Below are positions 1 to 64,000 of a stretch of DNA of 64,000 nt, one piece after another. The stretch's first letter is position 1, and each line of letters opens with the position of its first letter. The notes below the pieces were generated by a model that saw only the letters and a list, made by a program, of their open reading frames with translations, did not search any database and was not told the DNA's origin. The translations under genes and the position numbers were made by a program. Source of the DNA: an uncultured Aliiroseovarius sp. (lineage in GTDB: Bacteria; Pseudomonadota; Alphaproteobacteria; Rhodobacterales; Rhodobacteraceae); NCBI RefSeq assembly GCF_947497285.1, contig NZ_CANMFT010000004.1, forward strand, positions 62,001-126,000. The letters run 5' to 3'.

Positions 1-748
1 CTGCGGACGCCGCCCCCTCGACCACATCGAAGCCATTCAGCACGCCGTCTTGCAGGGCTTTGGCGCGATAGGCAACCGATTGTTCCAAGCCCTCAAGCCG
101 GATCATCGTCTGCCCGTTCATCTGCGCAGCACCGGTCACGTCGAACGGCGACCCTAGGGCTGCCGCCATCGAGGTCACGGCAGTTTCAGCCGATTGACCC
201 TCGCAGACCAGCGTTGCCTCGGTTTCAGGAATGGCGAGCACTTTCAGGCTGACCTCGGTCAACACGCCCAACGTGCCCCAGCTTCCGGTCATCAGCTTCA
301 CGAGGTCATAGCCGGTCACGTTCTTCATCACGCGCCCACCGTTTTTCAAAACCTGCCCCTGCCCGTCGACAAATCGCACACCAAGGCAGAAATCACGGGC
401 CGCCCCGACCTGAATACGCCGCGGGCCAGAGGCATTCGTGGCGATCACACCGCCGATGGTGGACGCGCCCTTGGTGCCCAGCAAAGCGCGCATGTCGCCC
501 GGTTCAAAGGCAAGCCGCTGGCCTTCGGCGGCGAGCAGCGTTTCAATTTCAGACAGCGGCGTTCCGGCGCGCGCCACCAGCGTCAGCGCGCCGGGTTCGT
601 AAAGGGTGACGCCGGTCAGGCCGCGTGTCGAAAGCTCCGCCCCATCAACCGGCGCGCCGATATCGCGGGTGCCACCGCCTTGAATGCGCAAGGGGCCATT
701 GGCCGCGACAATCGCCTCGGCCAGGTCTGCTTCAGTGGTCAGGGTCAT
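1..748 (-). CDS. glcE: Glycolate oxidase FAD-binding subunit GlcE, 3' end beyond the window
   Basis: Reading leftward from the ATG at 748, the translation begins MTLTTEADLAEAI and continues as an FAD_binding_4 (VAO/PCMH) domain. It includes a LRIQGGGTRDIGAP-type flavin-binding stretch and the segment KNVTGYDLVKLMTGSWGTLG, which is typical of GlcE. No stop occurs before base 1, so the C-terminus is off the edge. The start codon overlaps the GlcD stop (ATGA), so the two subunits are probably translationally coupled. GlcE works with GlcD and the iron-sulfur subunit GlcF (expected just outside the window) to oxidise glycolate to glyoxylate at the membrane. The assignment rests on motif and context; the GlcD partnership makes it firm. 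Confidence 0.9.
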   Translation of the reverse strand, partial: MTLTTEADLAEAIVAANGPLRIQGGGTRDIGAPVDGAELSTRGLTGVTLYEPGALTLVARAGTPLSEIETLLAAEGQRLAFEPGDMRALLGTKGASTIGGVIATNASGPRRIQVGAARDFCLGVRFVDGQGQVLKNGGRVMKNVTGYDLVKLMTGSWGTLGVLTEVSLKVLAIPETEATLVCEGQSAETAVTSMAAALGSPFDVTGAAQMNGQTMIRLEGLEQSVAYRAKALQDGVLNGFDVVEGAASA

Positions 749-2178
749 GAGGCGCGCCTTGTTTCCGTGCTGGCCAAGGGAAACACCTTGGCGGGGTTCA
801 AAAGCCATGCCGGGTCAAACACATCTTTGACGGCCAATTGGATCTCAAGATCCGTTTGGTTGTATTGCGAAACCATCAAGTCCCTTTTTTCAACTCCGAC
901 CCCATGCTCGCCTGTCAGGCATCCGCCGACCTCGACACAGAGCTTCAGAATATCGGCCCCGAACGCCTCGCATTTCTCAAGATCGCCGGGTTTGTTGGCA
1001 TCAAACAGGATCAGTGGGTGCATGTTGCCGTCGCCCGCGTGAAACACGTTGCCAACGTCCAGCCCGTAGTCCTTTGACATCTCGCCGATGCGGCGCAGCA
1101 CCAAAGGCAGTTCCGACACCGGAATTGTGCCGTCCAGACACATATAGTCGTTGATCTGCCCCATGGCGCCGAACGCGGACTTGCGCCCCAGCCAGATTTT
1201 CGCGCTTTCCTCAGCCGAGGTGCTTTCACGCAGTTCCACCGGGTTGTGCGTTCGCGCGATCTTCACGATGCGCGCCAACTGGTCGTCGATCTCGGCGTCC
1301 GAGCCTTCGACCTCGATAATCAACAACGCCTCGCAATCGGGGTATCCTGCACCTGCAAACGCCTCGGTCGCACGAATACAGGGGCGGTCCATAAACTCGA
1401 TCGCGACGGGCAGGATGCCGGATTTGATGATGTCAGAGACACAGGCGCCCGCGACTTCGTTGCTGTCAAAGCCAACCAAGACCGGACGTGCGCCTTCTGG
1501 CTTGGCGAGGATGCGCAAAGTGGCTTCTGTCACGATGCCCAATTGGCCCTCGGACCCACAGATCAGTCCCAACAGGTCCAACCCGCCCGCATCCAGATGC
1601 GCGCCGCCGATTTCCACGACCTCGCCATCGGCCATGACCATCGTCACGCCCATCAGGTTGTTGGTTGTCACGCCGTATTTCAGGCAATGCGCGCCGCCCG
1701 AGTTCATCGCGATGTTGCCCGCAATGGCGCAGGCCAGTTGTGACGAGGGGTCGGGCGCGTAAAAGAACCCTTCTTCCTCGACCGCACCTGTGACGGACAG
1801 GTTGGTACGCCCTGACTGCACCCGGATGATCCGGTTGGCATAGTCGGTTTCCAGCACATCGTTCAGCCGCGCGACCCCAAGGATCACGCTGTCTGCCGTG
1901 GGCAATGCGCCACCGGCCAGCGATGTGCCTGCCCCGCGCGGCACGACCGGCACGCTTTCTTCGTGGCAGATGCGCATGACCGCCGAGACCTCGGCGGTCG
2001 ACGATGGCAGCACAACACAAAGCGGTGGGCATTTATACGCTGTCAGTGCGTCGCATTCGTAAGCACGGGTCTGGATTGGGTCATGCACGACCGCCCCGTC
2101 TGACAGCACCGATTGCAGACGCTTCACAATCTGGTCCTTGCGGTCAAGGATCGCGGCGTTTGGGGTCGGCATCTGCAT
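745..2178 (-). CDS. glcD: Glycolate oxidase subunit GlcD (FAD-linked)
   Basis: A 477-residue FAD-linked oxidase. The N-terminal FAD_binding_4 domain shows PVVPRGAGTSLAGGALP and DPSSQLACAIAGNIAMNSGG. The C-terminal FAD-oxidase domain shows NVFHAGDGNMHP and LTGEHGVGVEKRDLM, the usual substrate and flavin contacts of the GlcD/D-lactate dehydrogenase group. The frame stays open about 160 codons further upstream, but that part is antisense to the divergent membrane-protein gene. I chose ATG 2178 because GGAGGG lies 6 nt before it; a second in-frame ATG at 2172 is also possible. It overlaps glcE by 4 nt, which separates it from stand-alone D-lactate dehydrogenases. It catalyses flavin-dependent oxidation of glycolate, with electrons passing to the respiratory chain. 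Confidence 0.93.
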   Translation of the reverse strand: MQMPTPNAAILDRKDQIVKRLQSVLSDGAVVHDPIQTRAYECDALTAYKCPPLCVVLPSSTAEVSAVMRICHEESVPVVPRGAGTSLAGGALPTADSVILGVARLNDVLETDYANRIIRVQSGRTNLSVTGAVEEEGFFYAPDPSSQLACAIAGNIAMNSGGAHCLKYGVTTNNLMGVTMVMADGEVVEIGGAHLDAGGLDLLGLICGSEGQLGIVTEATLRILAKPEGARPVLVGFDSNEVAGACVSDIIKSGILPVAIEFMDRPCIRATEAFAGAGYPDCEALLIIEVEGSDAEIDDQLARIVKIARTHNPVELRESTSAEESAKIWLGRKSAFGAMGQINDYMCLDGTIPVSELPLVLRRIGEMSKDYGLDVGNVFHAGDGNMHPLILFDANKPGDLEKCEAFGADILKLCVEVGGCLTGEHGVGVEKRDLMVSQYNQTDLEIQLAVKDVFDPAWLLNPAKVFPLASTETRRAS

Positions 2179-2199
2179 CGGAATCCCTCCACTTTCGAC

Positions 2200-2224
2200 A
2201 ATTGGTAAAAAGATATTACCAATT
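2200..2224. promoter_or_regulatory. Inverted repeat between glcD and the DUF599 gene, candidate operator
   Basis: A perfect 9-bp inverted repeat AATTGGTAA-N7-TTACCAATT starts 22 bp upstream of the glcD start codon in the divergent intergenic region. The TTGGT...ACCAA halves resemble sites of FadR/PdhR-type GntR regulators such as GlcC and LldR, although the 7-nt spacer between the arms is longer than the PdhR consensus. It is a likely operator for the glc operon. The identity of the regulator is inferred, and no glcC gene is inside this window. Confidence 0.55.
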
Positions 2225-2266
2225 TTCCGATTTGGCAACCGAAAGGAATGCGCATAGCGTGCGCTC

Positions 2267-2968
2267 ATGTCTTTGACCGAACGCCTTTCACTGTTTTCGT
2301 TGATGGACGGCACCGCTGTCTGCCTGATCATCCTGGCCTGGAGCTTGATCGGCTGGCGGATTGAGCATGCCTCGCCCAATCGCCCCTCGGTCTCGCGGCT
2401 TATGGCGCAATATCGGCGCGATTGGATGGTGCAATTCGTCGACCGCGATCCACGCATCTTTGACAGCGCAATCCTGTCCACCTTGCGGCAAGGGGCCAGC
2501 TTCTTTGCCTCTGCTTCGATGATCGCGATCGGGGGCGGCATGGCGCTGTTGGGCAATACAGATCGGTTGCGCGGGGTCGCACACGACCTGACCCTTGCCA
2601 GCGCGCCAGAGCTGGTGTGGGAGGTCAAGATCCTGCTGGTCGTTCTGTTTCTGGCCAATGCGTTTCTGAGTTTCGTCTGGTCGCATCGCCTGTTTGGCTA
2701 TTGCGCCGTGGTCATGGCCTCGGTGTCCGTTGATCCAAGCGACCCGACCGCCCTGCCCCGCGCCCGCAAGGCAGGCGACATCAACATCTCGGCCGCGCGC
2801 AGTTTCAATCGCGGCTTGCGCTCGGTCTATTTTGCGATGGGGTCACTGGCGTGGTTGCTTGGGCCCGTCCCCTTGATCGCGGCGACGTTGCTGACCGTCA
2901 TTGTTTTGTGGCGACGCGAATTTGCGTCCCATTCCCGCGCTGTTTTGATGCAGCCGGATGAGGCGTAG
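2267..2968 (+). CDS. DUF599 family membrane protein
   Basis: A 233-residue protein with about four hydrophobic segments: near 14-30, 76-96, 118-150 and 188-215. The overall pattern matches DUF599, a family of bacterial inner-membrane proteins without a known function. The motif RAINISAARSFNRGLRSVYF-like segment (around 175-192, with SAARSFNRGLRSVYFA visible) is the conserved cytosolic loop of the family. It is divergent from glcD and separated by about 90 bp. AAGGA lies too far upstream of ATG 2267 to be an ideal ribosome site, so the in-frame ATG for MDGTAVCLI (about 2303) is an alternative start. No functional link to glycolate oxidation can be shown. Confidence 0.8.
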   Translation: MSLTERLSLFSLMDGTAVCLIILAWSLIGWRIEHASPNRPSVSRLMAQYRRDWMVQFVDRDPRIFDSAILSTLRQGASFFASASMIAIGGGMALLGNTDRLRGVAHDLTLASAPELVWEVKILLVVLFLANAFLSFVWSHRLFGYCAVVMASVSVDPSDPTALPRARKAGDINISAARSFNRGLRSVYFAMGSLAWLLGPVPLIAATLLTVIVLWRREFASHSRAVLMQPDEA

Positions 2969-2971
2969 TTC

Positions 2972-5080
2972 TTAGGTCTGGCGTTTCGCAGGCTGACGCA
3001 CGCCGCCGCGCCCCTCAACAAGCCATGCCCCGATCAGGGTCAGGGCCGCAAGCGCCAGCATCAGCCAAGGTGGGGCCAGCGGTATGACGCGGATCGCCTG
3101 CGTCACATAGGCATCGCGCGGGGTGTAGCCGATCCAGCCACGCCCATGCGCGACCTGTCCAACCCGCACCGGGCGCAGAGCGGGCAATCCGCCTTCGATC
3201 CGGGCGACGGTGCCGCCAGTGGCATTTGTCAGGGGCGCGACGCCTGCCGGATCGGCAATCGGCTGGGCAAATTCGCGCGCCGCAGCCACGCCGCGCACCA
3301 CTACAGTGGCCAGATCGCCCTGCGTCACACGAAACAGGCCATTCTCGGACGTCCCAAGATCGGCAGAGAACCTGCCCGGGCCAGTTTCATCAAGCCGCAA
3401 CGCCGCTGTCGTGCCGTCAGGTGATGTCACGGTGGCCTCGGGCAGCGTGTCCATCATCGTGCGCCGGGTGATCAGCAGCCCCGCCTCGGTCGCTTCGGCC
3501 AAAAGCGCCTCTTCCTCTAGTTCGGATTCGCGCATCAACCAGTGGGCCAACCGGCGCAACAGTTCAAGCTGGGGGCCTCCGCCTTCAAAGCCGCGCGCCC
3601 ACAGCCACGCGTGGTCAGAGGCCAGAAGCGCCACCCGGCCCTCGGCCACGCGGTCGACGGTCAACAGCGCGCCGTCGTCGGGGCCAGACAGGATCGCGTG
3701 CCCCGACTTGGGGTCAAGCTCAACCCAGCGCAACCATGGACCCCAGCCGCCTTCGGGTGCGTCGTCCTGCAAATCGCGGGTGACGGGGTGGCGTTGTCCT
3801 GCATCGGTCACCTTGGGACGGAAAGGCGCTTCGACAAGGCGCCCGGTTGGCAGGGCCGGCAGGATGTCAGACAGGCTGGAGCGCGCGATGCTGTCCGCGC
3901 TGGCCAGTGCCGGCCCCGCCGAAACCAGCACCGCACCGCCGCGTTCAACGTAAGACCGCACACTGTCCAGATATCCGCCCGGCAAAATTCCACGTAATCG
4001 GTATCGGTCGAAAATGATCAGGTCAAATTCGTCGATCTTGTCGACGAACAGTTCCTGAGTTGGAAAGGCAATCAGGCTCAGTTCATAGACGGGCACGCCG
4101 TCCTGTTTTTCCGGCGGGCGCAGGATGGTGAAATGCACGAGGTCCACCGCGCTGTCGGATTTCAGAAGGTTGCGCCAGGTCCGGGTGCCGGGATGCGGCG
4201 TGCCGGACACCAAGAGCACGCGCAGTCGGTCGCGCACGCCGTTGACCTCGATCACGGCAGCATTGTTGCGGACGGTCAGCTCTCCGTCTGCTGCGGGCAA
4301 GGTTACGTGGATCAGGTTGCGCCCCGCATGGGTCAGCGTCAGCGGCAAAACGATGTCTTCCCCGACCCGCGCCAACAGAGGCTCCGCCGGCCCCCCGTCA
4401 TGCGACACCATCAGTTCGACCAAAGCGTTGCCAGCGACCGCGCTCGCGGTGGGATCTGCGCCCAACGCATCGACCCTTAAGTGAATTTCGGTTTCTTCGC
4501 CAAGGATGGCAAAGGCGGGCGCTTTGATGACTGATAAGCGCCAGTCCCAATCCTGAGCGCGCCCGGTCAGCATCGCGTGAAAAGGCGCAGGCAGGCTGGG
4601 CGCGCTTGCGGGATCATGGATCACCCCATCGGTCAATGCCACCACACCCGCAACCCGGTCGCGTGGCAAGTCTGCAAGGGCAGCCGTCACGGCCGCCACC
4701 AGGTGCGTGCCGTCAGGGGCGGAAATGTCTGCAAATTCCGACAAGCGCCGCAGTGAAAGTTCCAATCCGTCACGCGCGGCGACTTGCGTCTGCAACGCCT
4801 CAAGCGCCGCGGATGACTGCGCTTCTCGGTCTGACAAGGTCTGCGAGGCGCTGTCATCAACAACGACCAGAAGGATATCGGACAACGGGTCGCGATCTTC
4901 TTGTTGCAAGGACGGGCCGGACAGGGCGACCAAAACCGCAAGCGCGGCGGCGGCACGCAGCGCCCAGCCTGACAGCCCCCGCCAGATCGCCAAGGCAAGC
5001 GCAAAGGCCACAAGCCCCGCCAGTGCCGCGATAACCGGCCATGGCAGCCCCGGCGAGAAGATCAGCTCTGAAGCATTCAT
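2972..5080 (-). CDS. Large membrane-anchored protein of the MoxR/DUF58 cluster (glutamine amidotransferase-like fold)
   Basis: A 702-residue protein. Two N-terminal membrane helices (about 13-30 and 39-57) are followed by a periplasmic VWA-like segment with DILLVVVDDSASQTLSD, then a region resembling class I glutamine amidotransferase-like domains (LIIFDRYRLRGILPGGYLD and GGAVLVSAGPALAS), and a C-terminal helix (about 675-692). It is the last gene of the operon moxR-DUF58-DUF4159-this gene. Its start overlaps the preceding stop by 4 nt. Such clusters encode envelope-associated, BatA-like systems in which a MoxR ATPase is thought to act as a chaperone for VWA proteins. No catalytic triad was identified, so an enzymatic role is not claimed. 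Confidence 0.78.
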   Translation of the reverse strand: MNASELIFSPGLPWPVIAALAGLVAFALALAIWRGLSGWALRAAAALAVLVALSGPSLQQEDRDPLSDILLVVVDDSASQTLSDREAQSSAALEALQTQVAARDGLELSLRRLSEFADISAPDGTHLVAAVTAALADLPRDRVAGVVALTDGVIHDPASAPSLPAPFHAMLTGRAQDWDWRLSVIKAPAFAILGEETEIHLRVDALGADPTASAVAGNALVELMVSHDGGPAEPLLARVGEDIVLPLTLTHAGRNLIHVTLPAADGELTVRNNAAVIEVNGVRDRLRVLLVSGTPHPGTRTWRNLLKSDSAVDLVHFTILRPPEKQDGVPVYELSLIAFPTQELFVDKIDEFDLIIFDRYRLRGILPGGYLDSVRSYVERGGAVLVSAGPALASADSIARSSLSDILPALPTGRLVEAPFRPKVTDAGQRHPVTRDLQDDAPEGGWGPWLRWVELDPKSGHAILSGPDDGALLTVDRVAEGRVALLASDHAWLWARGFEGGGPQLELLRRLAHWLMRESELEEEALLAEATEAGLLITRRTMMDTLPEATVTSPDGTTAALRLDETGPGRFSADLGTSENGLFRVTQGDLATVVVRGVAAAREFAQPIADPAGVAPLTNATGGTVARIEGGLPALRPVRVGQVAHGRGWIGYTPRDAYVTQAIRVIPLAPPWLMLALAALTLIGAWLVEGRGGVRQPAKRQT

Positions 5081-7860
5081 TCGCCCAACCTTTCCAGCAG
5101 CGCCGGCACATGCACTTGGTCGGATTTGTAGTTGCCCGTCAGAACATGCATGACAAGATTGATCCCAAACCGCATCGCCATCTCGCGTTGCCGTTCACCC
5201 GCTTGCCCGCGCCCAACCGGAAACATTGGCGCCCCGTCGGGCCGGATGGCCCACGCGCCCGCCCAGTCGTTGCCGCCGATGACCACCGGGCTGACGCCAT
5301 CGTTCAGGTTGCGAAACGGCATCCCTTCTGCGCGTTCGGCGTTCGGGGGCGCCGCCTCGACCCAGGCGGGCCCGCGCGCGCGCCCGGGAAAGTCCTCGAG
5401 CAAATAGAAGGCGCGGGTCAGGACGTGGTCGCTGGGCACCGGTTCAAGCGGTGGCAACCCAAGCGGAAGCGCAATGGCGCGCAATCGGCGCGCGGCGGGA
5501 CTTTCGCCCCCAAAGCCCGCGTCGCGCGTGTCAAACAGGATAAAGCCTCCCGCCGCCAGATATTGTTTCAGGCGACCATAGGCCTCTGGGCCGGGAAGCG
5601 CGGTTGTGTCAGTGATCGGCCAGTAAAGAAAGGGAAAGACCGCAAGCGCGTCGGTTTCGATATCCACCCCAATGGGCGGCGCTGGTTCGACGGATGTGCG
5701 TGAAAACAGCTCGTCCGACAGCCCCATCAGGCCTGCCTTCGCAACGTCATCAGTGGCGCGGTCACCGGTCAGCACATGGGCCAGCGTGACAACGGCTGCG
5801 GCTTCGACCGCGCCCGCAAGCGCATCCGCGTCATCGCTCTGCGCGACACCCTCGGACGGCGTGGCAAGACACAGCGCGACCAGAACCGCCGCTGCTTGCC
5901 CACCGGGTCGCGCCCTGAGCCGACCTGTCAGTCGCCCCGTCAACCACAGGCTGGCCAGCACATCCAGCACCCCCAGCCCCAAAGCGGCCGCCAGCAAAAG
6001 CGGCGCAAGATCGCGGGACGCGCGCGCCTCCTGCCATCGGGGCAAAATGCGGTCGGGCCACGCGGCAGCAGACAGGTTGGCGTTGTCAGTCAGAGTGTTG
6101 ACCGCGAACAGGCGGTCCCCTTCGGCATACAGACCCGGCGGCACCTCGCGCCTGGCCCCCGCCAAGAGATCGGGGCCCGGAATACCTGCTTGCGCGCCCG
6201 CGGGCCCCAGCTGTCCAAACGGATCAAGCAGGCGCGCGGCCACCCATTGCGTACCCTCCAGCGCCTCGGGCTGAAGCTGTCCCGGCGGCGTCGAGACAGC
6301 CAGCCGTTCAAGCATCTGAACGAACAACCCGGACAGTGCCAAGGACGACCATTCCGCATTGGCCGAGACGTGAAACAACACAACCTGCCCGCTGCCCAAG
6401 GCCTTGCGTGTGACAAGCGGTGTGCCATCGGCAAGCGTTGCGAGGGTCTTGTCTGCAAGGTCGGGGCTGGGTTCGGCCAAAATCTGGGCGCGCACGGTCA
6501 CATCAGGTGGCACACGAAGCCCATAGAACGGCGAAGTTTCAGGGAATGGGGCAAGCGCGCGCGGGGCACCCCAGCTCATCGCGCCACCCACCACACGCCC
6601 ACCCGACCGCAAACGCACGGGTAGCAAGATGTCTTCAACCCCGCGCCCCGTGTCGGCAGCCGCCAGACGCGGCCCGGCGAACCGCAGCAACAAGCCACCC
6701 TGCGCCACCCACGACGCCAAGGCCTTCTGATCAGGCTCTGCCAGGTTGGGAATGTCTGGAAGGATCACCACTTCCGGGCCGGCTTCGATCAGGGTCTTGA
6801 TCACATCGGCTTCGACCACCTCGGCCGAGGGCACAAGCGCCTCGCGCAGATAGTGCAGCGGCGACAGCAGCTCCAACCCTTCGCGCGACTGAACACCGGT
6901 CAGAAGCGCGACCCGACGGCGGCGCAGGCTGTCATCGGCCAAGGTGATCGCGCCCGAGGCACGTTGATCCTCCACCTGAAACCGGGTGATCCGGTTGCGA
7001 AGTTCGGACGGCAGATCAAGGCGCGCCTCTTCACGCACTGCCCCTGCCCCGAAGGTCACCATGGTCGAGGCCAAGACGCGCTCAACCCCCGACGGGTCCG
7101 GCCCGACCCCTTGCAGCTGAATGCTTTGTTCCGTGATCGCTGGGCTGCGCAGTGCGGTCAGCACCAATGCGCCGTCTTCGACCTTCACGGGCAACAGACC
7201 CAAGCGCGGCGCGGTGGGCTCCAGCACATCGACACGCCCTGCGGCTTCAAAGGCGGTCAAAAGCGCGGTGCGGCCATCGCGCGCCAGCCCATCGGACAGC
7301 CAAATCGTGTCGACTTGCCCGATCCCGGCCACCCAATCCGGAGCAGACCCGTAGTCTGCATTCCAAGCGACGGGCAACAAACCGGGCAGTCGCGCCCGCC
7401 AATCGCCCGCGCTTTGCCACTGCGGCGGTGCAGCGTCGGCTGTGGCCACGGCGTGTGACAAGGCGATCGCTACAGGGCGGCCCGCCTGACCTGCCTGGTC
7501 CAACTGATCTTCGATGGCAGATATCCGTTGCGGCCAGTCCGCGGCAGACGCCCAATTCGCATCGACGAAAATCAACAGCGGGCCGGACCGGGCCTGGCGG
7601 ACTTCCGGGTTCAGGACCGGCCCGGCAAACCCAAGAATCAACGCCGCAACCGCCAACATGCGCAACAAAAGCAGCCACCACGGGGTGCGTTCACTTTCTG
7701 CGTCTCGATCCTCTAACCCCAACAACAGCGTCACGGCAGGAAAGATCTGACGGATCGGCGCAGGTGGCACCGCACGCAAGAGCCACCACAAGACGGGCAA
7801 CGCCACCAGCGCGGCCAACAGCCAAGGGGTCGCAAATGCGATGGGAAGGCCCAGGATCAT
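5077..7860 (-). CDS. BatA N-terminal / DUF4159 domain membrane protein
   Basis: A 927-residue protein. The N-terminus (LPIAFATPWLLAALVALPVLWWLLRAVPPAP) is the aerotolerance-regulator N-terminal (BatA) double-helix module, with a second helix near 60-78. A VWA-like central part follows, then a membrane segment near 640-690. The C-terminal DUF4159 domain covers roughly 710-927 and includes AVFPFLYWPITD and GGFILFDTRDAGFG. I chose ATG 7860 (MILGLPIAF) because it overlaps the DUF58 stop (ATGA), although an in-frame start 10 codons earlier exists. The 4-nt overlaps on both sides argue for a single operon and a complex with the DUF58 protein and the MoxR ATPase. The precise physiological role is unknown. 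Confidence 0.85.
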   Translation of the reverse strand: MILGLPIAFATPWLLAALVALPVLWWLLRAVPPAPIRQIFPAVTLLLGLEDRDAESERTPWWLLLLRMLAVAALILGFAGPVLNPEVRQARSGPLLIFVDANWASAADWPQRISAIEDQLDQAGQAGRPVAIALSHAVATADAAPPQWQSAGDWRARLPGLLPVAWNADYGSAPDWVAGIGQVDTIWLSDGLARDGRTALLTAFEAAGRVDVLEPTAPRLGLLPVKVEDGALVLTALRSPAITEQSIQLQGVGPDPSGVERVLASTMVTFGAGAVREEARLDLPSELRNRITRFQVEDQRASGAITLADDSLRRRRVALLTGVQSREGLELLSPLHYLREALVPSAEVVEADVIKTLIEAGPEVVILPDIPNLAEPDQKALASWVAQGGLLLRFAGPRLAAADTGRGVEDILLPVRLRSGGRVVGGAMSWGAPRALAPFPETSPFYGLRVPPDVTVRAQILAEPSPDLADKTLATLADGTPLVTRKALGSGQVVLFHVSANAEWSSLALSGLFVQMLERLAVSTPPGQLQPEALEGTQWVAARLLDPFGQLGPAGAQAGIPGPDLLAGARREVPPGLYAEGDRLFAVNTLTDNANLSAAAWPDRILPRWQEARASRDLAPLLLAAALGLGVLDVLASLWLTGRLTGRLRARPGGQAAAVLVALCLATPSEGVAQSDDADALAGAVEAAAVVTLAHVLTGDRATDDVAKAGLMGLSDELFSRTSVEPAPPIGVDIETDALAVFPFLYWPITDTTALPGPEAYGRLKQYLAAGGFILFDTRDAGFGGESPAARRLRAIALPLGLPPLEPVPSDHVLTRAFYLLEDFPGRARGPAWVEAAPPNAERAEGMPFRNLNDGVSPVVIGGNDWAGAWAIRPDGAPMFPVGRGQAGERQREMAMRFGINLVMHVLTGNYKSDQVHVPALLERLGE

Positions 7861-8717
7861 CGGTGCCCCTCGATCGCGTGGTAAAGCCACAAAAGGGCCG
7901 CGCTGTCCGCATCACCGCTGTGGTGGGTGTGGAATTGCCAACCCGTGCGACGCGCAAGATCTGCAAGGTCCGCCTTGCGTGCCGCCAGACGGTCCAGATA
8001 CCGGCTGCGCAAGTCGCGTGCTTCGCGCGTGTCGTGTTCCAACCGGCCACCCATATCCTCGAACACCATACGGCCACGGAAGGGAAATGCTTCTTCGACC
8101 GGGTCAAGGATCTGGAACAGAACGCCGGTGACACCCCGGTCGGCCGACTTGGCAACAGCTTTCGTCACAGGATCGAGGTCACCCAGGAAATCCGACAGAA
8201 ACACCGCACGCGACCGGGCCGGCGGGTCTGCAAAACCGGTCGTCTGCGCAGGCGCGATTAGCGCAGATGCCATGCGCGACAGGGCGAGCTCTCCGCGCCC
8301 GGCCGGGGCCGCGTTGGTGGCCAACCCCACACGTTCGCCGCCGCGCACCAGAAGGGTCGCCAAGGCCATCGCGATCAGACGCGCCAGCGCGCCTTTTTCG
8401 GGCACATCCGGTGAGGATGCAAACGCCATCGAAGGCGACGCGTCCACCCAAAACAGCACGCTTTGCGCCGCCTGCCATTCTTTCTCCTGCACATAATGAT
8501 GATCCGACCGGGCCGACCGACGCCAGTCGATACGGTGCGCAGGATCACCGGGCTGGGCCGGGCGAAACTGCCAGAACGCATCCCCCTGACCTGGCCTGCG
8601 GCGACCATGTTCGCCCAGTTCGACGCTTGCCGCCAAATGACGCGCCTGCGCCAAAAGGGGCGGCAAGCGTTCTGCCAGCGCCTCGGCGCGGCTACGTAAT
8701 ATGGGCTGCGCGGTCAC
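7857..8717 (-). CDS. DUF58 domain protein
   Basis: A 286-residue DUF58 protein. RRRPGQGDAFWQFRPAQPGDPAHRIDWRRSARSD is present around residues 38-72 (conserved RxGxGxEFxxxRxYxxGDxxRxIDWxxSAR-type signature). It is followed by LFWVDASPSMAF, a VWA metal-ion-dependent adhesion site of the DxSxS type. Translation starts at GTG 8717, which overlaps the moxR stop as GTGA. DUF58 proteins are the usual partners of MoxR AAA+ ATPases; the pair is thought to assemble or mature other proteins. It has no obvious signal peptide, so it probably acts on the cytoplasmic side. Confidence 0.9.
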   Translation of the reverse strand: MTAQPILRSRAEALAERLPPLLAQARHLAASVELGEHGRRRPGQGDAFWQFRPAQPGDPAHRIDWRRSARSDHHYVQEKEWQAAQSVLFWVDASPSMAFASSPDVPEKGALARLIAMALATLLVRGGERVGLATNAAPAGRGELALSRMASALIAPAQTTGFADPPARSRAVFLSDFLGDLDPVTKAVAKSADRGVTGVLFQILDPVEEAFPFRGRMVFEDMGGRLEHDTREARDLRSRYLDRLAARKADLADLARRTGWQFHTHHSGDADSAALLWLYHAIEGHR

Positions 8718-9718
8718 GCCGCCGCCACGGATTTAGTGGCCTGTTCCACCACGGCGTCAATTACTTCGGTCAGGGTATGGCCGGCCGCGCGCGCCCGGTA
8801 ACTCAGCGCCATGCGGTGGCTCAGAACGGGGCGGGCCAAGGCGCGCACATCGTCGATGCCCGGCGCAAGCCGCCCGTCGATCAGCGCACGTGCCCGCGCC
8901 AAAAGCATCAGCGCCTGTGCTGCCCGCGGTCCCGGCCCCCAGCTGACCGCGTCGCGCACGATCTGGGGGGCGGTGTCATCGTCAGGACGACAGGCGCGCA
9001 CGAGGTCAAGGATTGCTTCAACCACGCTTTCGCCCACTGGCATCCGACGCAGCAACGATTGCGCTGCAAGCAATTCAGCGCCGGTGAATACCGGTTCCGC
9101 CTGCGCCTCATCGGTGCCGGTCGTAGCCAGCAGGATATCGCGTTCTGCATCCCGGTCGGGGTATTCCACATCGACCTGCAACAAGAAGCGGTCCAACTGC
9201 GCCTCTGGCAGCGGATAGGTGCCTTCCTGCTCCAGCGGGTTTTGCGTGGCCAGCACATGGAACGGCGTGCCCAGTTCATGGGTCTGCCCGGCGACTGAAA
9301 CCTGATGTTCCTGCATCGCTTGCAACAGCGCGGACTGGGTGCGGGGGCTTGCGCGGTTGATCTCGTCCGCCAAAAGAAGCTGGCAGAAGATCGGGCCTTT
9401 GAGGAACCGGAACGACCGCGCGCCATCTGCGCTTTCTTCCAGCACTTCCGCCCCAAGAATGTCTGATGGCATCAAGTCAGGTGTAAACTGGATGCGCCCC
9501 TCACGCAGCCCCATCACGGTGGACAAGGTTTCCACCAGCCGCGTTTTGCCCAAGCCCGGTAGGCCAATCAGCAGCGCGTGACCGCCGGCCAGCAAAGCGG
9601 ACAGGGTCAGATCAACCACCTGATCTTGCCCGATGATCCGGCGGGCAATCATCTCTTTCGCGCGGGCAAGCGTGCCGCTGAGGGCTTCGATCTCGTCCAA
9701 AAGGGCTTCGTTGGTCAT
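8714..9718 (-). CDS. MoxR family AAA+ ATPase
   Basis: A 334-residue AAA+ ATPase. Walker A is GLPGLGKTR at about 52-60, and Walker B is [10 protein letters not shown] at about 114-123, followed by [14 protein letters not shown], the MoxR sensor region. The C-terminal AAA_lid domain contains [15 protein letters not shown]. It is the first gene of the operon, preceded by GGAGG 7-10 nt before ATG 9718. MoxR ATPases use ATP to remodel or chaperone VWA-containing partners, here most likely the DUF58 and BatA-like proteins encoded directly downstream with overlapping starts. Confidence 0.93.
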
Positions 9719-9777
9719 GGAAATTCCTCCGCTCCGCTATTACATTTCATTAAAGGCCAAACGCGTCGGGGGAACAA

Positions 9778-10398
9778 ATGACAAAAGCGCCAAGTGACGG
9801 GAAATCGCCGGAAAAAGCTGCCGTCGGCGGAAACATGACCGAAACGCTGGCCGCAGCCGCGCGTAAAGCGGGCAAGAAGGGTCCGCCGCCGGTCCATCTT
9901 TGGAACCCTGATTTTTGCGGTGACCTGGACATGCGGATCGCGCGGGACGGGACGTGGTTTTACCTTGGCACGCCTATTGGGCGGCATGAGCTTGTGAAGC
10001 TGTTTTCATCCATCATTCGCAAGGACGGTGACGACTATTTCCTTGTGACCCCGGTCGAGAAAGTCGGCATCACCGTCGATGACGCGCCCTTCGTCGCCAT
10101 CGACTTCGAGCCATCTGGCACGGGCCGCGATCAGGTGCTGACCTTCACGACCAATGTGGGCGACGAAACCAGCGCGGGCCCGGACGCCCCTATTCGCGTT
10201 GTGCGTGACCCGGACACTGGCGAGCCTTCGCCTTATGTGCTGGTGCGCACGAACCTTGAGGCGCTGATTGATCGTAAGAGCTTTTACCGACTGATCGACC
10301 TTGGCGCGCATGAAGATCAGGACGGCGAAAGTTGGTTCGGGCTGTGGTCGGGCGGCACGTTCTTCCCGATCATCCCCTCCGTTGATCTGGACGTCTGA
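9778..10398 (+). CDS. DUF1285 family protein
   Basis: A 206-residue soluble protein. The central region LWNPDFCGDLDMRIARDGTW, followed by FYLGTPIGRHELVKLFSSI and DDYFLVTPVEKVGITVDDAPF, is the DUF1285 signature. The C-terminus ESWFGLWSGGTFFPI is also family-typical. The start is ATG 9778, preceded by GGGGGAACAA. It is divergent from moxR with only 59 bp between start codons. From memory, this pairing is common in Rhodobacteraceae, so a shared promoter region and related function are likely. No biochemical role is established for the family. Confidence 0.88.
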   Translation: MTKAPSDGKSPEKAAVGGNMTETLAAAARKAGKKGPPPVHLWNPDFCGDLDMRIARDGTWFYLGTPIGRHELVKLFSSIIRKDGDDYFLVTPVEKVGITVDDAPFVAIDFEPSGTGRDQVLTFTTNVGDETSAGPDAPIRVVRDPDTGEPSPYVLVRTNLEALIDRKSFYRLIDLGAHEDQDGESWFGLWSGGTFFPIIPSVDLDV

Positions 10399-10404
10399 CA
10401 GGCA

Positions 10405-11433
10405 TCAAGACGCCCCCCATGTGTCTTTCAGGCGATAGCCTTCGGGCCAGGGGTCGGACGGGTCCAGCATGTGCTGGTGAACGCCGGTGATCCAGCCACG
10501 ACCCGAAATGGACGGCACGATTGCGGCGCGGCCCCCAACTTTGGCGTCCCGCACAATCTGTCCGGTGAAGGTGGACCCGATGATCGAGGTCGCGACGAGG
10601 CTGTCGCCAACGCCCATTTCGCCCTGCGCGACCAACACCGCCATGCGCGCGGACAGGGCGGTGCCAGTCGGTGATCGGTCTACTTTTCCCGGCTGAATGG
10701 CAACGGCGGCGCGGGCTGTAAGGTGATCCTTTTCACGGCTGAGCGCCCCGGCAAACAAGCAAAACGAGATATGGTCCCAATCCGGGTTTTCCGGATGCGT
10801 AAAGCCAAGCTGTTCATTTGCCGCATTGGTGATCCGCACACCCAGCCGCGCAATGTCGGCGGCTTCATCCTCGCAAATGCCAAAGCCCAAAGCAGCCGCG
10901 TCGACAATGACAAAACTGTCGCCGCCATATGCCGTGTCGACGGTTAGACTGCCCACGCCCTCGACCTCAAGCGGCACAGACAGACGGTCTGCGAAGCTTG
11001 CAACATTCTCGACAGTGATGCGGTGTGCCTTGCCGTCTTTACAGTCTGCGCGAACACGCACCAGCCCGCCCGGCGCTTCAAGCACCATTTCCGTCACCGG
11101 CTCGGTCATCGGGATGATGCCGCTGTCCAGAAGCACCGTTGCCACGCAGATCGAGTTGGACCCAGACATGGGGGGCGTGTCCTCAGGCTCCATGATGATG
11201 AACGCTGCATCGGCGTCTGGATGCTTCGGCGGCACCAGCAGGTTCACATGACGAAACACGCCGCCGCGCGGTTCGTTCAGGACGAAATTGCGCAGGGTCT
11301 GATCCTTTGCGATAAAACGGCTTTGGTCCCAAATCGTATCGCCGGGCGGCGGCGCGACACCACCGACGATCACATCGCCCACCTCGCCTTCTGCATGGCA
11401 GGAAATCACGTGAATGGTCTTGGAACTGCGCAT
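10405..11433 (-). CDS. Proline racemase superfamily enzyme, probable trans-3-hydroxy-L-proline dehydratase
   Basis: A 342-residue protein of the proline racemase / 4-hydroxyproline epimerase superfamily, with the typical N-terminus [16 protein letters not shown] and FRHVNLL. The two catalytic positions, normally Cys/Cys in racemases and epimerases, are Ser90 (PPMSGSN) and Thr256 (DRSPTGT). A Thr at the second position is known from trans-3-hydroxy-L-proline dehydratases, including the human enzyme, so dehydration is favoured over racemisation. ATG 11433 was chosen because AGGGG lies 8 nt upstream; an earlier in-frame start exists at 11493. It stands alone, convergent with the DUF1285 gene. 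No other hydroxyproline genes are adjacent, so the substrate is an inference. Confidence 0.75.
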
Positions 11434-11542
11434 TTTCTTGGCCCCTCGCGGATGTTCAGCCCCACCACTGTCCTTGCCACGATGCCCCGGCACAAGAAGA
11501 ATTCGCCTCGCCCCGCTGACGCCGATGGGCTAGAGAGCAGGC

Positions 11543-12664
11543 ATGAGCACCACAGACACGTTTGAAATTTTCCTTGTCGCCCCACCGGGTCTGGAACCCG
11601 TGTTGGCCGAGGAAGCCCGCGCCGCAGGTTTTGCAACCCCAACGGCCAGCCCCGGCGGCGTCACCACGCACGGCGGCTGGGACGAGGTCTGGCGCGCCAA
11701 CCTGACCCTGCGCGGCGCAACCCGTGTGTTGGTTCGACTGGGCAGCTTTCGGGCGTTTCATCTGGCGCAACTTGATAAACGGGCGCGCAAGTTTCCGTGG
11801 GGGGATTTTCTGCGGGCGGACATGCCAGTGCGGATCGAAGCCGTGTGCAAGCGGTCGAAAATCTATCACCACAAGGCGGCCGCCCAGCGGGTCGAGAAGG
11901 CTATTTCCGAGGAATTGGGCGCGACAATCTCGAAAGAGGCCGCGCTGGTTTTGAAGGTGCGGATTGACGACAATATGGTGACGATCAGTTTGGATAGCTC
12001 GGGCGAAAGCCTGCACAAACGCGGCTATAAGACCGCAACGGGCAAGGCACCGATGCGTGAAACCCTTGCGGCCCTGTTCCTGAAGGCCGCTGGCTATGAC
12101 GGGCAAGAACCCGTGCTGGACCCTATGTGCGGATCAGGTACTTTTTTGATCGAAGCCGCCGAGATGTCTGTGGGCCTATTGCCCGGCCGCGCGCGCTCGT
12201 TTGCGTTTGAGAATTTGGCGAGTTTTGATGCCGACGCCTTCGCCAAGATGAAAGCGGCGGCGCAGATTGAGGTTAAGGCCGACACCCCCCGTTTCTTCGG
12301 TTCGGACCGAAACGCGGGCGCGATTGCCAATAGCCGACAGAACGCAGAGGCTGCTGGGATCGCCGCGTTGACCCAATTCACCGAAGGGTCAATCGGCGAC
12401 CTGCAACGCCCGGACACGCCCGGCGGCCTTGTCATCGTGAACCCACCCTATGGCGGACGGATCGGCAACAAGAAGCTGCTGTTTGCGCTTTACGGATCGC
12501 TGGGAAAGGCGCTGCTGGAAAGGTTTTCGGGCTGGCGGGTTGGGATCATCACCAGCGATGGCGGGTTGGCAAAAGCAACTGCACTTCCTTTCCTGACGCC
12601 GGGACCTCCTGTCGATCATGGCGGCACGAAGGTGAAACTTTATCTGACGACCAAACTGCCCTGA
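11543..12664 (+). CDS. THUMP-domain class I RNA methyltransferase (RlmL/RlmK-like)
   Basis: A 373-residue protein. The N-terminal ferredoxin-like and THUMP region (about 8-160) is followed by a UPF0020/RlmK-type SAM methyltransferase. The SAM site is VLDPMCGSGTFLIEAA (about 191-206), with FGSDRN for the second strand and NPPYGGRIG as the catalytic motif IV, typical of N2-guanine rRNA methyltransferases. KRGYKTATGKAPMRETLAA is the conserved linker. The likely target is a guanine in 23S rRNA (as for RlmL G2445) or tRNA; the sequence does not settle which. It is a monocistronic gene followed by a strong hairpin at 12674. Confidence 0.88.
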   Translation: MSTTDTFEIFLVAPPGLEPVLAEEARAAGFATPTASPGGVTTHGGWDEVWRANLTLRGATRVLVRLGSFRAFHLAQLDKRARKFPWGDFLRADMPVRIEAVCKRSKIYHHKAAAQRVEKAISEELGATISKEAALVLKVRIDDNMVTISLDSSGESLHKRGYKTATGKAPMRETLAALFLKAAGYDGQEPVLDPMCGSGTFLIEAAEMSVGLLPGRARSFAFENLASFDADAFAKMKAAAQIEVKADTPRFFGSDRNAGAIANSRQNAEAAGIAALTQFTEGSIGDLQRPDTPGGLVIVNPPYGGRIGNKKLLFALYGSLGKALLERFSGWRVGIITSDGGLAKATALPFLTPGPPVDHGGTKVKLYLTTKLP

Positions 12665-12673
12665 CCCTTAACG

Positions 12674-12705
12674 CGAAAGGCCGGGCATGATCGCCCGGCC
12701 TTTCG
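12674..12705. terminator. Bidirectional terminator between the methyltransferase and amino acid SBP genes
   Basis: A perfect 13-bp stem CGAAAGGCCGGGC / GCCCGGCCTTTCG with a 6-nt loop (ATGATC) lies between two convergent genes. The A-rich left flank and the TTT within the right arm make it usable from both strands, although long T-tracts are missing. Confidence 0.8.
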
Positions 12706-12723
12706 GTCTCTCGTCCGCTTAGG

Positions 12724-13497
12724 TCACAGACCCCATTTCGCCGCGGTTTCTGTGAAGAACCCTTGTTCTTTCTTCACTTTCACCCAGCTGTTCACATAGT
12801 TGATCCACACCTGATCGCTCTGCGGCAAAATCATCGCAATCGGTGTCGGCTCGCGCGGGGCTTCCACCGGCACAGCGGTCACTTGGGGAAATTTCTCGGT
12901 CAGTGTGGCACCTTCGATGTTCGACGTGATGAACACATCGGCGCGTCCGGCCAGAACCTCCTGATAGCCACGCGCGGGCGCTTCGACCACTTTGATATCT
13001 GCTTCCGGGAACCAGTCGCGCACCATCTTTTCAAACGAGGTGCCAAGCGTGGTCGCAACCTTCACATCAGGTTTGTTGACCGTCTCCCAGCCATCAAACT
13101 TCGCAACCTTGTCTTCAGTGGTGAAGGGCAGGATTTGCACTGAAATGTATGGCTCGGAATACCCCGCCACCTTCATCCGCGACGGCGAGATCGAGGCAGA
13201 ACCGGTCATGTGATACTTGCCCGCCACAATTCCGTTCACCAGCGTTTTCCAATCGGTGGGGACGAATTCCAACTCGACCTCAAGATCTTTGGCCAGCTCG
13301 GTCATGACGTCGATATCATACCCGCGATAGCTGTCGGTCGCGGGGTCTTTCATTGTCATCGGGTTCCAGTCGCCTGTCGTGCCCACCTTCAGGACGCCAC
13401 CCGAAAGAATATCGTTCAGAGCGGATTGGGCCTGTGCCCCGCCAGCCAGCATCGTCATTGCCAGCAACCCGGCCCCCAGAGTTCGCAGAAAGTTCAT
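12724..13497 (-). CDS. Periplasmic amino acid-binding protein (family 3; PheC-like sequence)
   Basis: A 257-residue secreted solute-binding protein. The signal peptide ends near LAGGAQAQS (about residue 25). The mature part starts [20 protein letters not shown] and continues with [25 protein letters not shown], the SBP_bac_3 fold. The opening closely resembles periplasmic cyclohexadienyl dehydratase (PheC), itself a family-3 binding-protein homologue. The gene is divergent from the ATPase and permease genes at 13617 and 14363, so a role as the receptor of that polar amino acid ABC importer is the simplest reading. The ATG at 13497 has AAGGACA upstream. A catalytic PheC-type function cannot be excluded from sequence alone. 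Confidence 0.85.
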
Positions 13498-13616
13498 CGC
13501 GCGGTGTCCTTTTGGTGGTTATAAATTTCTTAGCAAGTTCATATACCATACGGATCAAAGCGGCACTTGGCCTTGCCGCTCACAATCAGTTGAACGGATC
13601 GCAGGCGATAGAACAA

Positions 13617-14354
13617 GTGACGAACACCGAGCACAGCAAGCACGCGATCACGATGGATGCGGTCAGCAAATGGTATGACGATTTCCAAGTGCTACGGGAT
13701 ATTTCGCTGACCGTGGATCACGGCGAAAAGCTGGTGATCTGCGGTCCGTCCGGGTCGGGAAAGTCCACAATTGTCCGCCTTCTGGCGGGGCTTGAGACAC
13801 ACCAGAAAGGCACGATCCGGGTATATGACCAACCGGTTGATGCCCAAGGTCGCGGCGATATTGGCATGGTTTTTCAGCAGTTTAACCTTTTTCCACACCT
13901 AAGCGTTCTGGACAATCTGACGCTGGGTCCGATGCGCGCACTGGGGATGCCAAAACCGGAAGCCCGCGACCGCGCCATGGCTTACCTAGAGCGCGTGCGC
14001 ATCCCCGAACAGGCCGACAAACGCCCCGGTCAATTGTCCGGCGGGCAACAACAGCGCGTCGCCATCGCCCGGTCCCTGTGCATGGAGCCAAAACTCATGT
14101 TGTTTGACGAACCCACATCCGCGCTGGACCCGGAGATGATTGCCGAAGTGTTAGAGGTGATGGAGGATCTGGCTCGCGATGGCATGACAATGATCTGCGT
14201 CACCCATGAAATGGGGTTCGCGCGTCGCGTGGCCGATCGTGTCGCCTTCATGGACAACGGCGAGATCGTCGAGATTGAGCCCCCCGAGATCGCCTTTACC
14301 GCGCCGAAATCTGCCCGCTTTGCGCAGTTTCTTGACAAGATCCTGAAGCATTGA
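13617..14354 (+). CDS. Amino acid ABC transporter ATP-binding protein (GlnQ/HisP type)
   Basis: A 245-residue ABC ATPase. Walker A is GPSGSGKST, the Q-loop is in [18 protein letters not shown], the signature is [15 protein letters not shown], Walker B is [13 protein letters not shown], and the H-loop is VTHEMGF. This combination is typical of polar amino acid importers. I prefer GTG 13617 as start (product beginning [11 protein letters not shown]) because it gives the usual family length; ATG 13653 is an alternative without a better ribosome site. The stop is 8 nt from the permease start. It powers uptake through the neighbouring permease and is divergent from the binding-protein gene. Confidence 0.92.
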
Positions 14355-14362
14355 GGCGTGCA

Positions 14363-15136
14363 ATGATCATCCGTCCCCGCCTGATCCTCGCTATCGTATC
14401 CCTGAGCGCATTGGCGGCCTGTTCAGCCCCGCCGGGCACGTGGGGGTGGTATGTTGTCGATCCGAGCAATCCGTCGGGCTGGACCAATGTGAAATTCCTG
14501 CTCAGGGGGTTTAGCTCGACCATCCAGATTTCGGTTCTGGCGGCAGTCGCGTCCATCATCATTGGATTGTTGGTCGCCCTGCCCGCCTTTGCACAAAGCC
14601 GCTGGCTGCGCCTGCCCAACCGGATTTATGTCGAGTTCATCCGCGCGATCCCGCTTTTGCCAATGCTGTTTTGGGTGTTTTACGGACTGCCGGTCGTGTT
14701 GCGCTCTATGGGCATCAGCCTGAACATCGACCCGTTTTGGGGAGCTGTCATCACGCTGGCCCTGTCCGATAGCGCGTTCACGGCCGAGATTTTCCGGTCT
14801 GGCATTCAAGCCGTCCCGCGGGGACAGGCCGAGGCCGCGCAGACCATCGGGTTAAGCCGTGCGCAGGCGATGCGCTATGTCATTCTGCCGCAAGCGGTGC
14901 GGCGCATCCTGCCGCCATTGGCCAACCAGTTCATCTATATCGTGAAGATGTCCGCCTTTGCGTCCGTCATCGGGATGGAAGAATTGACCCGCCGCGCCAA
15001 CGAGCTTGTCGTCACCGAATACCGCCCGCTGGAGATCTATACGCTGCTGATCCTCGAATATCTGGTGCTGGTCCTGATCATCTCGGCGGGCGTGCGCTGG
15101 TTGGAGCGCAAGATGGGCGCGAATGAAAGCCGCTAG
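14363..15136 (+). CDS. Amino acid ABC transporter permease with an N-terminal lipobox-like segment
   Basis: A 257-residue HisMQ-type inner-membrane permease. The binding-protein-dependent transport domain spans roughly 47-250. It carries the coupling EAA-like loop GQAEAAQTIGLSRAQAMRYVILPQA and YVEFIRAIPLLPMLFW, which is typical of amino acid permeases. The start chosen is ATG 14363 with GAGG 7 nt upstream inside the ATPase stop region; a TTG at 14351 is open in frame. Unusually, the N-terminus reads as a lipoprotein signal, with LAAC at residues 17-20 followed by about 27 hydrophilic residues before the first transport helix. It forms the channel with the ATPase upstream; only one permease gene is present, so a homodimer is likely. 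Confidence 0.9.
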   Translation: MIIRPRLILAIVSLSALAACSAPPGTWGWYVVDPSNPSGWTNVKFLLRGFSSTIQISVLAAVASIIIGLLVALPAFAQSRWLRLPNRIYVEFIRAIPLLPMLFWVFYGLPVVLRSMGISLNIDPFWGAVITLALSDSAFTAEIFRSGIQAVPRGQAEAAQTIGLSRAQAMRYVILPQAVRRILPPLANQFIYIVKMSAFASVIGMEELTRRANELVVTEYRPLEIYTLLILEYLVLVLIISAGVRWLERKMGANESR

Positions 15137-15163
15137 ACCGCCTGCCATACGGTGGGCGCGGCA

Positions 15164-15850
15164 CTATTGCAGGTAGGTTGCGTAGTCACTGACCAGTAGA
15201 TGCGTCGGTGGCACGTCTTCATCTACCTGCGCGAACCGCCCGATGGGGTCGCGGAATATATTGTCTGTTTCATCGTCGTTAACGGTCGAAACCTCGCCGA
15301 TCAGAACATCGCCGCCTTCGCCCCAAAACGCATGCCAGTCGCCGGGCATCAGGGTGACGCTTTCACCGGGTTGTAGGCGCAGCTTTTCGCCGGGGGCGAA
15401 CGCCCGGTGCACACCGTCGCACATGACCGTTCCGCCTTGATCCTCAGCAAACCCGCCCTGATCATCCGAGCCGAAGAGCTCGACCACCAACGTGGCACCG
15501 CCCCGGTTGATGATATCCTCGGCCTTCAGCAGATGGGTGTGCATGGGCGACAGCTGGTCCTGCCGCGAGATCAGCAGTTTTTCCGCATAGCACATGCCCC
15601 GACCAGTCTTCAGGTCAGTCAACCGACCATTGCGCAAGGTGAACAGGAACAGTCCCATCCGGTCGAAGTCACCCGCGCCATAGTCGGTAATATCCCAACC
15701 ACAGCGCGCGTCGATCACATGCCGGGCGGCATCTTTGCGGGTGGTGAAGTCTTCAGGAGTCCAGTTGGCAAAGGGTGGCAGAACGAAGCCATGCCGGGCG
15801 ATCAGTTCCCGCGCGTCACCCACGATCGCGTTGATCCAAGACCGTTTCAT
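15164..15850 (-). CDS. D-lyxose isomerase family sugar isomerase
   Basis: A 228-residue cupin-fold protein of the D-lyxose/D-mannose isomerase family. The metal site is visible as SPMHTHLLKAEDIINRGG (His, His, Glu) plus a later PGDWHAFWGEGG His. GLFLFTLRNGRL and YAEKLLI are also family-typical. Members interconvert D-lyxose and D-xylulose or D-mannose and D-fructose using Mn2+. ATG 15850 has AGGAG 8 nt upstream and is preferred over GTG 15859. It stands alone, convergent with the ABC permease, and no sugar transporter is adjacent. The substrate is unproven. Confidence 0.8.
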   Translation of the reverse strand: MKRSWINAIVGDARELIARHGFVLPPFANWTPEDFTTRKDAARHVIDARCGWDITDYGAGDFDRMGLFLFTLRNGRLTDLKTGRGMCYAEKLLISRQDQLSPMHTHLLKAEDIINRGGATLVVELFGSDDQGGFAEDQGGTVMCDGVHRAFAPGEKLRLQPGESVTLMPGDWHAFWGEGGDVLIGEVSTVNDDETDNIFRDPIGRFAQVDEDVPPTHLLVSDYATYLQ

Positions 15851-15927
15851 AAGCAGCACTCCTGTCGTCTTCTGCAGACACAGGGCTAGAACGCTGGCGC
15901 GCCCGGATCAATGGAAATCCATTCTGG

Positions 15928-17343
15928 TCAGTTCAGGTCTTCCAGCAGGCGGCGATGCTTTTTCGCCTCGGCTATCGCTTCGGCAAGGGTCGCGATGCCC
16001 TTGCTGTGCAGCATGGCCAGCATCTTGCACAGCACTTCCGCGGTTGCGTGTGCGTCGCCCATCGCGGTGTGCCGCAATTCGGCCGGGATCACCACGCCAA
16101 GACGCTCACACAGCGCATCCAGCGTGTGCACCTCGGTCGTGCCAAAAAGCACAGCCGATAACAAGACCGTGTCAAGGATCGGATGGGTCCAAGTGACGCC
16201 GCAAGCCTCTGCATGGCGGCGCAGAAAGGCCATGTCGAACGGGGCGTTATGGGCGACAAGCACCGCGCCGCGGGCGAAATCATTGAGGTGCCGCCCCGCT
16301 TGAACGATCGTCGGCTTGCCAGCCACCATCGCATCACTGACCCCATGCACCTTTGTCGATGCCGCCGGGATCGGCATTTCGGGATCGACAAGTTGGTTGA
16401 TGGCTTCGCCGGGCACAATCTTGCCCTTCACAACGCGCACCGCACCGATCTGCACAATCTCGTCCTTATGTGGCAACAGGCCGGTGGTTTCGGTGTCAAA
16501 AACCACATAGGTCAGGTCGTTCAGCTGCATGTCCATCAGGTTGTCTGTGGCCTGCCCCTCCATCAAATCGAAGTCGAACACCACAGGGCGGCTTTCGTCT
16601 GGCGCGAAATTCGCATGCGCCTCGTCGATCATCAGAAGGTAGCCTTCGCCGGGAGCCAGAGGTTTGAGGCGGCCGTCAAACTCAAGCCCATTGGTGGCGG
16701 GCAAGTCCGTAAACCGATGCTCCAATCCTGTCGAAATCATCTTCTTGTGGGCCGCGATAAACGCCTCTTTCTGGAAATAATCAAAGATCGAGGCATTCAG
16801 GCGCGCGGGACACACTTGCGACAGGACGCCTGCGGCTTGGGTGTCATACAGCACGATCTGGTGGGAGGGGTTGACCAGCACCATGGCCACGGGAATTTCT
16901 GACAAAAGTGCCGTCAGCCGAGCTTTGTCCGCCGACAACCGCGAGGTTTCGGCAGCGACGATGCTGGCCTGATCCATGGTCGATTGCATCAACTGCTCCG
17001 ATACGGCTTCGGCTGCAGGTGCAAGGTCGCCTAGATAACGCGCCGCATGCTGGTCAACACCGCCAGCCCCTGCATGCGCCCGCGACCGCAACCCCGAAGC
17101 AAGCCGGTCAATCGGGCGGGCCACGTTTTCATCGAACAAGAACCAGACACCCGCGGTCAAAGCCAACAGGCCAAAGCCTGCCAAAACACCGGCCAACACG
17201 AACCCCGAGGATAGATCGGTGGTTACAGATTTCTGATGGCCAAGAACCAAGGCCCCGACGACCAAGGCAACGCCGGTCACCGCAAGAAAGGCAAAGAACA
17301 GGAAAATGCGCAAACGAAGGGGAAGGGTTGTCAGGGCTTTCAT
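15928..17343 (-). CDS. Membrane-anchored DnaQ-like 3'-5' exonuclease
   Basis: A 471-residue protein. Two N-terminal membrane helices (about 11-33 and 45-68) precede a HAMP-like linker, a PAS-like middle region (IPVAMVLVNPSHQIVLYDTQAAGVLSQ, about 150-180), and a C-terminal DEDDh exonuclease (about 280-450). Exonuclease motifs are complete: FDTETTGLLPHKDEIVQIGA (ExoI), VAHNAPFDMAFLRR (ExoII) and HTAMGDAHATAEVL (ExoIII epsilon His/Asp). Anchoring an exonuclease behind a sensor-like HAMP/PAS module is unusual compared with the soluble PolIII epsilon subunit. Its start overlaps the upstream unknown gene by 4 nt, and the DUF294 gene lies just before, next to the acetate symporter. A nucleotide-signalling or nucleic-acid turnover role is possible; true replication proofreading is unlikely. 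Confidence 0.85.
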   Translation of the reverse strand: MKALTTLPLRLRIFLFFAFLAVTGVALVVGALVLGHQKSVTTDLSSGFVLAGVLAGFGLLALTAGVWFLFDENVARPIDRLASGLRSRAHAGAGGVDQHAARYLGDLAPAAEAVSEQLMQSTMDQASIVAAETSRLSADKARLTALLSEIPVAMVLVNPSHQIVLYDTQAAGVLSQVCPARLNASIFDYFQKEAFIAAHKKMISTGLEHRFTDLPATNGLEFDGRLKPLAPGEGYLLMIDEAHANFAPDESRPVVFDFDLMEGQATDNLMDMQLNDLTYVVFDTETTGLLPHKDEIVQIGAVRVVKGKIVPGEAINQLVDPEMPIPAASTKVHGVSDAMVAGKPTIVQAGRHLNDFARGAVLVAHNAPFDMAFLRRHAEACGVTWTHPILDTVLLSAVLFGTTEVHTLDALCERLGVVIPAELRHTAMGDAHATAEVLCKMLAMLHSKGIATLAEAIAEAKKHRRLLEDLN

Positions 17344-17870
17344 GAGGGGGCCTCCACATTGCAGATGGCAGTCAGTAAGGGATCATCGTCGCCGACCTTA
17401 ACCCAGTCAACGCCGGATACCTCGCCCGAGGCATCGAACGCGACCGCGTCAATCAGCGGCGCGCGCCGCCCCGCCGCACAATCTGCCAGAACGACCATCT
17501 TTTCCGGCGCGGACCAACGCCCCATGAAGATTGTGTCGATCATTCTGAGGGCAGGCTTTTGGGCATGCGTCCGCAGCGATGGCTGGTCGACCGCAACGAA
17601 GCGTTCGACAAACGGGACCACATAGGTCCAGGGCCGATAGAGCGACTGGTTCTCAATCTCGATCACCACCACGAGTCCTTCGGGCAGATTGTCGGCGGTG
17701 CGCCCAAACCAGGCATATTCATTGGCCACTGTCGTCGCGATCATCGCGAAAGCTGCGCCGAGGGGCGTGACCCATTTTGGCAGGCGCCCCGCCGTCAGTT
17801 TGTTCAGGATCAACGCAACGCCGGCACCTGCAACCCCGGCAACCAGTGTCGCAACCATTTCGAAAAACAT
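17340..17870 (-). CDS. Conserved unknown membrane-associated protein
   Basis: A 176-residue protein that I do not recognise. One N-terminal hydrophobic segment (about 4-22) and a second (about 35-48) are followed by a likely periplasmic domain of about 120 residues. That domain includes GLVVVIEIENQSLYRPWTYVVPFVERF and ends ...LLTAICNVEAPS. A good ribosome site (GGAGA) precedes ATG 17870. Its stop overlaps the exonuclease start (ATGA), so both are very likely co-expressed. It lies between the CNMP/CBS/DUF294 gene and the exonuclease gene and may anchor or regulate one of them; nothing in the sequence proves this. Confidence 0.7.
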   Translation of the reverse strand: MFFEMVATLVAGVAGAGVALILNKLTAGRLPKWVTPLGAAFAMIATTVANEYAWFGRTADNLPEGLVVVIEIENQSLYRPWTYVVPFVERFVAVDQPSLRTHAQKPALRMIDTIFMGRWSAPEKMVVLADCAAGRRAPLIDAVAFDASGEVSGVDWVKVGDDDPLLTAICNVEAPS

Positions 17871-17909
17871 TGGTTCTCCTTCCCATTTTTACCGCGTGTT
17901 TCGCGGTGT

Positions 17910-19745
17910 TCAGCCCAGCATACCGCGTCCATGCCCGATCGCGCTTTGCATGGATTTCACCACGACAAACGCATCGCGCAGGTGGCTGCGTTCAAATTCC
18001 GACAACCCAGACGGGGGCAGGAAATTGTTGGGTGCCTGCCCGGCTTTCACGCGCGCAGCCTGATGTTCCAGACGGGTTTCCGCGATCAGGTCATAGGCAT
18101 CCAACAAGTCCTGTCCACCTGATTGGCTAAGCGCCCCGGCCTGCATAGCGGCCACCAGTCGGGCGCGGGTGTTCACTTCGGTCAGTTCGCCCTGCAACGC
18201 ATAGACGCGCCCAAGATCGACCACCGGAACAACACCGTTATGTTTTAGGTCCAACTGGTTTTTGTGTTCGCCAGACCGGATCGTCGCAAAGCCGCGCAAC
18301 AGCCCCAGCGGCGGTGTGTGCTTCAGGCTGTTGGACACCATATGCGCCACGAAGATCGAGTTGCGCGCAGCCAGTGTCAGGGTTTCGGACTGAAGGTCGG
18401 CAAACAGCGACGCGTCGCCTGCGATCGGGCGCAGGTCGAACATGACAGACGCCAGCATCTGCGCCTCGGGGACGGGCTTGGCAATCCAGCCCGCGAAATA
18501 GCTGCGCCATTTGGACACCGGCTGACACCAACGCGGGTTCGTCGCCATCATGTCGCCGGGGCAATAGATATACCCACAAACATCAAGCCCATCGCAAACA
18601 AACTTGGCCAGCGCCGCAAAATAGCCTTCGCGGTCAGCATCGGTCACGTCATCGGACAGGATCATGCAGTTGTCCTGATCGGACACGCCAGTTTGTTCCT
18701 GACGTCCCTGACTGCCACAAGCCAACCAAAGGTAGGGGGCAGGCGCCGGACCAAGCTTGGCCTCGGCCAGCGCGACAAGGCGACGTGTGGCGGTGTCTGC
18801 TATGTCGGTGATCAGACGCGTGACCACCTGATGCGGGCTGCCTCCGGCCACAAGCTGCACCAAAAGTTGCGGAATGCGGGCCGTGACTTTGCGCATATCC
18901 TCAGCCGAGTTCGCTTGCGCGATCTCACGCACCAATTCGGCCGAGCTGACGGCCTGAAAGCGCGTCAGATCGGTCTGGCTGACGATGCCCACCAGCTTGC
19001 CCCCTTCGACGATCGGGACGTGACCGATGCGTCGTTCCATCATCACGTGCAACACATCAGAGCCGATGGCGCTTGGGGCCAGGGTAATTGGGTTTTGCGT
19101 CATGATCCGCGAGACGGGCGCATCAATCGGAAGCGCTTCGGCCAGCACTTTGCCGGACATGTCGCGGGTGGTCAGGATGCCGGTCAGTGTGCCGCCCTCG
19201 GTGACGCAAAGCGATGACACGCGGTTGTCGCGCATCAGAATCGCTGCGGCCTGAACCGTTGCGTCGGGGGCGCAGGTCACAGGATTTGACGCCATGAATG
19301 TGTCGACCTGCGTCGTGGCAAGCTCCTGACGGTTCTGCTTTGATGGCTTGCCACCGCGGGTCCGGTCAAAAAACAGGCGCACGGGGTCATGCGCCTTCAT
19401 CAACGCATGGAACGACTTGGCGGGCAGGATCAGAAGCGTTGCATCCGTTTCGGCACGTGCCGAGGTGATCGCCACGCCGTCGCGCAGCAGCCCGCGTTCA
19501 CCGAAGCTGTTGCGCAGCCCCAATTGGCTGACGACCTCGCCGTGCTCGTCGGTGACTTCGACCGCGCCTTCGTAGATGATGAATATCCCGGCAAGTGTTT
19601 CGCCCAGACCATAGATTTGTTCGCCAGCACTGACAGCACGGCCTTGGATTTCCGGGACAAGTGCCTGACGCGCATCTTGCGGCAATGCATCATAGGGGTG
19701 AACGGAAGACAGAAAGCGAAGGATCTGGTCTTGGGTAAGCGGCAT
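17910..19745 (-). CDS. Cyclic nucleotide-binding / CBS pair / DUF294 nucleotidyltransferase-like protein
   Basis: A 611-residue protein with clear domains. A CNMP-binding domain (about 12-130) has GEQIYGLGETLAGIFIIYEG and FGERGLLRD. Two CBS domains (about 153-270) have VTCAPDATVQAAAILMRDNRVSSL and GHVPIVEGGKLVGIVSQTDL. The DUF294 nucleotidyltransferase core (about 310-445) has WLACGSQGRQEQTGVSDQDN, which preserves the GS...D.D metal-binding pattern of GlnD-like enzymes. A helical DUF294 C-terminal domain follows (about 470-600). The family resembles PII uridylyltransferases and is often beside the VC_2705-type symporter. It probably senses adenine nucleotides through CBS/CNMP and modifies or regulates a partner, plausibly the symporter; the target is unknown. 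Confidence 0.88.
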   Translation of the reverse strand: MPLTQDQILRFLSSVHPYDALPQDARQALVPEIQGRAVSAGEQIYGLGETLAGIFIIYEGAVEVTDEHGEVVSQLGLRNSFGERGLLRDGVAITSARAETDATLLILPAKSFHALMKAHDPVRLFFDRTRGGKPSKQNRQELATTQVDTFMASNPVTCAPDATVQAAAILMRDNRVSSLCVTEGGTLTGILTTRDMSGKVLAEALPIDAPVSRIMTQNPITLAPSAIGSDVLHVMMERRIGHVPIVEGGKLVGIVSQTDLTRFQAVSSAELVREIAQANSAEDMRKVTARIPQLLVQLVAGGSPHQVVTRLITDIADTATRRLVALAEAKLGPAPAPYLWLACGSQGRQEQTGVSDQDNCMILSDDVTDADREGYFAALAKFVCDGLDVCGYIYCPGDMMATNPRWCQPVSKWRSYFAGWIAKPVPEAQMLASVMFDLRPIAGDASLFADLQSETLTLAARNSIFVAHMVSNSLKHTPPLGLLRGFATIRSGEHKNQLDLKHNGVVPVVDLGRVYALQGELTEVNTRARLVAAMQAGALSQSGGQDLLDAYDLIAETRLEHQAARVKAGQAPNNFLPPSGLSEFERSHLRDAFVVVKSMQSAIGHGRGMLG

Positions 19746-19773
19746 ATTGGTGCGCCTTTATATGCAAGTAAAA

Positions 19774-19801
19774 GTCCCGCCCGGTTTGCACCGGACGGGA
19801 C
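19774..19801 (-). terminator. Terminator downstream of the acetate-type symporter gene
   Basis: The hairpin GTCCCGcCCGGT-TTGC-ACCGGaCGGGAC has 11 paired bases and one mismatch. On the minus strand it is followed by CTTTTAC, so it fits a terminator (or attenuator) after the symporter and before the DUF294 gene. Confidence 0.75.
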
Positions 19802-19849
19802 AGGAATGAAAGGGGGCGGGGCGTCGCAAGGACCACCCGCCCAATCCTT

Positions 19850-21637
19850 TTACTTGTTCTGAGCCGCACCGGCGCCACGCGGAACGCGCACGCTTTCCAC
19901 CAGTTCGCGGATGTGCTCGGGTGTCGGTTTGGTCATGCCCGACACAACATAGGCCACTGCGAAGTTGATCGCGGCACCGATTGCACCGAACGACGTCGAC
20001 TTGACCGTTCCCAGAAGCGGGTTGGCATCCGTGAAGCTGTTCGTGTCAGGGATGAAGAACCAGCCCTTGTGCAGGAAGATGTAGACCAGCGTCACGATCA
20101 GACCTGCCAACATGCCAGCGACGGCGCCGGTGTTGTTGATCTTGGTCGAGAAGATGCCCATCATCAGCGCCGGGAAGATCGACGCGGCTGCCAGACCGAA
20201 GGCAAGTGCCACGGTTTGCGCTGCGAAGCCCGGAGGGTTCAGACCCAGATAGGTTGCAACAACAATCGCAACCGCCATGGCAATACGCGCTGACAGAAGT
20301 TCGCCTTTTTCCGAGATGCCCGGATTAAACGAACCTTTGATCAGATCGTGCGACACAGCGGACGAGATGGCCAGAAGCAGACCAGCGGCCGTTGACAGCG
20401 CGGCGGCAAGACCACCTGCGGCAACCAGGCCAATCACCCAACCGGGAAGGTTGGCGATCTCGGGGTTGGCAAGAACCAGGATGTCGCGGTTGAAGTTGGT
20501 CAGCTCGTTTCCGGTCCAACCCTTTTCAGCAGCGATGGCCTGAAGGTCTTCGTTCTTGTCGTTATAGTACTGGATCGCACCGTCGCCGTTTTTGTCTTCC
20601 CAGCCCAGAAGGCCGGTTTTCTGCCACGTGGCCATCCAGTCGTAACGCTCGTCGTTTTCGATCTGCTCGACCGTCACAGCGCCACCTTCGATGCCACCAT
20701 TCGGCCACATCATTTCCGAGATGTTCAGACGTGCCATGGCACCAACAGCAGGGGCTGTCAGATACAGCAGCGCGATGAACACCAGAGCCCAACCAGCCGA
20801 CCAACGAGCGTCCGACACCTTAGGCACGGTGAAGAAGCGCATGATCACGTGCGGCAAACCAGCCGTACCGATCATCAGCGACAAAGTGAACAGCACCATG
20901 TTGAACGTGTCCGCATGGTGGGCCGTATATTCGGCAAAGCCAAGTTCACGGACAATCGCGTCCAGTTTCGCCAAAAGCGGCTCGCCGGATGCAGCATGGT
21001 CACCGAACAGGCCAAGGGCCGGGATCGGGTTGCCGGTCAGCTGCAACGAGATGAAGATGGCCGGAATGGTGTAGGCCATGATCAGCACGACATATTGTGC
21101 CACTTGCGTATAGGTCACACCTTTCATGCCGCCGAACACAGCGTAGGCGAACACCACACAGGCGCCGATTAGCAAACCCGTTGTGTTGGACACTTCAAGG
21201 AAGCGGCCGAACGCAACACCAACACCCGTCATCTGACCAATCACGTATGTGGTCGAGGCCACGATCAGGCAGATTACGGCCACGATACGTGCCGTGGGGC
21301 TGTAGAAGCGGTCACCGATAAATTCCGACACGGTGTATTTACCGAACTTGCGCAGATAGGGCGCGAGCAACAAGGCCAGCAGCACATAGCCGCCAGTCCA
21401 GCCCATCAGGAATGTGCTGTTGTCATAGCCGGTAAAGGCGATAAGACCCGCCATCGAGATGAACGAGGCTGCCGACATCCAGTCAGCGGCCGTTGCCATC
21501 CCGTTGGTGACGGGGTGAACGCCACGCCCAGCGGCGTAGAATTCCGAAGTCGAGCCCGCACGGGCCCAGATTGCGATGCCGATGTAAAGCGCGAAGCTCG
21601 CGCCAACAAACAGCAGGTTGATCGTAAACTGATCCAT
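19850..21637 (-). CDS. Sodium:solute symporter large subunit (VC_2705 subfamily, ActP-like)
   Basis: A 595-residue SSS-family transporter with about 13 membrane helices. It shows AAGRGVHPVTNGMATAADWM at the N-terminus, typical for ActP-like transporters, and a long insert (about 310-390: NISEMMWPNGGIEGG...ERYDWMATWQKTGLL) that is diagnostic for the VC_2705 subfamily. It is partnered by the small DUF4212 subunit 13 nt upstream and lies downstream of acs and adk. Sodium-driven uptake of acetate or another short carboxylate is therefore likely. The start is ATG 21637 with AGGGACAG. The substrate is assigned by context, not by residue evidence. Confidence 0.88.
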   Translation of the reverse strand: MDQFTINLLFVGASFALYIGIAIWARAGSTSEFYAAGRGVHPVTNGMATAADWMSAASFISMAGLIAFTGYDNSTFLMGWTGGYVLLALLLAPYLRKFGKYTVSEFIGDRFYSPTARIVAVICLIVASTTYVIGQMTGVGVAFGRFLEVSNTTGLLIGACVVFAYAVFGGMKGVTYTQVAQYVVLIMAYTIPAIFISLQLTGNPIPALGLFGDHAASGEPLLAKLDAIVRELGFAEYTAHHADTFNMVLFTLSLMIGTAGLPHVIMRFFTVPKVSDARWSAGWALVFIALLYLTAPAVGAMARLNISEMMWPNGGIEGGAVTVEQIENDERYDWMATWQKTGLLGWEDKNGDGAIQYYNDKNEDLQAIAAEKGWTGNELTNFNRDILVLANPEIANLPGWVIGLVAAGGLAAALSTAAGLLLAISSAVSHDLIKGSFNPGISEKGELLSARIAMAVAIVVATYLGLNPPGFAAQTVALAFGLAAASIFPALMMGIFSTKINNTGAVAGMLAGLIVTLVYIFLHKGWFFIPDTNSFTDANPLLGTVKSTSFGAIGAAINFAVAYVVSGMTKPTPEHIRELVESVRVPRGAGAAQNK

Positions 21638-21650
21638 CTGTCCCTAATCC

Positions 21651-21911
21651 TTACTCTTCGTCGACGCCGTGTTCGCGGTCGAGCTTGTTCATGCGCCAGG
21701 CGTAGTTGAAAATCAGCGCCAGGAAGACGATGATTGAACCCTGCTGGGCAAACCAGAAGCCCAGATCGGAACCGCCTACGGCGATGCCCGACAGCATAGG
21801 GCGCAGCAGAATGCCGAACCCGAATGAAACGATCGCCCAGATAACCAGGCTGATCAAAATGATGCGCACGTTGGCTGACCAATACGCGCTTTTGGATGAG
21901 TTGTCGGCCAT
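21651..21911 (-). CDS. DUF4212 small subunit of the sodium:solute symporter
   Basis: An 86-residue protein with two membrane helices (about 14-36 and 50-70) and a charged C-terminus ending HGVDEE. YWSANVRIILISLVIWAIVSFGFGILL and FWFAQQGSIIVFLALIFNYAWRMNKLD match the DUF4212 small symporter subunit. The ribosome site is GGGAGGAGG. It is always found upstream of VC_2705-type symporters, as here, and probably stabilises or regulates the large subunit. Confidence 0.9.
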   Translation of the reverse strand: MADNSSKSAYWSANVRIILISLVIWAIVSFGFGILLRPMLSGIAVGGSDLGFWFAQQGSIIVFLALIFNYAWRMNKLDREHGVDEE

Positions 21912-21974
21912 GAAGCCTCCTCCCTCTGACGTTCCTCCAACAAGGCCGCTCGTGCGACCCTGCCTTTCCGTGTC

Positions 21975-22661
21975 TTATGCAATCGCGTCTTTAACAATTG
22001 CATCCAGTGCACCTGCAATCGCGCCGATGTCTTTCATGGCATCGACGTTTTGCAGGTTGCCCTTGCCCTCGTAGTAGGCAATGAGCGGTGCCGTTTGTGC
22101 GTGGTAAGCCTCTAGCCGGCTGCCCACGGTTTCGGCGTTGTCGTCGGCGCGGCGCTTCATGTCCGTGCCGCCGCATTTGTCGCAGACGCCATCCTTGGCG
22201 GGCTGCTTGAACTGGTCGTGATAGCCTTCACCGCAACCACCACAGGTGTAGCGGCCCGAAATGCGGGCCACCATCGCGGCGTCATCCACATCAAGGCTGA
22301 TCGCGGCGTTGATCCGCTGTCCGCTTTCTTCCAGCAGCGCATCCAGCGCCTTGGCCTGACCGGTGGTGCGCGGGAACCCGTCAAGGATCACGCCCTTGGC
22401 GCAGTCAGCGTCCGCAAGCCGGTCGCGCAGGATCGCGATGACGATGTCGTCAGAGACCAGACCGCCCGCCTCCATCACTGCTTTCGCAGCCTTGCCAGCG
22501 TCGGTGCCAGCCGCAACCGCAGCCCGCAAAAGGTCGCCGGTGGACAGTTGAACAAGGCCAAACTTGTCTTCCAGCATCCGTGCCTGGGTGCCTTTTCCAG
22601 CCCCCGGAGGACCAAGCAGGATCAGGACGGGCGCGGCGGTTTTCGTTGCGCCGTCCATCAT
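21975..22661 (-). CDS. adk: Adenylate kinase (zinc-LID type)
   Basis: A 228-residue adenylate kinase. The P-loop is [10 protein letters not shown] (about 17-26), the NMP-binding part shows [11 protein letters not shown], and [10 protein letters not shown] is present. The LID domain carries four cysteines (140, 143, 160 and 163), a zinc-LID as in many Gram-positive and some alphaproteobacterial enzymes. It converts AMP plus ATP into two ADP. Its start codon overlaps the acs stop (ATGA), and acetyl-CoA synthetase makes AMP, so the coupling makes metabolic sense. Alphaproteobacteria usually keep another adk in the ribosomal-protein operon, so this may be a second copy. Confidence 0.93.
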
Positions 22662-24628
22662 GCGTCACCCTTTTTCAAACGGTTGTCGATCAGATCGTCC
22701 ACCACTGACGGGTCGGCCAAAGTCGAGGTATCGCCCAGCGCGCCAAAGTCATCTTCGGCGATCTTACGCAGGATGCGGCGCATGATCTTGCCCGAACGGG
22801 TTTTCGGCAAGCCCGGCGCCCACTGGATGTGATCAGGGCTGGCAATCGGGCCAATTTCCTGACGGACCCAGTTGCGAAGCTCGGTCTTCAACTCGTCGGT
22901 ATATTCCTCGCCGTCCATCAGAGTGACGTAGCAATAGATGCCCTGCCCTTTGATGTCATGGGGGAAGCCAACCACGGCGGCCTCGGACACTTTGGCGTGG
23001 GCGACAAGTGCGCTTTCAACCTCGGCAGTGCCCATGCGGTGACCCGATACGTTGATCACGTCGTCCACACGACCAGTGATCCAGTAATAGCCATCCGCGT
23101 CACGGCGACAGCCGTCACCGGTGAAGTAATAGCCTTTGTAGTCCGAAAAATAAGTGGCCACGAAGCGGTCGTGATCACCGAAAATCGTGCGCATCTGGCC
23201 GGGCCAGCTGTCTTTCATGCACAGAACGCCTTCGGCTTCGGTCTCGTGAATTTCTTCGCCCGTGGTGGGTTCAAGAATGACGGGCTGCACACCAAAGAAC
23301 GGCGTGGTGGCCGAACCGGGTTTGGTTGCGGTCGCGCCGGGCAGCGGGGTCAGCAGGTGACCACCAGTTTCCGTCTGCCACCACGTGTCGACGATCGGGC
23401 ATTTTCCCTTGCCGACAACGTCGTTATACCAATTCCACGCTTCCGGGTTGATCGGCTCGCCCACGGTGCCCAGCACTTTCAGGTCGCTCAGATCATACTT
23501 GGTGACGAACTGCTCGCCGCGGGCCATCAGGGCACGGATCGCGGTGGGCGCTGTGTAGAACTGGTTCACCTTGTGCTTTTCGCACACGGCCCAGAACCGG
23601 CCCGCATCCGGGTAGGTCGGCACACCTTCGAACATTACCGTGGTCGCACCGTTGGCCAAGGGGCCATAGACGATATAGCTGTGGCCTGTGACCCAGCCCA
23701 CATCGGCCGTGCACCAATAGACATCGCCTTCGTGATAATCGAACACATACTCATGGGTCATCGCCGCATACAGCAGATAGCCGCCTGAACAGTGCTCAAC
23801 ACCCTTCGGCTGGCCCGTCGAGCCCGACGTATACAGGATGAACAGCGGGTCTTCCGAATTCATCTGCTCGGCGGGGCAATCAGCAGACGCACCTGCCATC
23901 GCCGCGGTATAGGAGTGATCGCGACCAGCCACCATGGGCACATCGCCACCCGTGCGCTCGACCACCAGAACTGGCGTCTTGCCAAGATCACCATGATCCA
24001 GCGCCGCATCCACATTGGTTTTCAGGGGCGTGTTACGCCCGCCACGCGGCGCTTCATCGGCGGTGATGACCAGCGACGCCTCACAACCCGCAACGCGCGC
24101 CGCCAATGCTTCGGGCGAGAAACCGGCAAAGACGATCGAGTGGATCGCGCCGATACGCGCACAGGCCAGCATCGAATACGCGGCCTCTGGGATCATCGGA
24201 AGATAAAGAATAACACGATCGCCTTTCTTGACGCCCATGCCCTTCATTACGTTGGCCAGCTTCGACACGTTTTCGTGCAGCTCGCGATAGGTGATTTTCT
24301 TGTCGAGGTTGGGATCATCGGATTCCCAGATGATCGCGACCTGATCGCCACGAGTCTCAAGGTGGCGGTCGATACAGTTTTCCGAGACGTTCAGTTCGCC
24401 ATCTTCGAACCACTTGATCGACACGTCCGGGTGTTTGAACGTCGTGTTCTTGATCTTGGTGGGCGTCTTTGACCACGTCAGGCGCGTCATCTGATCGGAC
24501 CAGAACGCTTCTGGGTCATTCACCGAAGCGGCATACATCTCTTTGTATTTCGCAGCATCAATATGAGCGTTCGCGACAAACTCCGCAGATGGGGCGTAAG
24601 TTTTATCGGCCGTGTTTTCCAACGACAT
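22658..24628 (-). CDS. acs: Acetyl-CoA synthetase (AMP-forming)
   Basis: A 656-residue enzyme. It shows the adenylation signatures [18 protein letters not shown] (A3), [14 protein letters not shown] (A5) and [32 protein letters not shown] (A7-A8), and the C-terminal [11 protein letters not shown] with Lys614, the lysine acetylated in Acs enzymes. It activates acetate to acetyl-CoA with release of AMP and PPi. ATG 24628 follows GGAGG; an upstream in-frame ATG has no ribosome site. It heads a likely operon acs-adk-DUF4212-symporter and has a long AT-rich upstream region with repeated inverted repeats. Confidence 0.96.
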
Positions 24629-25125
24629 GCAAGGTCCTCCAAATAAATCCTCCGGATCGCGCATGGCGCGACAGGTGATGGAAAGGACGTTTGACAACCC
24701 GATCCCCACCGTGGCTGAAAATAGTGGGATAAACAGCCGAGAAACAACAGTTTTTCTGTTAATTTATTTAACTCGCAGCACAGGGTTTTGTAAATTTTTT
24801 ACTGTTTAGGGCTTTTTTCTATAGAAATGCTTGTATTTGCCTGTGAAGTGTCGCGCATATCATTTGTAAAGCTTTTACAGGTTTTTCGCTAACATTCTTT
24901 CGCGACCGCCCGCGACGAGCATGACACACCGCTGTTTCCCGCACTCAGCAGAGAATCTTTGCATTTGCCACGACCTTCCCAAAGGTCAATTCCACCATTG
25001 CGAGAGCGCGGCACACCCGCCCCACCAGCGTCTTGCCACTGCCGTTTCCCTTGCGTTCAGCGGCGGTCATGGACCATCGTCCGGGGATCAACTACCAAAG
25101 CCGAAGGCCAAACCACAGGTGCACC
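24629..25125. promoter_or_regulatory. AT-rich divergent control region of acs, with inverted repeats
   Basis: This 497-bp stretch between acs and the nitroreductase gene contains no convincing gene. Three inverted repeats stand out in its AT-rich part. TGTAAA-TTT-TTTACT lies at 24789-24803, one base off perfect. TGTAAA-GCT-TTTACA lies at 24865-24879 and is perfect. GTTAA-TTTAT-TTAAC lies at 24758-24772. The first two share one design, TGTAAA-N3-TTTACA, and their centres are 76 bp apart, so they look like paired operators for a dimeric regulator. A GTTAGCG half-site on the minus strand (24893-24887) resembles the motif near sucC and sdhC. I did not define a -35/-10 pair with confidence. Confidence 0.5.
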
Positions 25126-25803
25126 ATGCCCGGATCATTTGACACTCTGCTTCAATCGCGCCGCTCAACCCGCGCCTTCACCGCAGCGCCCGTGCCGCGC
25201 GCGGCATTGGAACATATGTGCCAGGCAGCCCGGCGCGCGCCAAGCGGTGCGAATTTGCAACCGGGGCAGTTTCATGTCCTGACGGGTCCAGCGCTTGGCA
25301 GCTTGGTCGCAGCCCTGCACGAGGCACAGGAACAGGGAACGCCGCACCGGGCAGAGTATTCCTATTTCCCGACCCCCATGCCGACGGAGTTGAAGGCCCG
25401 GCAGCGGGCGGCAGGCTATGCGCTCTATCAGGCATTGGGCATCGGGCGGCGCGACGTGGCTGGGCGGCGCGCCCAGTTTGCCCGCAACTATGCGTTTTTC
25501 GACGCGCCCGTCGGGGTGGTCGTGACCATCCAACGGGACATGGGCAAGGGCTGCTTTATGGATCTTGGAATGTCGCTGATGTCTTTCCTGCTCTCCGCCG
25601 AGGACCAAGGCTATGGGGCGACGGGGATCGGGGCACTGGCAAATTACGGCCCAGAGGTTCACCAACACCTGGGCCTGCCGGACGACGAAATGGTCGTTTG
25701 CGGTATCGCAGTTGGGGTGGCAGACCAAGCTGCCCCGGAAAACCAATTCAGAACCGCGCGTGCCGATCTGGAGACATTTACCAGCTTTCACGGCTTCGAC
25801 TGA
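25126..25803 (+). CDS. Nitroreductase family protein
   Basis: A 225-residue FMN-dependent nitroreductase-fold protein. SRRSTRAFTAAPVPRAALEHM at the N-terminus supplies the FMN-phosphate arginines, followed by RAPSGANLQP. GMSLMSFLLSAEDQGYGATGIGALA and PDDEMVVCGIAVGVAD are the conserved C-terminal parts. These enzymes use NAD(P)H to reduce nitro, quinone or enone compounds; the natural substrate is rarely known. ATG 25126 with AGGTG was chosen because it gives the usual family length; the frame is open about 31 codons further upstream. It converges on the thiolase gene with an 8-bp gap. Confidence 0.88.
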   Translation: MPGSFDTLLQSRRSTRAFTAAPVPRAALEHMCQAARRAPSGANLQPGQFHVLTGPALGSLVAALHEAQEQGTPHRAEYSYFPTPMPTELKARQRAAGYALYQALGIGRRDVAGRRAQFARNYAFFDAPVGVVVTIQRDMGKGCFMDLGMSLMSFLLSAEDQGYGATGIGALANYGPEVHQHLGLPDDEMVVCGIAVGVADQAAPENQFRTARADLETFTSFHGFD

Positions 25804-25811
25804 CCGACCGA

Positions 25812-26927
25812 TCAGTCATCCGCGCGCATCACCAAAGCCGTGCCAAGCCCGCCCGCAGCCGCGATCGCCGCGACGCCGGTGCCACCTTTGTCGCGCAACT
25901 CGTGAAACAAGCGCACTGCAAGAACGGCACCCGAAGCGCCAATGGGGTGGCCGCGCGCCAACGCCCCTCCCGCAGGGTTCACAATGCCCCGCGCAATCCC
26001 TGCACCTTGTTGGCACGCCACGGCCTGAACGGCGAAGGCTTCCATGATCTCAGCTGTCGACAATGTTGACGGGCTTTGGCCTGCTTTTGCCAAGGCCGCA
26101 TCGATTGCCGCGACCGGCGCCAAACCCGGCAAGCAGGGATCACCGCCCAATGTCGCGCCGGACAGGATGCGCACCACCGATCGAGCATGGCGTTGCGCAA
26201 CTTTGTCAGACACCACCAGACAGAACGCAGCCCCATCCGCCGCGACTGCCATGTTTGCCGCCGTTATGTCGCCGGTCACGGACGGCGCACGTGCACATAA
26301 CGCAGGTGTCAGGCGGCGTGTAAAACCGTCACGTGAATGGCCAGCAATCGTGACGATTTCCTTACCTAGGTCCAAGCGCTGCGCGGCGCGGGCCTTGGCG
26401 TGGCTTTCCACCGCCCAGTCATCCTGCATCTGGCGGGAATATCCCAGCGCACGGGCCAGTTGGTCTGCTGCCTCGGCCATGTCCGGGTCGCGGTCGGGCC
26501 ACGGTGTGAACCGCGCCTGCTCATAGGGTTGGGGTGGCGTGTCGCCTGCGCGGCGGTGCGCCCGCACGGGACGACGCGAATAGCTTTCCGCCCCGCCCGC
26601 CACCACGACATCATGAAGGCCGGAAGACACCATCGCGCGGGCCAGCATCAGCGCATCAAGGCCGCCACAGCACTGCCGATCAATCGACAGCCCGGCGACA
26701 CGCATCGGCAACCCTGCAGCCAGACTCGCGATGCGAGCAGGGTTCCCCCCGGCGCCCAATGCGTTGGATAGGATCAGCTCGCCCACCTCATCAGGTGCAA
26801 GGCCTGCATCCTCAAGCAACGCGCTGATCACGGGGGCCGCAAGGTCATGGATATCGAGCGTCGCGAAGGCCCCGTCATGTGGCATCACGGCTGAACGACG
26901 GGCGGCGATGATATGCGCATCGCTCAT
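25812..26927 (-). CDS. Thiolase family protein with altered catalytic residues
   Basis: A 371-residue thiolase-fold protein. The nucleophile is kept as Cys86 (DRQCCGGLDAL) and the active-site His as His328 (GGALARGHPIGASGA). Two other canonical positions are changed: the Asn of NEAF is Met296 (EIMEAFA), and the second catalytic Cys of the CxGGG motif is Ala357 (AIAAAGGLG). Normal thiolases need that second Cys as acid/base in condensation or cleavage. The protein is also about 20 residues shorter than usual. Its start overlaps the stop of the short adenylate-forming enzyme, so the two probably act together, perhaps in a non-Claisen acyl transfer. The substrate is unknown. Confidence 0.82.
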   Translation of the reverse strand: MSDAHIIAARRSAVMPHDGAFATLDIHDLAAPVISALLEDAGLAPDEVGELILSNALGAGGNPARIASLAAGLPMRVAGLSIDRQCCGGLDALMLARAMVSSGLHDVVVAGGAESYSRRPVRAHRRAGDTPPQPYEQARFTPWPDRDPDMAEAADQLARALGYSRQMQDDWAVESHAKARAAQRLDLGKEIVTIAGHSRDGFTRRLTPALCARAPSVTGDITAANMAVAADGAAFCLVVSDKVAQRHARSVVRILSGATLGGDPCLPGLAPVAAIDAALAKAGQSPSTLSTAEIMEAFAVQAVACQQGAGIARGIVNPAGGALARGHPIGASGAVLAVRLFHELRDKGGTGVAAIAAAGGLGTALVMRADD

Positions 26928-28129
26928 ATCGCGGTCTCCAGCATACGCTGAAGTGCCAGCAAGTCCGGCTTTCCGGCCGCAAGAAGCGGCATGTCATCGA
27001 CGAATACAATGCGGCGCGGCGTGGCATGTGGCCCCAAGCCATCGCGACAGGACTTTAGCAGAGATTGGGCCAGGGTCAGGTTTGTTGGGCCTTCCACTAT
27101 TCCGACAATAGAATGCCCTCGTCTGGGGTCTTTGACGGGTATTGCTGCGAATTTTCCAACATCTCCCGTCGCCATGATCAAGGCCTCGACCGCCTCGGGA
27201 AAGACATTTTGGTCAGACACCGTGATCATGCGGTTCTTGCGCCCCAAGACGGTCAGATTGCCGCGATCGTCCAACAGCCCCATTTCGCCAATCGACAAGT
27301 AGCCGTCTTGCCACAAGGTATCGGCGCATCCGCCCTCTGCATAGCTGTCAAACAGATACGGGCTATTGACCCAGATTTCGCCGGGCCCGCATGTTTCCTG
27401 CCCGCTGCCATCACGCACTGCCAGTGTAACCCCAGGATAGGCGCGACCGACTGACCCTTCCGGCGTGTCAGGGTGACTGAGGGTGATAAAGCTGGTTTCA
27501 GAGGCGCCAAAGAACTCTCGCAGCTCAGCATTCGGAAAAAGGTCATGGAGGCGCGCGCGAGTGGGGGAATCCAGCTTGCCACCGCCACAAAACAGCCAGC
27601 GCAACGTCGTCAGCGGTCGATCTGCAGCATCGCAAAGCAACCGCAGCTGGGTGGGCGTGGCATACAGAACCTGAACCCGGTTTTCTCCGATTTGACGGGC
27701 TTGCGCGCGCGGCGTCAGTCCCGTGAGCACCGTCAGGTCAGCGCCTAGATGCAACGCTTCGAGCACTGCATAGAGCGTCAACGAATGCCCCAGGGCGCCC
27801 AGCACCGCATAAGGTGTCGCGGCACCGACCGCGAACTGATCAATCGTCACATCGAAGCTCGCGATCCACGAGGCCGGATGGCGGCGAATGGTCTTCGCGG
27901 CCCCCGTCGATCCGGCGCTTTGCACCAAAAGCCACTGGCCTTGGCAGGTTGACGGTTCAGGTGCAGTGGCAAAACCACCCGACGGCGTGACCCGCAAGCT
28001 AGCCCCGTCGGCCAGAGCGTTGCGCAGCGCAGCCATGCCCAGCGCCGCCGCTGCGCCTTTCGCAGACTTGTCAGCCCCCGGCACGGTAACCTTGCTTTCG
28101 CTGTTGCGTCGAAAATGGTCTGCGGTCAC
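26924..28129 (-). CDS. Short AMP-binding (adenylate-forming) enzyme
   Basis: A 401-residue member of the acyl-activating ANL superfamily. The motifs present are VQSAGSTGAAKTIRR (A3, near residue 70), FFGASE (A5), YLSIGEMGLLDDRGNL (A7), LGRKNRMI (A8) and a C-terminal AAGKPDL with the catalytic-type lysine. It lacks most of the N-terminal subdomain, since typical enzymes have 500-650 residues. It starts at GTG 28129 with AAGGA 6 nt before, and its stop overlaps the thiolase start. The product probably activates a carboxylic acid as acyl-AMP and transfers it to CoA or a carrier for the adjacent thiolase-like protein. Neither the acid nor the acceptor can be read from the sequence. Confidence 0.83.
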   Translation of the reverse strand: MTADHFRRNSESKVTVPGADKSAKGAAAALGMAALRNALADGASLRVTPSGGFATAPEPSTCQGQWLLVQSAGSTGAAKTIRRHPASWIASFDVTIDQFAVGAATPYAVLGALGHSLTLYAVLEALHLGADLTVLTGLTPRAQARQIGENRVQVLYATPTQLRLLCDAADRPLTTLRWLFCGGGKLDSPTRARLHDLFPNAELREFFGASETSFITLSHPDTPEGSVGRAYPGVTLAVRDGSGQETCGPGEIWVNSPYLFDSYAEGGCADTLWQDGYLSIGEMGLLDDRGNLTVLGRKNRMITVSDQNVFPEAVEALIMATGDVGKFAAIPVKDPRRGHSIVGIVEGPTNLTLAQSLLKSCRDGLGPHATPRRIVFVDDMPLLAAGKPDLLALQRMLETAI

Positions 28130-28208
28130 GACCGTTCCTTACCGTCTGTTCAGCTCGCACTATAACGACGGATGGCGCCAGCCCAACAGGCTTTTGCGTC
28201 CTTTCAGG

Positions 28209-28562
28209 TCAACGCAGGCACTGTTCGCTGGTGGTGACGAAAAACATCGCATCGCTGCCTTCAGGCGCGGCATTATAGATGCGGTGTTCAGCGATGATGC
28301 GTTCGCCCGCTTGCGTCATCAGGCAATCACAGGACGGCCGCCGACGCGAATGAGCAGGTTCTGTTTGAGCCCTCGCCCTGCTGGGCGAGATCAATATCTC
28401 AACATCCCAGCCCCATTTCTGCTCGCCATCGCCGGGTTGGACTTGACTGTTTCGCGCATTGAAAGCCCGCGCCAAACCCGATTGCAGCACGGTGACGCCA
28501 ATCAAGCGCAATTGGTCTTGGCCCTTGAACGCATCACCGATCCGGCAAGGCGACAGCGTCAC
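28209..28562 (-). CDS. Unknown small protein
   Basis: A 117-residue open frame starting at GTG 28562, just after the UspA stop, and ending about 80 bp before the AMP-binding gene. It has no signal peptide or membrane segment. It contains a SCDC pair and ends TTSEQCLR. No Shine-Dalgarno sequence is seen and I recognise no family, so it may be a genuine lineage-specific gene or a spurious frame. It fills an otherwise empty 450-bp gap in the minus-strand gene train. Confidence 0.4.
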   Translation of the reverse strand: MTLSPCRIGDAFKGQDQLRLIGVTVLQSGLARAFNARNSQVQPGDGEQKWGWDVEILISPSRARAQTEPAHSRRRPSCDCLMTQAGERIIAEHRIYNAAPEGSDAMFFVTTSEQCLR

Positions 28563-28583
28563 CGGATCGGGCGTCGAATGGCG

Positions 28584-29018
28584 CTAAGGACGCACGACGT
28601 AGACAGAACAATGCGAATGGCGGACGACGCGGGCGGCGTTCGGACCAAGCAGATAGTCCTTCAGATCCGGGCGATGCGCGCCGATGACGATCAGGTCAGA
28701 TTTGCCCAGCTTGGCGGCGCGCAGCACTTCTTCGTAGACGCTGCCCATCGCCACGATGTGACGCACTTTTGCATCCTGTTCCGCCCCCAAAGTCTTTTTC
28801 GTCATCTCCTTCAGAAGATCGCCCGCGTGGTTCTTGGCGCTATCCACGTGGTGGTCTTGGAAATAGGCCCCCACGACGGTCATCCCAAAATCCGGCACGA
28901 CAGTGATCACGTCAAGCTGGGCGTCATCCACCTTGGCCAGTTTGGCCGCAGTGGTCAGCACCTGTTTTTCTTCGTCAGGACGGTTGATGTCGACGGCACA
29001 AAGGATTGTCTTTGTCAT
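28584..29018 (-). CDS. Universal stress protein (UspA family), TRAP-associated
   Basis: A 144-residue UspA-fold protein starting MTKTILCAVDINRPDEE. The C-terminal nucleotide-binding pattern IVIGAHRPDLKDYLLGPNAARVVRHSHCSVYVV corresponds to G-2x-G-9x-G(S/T). Its start overlaps the TRAP permease stop by 4 nt. UspA proteins encoded in TRAP operons (for example TeaD of Halomonas) bind ATP and tune transporter activity, and the same role is likely here. Confidence 0.9.
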   Translation of the reverse strand: MTKTILCAVDINRPDEEKQVLTTAAKLAKVDDAQLDVITVVPDFGMTVVGAYFQDHHVDSAKNHAGDLLKEMTKKTLGAEQDAKVRHIVAMGSVYEEVLRAAKLGKSDLIVIGAHRPDLKDYLLGPNAARVVRHSHCSVYVVRP

Positions 29019-31627
29019 GCCAGTTCTCCTTGCGGTGTTTCATCTTCTGCGCGGCGCGATTGCAAGAAGGCCACAAAGGCCAGCAGCAACAGCGCTGGAA
29101 TAAAGATAAGCTCTTTCGGCAGTTGATTGGACGGGGCCTGCACCGTCGCGATCTGCACGGGTTCGTCACCATAGAAATCAAAGGTCGACAGCTTGTCAGA
29201 CAGGAAGGTGCCGAACATCGGCTCGTCCAGTTTGATGGTTTCCCCTTCAGGCACGAGCATGACGCCAAGGCTGTCCAAGCGGGCCTGAACATCGGCACCT
29301 TCTGGCACGTCGAACACAACCGTCAGGTCCTTGCTTTCCAGCGTATCAAAGTCTGGGCCGCGGATGACGGCGCGAAGTTGATCACCCGGTGATGCTTCCT
29401 CAAGCGCGGTGGCAAACTGGGCGGGCGGGATTTCCGCAAATGGCGGCTGGATCTGGTTCATGAAGAAGCCCGGACGGAACAGCGCGAAGGCAATCACCAA
29501 CAGTGCAACCGTTTCCCAGATGCGGGATTTGGTCAGGAACCACCCCATCGTGCCAGCCGTAAAGACAAGGATGCCGATGGTCGAGACAATGAAGACGATA
29601 ATGCCTTGCGTCACCGTCACGTCGATCAGCAAAAGGTCGGTGTTGAAGATGAACACAAACGGCAGCGCCACGGTTCTGAGGCTATAGAAGAACGCCGTGA
29701 ACCCGGTGCGGATCGCGTCACCACCCGACACAGCGGCAGCCGCGAAACTGGCCAGCCCCACAGGGGGCGTCACATCCGCCATGATCCCGAAGTAGAACAC
29801 AAAGAGGTGCACCGCGATCAGCGGCACGACCAGCCCGGACTGCGCGCCCAGTTCGACCACAACCGACACCATCAGCGAGGATACCACGATATAGTTCGCC
29901 GTCGTTGGCAGGCCCATCCCTAGGATCAGCGACAGGATCGCCACGAAGACCAGCATCAGGATCAAATTGCCGCCCGACAGAAACTCGACGAAATCGGCCA
30001 TGACCTGCCCGATCCCGGTCAGCGAAACCGTGCCCACGATGATCCCGGCGGTGGCTGTCGCCAGACCAATGCCGATCATGTTGCGCGCGCCGTCGATCAT
30101 TCCGTCGATCAGGTCTTTCACGCCCTCGCGCAATTTCGCAATCGCGTTGGTTTCGCCACGGAAAACCGCTTTCAGAGACTTCTGCGTCAGCAAGATGCCA
30201 AACAGCAGGAACGTCGCCCAGAAAGCAGACAGGCCGGGTGATTTGCGTTCGATCATCAGGAAGTAGACCAAAACGATAATCGGCAGCATGTAGTAAAGCC
30301 CCGACTTATAGATCTTGGCCACGTCGGGCAGCTCGACCACATCCGCATTGGCGTCATCAGCTTCCAGATCGGGCACTTGTGCGGCCAGATAGATCAGGGC
30401 GACATAGATTGCAAAAAGCAGGAGCGAAAGCACCCAACCCGACCCGGACGGGAACAGCGACGTGATCCAGCCGACGGGATATTGTGTGGCATAGCACAAA
30501 AGGGCGAAGCCTGCGAAGAAGGCGAACATGCCGCCGATTGTCCGGCCCATCGACACCACCTTGTTGCCGATGGTCGGCATGCGAGTTTTCACCGCCTCGA
30601 GGTGCACGATGTAGACCAGCGCGATGTAGGAAATGATCGCGGGCAGGAAGGCGTGGGTGATCACCTCGACATAGGAAATGCCCACATATTCCACCATCAG
30701 GAAGGCCGCGGCCCCCATAACGGGTGGCATGATCTGACCATTGACGGACGAGGCAACCTCGACCGCGCCAGCCTTTTCAGCCGAGAAGCCAACGCGCTTC
30801 ATCAGCGGAATGGTGAACGTGCCGGTGGTGACGACGTTGGCAATCGACGAACCTGAAATCAGGCCAGTGGCGGCCGAACCGACAACGGCGGCTTTCGCGG
30901 GACCACCACGCAGGTGACCCAGCGCGCCAAACGCCATCTTGATGAAATAGTTGCCTGCGCCTGCCCGGTCGAGCAGCGCGCCAAACAACACGAACAGGAA
31001 GACGAATTTGGTGGACACGCCCAGCGCGATGCCAAAGACACCTTCAGAGGTGATCCACATATGGCTCATCGCTTTGCGCAAGCTTGCCCCGGCCCAGCGG
31101 ATCTGGTCGGGCACAACTTCGGATGACCCAAAGAAAACGTAGAAAAGAAAGACCACGGCAAGGGCAACCATGACGGGGCCCAGCGTGCGGTAAGCGGCAA
31201 GGAACAGAAAGCCCAGCGCGACCAGCGAGATCATCGCATCGGTGTCGTCCGCAAGACCGCCATTGGCGACGATCTTTTCGTAAAAGAAATAGCCATACAT
31301 GGCGAGGATCGCTCCCCCGACACCGAAGATCCAGTCATACCAAGGGATGTAATTGCGTGGGCTGGACTTGAACAACGGGTAGGCCATCGCGGCCAGGAAG
31401 ATCGCAAACGCCAGATGGATCTGGCGCGAGTTATTGATCAGATCACCCGGCAGAACATAGGGCGCAACCGGAGAGGCCAAAAGCACCTGAAAAACCGACC
31501 AAAGCAGCGCGATGGCTGCAATCATCAGCCCAACGGGACCATGGGGGTTTCGGGCACCTGTATCACTGGCGGCGACAAGCTCCTGAAGCTCCGCTTCGCT
31601 AAGCGCTCTTTCTTGCGTCGTTGACAT
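29015..31627 (-). CDS. TRAP transporter fused membrane subunit (TAXI type, DctQ-DctM fusion)
   Basis: An 870-residue protein with about 18 membrane segments. An N-terminal DctQ-like part (roughly 40-200) is fused to a DctM-like permease (about 200-690). The permease part shows AKAAVVGSAATGLISGSSIANVVTTGTFTIPLMKRVG and GMGLPTTANYIV, typical of TAXI-TRAP permeases. The C-terminal extension (about 720-870) holds a periplasmic-looking domain and a final helix. ATG 31627 has AAGGGAGA upstream; an in-frame frame extension to 31711 lacks one. With the TAXI binding protein encoded upstream it forms a sodium-driven importer of an organic acid or amino acid. The UspA downstream is translationally coupled. 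Confidence 0.92.
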   Translation of the reverse strand: MSTTQERALSEAELQELVAASDTGARNPHGPVGLMIAAIALLWSVFQVLLASPVAPYVLPGDLINNSRQIHLAFAIFLAAMAYPLFKSSPRNYIPWYDWIFGVGGAILAMYGYFFYEKIVANGGLADDTDAMISLVALGFLFLAAYRTLGPVMVALAVVFLFYVFFGSSEVVPDQIRWAGASLRKAMSHMWITSEGVFGIALGVSTKFVFLFVLFGALLDRAGAGNYFIKMAFGALGHLRGGPAKAAVVGSAATGLISGSSIANVVTTGTFTIPLMKRVGFSAEKAGAVEVASSVNGQIMPPVMGAAAFLMVEYVGISYVEVITHAFLPAIISYIALVYIVHLEAVKTRMPTIGNKVVSMGRTIGGMFAFFAGFALLCYATQYPVGWITSLFPSGSGWVLSLLLFAIYVALIYLAAQVPDLEADDANADVVELPDVAKIYKSGLYYMLPIIVLVYFLMIERKSPGLSAFWATFLLFGILLTQKSLKAVFRGETNAIAKLREGVKDLIDGMIDGARNMIGIGLATATAGIIVGTVSLTGIGQVMADFVEFLSGGNLILMLVFVAILSLILGMGLPTTANYIVVSSLMVSVVVELGAQSGLVVPLIAVHLFVFYFGIMADVTPPVGLASFAAAAVSGGDAIRTGFTAFFYSLRTVALPFVFIFNTDLLLIDVTVTQGIIVFIVSTIGILVFTAGTMGWFLTKSRIWETVALLVIAFALFRPGFFMNQIQPPFAEIPPAQFATALEEASPGDQLRAVIRGPDFDTLESKDLTVVFDVPEGADVQARLDSLGVMLVPEGETIKLDEPMFGTFLSDKLSTFDFYGDEPVQIATVQAPSNQLPKELIFIPALLLLAFVAFLQSRRAEDETPQGELA

Positions 31628-31710
31628 CTGTCTCTCCCTTGGCTGTGAAGCGGCAGCCCGCATTGGTTCGTTGGTTGTTAACACGCCCGGTCTTTGCGCC
31701 GGGTCGAACA

Positions 31711-31736
31711 CTCAGGGGCGGCGCACCGCCCCCGAG
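31711..31736 (-). terminator. Intra-operon hairpin between TAXI binding protein and TRAP permease
   Basis: A hairpin of the form CTC-a-GGGGCGG-CGCA-CCGCCCC-c-GAG lies between the two genes. It has a 7-bp core stem plus 3 more pairs beyond a mismatch, and no T-tract follows. Such hairpins often stabilise the upstream mRNA and lower downstream expression, which would give more binding protein than permease. Confidence 0.55.
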
Positions 31737-31757
31737 CAAAGATGTGCCTGAAGGCGC

Positions 31758-32729
31758 TTACTCGATCAGGCCTTTTTCTTTGTAATACTTCGCAGCACCA
31801 GGGTGCAGCGGAGCGGACAGACCAGCCGAGGCCATTTCCTTCGGGTCAAGATTGGCGAACGCAGGGTGCAATCCTTTGAAGTCCTCGAAGTTTTCAAAGA
31901 CCGAAGAAACGACGGCATAAACGGCATCTTCCGACACTTGGTCCGAGCTGACAAACGTAGCGCCCACACCGAAGGTCATCGTGTCCGCGTCATTGCCGCG
32001 ATACATGCCGCCGGGGATGGTGGCAGTCCGGTAGAACGAGTTTTCTTCGACCAGCTTGTTCACCACGTCGCCCGACACTTCGACCAGAACGGAATCGCAC
32101 GCGGTGGTGGCTTCCTGAATCGACCCCGAGGGGTGACCGACGGTGTAAACCATCGCATCGATCTGGTTGTCACACAAAGCAGCCGACTGTTCGGACGCTT
32201 TCAGCTCGGTCGCAAGGGCGAAATCGCCCGAGGTCCAGCCAAGGGCGGCCAGCAGCACTTCCATCGTGCCGCGCTGACCCGATCCGGGGTTGCCGATGTT
32301 GACGCGCTTGCCCTTCAGGTCCTCGAATGTCTTGATGCCGCTATCTGCGCGGGCCACGACGGTGAACGGCTCAGGGTGCACCGAAAAGACGGCGCGCAGA
32401 CCTTCGAAGGGCCCTGCATCTTCGAACTTCGAGGTGCCGTTATAGGCGTGATACTGCCAGTCGGACTGGGCCACACCAAACTCCAGCTCGCCTTCGCGAA
32501 TGGTGTTGATGTTGTAGACCGAACCGCCAGTCGACTCGACCGAGCAGCGCACACCGTGATCCTTGCGGCCCTTGTTTACCAGACGGCAAATCGCGCCGCC
32601 GGTCGGGTAATAGACCCCCGTCACCCCACCGGTGCCGATGGTGATGAACTCCTCGGCCATTGCGGCTGGGGCGAGCACCGCGGTGGCGGCAATCCCTGCT
32701 AGGGTTAGTTTAAACTTGTTCAACATCAT
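31758..32729 (-). CDS. TAXI family TRAP transporter substrate-binding protein
   Basis: A 323-residue periplasmic protein. The signal peptide runs to about LAPAAMAEE (residue 26). The mature protein starts [25 protein letters not shown], the hallmark of TAXI (TRAP-associated extracytoplasmic immunogenic) proteins, followed by [19 protein letters not shown] and [18 protein letters not shown]. The start is ATG 32729 (or 32726), with AAGGGAG upstream. It delivers ligand to the fused TRAP permease encoded downstream. Known TAXI ligands include glutamate and other small organic acids. The divergent aminotransferase/BKACE genes suggest an amino acid-like ligand. Confidence 0.93.
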
Positions 32730-32757
32730 AATACTCCCTTGTGTTGATGTTCTTTTT

Positions 32758-33621
32758 CTATTCGGACCACACTTCGGCCATCTGCCGATTGCGCAGCTCG
32801 ACTTCTGCGATACGTTCCTGCGCCAAAGCGCCGGACCGCCCGACAACCATTCCAATGATCGTTTCGATCAAGAAAAGCGTTGCCACATAGGATGAGAAAA
32901 ATTGGGGGCTCTCGGTCGGCACGACAAACGCCGCCGATGCAAATTCAAGCGCCGGACACATGTGCGAATCTGTGATCACCACCACAAAAACATCGAGCTG
33001 CTGTGCCAGCTTGGCGGCCTTGATTACATTCGATGCGAAGGGCGGTTTGGTTACGATCAAAAGCACGTCACGCTGGTCCAGCCCGGTCAACGCGCCCCCC
33101 AAAGACGCCCCCATCCGGTTGGCAAGCACCCAATTGTCAGCACAAAAGTTCGCCATATAAGACAGATATTCGATCACCCCGGTCGATCCAAGTGCGCCGA
33201 GCAAAAGCACCTTGCGCGCGCCGGCCAGTTCTTCGACGGTCCGCTCAAGTTCGGCATGGTCCAAGGCGGCAACAGTCTGCCTGAGGTTGCTTTGGCAGGC
33301 GTCCAGGTGAAGATCCACAAACCGGTCCGCGCCGTATTCGTGCTGTTTTTGAAGCTGCTCGGCGCGCGTGGCAAAGTTGTTGACCCGGCGGTCGATCTTG
33401 TCGCGCATTTCTTCCCGCAAGGCTTCGAAATCTTCATAACCCAACGCTTTAGCCAAACGCGAAAACGCAGCGGGCGAAACGCCACTGTTGCGTGATACCG
33501 TGCGCAGCGGGCGGGTGACGACATCCAATGGGTTGGCAACCAGAAAATCGGCAGCCCCTTTCAGGGCACCGCTCAAATCTGCATAGGCCAACGCCAGCCT
33601 CTTTTCGAAGCTCTTCTTCAC
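32758..33621 (-). CDS. RpiR/MurR family transcriptional regulator
   Basis: A 287-residue regulator. The N-terminal HTH_6 domain (about 5-80) shows [37 protein letters not shown]-terminal SIS domain (about 120-260) shows [29 protein letters not shown] and [26 protein letters not shown] domains in this family usually bind phosphosugars, but the neighbours here handle amino or organic acids. GTG 33621 is chosen because AGGGGGA sits 5 nt before it; in-frame codons further upstream overlap the divergent promoter. It probably controls the divergent aminotransferase/BKACE genes and the TAXI-TRAP operon, using the palindrome at 33692. Confidence 0.9.
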
Positions 33622-33691
33622 GAAGTCCCCCTGGTTGGACAATTTCAGTGTTCTCTTTGTTTCATGGATTGTCAATTGCTGTCTGGTTTGT

Positions 33692-33706
33692 TTCAATGGC
33701 ATTGAA
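33692..33706. promoter_or_regulatory. Palindrome between rpiR and aminotransferase genes, candidate RpiR operator
   Basis: TTCAATG-G-CATTGAA is a perfect 7-bp inverted repeat about 15 bp before the aminotransferase ATG. An imperfect related copy (TTTCATGGATTGTCAA) lies about 30 bp away near 33660. Placement between a regulator and its divergent target supports an operator role, but it is inferred. Confidence 0.5.
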
Positions 33707-33721
33707 TTGCGGGAGGATTCC

Positions 33722-35041
33722 ATGTCGCACGTTTTTCCCAGACACAGCAAAGTCATGCCACCGATTGCAGACCATGGGGATGGCATATACCTTATTGATA
33801 CAGAAGGCAAAAAATACCTTGATGGATCCGGCGGCGCGGCCGTTTCGTGCCTGGGTCACTCTGACCCTGACGTGATCCAAGCGGTCAAGACGCAGGTCGA
33901 TAAGCTGGCATTCGCGCATACGGGATTTCTGTCCTCGGCGCCCGCAGAGCGGCTTGCCGATCGCCTGATTGCCCATGCACCAGACGGAATCGACCGGGTC
34001 TATTTCGTTTCGGGCGGATCCGAGGCGGTTGAAAGCGCGCTGAAGCTGTCCCGGCAATACATGATCGAAACAGGCCAGCCCAAGCGCACCAAGTTCATTT
34101 CGCGCAAGCAAAGCTATCACGGCAACACGCTGGGCGCGCTTGGCACGGGCGGTAATGAATGGCGGCGCGAACCGTTTTCGCCAGTGATGGTGTCGGCCTC
34201 TCACATCTCGCCCTGTTATGAATACCGCCTGCGCAAGGACGGTGAAACACAAGAGGACTATGGCCTGCGCGCCGCAAACGAGCTTGAGGCTGAATTGCTG
34301 CGTCAGGGTCCCGAAACCGTCATCGCCTTTCTTGCGGAACCGGTTGTGGGCGCGACGACGGGCGCGGTGCCGGCGGTGCCGGGCTATTTCAAACGCATCC
34401 GCGAGATCTGTGACCAATACGGCATTTTGCTGATTTTGGACGAGGTCATGTGCGGCATGGGGCGCACCGGCACGTTGTTTGCCTGCGAACAGGACGGCGT
34501 CAGGCCCGACCTGATCACAATCGCGAAGGGGTTGGGGGCTGGGTATCAACCCATCGGCGCGATGCTATGTTCGGCGCAGATCTATGAGGCGATCGAACAC
34601 GGCAGCGGCTTTTTCCAGCACGGCCATACCTATGTCGGTCACCCCGTTGCCTGTGCGGCAGGTGACGCGGTGGTGAAAAAGCTAACCGATGGCGGTCTGG
34701 TCGTGCGATCCGCCCAGATGGGCGAGGCGTTGATGACCGCCCTGACCGACGCCTTTGGTCAGCATCCCCATATCGGCGACATCCGTGGGCGCGGCATGTT
34801 TCGCGGGCTGGAGATCGTGCAGGATCGAGAGACCAAGACCCCCTTTGACCCCGACAAGCGCATTGCCGCCAAGGTCAAAGCCGCAGCGATGGCGAACGGG
34901 CTGATCTGCTATCCGATGGCGGGCACAATTGACGGACAGCGCGGCGACCACGTGTTGCTGGCGCCACCCTTCATCATCACCGAGGACCAGATCGGAGAAC
35001 TGGTCGACAAACTGTCCAAATCCTTCGCCGAGGTGCTATGA
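33722..35041 (+). CDS. Class III pyridoxal-phosphate aminotransferase
   Basis: A 439-residue aminotransferase. It shows YLDGSGGAAVSCLGHSDPDV at the N-terminus, FVSGGSEAVESALKLSRQY (PLP phosphate site), ILILDEVMCGMGRTG (the Asp that pairs with the PLP nitrogen) and LITIAKGLGAGYQPIGAML with the Schiff-base lysine. GGGAGG precedes ATG 33722. It overlaps the next gene, a beta-keto acid cleavage enzyme, by 4 nt. A natural pairing would be transamination of a beta-amino acid to a beta-keto acid, which BKACE then cleaves. Omega-amino acids such as taurine or gamma-aminobutyrate are alternative substrates for this class. Confidence 0.92.
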   Translation: MSHVFPRHSKVMPPIADHGDGIYLIDTEGKKYLDGSGGAAVSCLGHSDPDVIQAVKTQVDKLAFAHTGFLSSAPAERLADRLIAHAPDGIDRVYFVSGGSEAVESALKLSRQYMIETGQPKRTKFISRKQSYHGNTLGALGTGGNEWRREPFSPVMVSASHISPCYEYRLRKDGETQEDYGLRAANELEAELLRQGPETVIAFLAEPVVGATTGAVPAVPGYFKRIREICDQYGILLILDEVMCGMGRTGTLFACEQDGVRPDLITIAKGLGAGYQPIGAMLCSAQIYEAIEHGSGFFQHGHTYVGHPVACAAGDAVVKKLTDGGLVVRSAQMGEALMTALTDAFGQHPHIGDIRGRGMFRGLEIVQDRETKTPFDPDKRIAAKVKAAAMANGLICYPMAGTIDGQRGDHVLLAPPFIITEDQIGELVDKLSKSFAEVL

Positions 35042-35802
35042 CCCCGCTTCCGTCGCTCATGGTCGCCCCGAACGGGGCCAGATTGACCAAGGCCGACCAC
35101 CCGGCCCTGCCCATGACCCTGACCGAGATCGTGGACTGCGCTGCGGCCTGTCAGGCGGCGGGTGCGGATGGGCTTCACCTGCACTTGCGCGATGCAGGCG
35201 GTGGGCACCTGCTGGACGCAAGCGCCTATCGCGACGCCGTGGCCGCGCTGTCCGCCCGCGTGCCCGATATGGCCGTGCAGATCACCACCGAGGCGGTTGG
35301 GATCTATGACCCACCGCACCAGCGAAAGATCGCGCTGACCTCTGGTGCGACGCTGGTCTCAGCCTCTGTGCGCGAATTGTGCCGTGATCCACTGGATGTC
35401 ACGCGCGCCTTTTATGAAGATTGCGCCGCGCAGGGGATCGCGATCCAGCACATCCTTTATGACACCGACGATGCAGCCCTTCTGGCACGCGTCTTGCCGG
35501 CTGATCTGCTGGCCGCGCCCGATTTGCAATTGCTGTTCGTGCTGGGCCGATACGCGGCCGACCAGAACTCGGACCCGGGCGATCTGGATCCCTTTCTGAA
35601 CTGGATGACCGAGGCGGCATTGACGCCTGACTGGGCGGTCTGTGCCTTTGGGCAGAACGAAACCGCAGCCCTTGTGCGGGCCGCAAAGCTCGGCGGCAAA
35701 TGCCGTGTCGGGTTCGAAAACGCACGCACCCACCCCGATGGCCGCATCGCACGTGATAATGCCGAACGGGTCGCATGTGTCGCGGAACGGATCAAACGCT
35801 AG
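35038..35802 (+). CDS. BKACE family beta-keto acid cleavage enzyme (DUF849)
   Basis: A 254-residue TIM-barrel protein, slightly shorter than typical BKACEs. The zinc ligands His47 and His49 are in DGLHLHLRD, and the late Glu is in RVGFENARTHPDG. The NGARLTKADHPALPMT start is also characteristic. These enzymes react a beta-keto acid with acetyl-CoA to give acetoacetate and a new acyl-CoA. The start overlaps the aminotransferase stop (ATGA), so the two are coupled. The beta-keto acid is not deducible; 3-keto-5-aminohexanoate is only the founding substrate of the family. Confidence 0.9.
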   Translation: MTPLPSLMVAPNGARLTKADHPALPMTLTEIVDCAAACQAAGADGLHLHLRDAGGGHLLDASAYRDAVAALSARVPDMAVQITTEAVGIYDPPHQRKIALTSGATLVSASVRELCRDPLDVTRAFYEDCAAQGIAIQHILYDTDDAALLARVLPADLLAAPDLQLLFVLGRYAADQNSDPGDLDPFLNWMTEAALTPDWAVCAFGQNETAALVRAAKLGGKCRVGFENARTHPDGRIARDNAERVACVAERIKR

Positions 35803-35831
35803 ATCAGGACCCGTTTGATAGGTCCAATTGG

Positions 35832-36719
35832 TCACGGGCGGTCCAGAATATAGTCCGGCTGAATGCCCGATGCTGCGATCGGCCCCTGCACCTCGTGCCC
35901 ACTGAAAAACCCATACCCGGCAATCAACGCCGAGGCGACGCCAGCAACCTGCGCGCCCAGAATGTCGGTGTGCAAGCTGTCACCCACCATTACTGTGCGG
36001 CTGCGATCAACATCGCCCAATTGGGCAAACGCGAGATCATAGATGTTCTGGAACGGCTTGCCGAAAAACTGCGGCGTGACACCGGTTCGGTCTGCAAGCC
36101 GATGTGCATAATGCCCCGGCTCAATCGAAAACCCGTGCTCGCGCGGGGCGACGATATCGGGATTGCCCACCAACACAGGGCGCGGGCGGCGGGTCAACGC
36201 GGCCTCGAGCAGGTGTTGCGCGTCGTCCGTCCAGTTGGAACTGCCAAGCATCAAGAACCCGTCAACCGCGTTATAGGCTGACGGCCCTGCCCCAAGATAG
36301 GTCAAGGTCAGATGATCGGTTCCTTCGCGGCCGAAACTTTCCTGCGCGACCAACCCCCAATGCCGGTCTGGCATCGCGCCAATGGCATGCAGCACGGCCT
36401 TGCGGCTGGTGATCACATCCTCGGGCGCAAAGTCATAACCAAGGCGTTTGTATTTCGCCATCAAGGTGGAATGCGGATAGCCCGCTGCGTTTGACACCAC
36501 CATCACCCGCTTACCAGCCCGCTGCAGATCGGCCACGCGCCCCGGCACGCCGTCGATTGCGGTTTCGCCGATGTTCAGAACCCCAAAGGCATCCAGAAGG
36601 AACGTGTCAAAATCTTGGGCCAACGCCTCAAGGTTTGGCAGCGCGCGGCAAGGCGCTGCCCGGTTGGGAGCGGGCAACCTGTGCCGCACCGCCTCGTAAG
36701 CGGCGAAGGCTTCGGGCAT
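35832..36719 (-). CDS. HAD-IIA family hydrolase (hyp4-type), atypical motif I
   Basis: A 295-residue HAD superfamily IIA protein. Motif I is FLLDAFGVLNIG: the nucleophile Asp43 is present, but the second Asp (DxD) is replaced by Phe45, as in the hyp4-type branch that carries DxW/F. Motif II is VVSNAAGYP, motif III includes the Lys of FFGKPFQNIY, and motif IV is MVGDSLHTDILGA. The ATG at 36719 lies 2 nt after the phnE stop, so it is the last gene of the phn operon. It may dephosphorylate a compound imported by PhnCDE, but the missing general acid lowers confidence in efficient phosphatase activity. Confidence 0.83.
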   Translation of the reverse strand: MPEAFAAYEAVRHRLPAPNRAAPCRALPNLEALAQDFDTFLLDAFGVLNIGETAIDGVPGRVADLQRAGKRVMVVSNAAGYPHSTLMAKYKRLGYDFAPEDVITSRKAVLHAIGAMPDRHWGLVAQESFGREGTDHLTLTYLGAGPSAYNAVDGFLMLGSSNWTDDAQHLLEAALTRRPRPVLVGNPDIVAPREHGFSIEPGHYAHRLADRTGVTPQFFGKPFQNIYDLAFAQLGDVDRSRTVMVGDSLHTDILGAQVAGVASALIAGYGFFSGHEVQGPIAASGIQPDYILDRP

Positions 36720-36721
36720 CC

Positions 36722-37537
36722 TCAAATGATGGCGCCCCGAACTTTCGCCGACACCCATTCCGAAATGACAACCGCCAGCAAGATCACAAGCAGGATCAGC
36801 GACACTTGCGGCCACGCCAACACGTTCAGCGACGACGACAATTGCAGCCCGATGCCCCCGGCACCAACAAGCCCCAGAACCGTGCTTTCGCGGATGTTGA
36901 TGTCCCACCGGAAGACGGCGATGCCGGCAAAGGCGGGAAGGATTTGCGGCACGATGCCATAGGCCATGATCTGCCAGCGACTTGCGCCGGTTGCGGTGAT
37001 GGCCTCGACCTGCGTTTCGTCAATCTCTTCGATGGCTTCGTAGAGCAACTTGGCGCAAAACCCGATCGACCGGATCGCGATGGCAACCACGCCTGCAAAG
37101 ACCCCCGGCCCAATGATTGCGATCAGCAATAGCGCCCAGATCAGCGAGTTGATCGAGCGGGTGGCCACGATGATCAACAACGCGATCGGGCGCACCAGAA
37201 ATCTGGACGGCGTGGTGTTTCGTGCGGCCGCGAAAGCCACGGGAACCGCCAACACCAGCGCAATGATGGTGCCCAGCGTGGCAATGTTCAACGTATCCCA
37301 GATCGGTTTGCCCAGCTGCGTGAAATATTCCCATTTCGGCGGCGTGGCGCGCGTCCAGATGTCGTTTGCAATGCGTGGTGCGTCCCAAACGAAAAACCAC
37401 GTGGTCGCGTCCGAGATCTGTTGCCAGCAATAGGCGAAGATCGCCACGCCGGTCAGCCAAAGAACCCAGTGAAACAAGCTTTCGCGCCCGGTGCGACGTT
37501 GCCAGAGTTTCTGGTCGTTGTAGTCCTGCACAGGCAT
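36722..37537 (-). CDS. phnE: Phosphonate ABC transporter permease PhnE
   Basis: A 271-residue inner-membrane permease with about six helices. The conserved loop EAITATGASRWQIMAYGIVPQILPAFAG and [21 protein letters not shown] are typical of PhnE. It forms a pair with the homologous permease encoded just before it; the stop and start share one base (TAATG). With PhnC and PhnD it imports phosphonate, phosphite or a phosphate ester. No C-P lyase genes are present in the window. Confidence 0.92.
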   Translation of the reverse strand: MPVQDYNDQKLWQRRTGRESLFHWVLWLTGVAIFAYCWQQISDATTWFFVWDAPRIANDIWTRATPPKWEYFTQLGKPIWDTLNIATLGTIIALVLAVPVAFAAARNTTPSRFLVRPIALLIIVATRSINSLIWALLLIAIIGPGVFAGVVAIAIRSIGFCAKLLYEAIEEIDETQVEAITATGASRWQIMAYGIVPQILPAFAGIAVFRWDINIRESTVLGLVGAGGIGLQLSSSLNVLAWPQVSLILLVILLAVVISEWVSAKVRGAII

Positions 37538-38349
37538 TACTGCACCCTCGCCCGGATGAGGCCCGATAAGTATTCAAGCGCCATGACAATGATAATGATG
37601 ATCAGTAGGATCGCGGCGGCGGTATCATATTCGTAGCGATCAAAGGCAGTGTTCAGCGTCGCCCCGATGCCACCGGCCCCGACAAGCCCAAGAATGGCGC
37701 TTTCGCGGAAATTGATATCCAGACGATACATCGACAGCCCGATCAGGCGCGGCATGACCTGCGGCTGGACGCCATAGTTGATCCACTGCATCCATTTCGC
37801 GCCCGAAGCCTTGATCGCCTCAGCCTGCACACGGTCCATGCTTTCGATATCTTCGGCCAGCAGTTTGGACAGAAAGCCAATGGTGGCGAAGCTAAGCGTC
37901 AGAAAGCCTGCGAGCGGCCCGAAGCCGAAGATCGCCACCAGCAAGATTGCCACGATGATTTCCTGAAGCGCGCGCGACACCGCGATGATCCCGCGGCAGA
38001 TCATATAGATCGGCAAGGGCGCAACATTTCGCGCCGCCCCCAAAGCGATGGGTATGGAAATCGCGATCCCGACCACCGAAGACGCGACGGTCATGATGAT
38101 GCTCTCTATCATACCGTCCCAGATATCGCCCGATCGCGATGAGAAATCCGGGCTGGTGAACGCCAGCACGAACTGCTTTCCGCGCTCAAGCCCCTCGTAG
38201 ACGCGTGACCAGTTGATCTCGATGGTCATGAAGGCTGCGATCAGATAGGCGACGAAACCCGCGACCAACACCCAGCGCAGCCAACGGCGCTGGATGAACG
38301 GTTGTTTCTTCCAGGGCTTGCCCAGAATCGCTTCGAGTTCCGTGCTCAT
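37537..38349 (-). CDS. phnE: Phosphonate ABC transporter permease PhnE (second copy)
   Basis: A 270-residue permease homologous to its downstream neighbour. It shares [27 protein letters not shown] and [26 protein letters not shown]-terminal helix 1 lies at about 24-44. It overlaps phnC by 4 nt. Tandem PhnE copies form heterodimeric channels in many alphaproteobacterial phn systems. Confidence 0.92.
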
Positions 38350-39149
38350 TGTGCAGCCTCGATGGTGTCGTCGATCTCTTCGTCATCGACTTTCTCGATG
38401 GTCGCCTCCCAATCCTCTTCGCCGTAGATCGTCGTCAAAACGTCCGGGGTCAACCCATCGGGGGGGCCGTCAAATTCGACCGCACCGAACCGCAACCCAA
38501 TAACACGCTGCACGAACATCTGCGCCAATGCCACGTCGTGGATGTTGATAATGGCCGCCAATCCGCGCTCTTTGCAGAGCTCACAGATCAGACGCATGAT
38601 TTGGCGGGATGTCTTAGGATCAAGCGATGCAGTGGGTTCATCCACCAGCAAAAGGGCCGGGTTCTGGATCAAGGCGCGGCAGATACCAACCCGCTGACGC
38701 TGACCACCCGACAACTCGTCGGCGCGCTTATCCGCCATATGGGCCAGACCCACACGGTCCAGCAGGCGAAAGGCCTCGTCCACATCCGATTGTGGGAATT
38801 TGCGCAGGAAGCTGCGCCAAAACCCGACATAGCCCAAGCGGCCCGACAGCACGTTTTCCATCACCGTCAGGCGTTCAACAAGTGCGTATTCCTGAAAGAT
38901 CATGCCCATGCGGCGGCGTTCTTTGCGCAGCGCACCGGCAGACAGACCAGTCAGTTCGGTCCCGGCAAGATACACCTTGCCCGAGGTCGGCTCGACCAGC
39001 CTGTTGATACATCTGATCAGTGTGGATTTCCCGGCACCCGACGGGCCAATCAGGGCCAGCACCTGGCCCTCGGGGATCTCAAGATCAACGGCTTTTAGCG
39101 CCTGATCCCCGGTCTTGTATGTCTTTACGAGCTTCTCAAGCCGCAGCAT
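38346..39149 (-). CDS. phnC: Phosphonate ABC transporter ATP-binding protein PhnC
   Basis: A 267-residue ABC ATPase. It shows [17 protein letters not shown] (Walker A), [26 protein letters not shown] (Q-loop, distinctive for PhnC), [15 protein letters not shown] (signature) and [20 protein letters not shown] (Walker B). A short acidic extension at the C-terminus ([14 protein letters not shown]) goes beyond the usual domain. It energises the two PhnE permeases encoded downstream. phnD lies upstream with a hairpin between. Confidence 0.94.
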
Positions 39150-39183
39150 GAAAGCCTCCCTGCCCCAGATGTTCTAATTGGAA

Positions 39184-39207
39184 GGGGCGGACCCGAAAGC
39201 CCGCCCC
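39184..39207 (-). terminator. Hairpin between phnD and phnC
   Basis: GGGGCGG and CCGCCCC form a 7-bp GC stem around a 10-nt loop directly after the phnD stop. No clear T-tract follows, so it is more likely an mRNA-stabilising or attenuating hairpin that favours binding-protein expression, as in the TAXI operon. Confidence 0.5.
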
Positions 39208-39215
39208 GACAGCGT

Positions 39216-40190
39216 TTATTCGCAAGCGTAGCTGACACCATTGGCGGCGTCGATCTTGCGGATCACGTCCCAAAATTCCTTATAAGTCATTTCAAGGAAC
39301 TGGCCTTCGTTCGATTTTTCAAACTCGGCCTGCAACGACGTGCCTTCCCATTCGAAACTGAAGAAGGCGTTTCGGATCTTTTCCTTCAACTCGGGCGTCA
39401 GGTTATAAACCGTGCCGAAGCCCGTGGTCGGGAAGGTTTGCGACTTATAGATCACCTTCACATCGTCTTCCTTGATCACATCGCGCTGTATCATGCGCGA
39501 CTTGACCGAATTGGCGATGGATGCCGCAACATAGTCTTTGTTGGCGACCCCCAGAATCGAGTTGTCATGCTTGCCCGAGTAAACAGGTTCGAAATCGCGT
39601 TCGGGCAGCAGGTCGAAATCGCTTTTCAGGATAGCCGAGGGCGCTTTGAAGCCTGAATTCGACGTGGGCGAGGTGAAGGCGAGTTGCTTGCCTTTGATGT
39701 CCTCGACCTTTTCGACGCCAGAGCCGGGATAGGTGATGATCTCCATCTCATACCCGAAATTGCCGTCTTTCGAGGCCATGATCGTGAACGGACTGAAGCC
39801 CGCACAGTTCACCGCCAGCGGATTAGACCCGGTGTTGAAGCCTGCAATGTGCAGGCGGCCAGACCGCATCGCCTCGATCTGGGCGGCGTTGCTTTGCACC
39901 GGGAAGAAGACGACAGGTTTACCTGTCTCGGCCTCCAGATGGGTCAGGAAATCGGACCAGGCTTCCTTGTAGACGGCCGGATCCTCAACAGGCGTGTAGG
40001 CAAAAATCAACGTGTCGGGGTCCAGCAACTGGGCCGGATCGGTGGGCGTGTCGGCGATCAGATCTCCATCGACATCGCAAAAGCGGTCGTCCAGATCGCC
40101 GCGTGGGCAATCCTGAGCAGCAGCAGGCCCGGCAAGCGACAGGCTGAAGACCAGCGCCGCCCCGGACAAAAGTGTCGTCATAACTTTCAT
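39216..40190 (-). CDS. phnD: Phosphonate/phosphite-binding periplasmic protein PhnD
   Basis: A 324-residue secreted protein with a signal peptide to about AGPAAAQD (residue 26). The ligand-contact region is LAFTSPTSNSGFKAPSAIL, a variant of the PTSTSG loop that grips the phosphonate oxygens in PhnD, and YEMEIITYPGSGVEKVEDIKG is typical as well. It has two cysteines near the mature N-terminus (DCPRGDLDDRFCDVDGD). The ribosome site is GGGAGGA before ATG 40190. It is the first gene of phnDCEE-HAD. The true ligand (phosphonate, phosphite or phosphate ester) is open. Confidence 0.92.
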   Translation of the reverse strand: MKVMTTLLSGAALVFSLSLAGPAAAQDCPRGDLDDRFCDVDGDLIADTPTDPAQLLDPDTLIFAYTPVEDPAVYKEAWSDFLTHLEAETGKPVVFFPVQSNAAQIEAMRSGRLHIAGFNTGSNPLAVNCAGFSPFTIMASKDGNFGYEMEIITYPGSGVEKVEDIKGKQLAFTSPTSNSGFKAPSAILKSDFDLLPERDFEPVYSGKHDNSILGVANKDYVAASIANSVKSRMIQRDVIKEDDVKVIYKSQTFPTTGFGTVYNLTPELKEKIRNAFFSFEWEGTSLQAEFEKSNEGQFLEMTYKEFWDVIRKIDAANGVSYACE

Positions 40191-40261
40191 GAAATATCCT
40201 CCCTAAGCGACGAGGCTAGAGCGGAAAGATACGTGCAATCAAGAGAATAATATGCGCCGCC

Positions 40262-40918
40262 TTACCTGCCAAGCAGGTTGGATAGCGTCCAGTCACTGAA
40301 TTGGTCGCGCGCGTGAAGCTCTGGGATCGGAGCGTGCAGGTAGCCTTGCGAGAACAGGCGAAATGGGACACGTGCGTTGTGCGCCGTAAGGAAATCCACA
40401 CCACTGTCGCCAACATAAAGCGCGTTCTGCGGCGCCGTATTCAGCTTGGCGATACAGGCCAAAAGCGGCGCTGGGTCAGGCTTTCGCGGCTGGTCAGGCC
40501 GGGCGCCGTCGATCGCGGTAAAAAACTGCGACAGGCCAAGCGCTGCGCATATGGCCTTGGCCGGACCATCTGGCTTGTTGGTGCAGATGCCCAGCGGCAC
40601 CCCTGCGGCACAAAGTTGCTCCAGGCAATTGACGACGCCCGGATAGGGCTTGGTCAAGGTCGTCATATTCGTCTCGTAGGTGTCCAGAAAAACAGCCAGC
40701 GCGTGACGGCGTAGATCATCATCATACCCGCCGGTCGCCTCAAGGCTTCGCTCAATCAGCTTTTCGACCCCATTGCCGATAAACGTGATGATGGTGTCCA
40801 GATCAAGCGGCGCGCGCCCCAAGTCGTTCAGCATCACATTGGCTGCGGCCTGCAAATCCGGGGCCGAATTTACAAGCGTGCCATCAAGATCAAAGATGAT
40901 TGCATCAGGTAGGGTCAT
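40262..40918 (-). CDS. gph: Phosphoglycolate phosphatase-like HAD hydrolase
   Basis: A 218-residue HAD-IA phosphatase. Motif I is IIFDLDGTLVNSAPDL, motif II is GICTNKPDGPAK (Thr), motif III is RKPDPAPLL and motif IV is YVGDSGVDFLTAHNA. The length and LQAAANVMLNDLGRAPL cap match Gph. It hydrolyses 2-phosphoglycolate to glycolate, which the glycolate oxidase encoded about 40 kb away can use. Other Gph-like enzymes act on pyrophosphate or sugar phosphates, so the substrate is likely but not certain. Confidence 0.87.
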   Translation of the reverse strand: MTLPDAIIFDLDGTLVNSAPDLQAAANVMLNDLGRAPLDLDTIITFIGNGVEKLIERSLEATGGYDDDLRRHALAVFLDTYETNMTTLTKPYPGVVNCLEQLCAAGVPLGICTNKPDGPAKAICAALGLSQFFTAIDGARPDQPRKPDPAPLLACIAKLNTAPQNALYVGDSGVDFLTAHNARVPFRLFSQGYLHAPIPELHARDQFSDWTLSNLLGR

Positions 40919-41017
40919 GATGGCTTTCTAGCCAGTTTTGAGGACGGACACCACTGTTGCGGGCGATCAAAGATCTGACCTCAGAGCACACCGGACAAAG
41001 TTCGAGAAAGGAAGAAT

Positions 41018-41093
<76 letters not shown>

Positions 41094-41179
41094 ATCACGC
41101 TGGCGTTGCCGCCGTCGATGCGCGGTATTTATGCAAAGGCGCGTATGGGTTCAACCCAAAAAACGCGCCTTCGCTGTTT

Positions 41180-41503
41180 TTAGTCTTCGTCGTCGGCTGC
41201 GACATCCGCGATGTCATCCAACGACACTTCGTCGTCGTCGTCATCGTCCAGAACATCATCGCCCAGATCGACATCGGCCTCTTCGTCATCTGTTTCCAGA
41301 ACGGCATCTGCGTCTTCGACCAGATCGTCCTTCATCGTGGCTTTGTCTTCCTTGTCGGCAACCATCGTGCGCGACACCTTTCCGGTTTCAAGGTTCACAA
41401 CCTCGCCCGTATACGGGCTGACCACCGGATCGGCGTTCAGGTCGTAGAACCGCTTACCGGTCGTCGGGCAGACGCGTTTGACGCCCCATTCTTCCTTGGG
41501 CAT
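41180..41503 (-). CDS. FYDLN-acid domain protein (TIGR02300 family)
   Basis: A 107-residue protein beginning MPKEEWGVKRVCPTTGKRFYDLNADPVVSPYTG, which is the FYDLN_acid signature of alphaproteobacteria. The C-terminal half is extremely acidic, with long Asp/Glu runs (about 60-107). ATG 41503 is preceded by AAAGGG; the in-frame start at 41557 lacks a ribosome site. No function is established. The acidic tail suggests a nucleic-acid mimic or a calcium/partner-binding tail, which is speculation. Confidence 0.92.
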   Translation of the reverse strand: MPKEEWGVKRVCPTTGKRFYDLNADPVVSPYTGEVVNLETGKVSRTMVADKEDKATMKDDLVEDADAVLETDDEEADVDLGDDVLDDDDDDEVSLDDIADVAADDED

Positions 41504-41631
41504 GTTAAACCCTTTCCGTTCAGTCTGAGTCATGAGAGATTTGCCGCCAACTGCCACATGTGCGCAAGGGTGTCAAAGGCTTTTCCATTCATGGGATGTT
41601 CGGGCCGCACCTGTAACGGAAAAGGAGCAGC

Positions 41632-42363
41632 ATGTTCTGGTCGAAAAAGACAGATAAGCTTGTCCAAAGCGAACACCTGACCCTGGAGGGGCAGCCATCG
41701 GTCTGCGTGTTGTTGCGGCCGTCTTCGCGTGCGCGCCGTTTGTCTTTGCGTGTCTCGAAACTGGACGGGCGGGTAACCTTGACGGTGCCGCATGGGGCAT
41801 CCCGGCGCGAGGCGGAGACCTTTGCGCGCGACCGTGCCGCATGGATCCGCGAACACTTGCTGAACACCTTGCCCGAACTGCGCCCGACCCTCGGCGATAG
41901 CATTCCGTTTCAAGGCAAGCTTCATCCTTTAGTGGGCGATGACCGACGGGCGGCGCGCATCGTGGACGGGCGCATTCTGTTGCCCCATGGCGACCCAAAC
42001 CAGATCGGCGTGCGGCTTGAGGCCTTGCTGAAGCGAGAGGCCCGCGACAGGCTGGCCGCAGCCAGTGATCACTACGCCGAGCGCGTCGGGCGCAGCTTCG
42101 GGCGGATATCGTTGCGCGACACACGCTCGCGCTGGGGGTCATGCAGCTCTCAGGGCAATCTGATGTATTCATGGCGGCTGGTGATGGCGCCCGCCTCGGT
42201 GCTGGACTATGTGGCCGCGCACGAAGTGGCGCATCTGGTGCACATGGACCATTCACCCCGGTTCTGGGCACAGGTTGAAGCGATCTGCCCGGACTACCGG
42301 GCGCCGCGCGCGTGGCTGCGGGCCAACGGCACAGAGTTGCACCGCTATCGGTTTCGAAGCTGA
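41632..42363 (+). CDS. YgjP-like zinc metallopeptidase domain protein (M48-related)
   Basis: A 243-residue YgjP/SprT-like protein. The zinc site is YVAAHEVAHLVHMDHSPRFW (HExxH plus a third His), and RDTRSRWGSCSSQGNLMYSWRL is the strongly conserved family motif before it. The N-terminal half RPSSRARRLSLRVSKLDGRVTLTVP is the usual beta-rich part. AAGGAG precedes ATG 41632. A proteolytic or metal-dependent processing role is assumed for the family but seldom proven. Its stop is 49 bp before the GntR start. Confidence 0.9.
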   Translation: MFWSKKTDKLVQSEHLTLEGQPSVCVLLRPSSRARRLSLRVSKLDGRVTLTVPHGASRREAETFARDRAAWIREHLLNTLPELRPTLGDSIPFQGKLHPLVGDDRRAARIVDGRILLPHGDPNQIGVRLEALLKREARDRLAAASDHYAERVGRSFGRISLRDTRSRWGSCSSQGNLMYSWRLVMAPASVLDYVAAHEVAHLVHMDHSPRFWAQVEAICPDYRAPRAWLRANGTELHRYRFRS

Positions 42364-42376
42364 ACTTCGACACATA

Positions 42377-42412
42377 TTGACCTTGAATGGATTTGTGATC
42401 ACAATCGCGCCA
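42377..42412 (+). promoter_or_regulatory. gntR promoter with embedded palindromic operator, likely leaderless
   Basis: TTGACC (42377-42382) and CACAAT (42400-42405) are separated by exactly 17 bp, a good -35/-10 pair. The predicted transcription start is at about 42412, the A of the gntR ATG. The perfect palindrome TTGTGATCACAA (42393-42404) covers the -10 element and would block RNA polymerase when bound. No Shine-Dalgarno sequence precedes the ATG, which fits leaderless translation. The same core is found upstream of sucC and sdhC. Confidence 0.65.
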
Positions 42413-43062
42413 TGCAGGCACACCCTCGGCAACAGTCGGATACCACCAGCGCCCATGAACGGGTGTATCGCAGCCTGCGATCACGCATCATGCACGGCGA
42501 GCTGGATCCGGGTCAAAGCCTGACCATTCGGGGCATCGGCAAGGCCTATGATGTCTCGATGACACCGGCCCGCGAAGCGGTGCGCCGGCTGGCCGCTGAA
42601 GGCGCGTTGACGCTGTCCAGCTCAGGTCGGGTGTCGGCGCCTGATCTGACCTCTGAGCGGATCGAGGAACTTGCGGCCCTGCGCGCCTTGCTGGAACCCG
42701 AGTTGGCCTCGCGCGCCCTGCCTCGCGCCCACATGGCACTTATCGACCGGCTGCGCGCGATCAATGCGCGGGTGTCGGAAAGCGTCGCCAAACAGGATTC
42801 GGTTGGCTATCTGCGCACCAATCTGGAATTTCACCGCACGCTGTATCTGAGGGCGCAGGCGCCCGCGATTCTGGCCATGGCCGAAACGGTTTGGCTGCAG
42901 TTGGGGCCGACAATGCGGGTGCTTTATGCCACCCGGCAACGCACAGATTTGCAGACGCACCACAGAATGATCCTGGCCGCATTGGCCGCCGGGGATGAAC
43001 CAGCTTTGCGTTTGGCGGTCCGAACGGACGTGACCCAAGGGTTGAAAATGCTGGTCAGCTAG
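42412..43062 (+). CDS. GntR family regulator, FCD domain; candidate TCA-cycle regulator
   Basis: A 216-residue regulator. The winged-helix GntR domain (about 14-80) shows VYRSLRSRIMHGELDPGQSL and YDVSMTPAREAVRRLAAEGAL. The all-helical FCD ligand domain (about 85-210) follows. FCD proteins usually hold a metal with Asp/Asn and three His; here Asn137, His141 and His183/184 are visible, but the third His position is Asp206. FCD regulators bind organic acids. Its promoter carries TTGTGATCACAA, and the same palindrome lies in pairs upstream of sucC and sdhC, so it may autoregulate and control TCA genes. That role is inference; the family assignment is firm. Confidence 0.9.
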   Translation: MQAHPRQQSDTTSAHERVYRSLRSRIMHGELDPGQSLTIRGIGKAYDVSMTPAREAVRRLAAEGALTLSSSGRVSAPDLTSERIEELAALRALLEPELASRALPRAHMALIDRLRAINARVSESVAKQDSVGYLRTNLEFHRTLYLRAQAPAILAMAETVWLQLGPTMRVLYATRQRTDLQTHHRMILAALAAGDEPALRLAVRTDVTQGLKMLVS

Positions 43063-43078
43063 CGCAGGTCGTCGCTGA

Positions 43079-43537
43079 CTAAACGTCCAGATGGAAACCC
43101 CGAAATTCCTTCACGGTTGACAGGCTGAGCAGCGTTTTCATCTGCGCGAATGACGGGATCGAGGACAAACGTTCACGGTAGAGCTTTTCGTAATCTTCAG
43201 TGTTTTTGGCCGCGACCCTGAGCAGATAGTCGAACTCTCCCGAGATCAAATGGCATTCCAGCACCTCTGGCATCTCCTTGATCGCGGCCTCAAACGCCTG
43301 AATGTCCTCGCGCCGCTGACTGACCAGTTTGGCTTCGATAAACACCTGTATTTCCAACCCGATGGCTTTGCGATTCAGGCGCGCTGCATAGTTAGTGATC
43401 ATCCCGTCCGCTTCCAGCAATTTGACCCTTCGGTGACAGGCTGAAATGGACAATCCGACCTGATCAGACAGTTTGGCCATCGAAATCGCCCCGTCTTTCT
43501 GCAAGACGGAAAGAATACGTGTGTCCAGCTTATCCAT
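43079..43537 (-). CDS. Lrp/AsnC family transcriptional regulator
   Basis: A 152-residue regulator. The N-terminal HTH (about 5-60) shows LDTRILSVLQKDGAISMAKLSDQVGLSISACHRRVKLLEADGMI. The C-terminal RAM/AsnC domain shows MPEVLECHLISGEFDYLLRVAAKNTEDYEKL. The ATG at 43537 has AGGA about 10 nt upstream; the frame is open upstream without a better start. It is divergent from a UspA gene and an alanine-type symporter, which it likely controls in response to an amino acid. It converges on the GntR gene with a 16-bp gap. Confidence 0.92.
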   Translation of the reverse strand: MDKLDTRILSVLQKDGAISMAKLSDQVGLSISACHRRVKLLEADGMITNYAARLNRKAIGLEIQVFIEAKLVSQRREDIQAFEAAIKEMPEVLECHLISGEFDYLLRVAAKNTEDYEKLYRERLSSIPSFAQMKTLLSLSTVKEFRGFHLDV

Positions 43538-43683
43538 CGTAATTTTTCCTAATTTTTTTGGCCTGATCGTAGTTTTTGCGCAATTTATCCCAATCCGCAA
43601 GAAATAAGGGAACCTTTTCAAGTCCCGTGCTGATACGCTAAAGTTACTTAACACGTGACAAATTCACCCAAGGGAGGAAGAAA

Positions 43684-44118
43684 ATGTCCAACAAAATCGT
43701 CGTCGGGTACGATGGCAGCGAAAGCGCGCATGCGACGCTAGATTTCGCGGTCGGACTGGCAAAAGCACAAGGTGCCAGTATCGTTGTCGCCCATGTGCTG
43801 GAATGGTCGCCCTATTCATTCCTGACACCAAACGAGCTGGAAGAACGCCACAAAAGACGTGGTGAAGAGCTTGATCGCGCTGAAAAAGCCATTTTGGGAC
43901 CGGTCATGAAAAAGCTGGAAAACAGCGGCGTCCCGGTGACCAAAGCGCTGCGCTACGGCGGCATTGCCGACACCTTGTGTGACATCGTCAAGGCAGAAGG
44001 CGCTTCGCAAGTGGTCGTCGGACGGACGGGCAACTCTGGCTTGTCGTCTCGAATCTTCGGGTCGGTTGCGGGCAGTTTGGCTCAGATCTCGCCTGTGCCA
44101 GTGACAATTGTTCCATAA
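43684..44118 (+). CDS. Universal stress protein (UspA family), symporter-associated
   Basis: A 144-residue UspA-fold protein. VVGYDGSESAHATLDFAVGLAK opens the sequence, and VVVGRTGNSGLSSRIFGSVAGSLAQISPVPVTIV closes it with a complete G-2x-G-9x-G(S/T) ATP-binding pattern. GGGAGG precedes ATG 43684. It lies 21 bp before the sodium:amino acid symporter, an arrangement parallel to the TRAP-UspA pair at 28584, so ATP-dependent control of transport is plausible. Confidence 0.92.
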   Translation: MSNKIVVGYDGSESAHATLDFAVGLAKAQGASIVVAHVLEWSPYSFLTPNELEERHKRRGEELDRAEKAILGPVMKKLENSGVPVTKALRYGGIADTLCDIVKAEGASQVVVGRTGNSGLSSRIFGSVAGSLAQISPVPVTIVP

Positions 44119-44139
44119 AAAAAGCGAACAGGGATAGTT

Positions 44140-45684
44140 ATGAATAGAACACTAAAGGCAGCGGCGATCGCCGCACCGGCCGTTCTGGCAGCGACAGCGC
44201 CTGCACTGGCCCAATCCATCGACCAAAAGGTCAACGAAATCTTCGCGAACTCGACCGGATGGTTTGTGAACCTGATCTTCAGCCCGTTTCCCGGAACATC
44301 CTTCCCGTGGATCGTCGCTTGGCTGGTGATCGCAGCCACCATCTTTACGCTTTACTTCGGATTTATCCAGTTCCGTGCGTTTCCGCATTCAATCTCGCTG
44401 GTCAAGGGCGACTACTCCGACCCAGATGACGCAGGCGAGGTGAGCCACTTTCAGGCACTCGCAACCGCCTTGTCGGGCACGGTCGGGCTGGGCAACATCG
44501 CAGGTGTCGCCGTGGCCGTCGGCATCGGCGGGCCAGGTGCCACGTTCTGGATGATCCTTGCGGGTCTGATGGGCATGGCCTCCAAGTTCACCGAATGTAC
44601 GCTTGGTGTGAAATACCGCAACGAATACGAAGACGGCACCGTGTCCGGCGGCCCGATGTATTACATGACCAAGGGTTTCACCGAACGTGGCCTGCCTGCG
44701 GGCAAGTTCATGGCGGTGTTGTTCTCGATCTTCTGTATTCTTGGTGCGCTGGGCGGTGGAAACATGTTCCAAGCCAATCAGGCACATGCGCAGATCACCA
44801 ACGTGGTCGGAGACTTCCCAGGCTGGATCACCGGCATCGTCTTTGCCGCGATCGTTTTCGCGGTCATCATTGGCGGACTGAAATCCATCGCCAGCGTGAC
44901 CGAGAAGGTCGTGCCCTTCATGGGTGTTCTTTATGTGTTGACCGCGTTGGTCATCCTTTTGATGAACGCCAACATGATCGGCTGGGCGTTCGGTCAGATC
45001 TTCGCAGGTGCCTTCACCGGACTTGGCGTTGCTGGCGGTATGGTTGGCGCTCTGATCCAGGGTTTCAAACGGGCCGCGTTTTCGAACGAGGCGGGTGTTG
45101 GGTCGGCTGCGATTGCCCACTCGGCGGTGCGGACCAAGGAACCAATCACCGAGGGTTTTGTGTCCTTGCTTGAGCCGTTCATCGACACCGTCGTGATCTG
45201 CACCATGACCGCGCTTGTGATCATCATCACGGGCCAGTTGGTCAGCGACCCTGCAACGGGCCTGTATCTGCTGGACGAAGGCGGCGCGACCATCCAGACC
45301 ATTGATGGCAACAAAGGTGTGGCCCTGACCTCGGCGGCGTTCTCGTCATCCTTTGGTTGGTTCAAATACGTCCTTGCCATCGCGGTGATCCTGTTCGCAT
45401 TCTCGACCATGATCAGCTGGTCCTACTATGGCCTTAAGGCGTGGACCTTTCTGTTCGGCGAAGGCCACACGAAAGAGATCGTGTTCAAGGTGATTTTCTG
45501 CATCTTCGTGGTGATCGGTGCTTCGGCCAATCTTGGCCCGGTGATCGACTTCTCGGACGCGGCAATCTTTGCCATGGCGGTCGTAAACATCGTGGCGCTT
45601 TATTTCCTGATGCCGATCGTGAAAGGCGAACTCGACAGCTATCTGTCACGCCTCAAATCGGGTGAAATTCGGAAATTCGAATGA
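44140..45684 (+). CDS. AGCS family sodium:alanine symporter
   Basis: A 514-residue transporter with about 11 membrane helices. The AGCS signature GTVGLGNIAGVAVAVGIGGPGATFWM is present, followed by MASKFTECTLGVKYR, GGPMYYMTKGF and FKRAAFSNEAGVGSAAIAHSA. The N-terminus (about 1-26, ending APALAQS) looks like a cleavable signal peptide, uncommon for this family in other phyla. It imports alanine or glycine with sodium. The adjacent Lrp-type regulator fits amino acid-responsive control. A strong terminator follows. Confidence 0.93.
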   Translation: MNRTLKAAAIAAPAVLAATAPALAQSIDQKVNEIFANSTGWFVNLIFSPFPGTSFPWIVAWLVIAATIFTLYFGFIQFRAFPHSISLVKGDYSDPDDAGEVSHFQALATALSGTVGLGNIAGVAVAVGIGGPGATFWMILAGLMGMASKFTECTLGVKYRNEYEDGTVSGGPMYYMTKGFTERGLPAGKFMAVLFSIFCILGALGGGNMFQANQAHAQITNVVGDFPGWITGIVFAAIVFAVIIGGLKSIASVTEKVVPFMGVLYVLTALVILLMNANMIGWAFGQIFAGAFTGLGVAGGMVGALIQGFKRAAFSNEAGVGSAAIAHSAVRTKEPITEGFVSLLEPFIDTVVICTMTALVIIITGQLVSDPATGLYLLDEGGATIQTIDGNKGVALTSAAFSSSFGWFKYVLAIAVILFAFSTMISWSYYGLKAWTFLFGEGHTKEIVFKVIFCIFVVIGASANLGPVIDFSDAAIFAMAVVNIVALYFLMPIVKGELDSYLSRLKSGEIRKFE

Positions 45685-45718
45685 TCACCTCCTGATCGTT
45701 CAATCTGCTAGAAAAACC

Positions 45719-45752
45719 AGAGCCTCCGGCCCCGCCGGTGGCTCTTTCTTTT
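45719..45752 (+). terminator. Intrinsic terminator after the symporter gene
   Basis: AGAGCC-t-CCGGC-CCC-GCCGG-t-GGCTCT forms an 11-bp stem with one T-T mismatch and a 3-nt loop, followed by TTTCTTTT. It is a textbook rho-independent terminator for the Usp/symporter transcript. Confidence 0.9.
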
Positions 45753-45776
45753 GAAGACCGCGCGCTTTCGCATGCT

Positions 45777-46268
45777 TCAACCGGCTGAGAAGCTATAATA
45801 GTCCATCAGGTGTTGCTGATAGTCCCGGCGAGCGACTGTCACGCCGCTATGGGCCACAGCCGCCGTCGCCTTGGTCCAGAACCCCAATGCAGGGGTGTTT
45901 TCAACCAACACCCGCACCTGCCATTGTCCTGGATGGCACCTGACAGTCTGGTGAAACGCCTCGATGCCGACCGCCTTACCGCGAAAGGCGCGCAGGGTGA
46001 AAAACTGACCCATATCGAAGATCGCGTCGTCATCCGTTGCCACCCGCACCAGCGAAAACCCCGCAATTTGGTCGTCGGCATAGATGAAATAGGGCCAGTG
46101 GTCATCTCGCGCCCAATACGGTGTCAGCAAATCCTGCGGATAGGCAAACAACCCATTCGCACCCACCGGCCAGCGCATGAATTGGGACATATCATGCAGG
46201 TAAAGCTGGAACAGTCGCTCAAACGCCGAACGTTGGGCCTGTTCGATCGGCCTTAGGGAAATGGTCAT
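45777..46268 (-). CDS. GNAT-type N-acetyltransferase
   Basis: A 163-residue protein with a GNAT-like pattern: SLRPIEQAQRSAFERLFQLYLHDMSQF at the N-terminus, IAGFSLVRVA in the central strand, and MGQFFTLRAFRGKAVGIEAFHQTV in the region of the acetyl-CoA pyrophosphate loop (a weakly conserved R-x-x-G-x-G/A). ENTPALGFWTKA is the usual later helix. The substrate cannot be deduced. It lies between two terminators and is transcribed on its own from the minus strand. Confidence 0.8.
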   Translation of the reverse strand: MTISLRPIEQAQRSAFERLFQLYLHDMSQFMRWPVGANGLFAYPQDLLTPYWARDDHWPYFIYADDQIAGFSLVRVATDDDAIFDMGQFFTLRAFRGKAVGIEAFHQTVRCHPGQWQVRVLVENTPALGFWTKATAAVAHSGVTVARRDYQQHLMDYYSFSAG

Positions 46269-46311
46269 ACTAGTCGCCTTTCGGTTTCATCACGTGCAAC
46301 ACGCCAATGAA

Positions 46312-46335
46312 AAGGCACGCCCGAAAGCGTGCCTT
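46312..46335 (-). terminator. Terminator of the suc-lpdA operon
   Basis: A perfect 9-bp stem AAGGCACGC / GCGTGCCTT with a 6-nt loop lies 26 bp after the lpdA stop. On the minus strand it ends CCTTTTC. It separates the TCA operon from the acetyltransferase gene. Confidence 0.85.
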
Positions 46336-46360
46336 AAAGTCCACCGTCCGTATCGCGGCC

Positions 46361-47746
46361 TTAGGCGTGGATCGCGCCATCGCCGCAGGCCAGCGCCGCT
46401 TCGCGCACTGCTTCCGAGAAGGTCGGGTGGGCGTGGCAGGTGCGGGCCAGATCCTCGGCCGAGCCGCCGAATTCCATCAGCACGCAAGCCTCGTGGATCA
46501 ATTCGCCCGCTGCGGGGCCCATGATGTGGACACCCAGAACGCGGTCGGTGTCTTTATCGGCCAAGATTTTCACGAAACCCTCGCCTTGGAACACGGCTTT
46601 CGCACGACCATTGCCCATGAAGCTGAACTTGCCGACCTTATAGGCGCGGCCTTCTTTCTTCAGCTCTTCTTCGGTCTTGCCGACAGAGGCAACTTCCGGC
46701 GCGGTATAGACCACCCCCGGAATAACATCGTAATTCACGTGACCGGCCTGACCTGCGATGGCTTCTGCGGCGGCCATGCCTTCATCTTCGGCCTTGTGGG
46801 CCAGCATCGGGCCTTCGATGACGTCGCCAATGGCCCAGACGCCCGGTACCGAGGTTTTCCAATGGTCGGTCGCGATCTGACCCCGTTCGGTCATTTTCAC
46901 GCCCAGCGCGTCCAATCCCAAACCTTCGACATACGGACGGCGTCCGGTGGCAACCAGCACCACATCCGCGTCAATCGCGTGTTCGCTGTCATCCTTGTGC
47001 AGCTTGTAGTTCACGGTCGCCTTGGTTTTCTTGGCATCCACATTCTGAACAGCCGCACCCATGATAAAGCTCAGCCCCTGCTTTTTCAGCGCGCGCTGGA
47101 AGGTCTTGGCAAGGTCGCTGTCCATCCCCGGCGTGATCGCGTCAAGGAATTCAACGACCGTCACCTCGGCGCCCAGACGTGCATAGACCGACCCCATTTC
47201 CAGCCCGATCACACCTGCGCCGATCACAACCATTTTCTTTGGAACCTTCGGCAACTCAAGCGCCCCAGTGGAGGTCACGACGACCTTCTCGTCCACCTCG
47301 ACGCCCGGCAGGGTCGACGGCTCGGACCCGGAGGCAATCACGATGTTCTTCGCGTTGTGGACGTCGTCACCCACCTTGACCTGACCGGCGGCGGGGATCG
47401 ACGCCCAGCCCTTGATCCAGTCGACCTTGTTTTTCTTGAACAGGAACTCGATGCCCTTGGTGTTCTGACCGATGACGTCATCCTTATAGGCCAGCATCTG
47501 CTTCCAATCGACCGAGGGGGATTTCCCCTTCAGGCCCATCTTGGCGAAGTTGTGCTCGGCCTCGTGCAGGCTGTGGGAGGCGTGAAGCAGCGCCTTGGAC
47601 GGGATGCAGCCGACGTTCAGACAGGTGCCGCCCAGCGTCTCGCGCCCTTCGACACAGGCGGTTTTCAGGCCAAGTTGAGCGCACCGGATCGCGCAGACAT
47701 AGCCGCCCGGGCCACCGCCGATGATGATTACGTCATAGTCTGCCAT
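46361..47746 (-). CDS. lpdA: Dihydrolipoamide dehydrogenase (E3)
   Basis: A 461-residue flavoprotein disulfide reductase. FAD site [16 protein letters not shown], redox-active [16 protein letters not shown] (Cys-x4-Cys), NAD site [21 protein letters not shown], second FAD motif [20 protein letters not shown] and the catalytic His/Glu in [14 protein letters not shown] are all present. It reoxidises dihydrolipoamide of the 2-oxoglutarate dehydrogenase complex encoded upstream. ATG 47746 has AAGGA about 9 nt before it; the ATG at 47764 is in frame but less supported. It is the last gene of the suc-odh operon. Confidence 0.96.
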
Positions 47747-47833
47747 GTGTCTCGTTCCTTTCATTTGGGGTCTGGGCGCGGCGCATGTCCGCCATCGTCC
47801 CGCTCACCCCGGAGCATTCTTGCCTAGTGATAT

Positions 47834-48223
47834 TCATATGAGCGCCGAGATCAACATCACGGTCGTCGCGATGAAACCCACGAACCAGATCAGCGAACGC
47901 CAAGGCGACCAGCCAAACAGGTATGCGGGAAGATACAAAAGCCGCGCGCCCAGATAGACATAGGCGCATGTTGCGGTCGTCGCCGTGGACTGACCCGATA
48001 GCGAGACCACAACCACGGCGGCGGTGAACAGGATCAACCCTTCGAAATGGTTGTTCATCGCCCGCTGCGCACGCCCCGCCTTGCCCGTCAGCTCCCGCGG
48101 CTTGTCACGGGGCGAGGCCGCGTATTTCGACCCCACCTGCATCTGCCCCAGCACGGAGTAGATGCAGAACTGGACCACTTGCAACAGGCCTGCGAGGGCG
48201 AGGATGGTGAGTTCGGGGGTCAT
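47834..48223 (-). CDS. MAPEG family membrane protein
   Basis: A 129-residue protein with four membrane helices. The segment AQRAMNNHFEGLILFTAAVVVV (about 53-74; RAMNNHFEGL is the family signature) identifies the MAPEG (membrane-associated eicosanoid/glutathione) superfamily. Bacterial members are mostly of unknown function and some bind glutathione. The start overlaps the preceding unknown gene (ATGA) and lpdA follows after 87 bp, so it sits inside the suc operon. Confidence 0.88.
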   Translation of the reverse strand: MTPELTILALAGLLQVVQFCIYSVLGQMQVGSKYAASPRDKPRELTGKAGRAQRAMNNHFEGLILFTAAVVVVSLSGQSTATTATCAYVYLGARLLYLPAYLFGWSPWRSLIWFVGFIATTVMLISALI

Positions 48224-48768
48224 GATACGGATTCTGCTTCGTCGCTAAGCGACTGAGTAATATCGGACAGCACAGTGCGTCCGACCAAGAACGCAAGTGC
48301 AGCGATCAAGAACACCAGAATTATCGTAAAGACGCCGTTGACGGCTTCGACCGGGTTAAAGATCCCCCAAATCAAGAATGCTGTTTGCATTACGATTGCA
48401 GATCCAAGAATGCCGCAGGTGATATCAAGTCGCAAATCCAGCGAGAGCAGCCTTCCAGCCTGCTCTTTGTTGTCGCTGAACACCAATCTGTTCACCGACT
48501 TGCGAATGTCGTTCTGCGATTTGCGCAGCATTTTCCAGAAAGACCACCGCCCGAACTGAACTAAGCATTCCCCAATAAAAACAGTGATTACAAGGCTGAA
48601 CGCAAAGTAATAAAACCCACTTATGGGGGCGTCGGACAAAAGAGTCGTATAACTGCTCGTAACGCCCGTTCCGCCGTCTTCGTCCACGTAGACCAGCATG
48701 CCCAATGGGCCACTTCCGAAGCCCATCAGGATCGCTGTTCTAGGGACAGAGCCGGGGATGTTCAGCAC
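48220..48768 (-). CDS. Unknown membrane protein inserted in the suc operon
   Basis: A 182-residue protein that I do not recognise. It has hydrophobic segments near 47-68, 113-133 and 142-165, and a basic loop between them (FWKMLRKSQNDIRKSVNRL). It starts at GTG 48768 with GGAG 8 nt upstream, 16 nt after the odhB stop, and overlaps the MAPEG start by 4 nt. The DNA is visibly more AT-rich than its neighbours. It may be a recent acquisition that kept the operon reading through. No function is proposed. Confidence 0.65.
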   Translation of the reverse strand: MLNIPGSVPRTAILMGFGSGPLGMLVYVDEDGGTGVTSSYTTLLSDAPISGFYYFAFSLVITVFIGECLVQFGRWSFWKMLRKSQNDIRKSVNRLVFSDNKEQAGRLLSLDLRLDITCGILGSAIVMQTAFLIWGIFNPVEAVNGVFTIILVFLIAALAFLVGRTVLSDITQSLSDEAESVS

Positions 48769-48784
48769 CTTGTCGGCTCCTTAC

Positions 48785-50284
48785 TTACAAATCCATCAAC
48801 AACCGGCGCGGATCCTCAAGCGCTTCTTTCACGCGCACAAGGAAGGTCACGGCGCCTTTGCCGTCCACGATCCGGTGGTCATAGGACAGCGCCAGATACA
48901 TCATCGGGCGGATCACGACCTCGCCGTTGATCGCCATCGGGCGGTCCTGGATTTTGTGCATGCCAAGGATACCCGATTGCGGCGGGTTCAGGATCGGCGA
49001 GGACATGAGCGAGCCATAGACACCACCGTTCGAGATGGTGAAGGTGCCGCCCTGCATTTCGTCCATCGAGAGCTTGCCGTCACGGGCGCGACGACCCTTT
49101 TCAGCAATCGCTTTTTCGATGGTGGCGAAAGACATTGCGTCCGCATCGTTGATCACCGGCACCACAAGACCCGTAGGGGTGCCCGCGGCGACGCCCATGT
49201 TCACGTAGTTTTTGTAAACGATGTCGGTGCCGTCAATCTCGGCGTTCACTTCCGGCACTTCTTTCAGCGCGTGACAGCAAGCTTTGGTGAAGAACGACAT
49301 GAAGCCCAGACGCACGCCGTGTTTTTTCTCAAACTCGGCTTTGTATTCGTTGCGCAGCGCCATCACCTCGGTCATGTCGACCTCGTTATAGGTGGTCAGC
49401 ATGGCGGCGGTGTTCTGGCTGTCTTTCAGACGGCGCGCGATGGTTTGGCGCAGGCGCGTCATCTTCACACGTTCTTCGCGGGCCGGGTCCCCAGCAGCGC
49501 GCGGTGCAGCGGGCGCGGCAGCGGGCGCAGGGGCAGCTTTCGGTGCGGCCACGGCGGCAGCAACGTCATGCTTCATCACGCGACCATCGCGGCCCGTGCC
49601 TTGCACGTCGCCCGGCTTCAAACCGGCTTCTGCCATGGCTTTCTTGGCCGAGGGCGCGTCTTCGACATCCTTGCCAGCGGTCGCAGCCGAAGACGCGGCA
49701 GCGGGTGCGCTGGCGGCGGGTGCGGCGGCGGCACCAGCGCCCGACGACAGAACAGCAAGCTTGGCCGAGGCATCAACCGTGGTCCCTTCGGCGGCGAGGA
49801 TCTCGGTCAGCACACCTGCGGCAGGTGCAGGCACTTCGACCGAAACCTTGTCGGTTTCAAGTTCGCACAGCATTTCATCTTGCGCGACGGTGTCGCCGAC
49901 TTGCTTGAACCAGCTGGACACAGTGGCCTCGGTCACGCTTTCGCCAAGGCTGGGGACCATCACGTCTACGGCCTGACCTTCGCCACCTGATGCAGCGGGG
50001 GCCGCTTCGGCCTTCGGCTTCGCAGCAGGCGCGGGGGCGGCCCCTTCGCCTTCACCGATGGTTGCCAGAAGCGCGTCAACGCCTACGGTTTCCCCTTCGG
50101 CAGCGACAATTTCGCCCATCGTGCCAGCGGCAGGCGATGGCACTTCGACGGTCACTTTATCGGTTTCAAGCTCGCAGAGCATTTCATCGACCGCGACCGC
50201 ATCGCCCGGCTTCTTGAACCAAGTGGCGACGGTGGCTTCGGTGACGCTTTCACCCAGTGTGGGGACCCTTACTTCAATGCTCAT
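48785..50284 (-). CDS. sucB: Dihydrolipoamide succinyltransferase (E2) with two lipoyl domains
   Basis: A 499-residue E2o. Two lipoyl domains are present, with the lipoylated lysines at about 43 (ETDKVTVEV) and 146 (ETDKVSVEV), joined by Ala/Pro-rich linkers. A peripheral-subunit-binding domain ([25 protein letters not shown], about 213-237) and a catalytic domain with [12 protein letters not shown] follow. Enterobacterial E2o has only one lipoyl domain. It transfers succinyl groups to CoA within the 2-oxoglutarate dehydrogenase complex. It is separated from sucA by 3 nt. Confidence 0.95.
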
Positions 50285-50287
50285 GGC

Positions 50288-53266
50288 TTATTTCCCTTCC
50301 ATGTTCAGCGCCGCGTCCACGAGCGCCTCTTGTTGTGCTTTGTGCGTTGAGGCCAGACCGGTTGCGGGCGACGCCGCAGCAGGGCGCCCCACATAGTCGG
50401 GGCGCGTATGCTTGGCCCCGATCCGGGTCAGCACCCATTCGATATTCGGTTCAACGAAGGTCCAGGCGCCCTGGTTCTTGGGCTCTTCCTGACACCAGAC
50501 GATTTCGGCCCCTTTGAAGCGTTCCAGTTCCTTCACCAGCGACATAGCGGGGAAGGGATAGAACTGCTCAAGCCGCAGCAGATAGACGTCTGTGATCCCG
50601 CGGCGGTCGCGTTCTTCCAGCAGGTCGTAATAGACCTTGCCCGAACACATCACGACGCGCTTGATCTTCTTGTCCGTGACCAGCTTGGCCTCGGACCGGC
50701 CCGTGCCGTTGTCGCGGTCGCCATCGTCCCACAGCACGCGGTGGAAGCTGGAGCCTTCGGTGAAGTCTTTCGCGTCCGACACCGCCAGCTTGTGACGCAA
50801 AAGCGATTTCGGCGTCATCAGGATCAGCGGTTTGCGATAGCCGCGATGAAGCTGGCGGCGCAGGATGTGGAAATAGTTGGCGGGCGTGGTGCAGTTGGCC
50901 ACGATCCAGTTATCGCCCCCGCACATTTGCAGGAAACGTTCCAGACGGGCCGAGCTGTGTTCCGGCCCCTGCCCTTCGAAGCCATGCGGCAGAAGGACGG
51001 TCAGACCGGACATGCGCAGCCATTTGCTTTCGCCCGAGCTGATGAACTGGTCAAACATGATCTGCGCGCCGTTGGCGAAGTCGCCAAACTGCGCCTCCCA
51101 CATGACCAGCGCGTTGGGTTCGGCCAGCGAATAGCCATATTCGAACCCCAGCACCGCGTATTCCGACAGCATCGAGTCGATGACTTCGTAACGTGCCTGG
51201 CCTTCGCGGATGTTGTTGAGCGGATAGTAACGCTCTTCCGTGTCCTGGTTGATCAGGCCGGAGTGACGCTGGCTGAACGTGCCGCGTGTGGCGTCCTGCC
51301 CTGACAGGCGCACCGGGAACCCTTCGGTCACAAGCGAGCCGAACGCGATGGCCTCGCCGGTTGCCCAGTCGAACCCGGACCCGGTTTCGAACATCTCTTT
51401 CTTGGCGTCCAGAAGGCGACCCACGGTTTTGTGCAGTGGGAAACCCTCGGGCGCCGTGGTCAGGGCTTTCCCGACCTCAGCCAGAGTTTCTGACGAAATC
51501 TCGGTCTTGCCTCGCTGATATTCGTCGCTTTCCTTGTCCAGATGCGACCAGCGCCCGTCCAACCAATCGGCCTTGTTGGGTTTGTAGTCTTTCCCAGCCT
51601 CGAACTCTTCGTTCATCTTGGCCTGAAAAGCGGCTTTCATATCTTCGATCTCGCCCGCCGGAATCAATCCGTCCTTCACCAGACGATCCGTATAGATCTG
51701 AAGCGTCGTCGGGTGCTTTTTGATCCGCTTATACATCAGCGGGTTGGTGAACATCGGCTCGTCGCCTTCGTTGTGACCAAACCGGCGATAGCAGAAGATG
51801 TCCAGAACCACGTCCTTGTGGAATTTCTGACGGAACTCGGTCGCGACACGCGCGGCGTGCACCACAGCTTCGGGATCATCGCCGTTCACATGGAAGATCG
51901 GCGCTTCCACCATCAATGCGATATCCGTCGGGTAAGGCGACGAACGCGAGAAATGCGGCGCGGTGGTAAAGCCGATCTGGTTGTTGACCACGATATGCAT
52001 GGTGCCGCCGGTTTTGTGCCCGACCAGACCGGAAAGACCAAAGCCTTCGGCCACGACACCCTGACCGGCAAACGCCGCATCACCGTGAAGCAGGATCGGC
52101 AGAACCTGATCGCGGTCCTTGTCATTCATCTGCTCTTGCTTGGCGCGCACTTTCCCCAGAACAACGGGGTTCACGGCCTCAAGGTGGGATGGGTTGGCGG
52201 TCAAGCTCAGGTGCACGATATTGCCGTCAAACTCGCGGTCCGAACTGGCGCCAAGGTGGTATTTCACATCGCCCGAGCCGTCGACCTCTTCCGGTTTGAA
52301 GCTGCCACCCTGAAATTCGTTGAAGATGGCGCGATAAGGCTTTTGCAGCACATTGGCCAGCACAGACAGACGCCCGCGGTGGGGCATGCCCATCACGATG
52401 TCTTTCAGGCCAAGCTGCCCGCCGCGCTTGATGATCTGTTCCATTGCGGGGATCAGCGCCTCGCCACCGTCCAGACCAAACCGCTTAGTGCCCATGTATT
52501 TGACATGCAGGAATTTCTCGAACCCTTCGGCCTCGACCAGCTTGTTCAGGATCGCTTTGCGGCCCTCGCGAGTGAACTTGATCTCGCGGTCAAACCCTTC
52601 GATCCGCTCTTTCAGCCATGCCGACTGAACGGGGTCCGAGATATGCATGTATTGCAGTGCAAACGTGCCGCAATATGTGCTTTTCACAATCGCCAAGATG
52701 TGCCGCATCGAGGCGACTTCAAGCCCCAGCACATTGTCGATGAAGATCGGGCGATCCATATCAGCTTCTGTGAACCCGTAGGAGGCTGGATCAAGCTCGG
52801 GGTGATCGCTGTCCTCTCGCATGCCCAGCGGGTCAAGATTGGCGGCCAGATGGCCCCGGATCCGGTAAGCCCGGATGATCATCAGGGCGCGAATGCTGTC
52901 CAGCACGGCGCGTTTGATCTGATCGTCCGACAGCTGAACACCCTTCTCGGCCGCCTTCGCTTCGATCTTTTTGCCCGCAGATTTGGCTTCGGCCACCGGT
53001 TCTTCGGGCCACTGGCCATCCAACCCGTGCACCCGATCGCCGGTCGGCATCGGCGGCCAGTCACTACGCGACCATGACGGCCCAGCCGCTTCGGCGGTTA
53101 CATCACCGCCGTCATCGCCAAGCTCGGTAAAAAACGCTTGCCACGCAGCATCGACCGCATTGGGGTCGCGCGCATATTGGGCGTAAAGCTGTTCTAGATA
53201 CTCAGCATTGTGGCCTTGCATGAAGCTTGAGGCATGGAAAAGGTCGTTCGGGCTCTGATCCGTCAT
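50288..53266 (-). CDS. sucA: 2-oxoglutarate dehydrogenase E1 component
   Basis: A 992-residue thiamine-diphosphate enzyme. It has the N-terminal E2-binding segment (LEQLYAQYARDPNAVDAAWQAFF), the ThDP/Mg region GMPHRGRLSVLANVL and HGDAAFAGQGVVAE, substrate-site histidines in SRHSGLINQDTEERYYPLNN-type sequence, and the C-terminal YYDLLEERDRRG...YPFPA. It decarboxylates 2-oxoglutarate and passes the succinyl group to E2. Spacing to sucD is 61 nt and to sucB 3 nt, in the order sucC-sucD-sucA-sucB-...-lpdA. Confidence 0.97.
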   Translation of the reverse strand: MTDQSPNDLFHASSFMQGHNAEYLEQLYAQYARDPNAVDAAWQAFFTELGDDGGDVTAEAAGPSWSRSDWPPMPTGDRVHGLDGQWPEEPVAEAKSAGKKIEAKAAEKGVQLSDDQIKRAVLDSIRALMIIRAYRIRGHLAANLDPLGMREDSDHPELDPASYGFTEADMDRPIFIDNVLGLEVASMRHILAIVKSTYCGTFALQYMHISDPVQSAWLKERIEGFDREIKFTREGRKAILNKLVEAEGFEKFLHVKYMGTKRFGLDGGEALIPAMEQIIKRGGQLGLKDIVMGMPHRGRLSVLANVLQKPYRAIFNEFQGGSFKPEEVDGSGDVKYHLGASSDREFDGNIVHLSLTANPSHLEAVNPVVLGKVRAKQEQMNDKDRDQVLPILLHGDAAFAGQGVVAEGFGLSGLVGHKTGGTMHIVVNNQIGFTTAPHFSRSSPYPTDIALMVEAPIFHVNGDDPEAVVHAARVATEFRQKFHKDVVLDIFCYRRFGHNEGDEPMFTNPLMYKRIKKHPTTLQIYTDRLVKDGLIPAGEIEDMKAAFQAKMNEEFEAGKDYKPNKADWLDGRWSHLDKESDEYQRGKTEISSETLAEVGKALTTAPEGFPLHKTVGRLLDAKKEMFETGSGFDWATGEAIAFGSLVTEGFPVRLSGQDATRGTFSQRHSGLINQDTEERYYPLNNIREGQARYEVIDSMLSEYAVLGFEYGYSLAEPNALVMWEAQFGDFANGAQIMFDQFISSGESKWLRMSGLTVLLPHGFEGQGPEHSSARLERFLQMCGGDNWIVANCTTPANYFHILRRQLHRGYRKPLILMTPKSLLRHKLAVSDAKDFTEGSSFHRVLWDDGDRDNGTGRSEAKLVTDKKIKRVVMCSGKVYYDLLEERDRRGITDVYLLRLEQFYPFPAMSLVKELERFKGAEIVWCQEEPKNQGAWTFVEPNIEWVLTRIGAKHTRPDYVGRPAAASPATGLASTHKAQQEALVDAALNMEGK

Positions 53267-53327
53267 GGGGTCACCTGAAAATTGGTAAACGCGCGCCCCG
53301 GGAAATGGGGCGCGCGAAGTGCTTTAC

Positions 53328-54212
53328 TTATTTGCCGATCGCTTCCAGCACGGCCTCGCCCAGTGTGGCGGGGCTATCGGCAACCACGATACCAGCGGCA
53401 CGCATAGCTTCGATCTTATCTTCGGCACCGCCTTTACCACCAGCAACGATGGCACCAGCGTGGCCCATCCGACGACCCGGAGGCGCCGTGCGGCCCGCGA
53501 TGAAGCCAGCAACCGGCTTCCAGCGGCCTTTCTTCTTCTGTTCGGCCAGAAATTCAGCCGCTTCTTCTTCAGCCGAGCCACCGATTTCACCGATCATGAT
53601 GATCGACTGCGTCTCGTCGTCGTCCAGGAACATGTCCAAAACGTCGATATGCTCGGTGCCTTTGATGGGGTCGCCCCCGATGCCGACAGCGGTCGACTGG
53701 CCCAGACCGATATCCGAGGTCTGCTTCACAGCCTCATAGGTCAAAGTGCCGGAGCGCGACACAACACCGACCGAGCCACGCTTGTGGATATGGCCGGGCA
53801 TGATGCCGATTTTACAAGCGTCGGGCGTGATGACACCGGGGCAGTTCGGGCCAATGAGGCGGCTTTTCGAGCCGTCCAGCGCACGCTGAACGCGCATCAT
53901 GTCCAGCACGGGAATGCCTTCGGTGATACAGACGATCAGTTCCATCTGCGCGTCGATCGCTTCAAGGATCGAGTCCGCTGCGAAGGGCGGCGGCACGTAG
54001 ATCACGGAAGCGTTGGCTTCAGTGACGTGCTTTGCCTCGTGTACCGAGTTAAAGACCGGAAGATCCAGATGCGTCTGCCCACCTTTGCCCGGCGTCACAC
54101 CGCCGACCATCTTGGTGCCATACGCAATGGCCTGTTCCGAGTGAAAGGTGCCCTGCGAGCCGGTAAAGCCCTGACAGATTACCTTGGTATTTTCGTCGAT
54201 AAGGACTGCCAT
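53328..54212 (-). CDS. sucD: Succinyl-CoA synthetase alpha subunit
   Basis: A 294-residue protein. CoA-binding [29 protein letters not shown] is at the N-terminus. [16 protein letters not shown] and the phosphorylated His of [16 protein letters not shown] (about 246) complete the ligand grasp of SucD. With SucC it converts succinyl-CoA to succinate with formation of ATP or GTP. It starts 4 nt after the sucC stop. Confidence 0.97.
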
Positions 54213-54216
54213 TGTC

Positions 54217-55410
54217 TTAACCTTTCACCGCTTTCACGATTTTCTCTGCGCCGTCCGACAGGTTGTCTGCCGCGATGACGTTCAAGCCGGAACCGTTGAT
54301 GATGGCTTTGCCCTCATCCACGTTGGTGCCTTCAAGGCGCACAACCAGCGGAACTTGCAGGCCGACCTCTTTCACCGCGGCGACCACGCCTTCGGCGATG
54401 ACGTCACAGCGCATGATGCCGCCGAAAATGTTGACCAAGATGCCTTTGACCTGCGGGTCCGAGGTGATGATCTTGAACGCCTCAGTGACTTTCTCTTTGG
54501 TCGCGCCGCCACCAACGTCAAGGAAGTTGGCAGGTTCAGCGCCGTAAAGCTTGATGATGTCCATCGTGGCCATTGCCAGACCGGCACCGTTCACCATGCA
54601 GCCGATTTCACCGTCCAGAGCGATATAGTTCAGGTCGTATTTCGACGCTTCCAACTCTTTGGGGTCTTCTTCGGTGGTGTCGCGCAGTTCGGCGATATCG
54701 GCGTGGCGGTAGAGCGCGTTGCCGTCAAAGCTGACTTTCGCATCCAGCACTTTCAGATCACCGCTGTCGGACACGATCAGCGGGTTGATCTCCAGCATCT
54801 CCATGTCCTTCTCGGTGAAGGCTTGGTAGAGCTGGCCCATCAGTTTCACGCATTGCTTGATCTGCGCGCCTTCCAGTCCCAGCGAGAACGCGATGCGGCG
54901 GCCGTGGAAGCCTTGATAACCCGTTGCGGGATCAACCGAGAAGCTCAGGATTTTTTCGGGGGTCGCGGCGGCCACCTCTTCAATGTCCATGCCGCCTTCG
55001 GTTGAGCAGACGAACGAAATGCGCGATGTTTGGCGGTCAACCAGCAGAGCGAGGTAAAGCTCACGCTCAATGCCGGAACCGGCCTCGATATAGATGCGGT
55101 TGACTTGCTTGCCGGCCGGGCCGGTCTGGTGGGTCACAAGGGTGCGGCCCAGCATCTTCTTGGCTTCTTCAGCAGCTTCCTGCACCGATTTGGTCAGGCG
55201 CACACCGCCCTTTTCGCCAGCGCCAGCTTCCTTGAAAGTGCCTTTGCCGCGGCCACCTGCGTGGATTTGCGCTTTGACCACCCAAAGGGGGCCGTCGAGT
55301 TCACCTGCGGCGGTCTTGGCTTCTTCTGCTCTCAATACGGGGCGTCCGTCGGAAACGGGGGCTCCGTAGGATTTCAGAAGGGCTTTCGCCTGGTATTCAT
55401 GAATGTTCAT
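54217..55410 (-). CDS. sucC: Succinyl-CoA synthetase beta subunit
   Basis: A 397-residue ATP-grasp protein starting [48 protein letters not shown] and [15 protein letters not shown] are characteristic of SucC. It is the first gene of the suc-odh-lpd operon; its 254-bp upstream region holds paired TGTGATCACA palindromes and a GTTAGCGCAA motif. mdh lies upstream on the same strand but is closed off by its own terminator. Confidence 0.97.
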
Positions 55411-55502
55411 GAAGTCATCCTATCCAGTTGGTCCATTTGGTCGGAGACACCATGCACAGGTGAAGCAGTGATAAGAAACACTTTTTGGGGAAAGGCGCTG
55501 TT

Positions 55503-55554
55503 TTGCGCTAACTTTCCGTTTTTTGTGATCACAGCCGAAAAAGTGTGATCACAA
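55503..55554. promoter_or_regulatory. sucC control region: two TGTGATCACA palindromes and GTTAGCGCAA
   Basis: TTGTGATCACAg (55523-55534) and gTGTGATCACAA (55543-55554) have core centres exactly 20 bp apart, two helical turns, so dimers would sit on the same face. Toward sucC on the minus strand, GTTAGCGCAA follows at 55512-55503. The same elements in the same order precede sdhC. I could not fix the -35/-10 with confidence. Confidence 0.65.
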
Positions 55555-55610
55555 ATTCTAATTCCTTGGCTTGAAACATCTAAGAATCGTGAATTCGTTT
55601 AGGAATCCTA

Positions 55611-55645
55611 CCAAAAAGAAAGGGCGCCCAACAGGACGCCCTTTC
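55611..55645 (-). terminator. Intrinsic terminator of mdh
   Basis: A 9-bp stem GAAAGGGCG / CGCCCTTTC with a 10-nt loop lies 20 bp after the mdh stop. On the minus strand it is followed by TTTTTGG. It isolates mdh from the suc operon, so sucC needs its own promoter. Confidence 0.88.
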
Positions 55646-55664
55646 CGGAAAATGCATTGCGAGA

Positions 55665-56642
<978 letters not shown>

Positions 56643-56785
56643 TCAGTTGTTTTCGGGCGCATGCGTAGTCCGAATATGGCGTTCGCGCAAGAGCGCTGCA
56701 GCGCGGCGTGACGCAGTCCTTGCCTCAGAACCCCGTTCGCGATAGCGCTAAAACACACGTTTTCCAGCGGTTTGAGGCGCATCCC

Positions 56786-57544
56786 ATGCCCGAGGCACTT
56801 GACCTTACATTCTTTGCCTTTGCGATCCCTGCGGTGATCTTTGCAGGTATTTCCAAGGGGGGCTTCGGGTCAGGGGCGGCATTTGCAGCGACCCCGCTGC
56901 TTGCGCTGATTCTGGAGCCGGGGGCGGCCATCGGGTTGATGTTGCCGCTTCTGATGCTGATGGATGTGACCGCGCTGAAACCCTATTGGCGCAAATGGGA
57001 TACGCCGTCGGCCAAGGCTCTGGTGCTGGGCGCGGTTCCCGGCGTCGCGATTGGGGCGCTTTTGTATTCCATCGCCAATCCCGACATCTTTCGTCTGTTG
57101 ATCGGGCTGATTGCGGTCGGGTTTGTCGCGTTTCAGGCCGCAAAGTCACGCGGTTGGATCAAACCCGCGCCGAACCCAATGTCTGCCGGTATGGGTGGGT
57201 TCTGGGGCTTGATCGCAGGCTTCACCAGTTTTATCAGCCATGCAGGTGGCCCGCCCGCAGCCGTGTTTCTGCTGTCGCGACGCCTTGACAAGACCACCTT
57301 TCAGTCCACGACGGTGATCAGTTTCTGGGCGATCAACCTTCTGAAATTCATTCCCTATTTTGCACTCGGGATATTCACATGGCAGACCGCCAAGGCCGAT
57401 CTGTTTCTGATTCCATTTGCAATCATCGGCGTCTGGATCGGTGTGCATATGCACCACCGCCTGTCCGAACGTGGCTTTTTCGCCTTCACTTATCTGTTCC
57501 TGATCCTCACTGGCACGAAGCTGATATGGGAAGGGCTGACCTGA
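56786..57544 (+). CDS. TauE/SafE family sulfite or anion exporter
   Basis: A 252-residue protein with about eight hydrophobic helices. FAGISKGGFGSGAAFAATPLLALIL is the first TauE/SafE repeat, and GFTSFISHAGGPPAAVFLLSRRLDK is the second. The family transports sulfite, sulfoacetate or other organic anions. I chose ATG 56786 with GAGG upstream; the frame is open earlier without a better site. The gene lies between divergent mdh and mcl2 without a clear functional partner. Confidence 0.88.
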   Translation: MPEALDLTFFAFAIPAVIFAGISKGGFGSGAAFAATPLLALILEPGAAIGLMLPLLMLMDVTALKPYWRKWDTPSAKALVLGAVPGVAIGALLYSIANPDIFRLLIGLIAVGFVAFQAAKSRGWIKPAPNPMSAGMGGFWGLIAGFTSFISHAGGPPAAVFLLSRRLDKTTFQSTTVISFWAINLLKFIPYFALGIFTWQTAKADLFLIPFAIIGVWIGVHMHHRLSERGFFAFTYLFLILTGTKLIWEGLT

Positions 57545-57649
57545 TCCGGCCCCGCCTTCCAAGATTTTCTGCAATGCGGCAAATCTGGCCTTGCGGATTG
57601 GTGCGCAAATGTGGTCCCTTGCGCAACAATATTGCGGAGGCCCAGAATC

Positions 57650-58498
57650 ATGTCCACTCGTCCCTATCGTTCCGTCCTTTATATCCCCGGCTCGAAAGAG
57701 CGTGCGTTGGAGAAAGCCCGCACGCTGCCCGCCGATGCGATTATCTTCGACCTTGAAGATGCCGTAGCACCCGACGCCAAGGTCGACGCCCGCGCGATCC
57801 TGAAGGCGGAACTGGGCAAGGGTGGCTATGGCAACCGCGCCAAGATCGTCCGTATCAACGGGTTTGATACCAAATGGGGCAAGGATGATGTGGCCGCCTT
57901 TGTTGGTGCCGATATTGACGCGATCCTGATGCCCAAGGTGGACAATGCCTCGCAACTGGACGAGTTGGCCGCTCTGATCCCCGATGTGGACCTGTGGGCG
58001 ATGATGGAAACACCGTTGGGCATGTTGAACGCCGCCGAGATCGCCGCCCACCCGCGCCTTAAGGGCTTCGTTTTGGGCACCAATGACCTTGCCAAGGAAC
58101 TCAACACCCGTTTCCGCGCGGACCGCCTACCGATGATGGGCGGGTTGCATCTGTGCTTGTTGGCCGCCAAGGCCCACGGCCTGGTGATCATCGACGGCGT
58201 CTATAATGCCTTTAAGGACGATGAGGGACTGCGCGCCGAATGCGCTCAAGGGCGCGACATGGGCATGGACGGCAAAACTCTGATCCACCCGGCGCAACTG
58301 GACATCGCCAACACCGCCTTCGCCCCGTCCGAAGATGAGATCGACCTCGCCCAGCGCCAGATCGCCGCGTTTGAGGACGCCGAGGCGTCGGGCCAAGGCG
58401 TCGCGGTTGTGGATGGTAAAATTGTCGAAAACCTGCATGTTGTGACGGCAAAGGGCATTCTGGCCAAAGCAAAGGCCATTGCCGACATGGCAAAATAA
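57650..58498 (+). CDS. mcl2: Malyl-CoA thioesterase / CitE-like lyase, probable Mcl2
   Basis: A 282-residue HpcH/HpaI aldolase-family protein. SVLYIPGSKERALEKARTLPADAIIFDLEDAVAPDAK is the CitE/Mcl N-terminus with metal-binding Glu/Asp. IDAILMPKVDNASQL, MMETPLGMLNAAEIA and GKTLIHPAQLDIAN follow. In Rhodobacter sphaeroides the gene at this position in the mdh-mcl2-mch-sdh order encodes (3S)-malyl-CoA thioesterase, which hydrolyses malyl-CoA in the ethylmalonyl-CoA pathway; I recall that order from memory. GGAGG lies 9 nt before ATG 57650. A malyl/methylmalyl-CoA lyase activity is the alternative. Confidence 0.85.
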   Translation: MSTRPYRSVLYIPGSKERALEKARTLPADAIIFDLEDAVAPDAKVDARAILKAELGKGGYGNRAKIVRINGFDTKWGKDDVAAFVGADIDAILMPKVDNASQLDELAALIPDVDLWAMMETPLGMLNAAEIAAHPRLKGFVLGTNDLAKELNTRFRADRLPMMGGLHLCLLAAKAHGLVIIDGVYNAFKDDEGLRAECAQGRDMGMDGKTLIHPAQLDIANTAFAPSEDEIDLAQRQIAAFEDAEASGQGVAVVDGKIVENLHVVTAKGILAKAKAIADMAK

Positions 58499-58512
58499 GG
58501 CGGAGAACGCAC

Positions 58513-59061
58513 ATGACCATCCTGATCATCGGTTTAGCACTTTGGTATGCTGGGCATTTCTGGAAACGCGCCCTGCCCGCGCGCCACGCCGCGATGGGCG
58601 ACAAGGCAAAAGGGACGTCGGCGCTGATCCTCGTCGCCAGCATCGTCCTGATGGTGATCGGGTATCGCAGCGTCGAAAGCTATGATCTGCTGACCTATCC
58701 GTCATTCCTGAAACACATCAACAATCTGGCGATCCTGTTCGCGATCTACTTCATGAGCCCCGGCCCCTCGAAAGGCGCGCTGTTTTACAAGATGCGCCAC
58801 CCGATGCTGACCGGCTTCATCATCTGGTCCGTCGCGCATATCGTTGTGAACCCTGATCTGGCCTCGATTGTGCTGTTTGGCGGGCTGACGATTTGGGCGG
58901 TAGCCGAGGTGATCGTGATCAACCGCGCCGAGCCGAACTGGACGCCGAACCCGAAAGGCACAATTGCCAAAGACGGCATGTTTCTTGGGGCGGCGCTTGT
59001 GCTGACCCTGATCATCGGGCTGATCCACGGGTTGATCGGGCCGTCGGTATTCGGAGGGTAG
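58513..59061 (+). CDS. NnrU family membrane protein
   Basis: A 182-residue protein with about five membrane helices. YAGHFWKRALPA, FKHINNLA-like and FYKMRHPMLTGFIIWSVAHIVVNPD (about 91-115) are the NnrU signature. The family was named for a nitric oxide reductase-linked gene but is widespread and of unclear function; weak isoprenylcysteine-methyltransferase-type similarity is sometimes noted. It lies between mcl2 and DUF1737 in a tight operon (14 and 2 nt spacing). Confidence 0.85.
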   Translation: MTILIIGLALWYAGHFWKRALPARHAAMGDKAKGTSALILVASIVLMVIGYRSVESYDLLTYPSFLKHINNLAILFAIYFMSPGPSKGALFYKMRHPMLTGFIIWSVAHIVVNPDLASIVLFGGLTIWAVAEVIVINRAEPNWTPNPKGTIAKDGMFLGAALVLTLIIGLIHGLIGPSVFGG

Positions 59062-59063
59062 AC

Positions 59064-59267
59064 ATGAAACTCTATCGCCTGCTGACAGAAGACGACACCT
59101 CGGCGTTTTGCCACAAAGTGACCGCAGCCTTGAACAAAGGCTGGGAATTGCATGGCGATCCCGCCTATGCCCACGACGCCTCCACCGGATTAATGCGTTG
59201 CGCGCAAGCGGTGGTGAAGGTCGTGCCGGGCGACTACTCCCCCGACACAAAACTCGGAGACCACTGA
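59064..59267 (+). CDS. DUF1737 small protein
   Basis: A 67-residue protein, MKLYRLLTEDDTSAFCHKV... with GWELHGDPAYAHD in the middle and QAVVKVVPGDYSP at the end, matching DUF1737. It starts 2 nt after the NnrU stop, with GGAGG a few nt upstream, and its stop shares one base with the mch start (TGATG). The function is unknown. Its place inside the ethylmalonyl-CoA gene group is conserved in relatives as far as I recall. Confidence 0.87.
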   Translation: MKLYRLLTEDDTSAFCHKVTAALNKGWELHGDPAYAHDASTGLMRCAQAVVKVVPGDYSPDTKLGDH

Positions 59268-60301
59268 TGGCGAAAACCAATCCGGGCCGCTTCTTTGAGG
59301 ACTATAAGCTGGGCGACGTGATCCACCACGCCGTGCCGCGCACCGTGGCCGAAGGCGAACGCGCGCTGTATCACGCACTGTATCCTGCCCGCCACGCACT
59401 GTATTCGTCAGACGAATTCGCAGGCGCTTGCGGGTTGGAAGGGTCACCGATTGACGACCTGATCGCGTTCCACGTGGTGTTTGGCAAAACCGTTCCCGAT
59501 ATTTCACTGAACGCAGTGGCAAATCTTGGATATGCCGAAGGTCGCTGGCTGAAACCGGTCTATCCCGGTGACACGCTGCGATCCTCGTCCGAGGTGATCG
59601 GGCTGAAACAGAACTCCAACGGGAAATCGGGCGTGGTCTGGGTGCGCACGCGTGGTGTGAACCAAGTGGGCGAGCCGGTGTTGGAATATGTGCGCTGGGT
59701 GATGGTGCGCAAGAACGATTTGGACGCGCCCGCACCAGAAACTGTCATCCCCGACCTGAAAGGCACATTGAACGCCAGCGATCTGGTGATCCCTGAGGGG
59801 CTGTCTTTCGAGGACTATGATTTCTCCTTGGCCGGAGAGACGCACCGCTGGGGCGACTATGAAGTGGGTGAGAAAATCGACCACGTTGATGGCGTTACCG
59901 TTGAGGAAGCCGAACACATGATCGCCACGCGCTTGTGGCAGAACACCGCCAAGGTTCATTTCGACGCAACCTTCCGTCCCGATGGGCAGCGCTTGATCTA
60001 TGGTGGGCATGTGATTTCGATGGCGCGGGCGTTGTCCTTCAACGGGCTGGCGAACGCACAGATGATCGTTGGGCTAAACGGCGGCGCGCACGCGAACCCC
60101 TGCTTTGCAGGCGACACGATCCGCGCATGGTCCGAGGTGCTGGACAAGGCCGACACTGACGCGCCGGGCGTGGGGGCTGTGCGCTTGCGCTTGGTCGCCG
60201 TCAAACATGGCGCGCCTGAGTTTGCCTTGAAGGGCGAGGACGGGAAATACCTTCCCGAAGTGATGCTGGATCTCGATTATTGGGCATTGATGCCCAAATA
60301 A
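59267..60301 (+). CDS. mch: Mesaconyl-CoA hydratase (beta-methylmalyl-CoA dehydratase)
   Basis: A 344-residue double hot-dog MaoC-like hydratase. It opens MAKTNPGRFFEDYKLGDVI and shows HRWGDYEVGEKIDHVDGVTVEEAEHMIATRLWQNTAKVHFD in the second MaoC half, with GRRLIYGGHVISMARALSFNGLANA-like active-site helix. This length and opening are those of Mch from the ethylmalonyl-CoA pathway of Rhodobacter. It hydrates mesaconyl-C1-CoA to methylmalyl-CoA. It is coupled to DUF1737 and precedes sdh; the other pathway genes (ccr, mcm) are outside the window. Confidence 0.92.
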   Translation: MAKTNPGRFFEDYKLGDVIHHAVPRTVAEGERALYHALYPARHALYSSDEFAGACGLEGSPIDDLIAFHVVFGKTVPDISLNAVANLGYAEGRWLKPVYPGDTLRSSSEVIGLKQNSNGKSGVVWVRTRGVNQVGEPVLEYVRWVMVRKNDLDAPAPETVIPDLKGTLNASDLVIPEGLSFEDYDFSLAGETHRWGDYEVGEKIDHVDGVTVEEAEHMIATRLWQNTAKVHFDATFRPDGQRLIYGGHVISMARALSFNGLANAQMIVGLNGGAHANPCFAGDTIRAWSEVLDKADTDAPGVGAVRLRLVAVKHGAPEFALKGEDGKYLPEVMLDLDYWALMPK

Positions 60302-60404
60302 TGCATCGGCTTCATAACCAAGGCGGAAGCAACCACGCGCCGGATATCTGCATGCGGTTGTGTGCAGAACCTGATTTTTTCAGTCAGGGTTAAGCATTGG
60401 AAAA

Positions 60405-60465
60405 ATGTGATCACATCTAGAAAATTTGTGATCACAAGCGCCTGTTTTCCCCTTTGTTAGCGCAA
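60405..60465. promoter_or_regulatory. sdhC control region: two TGTGATCACA palindromes and GTTAGCGCAA
   Basis: Perfect palindromes ATGTGATCACAT (60405-60416) and TTGTGATCACAA (60426-60437) have centres 21 bp apart, about two turns. GTTAGCGCAA follows at 60456-60465, in the same order as upstream of sucC. The whole 258-bp region between mch and sdhC holds no gene. GAAGGAGG serves as the sdhC ribosome site further down. The pair is the strongest match to the gntR promoter palindrome. Confidence 0.7.
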
Positions 60466-60559
60466 TTTCACCATTTTTCCCGCTGGTTCTTACGTGACTC
60501 TGCGCGGTAAAAGACGCTATTGCTGTCACAACAGTCGCAACAGACAGAAGGAGGCCACC

Positions 60560-60943
60560 ATGGCCGACGTGAACAGAGGCAACCGTCCTCTTTCCCCGCA
60601 TCTGCAGATTTACCGTCCGCAACTGACCTCCATCACATCGATCTTTGCCCGCATCACGGGTGTCGCGCTTTTGGGCGCTGCTATCTTGGTCGTTTGGTGG
60701 TTCTTCGCGGCCGCCATGGGCCCTGGCTACTATGATCTGGTGAACGGATTGATGACCTCGTTCATTGGTGACGTCATCATGTTCCTCGCGCTGTGGGCCC
60801 TGTGCTACCACGCGCTGTCGGGCTTGCGTCACCTGATCTGGGATGTCGGCATTGGCCTTGACGTCGAAACCGCCGAAAAGATGGGCCTTGGCGTCATCTT
60901 CGGTTCTGTCATTTTGGCGATCATCGTCGCCATAATCGTGTAA
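60560..60943 (+). CDS. sdhC: Succinate dehydrogenase cytochrome b556 subunit
   Basis: A 127-residue membrane protein with three helices. RPLSPHLQIYRPQLTSITSIFARITG is the SdhC signature, and HALSGLRHLIWDVG carries the haem-ligand His (first His of this segment). GGAGG precedes ATG 60560. With SdhD it anchors the complex and binds haem b and ubiquinone. Confidence 0.96.
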   Translation: MADVNRGNRPLSPHLQIYRPQLTSITSIFARITGVALLGAAILVVWWFFAAAMGPGYYDLVNGLMTSFIGDVIMFLALWALCYHALSGLRHLIWDVGIGLDVETAEKMGLGVIFGSVILAIIVAIIV

Positions 60944-60953
60944 GGAGGCGGCC

Positions 60954-61325
60954 ATGCATTATCTCACCGACCGCAAACGCGCCGTGGGCAAAGGGGCTGC
61001 TCATTCCGGTACAGAGCATTTCTGGGGTCAGGCAATTTCTGCCGTCGGGCTGTTGCTGCTGATGCCGCTGTTTGCCCTGACTTTCGGCCACGCGCTTGGC
61101 ATGCCCTATGAAGAAGCGATCGCTTATTACCAGCATCCCTTCCCAGCCATCATCGCAGCCATGACGCTGGTCACGGCAATGGTTCACTTTCGCCACGGCG
61201 TTCAGGTGGTGATCGAGGATTATTCCCGCGGTGTCACCAAGAAGGCCTTGGTGGTCTGCTGCACCGCCCTTTCCTACACCGTTCTGGCAATTGGCCTTTA
61301 TGGCCTTGCCCGCATCGCCTTTTAA
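60954..61325 (+). CDS. sdhD: Succinate dehydrogenase membrane anchor subunit
   Basis: A 123-residue protein with three helices (about 22-41, 57-80, 95-118). RKRAVGKGAAHSGTEHFWGQ at the N-terminus and VHFRHGVQVVIEDYSRG, which supplies the haem-ligand His and quinone-site Asp-Tyr, are typical of alphaproteobacterial SdhD. It lies 10 nt after sdhC. Confidence 0.95.
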   Translation: MHYLTDRKRAVGKGAAHSGTEHFWGQAISAVGLLLLMPLFALTFGHALGMPYEEAIAYYQHPFPAIIAAMTLVTAMVHFRHGVQVVIEDYSRGVTKKALVVCCTALSYTVLAIGLYGLARIAF

Positions 61326-61343
61326 GACCGGAGAGCAACCCAA

Positions 61344-63149
61344 ATGGCAGCTTACGAATACGAAACACACGAATATGACGTGGTCGTGGTCGGCGCCGGT
61401 GGCGCAGGTCTGCGGGCCACGCTTGGCATGGCGGAACAAGGTCTGCGCACCGCCTGCGTGACCAAAGTCTTCCCGACCCGCTCCCACACCGTGGCCGCAC
61501 AAGGCGGCATCGCCGCGTCCCTGTCCAACATGGGCCCGGACAACTGGCAGTGGCACATGTATGACACCGTCAAAGGCTCGGACTGGCTGGGCGACACGGA
61601 TGCGATGGAATACCTTGCCCGCGAAGCACCCAAGGCGGTTTACGAGCTGGAACATTACGGCGTCCCCTTCTCTCGCACCGAGGAAGGCAAGATTTACCAG
61701 CGTCCGTTCGGCGGCCACACCACCGAATTCGGTGACGGCCCGCCCGTGCAGCGGACTTGTGCCGCCGCGGACCGGACCGGCCACGCCATTCTGCACACGC
61801 TCTACGGTCAATCGCTAAAGAACAACGCAGAATTCTATGTCGAGTATTTCGCCATCGACCTGATTATGTCCGACGACGGCGAATGTCAGGGCGTTGTGTG
61901 CTGGAAGCTCGACGACGGCACGATGCACGTCTTCAACGCCAAGATGGTCGTTCTGGCCACCGGCGGTTATGGACGCGCCTTTTTCTCGGCCACCTCGGCC
62001 CACACCTGCACCGGCGACGGTGGCGGCATGGTGGCGCGCGCGGGTCTGGCCCTGCAAGACATGGAGTTCGTCCAGTTCCACCCAACCGGGATCTACGGTT
62101 CAGGCTGTCTGATCACCGAAGGGGCGCGCGGCGAAGGCGGCTATCTGGTCAACTCCGAAGGTGAACGGTTTATGGAGCGTTATGCGCCCCAGTATAAAGA
62201 CCTTGCGCCACGCGATTATGTCTCCCGCTCGATGACCATGGAAATCCGCGAAGGGCGCGGCGTGGGCGACGAAAAAGACCACATCTATCTGCACCTTGAT
62301 CACCTGCCGGCCGAGGCACTGGCCGAACGCCTGCCCGGTATTTCGGAAAGCGCCAAGATCTTCGCAGGCGTTGACGTGAACAAGGAACCGATCCCGGTTC
62401 TGCCGACGGTTCACTACAACATGGGCGGCATTCCGACCAACTATTGGGGTGAAGTGCTGAACCCGACTGCCAAAGATCCGACCGCTGTTGTGCCCGGCCT
62501 GATGGCCGTCGGTGAAGCGGGCTGTGCGTCTGTGCATGGGGCCAACCGCCTCGGGTCGAATTCGCTGATCGACCTGGTGGTCTTCGGCCGTGCCGCCGCG
62601 ATCCGCGCCGGCAAGATTGTCGATGCAGAAAGCGCGAACCCGGTGCTGAACCAACCGTCCGTCGACAAAGCTTTCGATCGCTTTGACGGGCTGCGCAACG
62701 CCAAGGGCACCGTTCCCACCGCCGAGTTGCGTCTTGAAATGCAGAAGACCATGCAGGCAGACGCTGCTGTCTTCCGCACCGCCAAGACGCTGAAGGAAGG
62801 CGTCGAAAAAATGACCAAGGTTGCCGCCAAGATGGACGATCTGGCCGTCACCGACCGCTCGCTTGTCTGGAACTCGGACCTGATGGAGACGATGGAGCTG
62901 GCGAACCTTATGCCGAACGCTCTGGCCACCATCCACGGGGCCGAAGCGCGTGAAGAAAGCCGCGGGGCACACGCCCACGAGGATTTCCCGAAACGCGACG
63001 ACAAGAAGTGGCGTGTCCACACCGTCAGCCGCGTGGATGGCAACAAGGTCGATCTGACCTATCGCCCCGTGATCACCGATCCGCTGACCACCGAAACCGA
63101 GGGTGGCATCAGCCTCAAGAAAATCGCGCCCAAAGCGCGGACGTTCTAA
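61344..63149 (+). CDS. sdhA: Succinate dehydrogenase flavoprotein subunit
   Basis: A 601-residue flavoprotein. [20 protein letters not shown] binds [23 protein letters not shown] contains the His covalently bound to FAD, and [22 protein letters not shown] and [14 protein letters not shown] are substrate-site parts. It oxidises succinate to fumarate. The order sdhCDAB with short gaps is normal for the group. Confidence 0.98.
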
Positions 63150-63161
63150 GGAGGACACGAA

Positions 63162-63941
63162 ATGGTTCAATTCAGACTTCCGAAGAACTCGACAGTCCGC
63201 ACCGGCAAGACCTGGCCCAAGCCTGATGGCGCGACCAATGTCCGCAAGTTCCAAATTTACCGCTGGACGCCGGATGATGGTGAAAACCCCCGCGTCGACA
63301 CCTATTTCGTCGATATGGACAAATGCGGACCGATGGTTCTGGACGCGCTGATCAAGATCAAGAACGAGATTGATCCGACCCTGACCTTCCGCCGGTCCTG
63401 CCGCGAAGGCATCTGTGGGTCCTGCGCGATGAACATCGACGGGATCAACACGCTGGCCTGTATCTATGGCATGGACGAGATCAAGGGCGATGTGAAAATC
63501 TACCCGTTGCCGCACACACCTGTGGTGCGCGACCTGATCCCGGACCTGACGCATTTTTATGCGCAGCACGCCTCGATCATGCCATGGTTGGAAACCAAGA
63601 CAAACCGCCCTGCGAAAGAGTGGAAACAGTCGATCGAAGACCGCAAGAAACTTGACGGTCTGTATGAATGCGTTATGTGCGCCAGCTGCTCGACCTCGTG
63701 CCCCAGCTATTGGTGGAACGGTGACCGCTACCTCGGCCCAGCCGCGTTGCTCCATGCGTATCGCTGGATCATCGACAGCCGTGACGAGGCCACCGGCGAG
63801 CGTCTGGACGAGTTGGAAGATCCCTTCAAACTCTACCGCTGCCACACCATCATGAACTGCGCCAAGACCTGTCCGAAGGGTTTGAACCCAGCCAAGGCGA
63901 TTGCCGAGATCAAAAAAATGATGGTCGAACGCACGCTTTGA
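63162..63941 (+). CDS. sdhB: Succinate dehydrogenase iron-sulfur subunit
   Basis: A 259-residue protein with three Fe-S clusters. [22 protein letters not shown] supplies the [2Fe-2S], [17 protein letters not shown] the [4Fe-4S], and [21 protein letters not shown] the [3Fe-4S] cysteines. It conducts electrons from SdhA to the quinone site. It is the last gene, with a strong terminator 20 nt downstream. Confidence 0.98.
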
Positions 63942-63961
63942 TCGGAACAGATATTTATGCG

Positions 63962-63990
63962 AAAAGGGCGGCCCTATGGCCGCCCTTTTT
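63962..63990 (+). terminator. Intrinsic terminator of the sdh operon
   Basis: A 12-bp perfect stem AAAAGGGCGGCC / GGCCGCCCTTTT with a 4-nt loop (CTAT), ending in five T residues, lies about 20 bp after the sdhB stop. Confidence 0.93.
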
Positions 63991-64000
63991 CATTGGAGGT

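Follow-up and report, generated by a model that had tools for sequence, protein, structure and literature searches.

The window analysed here, a stretch of 64,000 nucleotides from an uncultured Aliiroseovarius sp., carries a gene for a GntR-type regulator (gntR in what follows) and two TCA-cycle operons, suc and sdh (Table 1). Both domains of the gntR product score above the Pfam cut-off (GntR, 6.4e-14; FCD, 8.6e-19). In the suc operon, sucA (2-oxoglutarate dehydrogenase E1) is likewise an equivalog above cut-off, and sucD, sucB and lpd, as well as sdhB in the other operon, are named from a reading of their ORFs and have orthologues in the same order in genome G094. In the region 42300-42480, TTGACC-17-CACAAT is the sole promoter-like match, and an mRNA starting from it would begin near the ATG of gntR. 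No promoters were found by consensus scan for sucC and sdhC; the stem-loop behind mdh would set the sucC promoter apart from that gene.

Table 1. Features of the regulator gene, its predicted operators and the target operons
Feature	Position	Strand	Basis or remark
akgR orthologue (gntR), GntR winged helix and FCD domain, 216 aa	42412..43062	+	ORF, Pfam
Promoter-like TTGACC-17-CACAAT of gntR	42377..42405	+	consensus scan only
Operator TTGTGATCACAA on the gntR promoter (predicted), candidate site of autorepression	42393..42404		exact match; overlaps -10-like hexamer
sucD, sucA, sucB, two smaller ORFs, lpd	46361..54212	-	ORFs
sucC, succinyl-CoA ligase beta, first of sucC-sucD-sucA-sucB-lpd	54217..55410	-	NCBIfam equivalog above cut-off
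GTTAGCGCAAAAC, CceR-like element	55500..55512	-	12 bases after sucC pair; fits [AGT]GTT-N6-8-AAC[ACT]
Operator pair 5' of sucC (predicted)	55523..55554		20 bp site to site; 114 bases before sucC ATG
Terminator-like stem-loop 3' of mdh	55617..55646	-	consensus scan only
Operator pair 5' of sdhC (predicted)	60405..60437		21 bp site to site; 124 bases before sdhC ATG
GTTAGCGC	60456-60463	+	20 bases after sdhC pair
sdhC-sdhD-sdhA-sdhB	60560..63941	+	Sdh_cyt for first two; SdhD anchor and SdhA equivalogs above cut-off

The palindrome TGTGATCACA occurs in exactly five exact copies in the window (42394-42403, 55524-55533, 55544-55553, 60406-60415 and 60427-60436), all of them outside genes. None of 100 dinucleotide-preserving shuffles reached five copies (mean 0.05, maximum 2). 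An earlier note on this DNA had placed the 10-mer five times in non-coding DNA at these positions, with which the exact scan agrees. It had put the first copy on the -10 of gntR, a fair description given that the second hexamer of the only promoter-like match, 42400-42405, overlaps the palindrome; 8 bases separate this copy from the ATG at 42412. Exact copies of the longer 12-mer TTGTGATCACAA are found at 42393-42404 and 60426-60437, while the sites at 55523 and 55543 each deviate from it by one mismatch and the site at 60405 by two. The first of the two pairs, at 55.5 kb, sits between mdh and sucC.

The whole genome (3.37 Mb) contains nine exact copies of TGTGATCACA, the five of the window and four elsewhere. 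Two of these four lie inside ORFs, one for lipoyl synthase and one a DNA-methylase ORF fragment; the remaining two are in no recognised gene, one near folC/zapE and the other near an HxlR-like gene, names that rest on a reading of the ORFs without family search. The four extra sites are near chance, about 2.6 being expected when the window shuffle mean is scaled to the genome. Many sites inside unrelated genes would have spoken against a regulon according to the earlier note; genome-wide, two of the nine are in ORFs, and five of the nine make up the regulator, suc and sdh set.

A pair of GTGATCAC motifs is present in 287 of 292 genomes of the family, twice in most; an exact pair is found once rather than twice in 20 of these 287 genomes, and three or four times in 16. 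The reversed control pattern gives no match in the same 292 genomes. Among 81 placed pairs, which stem from 60 sources with several from the same genome, 79 are situated 97-172 bp before sucC (38) or sdhC (41), and 78 have their sites 20-21 bp apart; without repeats, the set amounts to 30 sucC and 32 sdhC promoters, G094 included. Family-wide, position and spacing are conserved, in contrast to the variable sequence that separates the sites and follows them.

The occurrence of the regulator follows that of the pairs. Close orthologues were defined by E <= 1e-70, a mark set after the values had been seen, and all rows were kept in the orthologue and pair counts; the weakest genome over this mark is G198 (2.3e-72, 60%) and the strongest under it G110 (4.7e-57, 51%). 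The earlier note had suggested checking whether the gntR, sucC and sdhC sites co-occur in relatives; the regulator and the pairs are both present in 286 of the 292 family genomes. Four genomes have neither, and one (G231) has a close orthologue with degenerate pairs only and no exact pair. The association has a Fisher p of ~8e-8, uncorrected for kinship, and the four genomes with neither represent three genera. Of the five genomes without a close orthologue, the fifth, G023, is the only one to retain pairs. Sites without the gene, named in advance as evidence against the regulon, are therefore seen in one of 292 genomes, and the absence of the regulator from G023 cannot be called because part of the expected gntR neighbourhood reads N. 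In G232, no gntR is found between ygjP and lpd, and the sucC and sdhC promoters are both bare. The genomes without regulator and pairs (G232, G141 and the genus of G110 and G227) resemble natural knock-outs of the circuit.

A regulator with such targets has a precedent. The AkgR regulon of Rhodobacter sphaeroides is reportedly the subject of a study by Imam, Noguera and Donohue (mBio, 2015, e02461-14), and AkgR is reportedly RSP_0981. In the accessible portion of PMC4344238, RSP_0981 of R. sphaeroides is a GntR-family regulator whose predicted targets are sucCD, sdh and 2-oxoglutarate dehydrogenase. An excerpt of PMC6365646, citing Imam et al. 2015, describes AkgR as an activator of transcription and gives GTGATCAC as one of the sites to which it binds. 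The type of regulator, the targets and the site are those found in the window. The regulon is therefore not 'undescribed', as the earlier note had it, the AkgR literature covering the targets and the site as far as these two texts go. We infer that G094 is R. sphaeroides or a very near relative, because its reaction-centre L protein is 100% identical to a query that is itself identical to a PDB chain, and because the order suc-mdh-sdh-gntR fits RSP_0962-0981.

The gntR product of the window and the GntR protein of G094 are reciprocal best matches with 74-75% identity, the second-best own-genome protein in this comparison being 38% identical. In G094, too, the gene lies beside suc and sdh with ygjP adjoining, although next to sdhB, whereas in the window it flanks the cluster at the lpd end. 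The 4.6 Mb of G094 contain only three exact sites, each of them in the promoter of either sucC or sdhC. In a tree of 32 rows, which has long branches, the window protein groups with Aliiroseovarius (99/96) and Maritimibacter (98/98), and G094 falls in the same orthologue group of 21 rows, a group with a support of only 85/92. The rows of G184 and G198 are outside this group, without a resolved placement, and the GntR/FCD proteins of G110 and G227 group with paralogues (87/99).

The five palindromes are, on comparative grounds, very probably binding sites of AkgR: the GntR/FCD protein whose gene lies at 42412-43062, an AkgR orthologue, would use them as its operators. Each pair would probably be bound by two AkgR dimers, one per site; the sites of a pair are two helical turns apart and would therefore be on one face. 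Bound upstream of the sucC-sucD-sucA-sucB-lpd and sdhCDAB promoters, AkgR would activate both operons, a role taken from its description as an activator in the available part of PMC6365646. On the single site over its own -10 region, the protein would probably repress its own gene, and such self-repression would make the circuit self-limiting. We hold this whole account, with operators of an AkgR orthologue, activation of suc and sdh from paired sites and self-repression, to be highly probable. Comparative genomics, through the family-wide pairs as well as through orthology, lends good support to the proposal that a GntR/FCD regulator governs a TCA-cycle regulon. Since AkgR has already been described in a related bacterium, the window clearly illustrates a control circuit that is already known, not a new one; what is possibly new are the paired-operator rule and the site over the regulator's own promoter.

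That one site lies on the promoter of the regulator gene itself, as the earlier note proposed, also finds comparative support. Between -120 and +10 of the gntR match, with starts taken as match starts, the exact 10-mer is present in 56 and a site with at most one mismatch in 69 of the 80 nearest named relatives, a set made up of the best 80 out of 447 and skewed to close kin. No site with at most one mismatch is found in this interval in 11 of the same best 80 of 447, and GTGATCAC was not found before the own gntR of G094, whereas the site is exact in the window; autoregulation is therefore not general. There is perhaps an even chance that one rule covers the family, with paired palindromes before sucC and sdhC that are lost with the regulator, and a negative autoregulatory site present in many lineages but not in the R. 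sphaeroides-like one. If true, the central part of the TCA cycle would be a single-input module with feedback rewired between lineages. The analysis points to AkgR as the regulator in a large marine family and defines its site sharply: two GTGATCAC motifs with a spacing of 20-21 bp, placed before sucC or sdhC, predict an AkgR orthologue in the same genome.

It could be imagined that the regulator acts on suc and sdh as a repressor and not as an activator. Repressors are numerous among the FCD regulators, which speaks for this possibility, as does the site on the own promoter, whose overlap with the -10-like hexamer is a repressor position. Repression of the two operons is nevertheless unlikely: AkgR is termed a transcriptional activator in the excerpt of PMC6365646, and a location of 97-172 bp before the start codons would better fit an upstream activator.

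A different GntR/FCD protein of the genome might also bind the sites, the window gntR being a bystander. Among the six FCD proteins encoded by the Aliiroseovarius genome, the paralogue L095 shares 38% identity with AkgR, and elsewhere the palindrome is common to relatives of AkgR. However, no site with up to one mismatch is found at the loci of the five other FCD proteins (L090-L093 and L095, flanks of about 1.5 kb included), while the window gntR has one in its promoter; furthermore, other FCD proteins are present in G110, G227 and G141, genomes that do not have the suc and sdh pairs. We therefore consider a bystander role very improbable. That no regulator is involved and the palindromes are due to chance or have a structural role (a palindrome of other use, an RNA hairpin), as the four further exact sites in the genome might suggest, is hardly conceivable in view of the conserved position and spacing amid variable sequence and of the absence of the pairs in four of the five genomes without the regulator.

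It speaks against the preferred reading, operators of an AkgR orthologue, that the palindrome is not private to AkgR, as FCD paralogues elsewhere and PS417_07240 indicate. The palindrome is close by FCD paralogues of G110, G227, G395 and G589. The GntR/FCD paralogues of G110 and G227 resemble the window protein (49-52% identity) and have TGTGATCACA close upstream of their genes, but their genomes are without suc and sdh pairs, and the gene of G110 is divergent from an arginase-family gene. According to the available part of PMC6365646, PS417_07240 of Pseudomonas simiae, from a deoxyribonate cluster and hence of another pathway, is proposed to bind GTGATCAC; being only 32% identical to AkgR, it is not an AkgR orthologue. 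Outside the family, the pair occurs in 5 of 332 genomes at class level (G305, G307, G437, G492 and G594), and the reversed control pattern in one, G364, with 5 matches. Distant FCD proteins are found 175 bases away from the pair in G437 (30% identical) and about 2.5 kb away in G305 (34%); among the matches listed, none outside the family exceeds 42% identity. In the accessible portion of PMC12724174, the string TGTGATCACA is a primer.

A second target set in the genus, suggested by three extra exact sites at similar distances in G012 and G051, was taken for coding conservation, because the two loci of G012 that were read (L227 and L232) are inside ORFs. G164 has 17 exact sites, 12 of them outside the regulator, suc and sdh set, and the one that was read (L226) is inside an ORF.

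Finally, a fixed CceR element after the pairs was considered and rejected: it is found in the own genus, and its position is not fixed across the family. The pattern [AGT]GTT-N6-8-AAC[ACT], which near these promoters would point to their joint control by AkgR and CceR, is that predicted for RSP_1663 (CceR) in the accessible portion of PMC4344238; in the stretch after the pair, it is complete in 3 of 30 sucC and 2 of 32 sdhC promoters. A GTTAGCG-like element, variable in position and orientation, follows the pair at a distance of up to 80 bases in 3 of 30 sucC and 13 of 32 sdhC promoters, the corresponding shuffle means being 0.08 and 0.12, with a maximum of 2 each.

The five palindromes reported in an earlier note are real: exact copies of the 10-mer TGTGATCACA occur at all five places in the window, where dinucleotide shuffles give a mean of 0.05 and never reach five (0/100). 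The same note was correct in tying a GntR/FCD regulator to the suc and sdh operons, but not in calling the regulon undescribed, since the AkgR regulon has already been described in Rhodobacter sphaeroides. The palindrome set is very probably that regulon, with the sites predicted here from sequence. AkgR itself is presumably RSP_0981. RSP_0981 is a GntR-family regulator with sucCD, sdh and 2-oxoglutarate dehydrogenase as predicted targets (PMC4344238), and AkgR is described as a transcriptional activator (PMC6365646). A two-site spacing rule and a lineage-dependent site at the regulator's own promoter may be added to the known regulon; both go unmentioned in the partial AkgR texts compared, the original AkgR paper lying outside that comparison.

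Features of the predicted AkgR regulon (window positions; single numbers are site starts)
Feature	Position	Strand	Context
gntR ORF	42412-43062		GntR/FCD regulator
Promoter-like match	42377-42405		gntR
TGTGATCACA site 1	42394		8 bases from site end to gntR start codon
TGTGATCACA sites 2 and 3	55524, 55544		between sucC and a terminator-like hairpin located after mdh
TGTGATCACA sites 4 and 5	60406, 60427		before sdhC
GTTAGCGC element	55500-55512	-	12 bases after sucC pair; consistent with the predicted RSP_1663 (CceR) pattern of PMC4344238
GTTAGCGC element	60456-60463	+	20 bases after sdhC pair; resembles the RSP_1663 (CceR) pattern

The gntR product combines a GntR winged helix with an FCD domain, matches none of the NCBIfam models at or above cut-off and has McbR (4p9f, 2.4e-17) as its closest sequence relative in the PDB. 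It is one of six FCD proteins in the source genome; the loci of the five others (L090-L093, L095) contain no TGTGATCACA site at one mismatch or fewer. For comparison with R. sphaeroides, a genome (G094) was used that is probably this species or very near to it, because its reaction-centre L protein is 100% identical to the query, itself identical to a PDB reaction-centre chain. Its GntR shares 73.8% identity with the window protein over 214 residues (about 74-75%), and in the reverse search against the source genome's own FCD proteins the window protein is best, the next reaching 38%. The gene order in G094, lpd-sucB-sucA-sucD-sucC-mdh, then sdhC-sdhD-sdhA-sdhB-gntR-ygjP, is consistent with the RSP numbers, and its only three exact TGTGATCACA copies in 4.6 Mb all lie in the sucC and sdhC promoters. 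The ygjP gene adjoins gntR not only in the window but also in G094 and Paracoccus denitrificans; the GntR of the latter is 69% identical to the window protein, with TGTGATCACA in front of its gene. Metal in FCD domains is often held by Asp or Asn and three His; here N137, H141, H184 and D206 are invariant in 81/81 rows, and D206 in place of the usual His may indicate a variant metal site.

The paired arrangement is conserved across the family. GTGATCAC-N10-14-GTGATCAC is present in 287 of 292 Rhodobacteraceae genomes, with zero matches to a reversed control pattern in the same genomes, and in 5/332 genomes outside the family. Exactly two pairs are counted in about 250 of the family genomes, one in 20 and three or four in 16. 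A set of 60 sources, several of which share a genome, gave 81 pairs. Of these, 79 stand upstream of sucC (38) or sdhC (41) at a distance of 97-172 bp. The two sites of a pair are 21 bp apart in 61 cases, 20 bp in 17, 19 bp in one and 18 bp in two; the two 18-bp pairs are the ones located away from sucC and sdhC.

Regulator and pair occur together. A close orthologue (E <= 1e-70) was found in 287/292 family genomes, 286 of which also have the pair, and four other genomes have neither (G110, G227, G141, G232); the association (Fisher p ~8e-8) is uncorrected for kinship, and the four represent three genera. Within 400 bases before sucC and sdhC these four have no site at two mismatches or fewer, except one two-mismatch site at sdhC of G227, and in G232 gntR is absent from the ygjP-lpd stretch. 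The orthologue lacks an exact pair in G231 alone, where each of the two promoters has degenerate sites at a spacing of 21 bp, every site carrying 1-2 mismatches. Sites without a detected gntR, which would speak against the proposed link, occur in one genome of the 292 (G023), in which absence cannot be called because part of the expected neighbourhood reads N.

The site at the regulator's own promoter depends on the lineage. Around the matched gntR start (-120 to +10), 56 of the 80 closest named relatives (best 80 of 447) have the exact 10-mer, and the number rises to 69 when one mismatch is allowed. Elsewhere in these loci, with the suc pairs counted in, 14 of 10,340 windows of 130 bases contain the 10-mer. 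In 1.42 Mb of these 80 relatives' loci there are 81 exact sites: 56 at gntR, 21 in pairs and four elsewhere. In the four genus mates searched, the own-promoter site precedes the matched gntR start by 8, 8, 9 and 26 bases; G094 has no such site before gntR. The window's copy shares bases with the second hexamer of the sole promoter-like match given by a consensus scan. With this promoter, transcription would begin nearly at the ATG and the gntR mRNA would be leaderless.

The palindrome is not confined to AkgR but shared more widely among FCD regulators; the AkgR assignment is carried by orthology and co-occurrence, not by the motif alone. G110 and G227 encode an FCD protein that is 49-52% identical to the window protein and that the tree groups with paralogues (87/99), and TGTGATCACA lies close upstream of it (L161 of G110, 441-2136; L162 of G227). 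In G110 the paralogue and an arginase-family gene are transcribed divergently, and the palindrome sits in the gap separating them. These paralogues hint at a further regulon that uses this palindrome. In G437, which is outside the family, a GTGATCAC pair (L128, 992-1020) is found 175 bases away from a GntR/FCD protein with just 30% identity to AkgR; the paired architecture may therefore predate AkgR.

Two AkgR dimers probably bind one helix face before suc and before sdh and would activate both operons, the activator role being taken from the literature. AkgR probably represses its own gene through the own-promoter site. Neither sucC nor sdhC is preceded by a promoter in the consensus scan. 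GTTAGCGC elements follow the operator pairs in genus mates too, and the position of the CceR-like element varies among relatives. Joint control by CceR and AkgR would be in line with what the original AkgR paper, by Imam and co-workers in 2015, reportedly describes in its abstract.

The whole source genome contains nine exact TGTGATCACA copies. Four lie outside the window set, near the number of about 2.6 expected by chance (scaled from the window shuffles). A lipoyl-synthase ORF holds one of the four and a DNA-methylase ORF fragment another; the remaining two are in no recognised gene, near folC/zapE and an HxlR-like gene (names read from ORFs). Other genus members have 9-10 copies each, and the genus mate G164 has 17; of the 12 that do not belong to the gntR/suc/sdh set, four fall within 3.1 kb.
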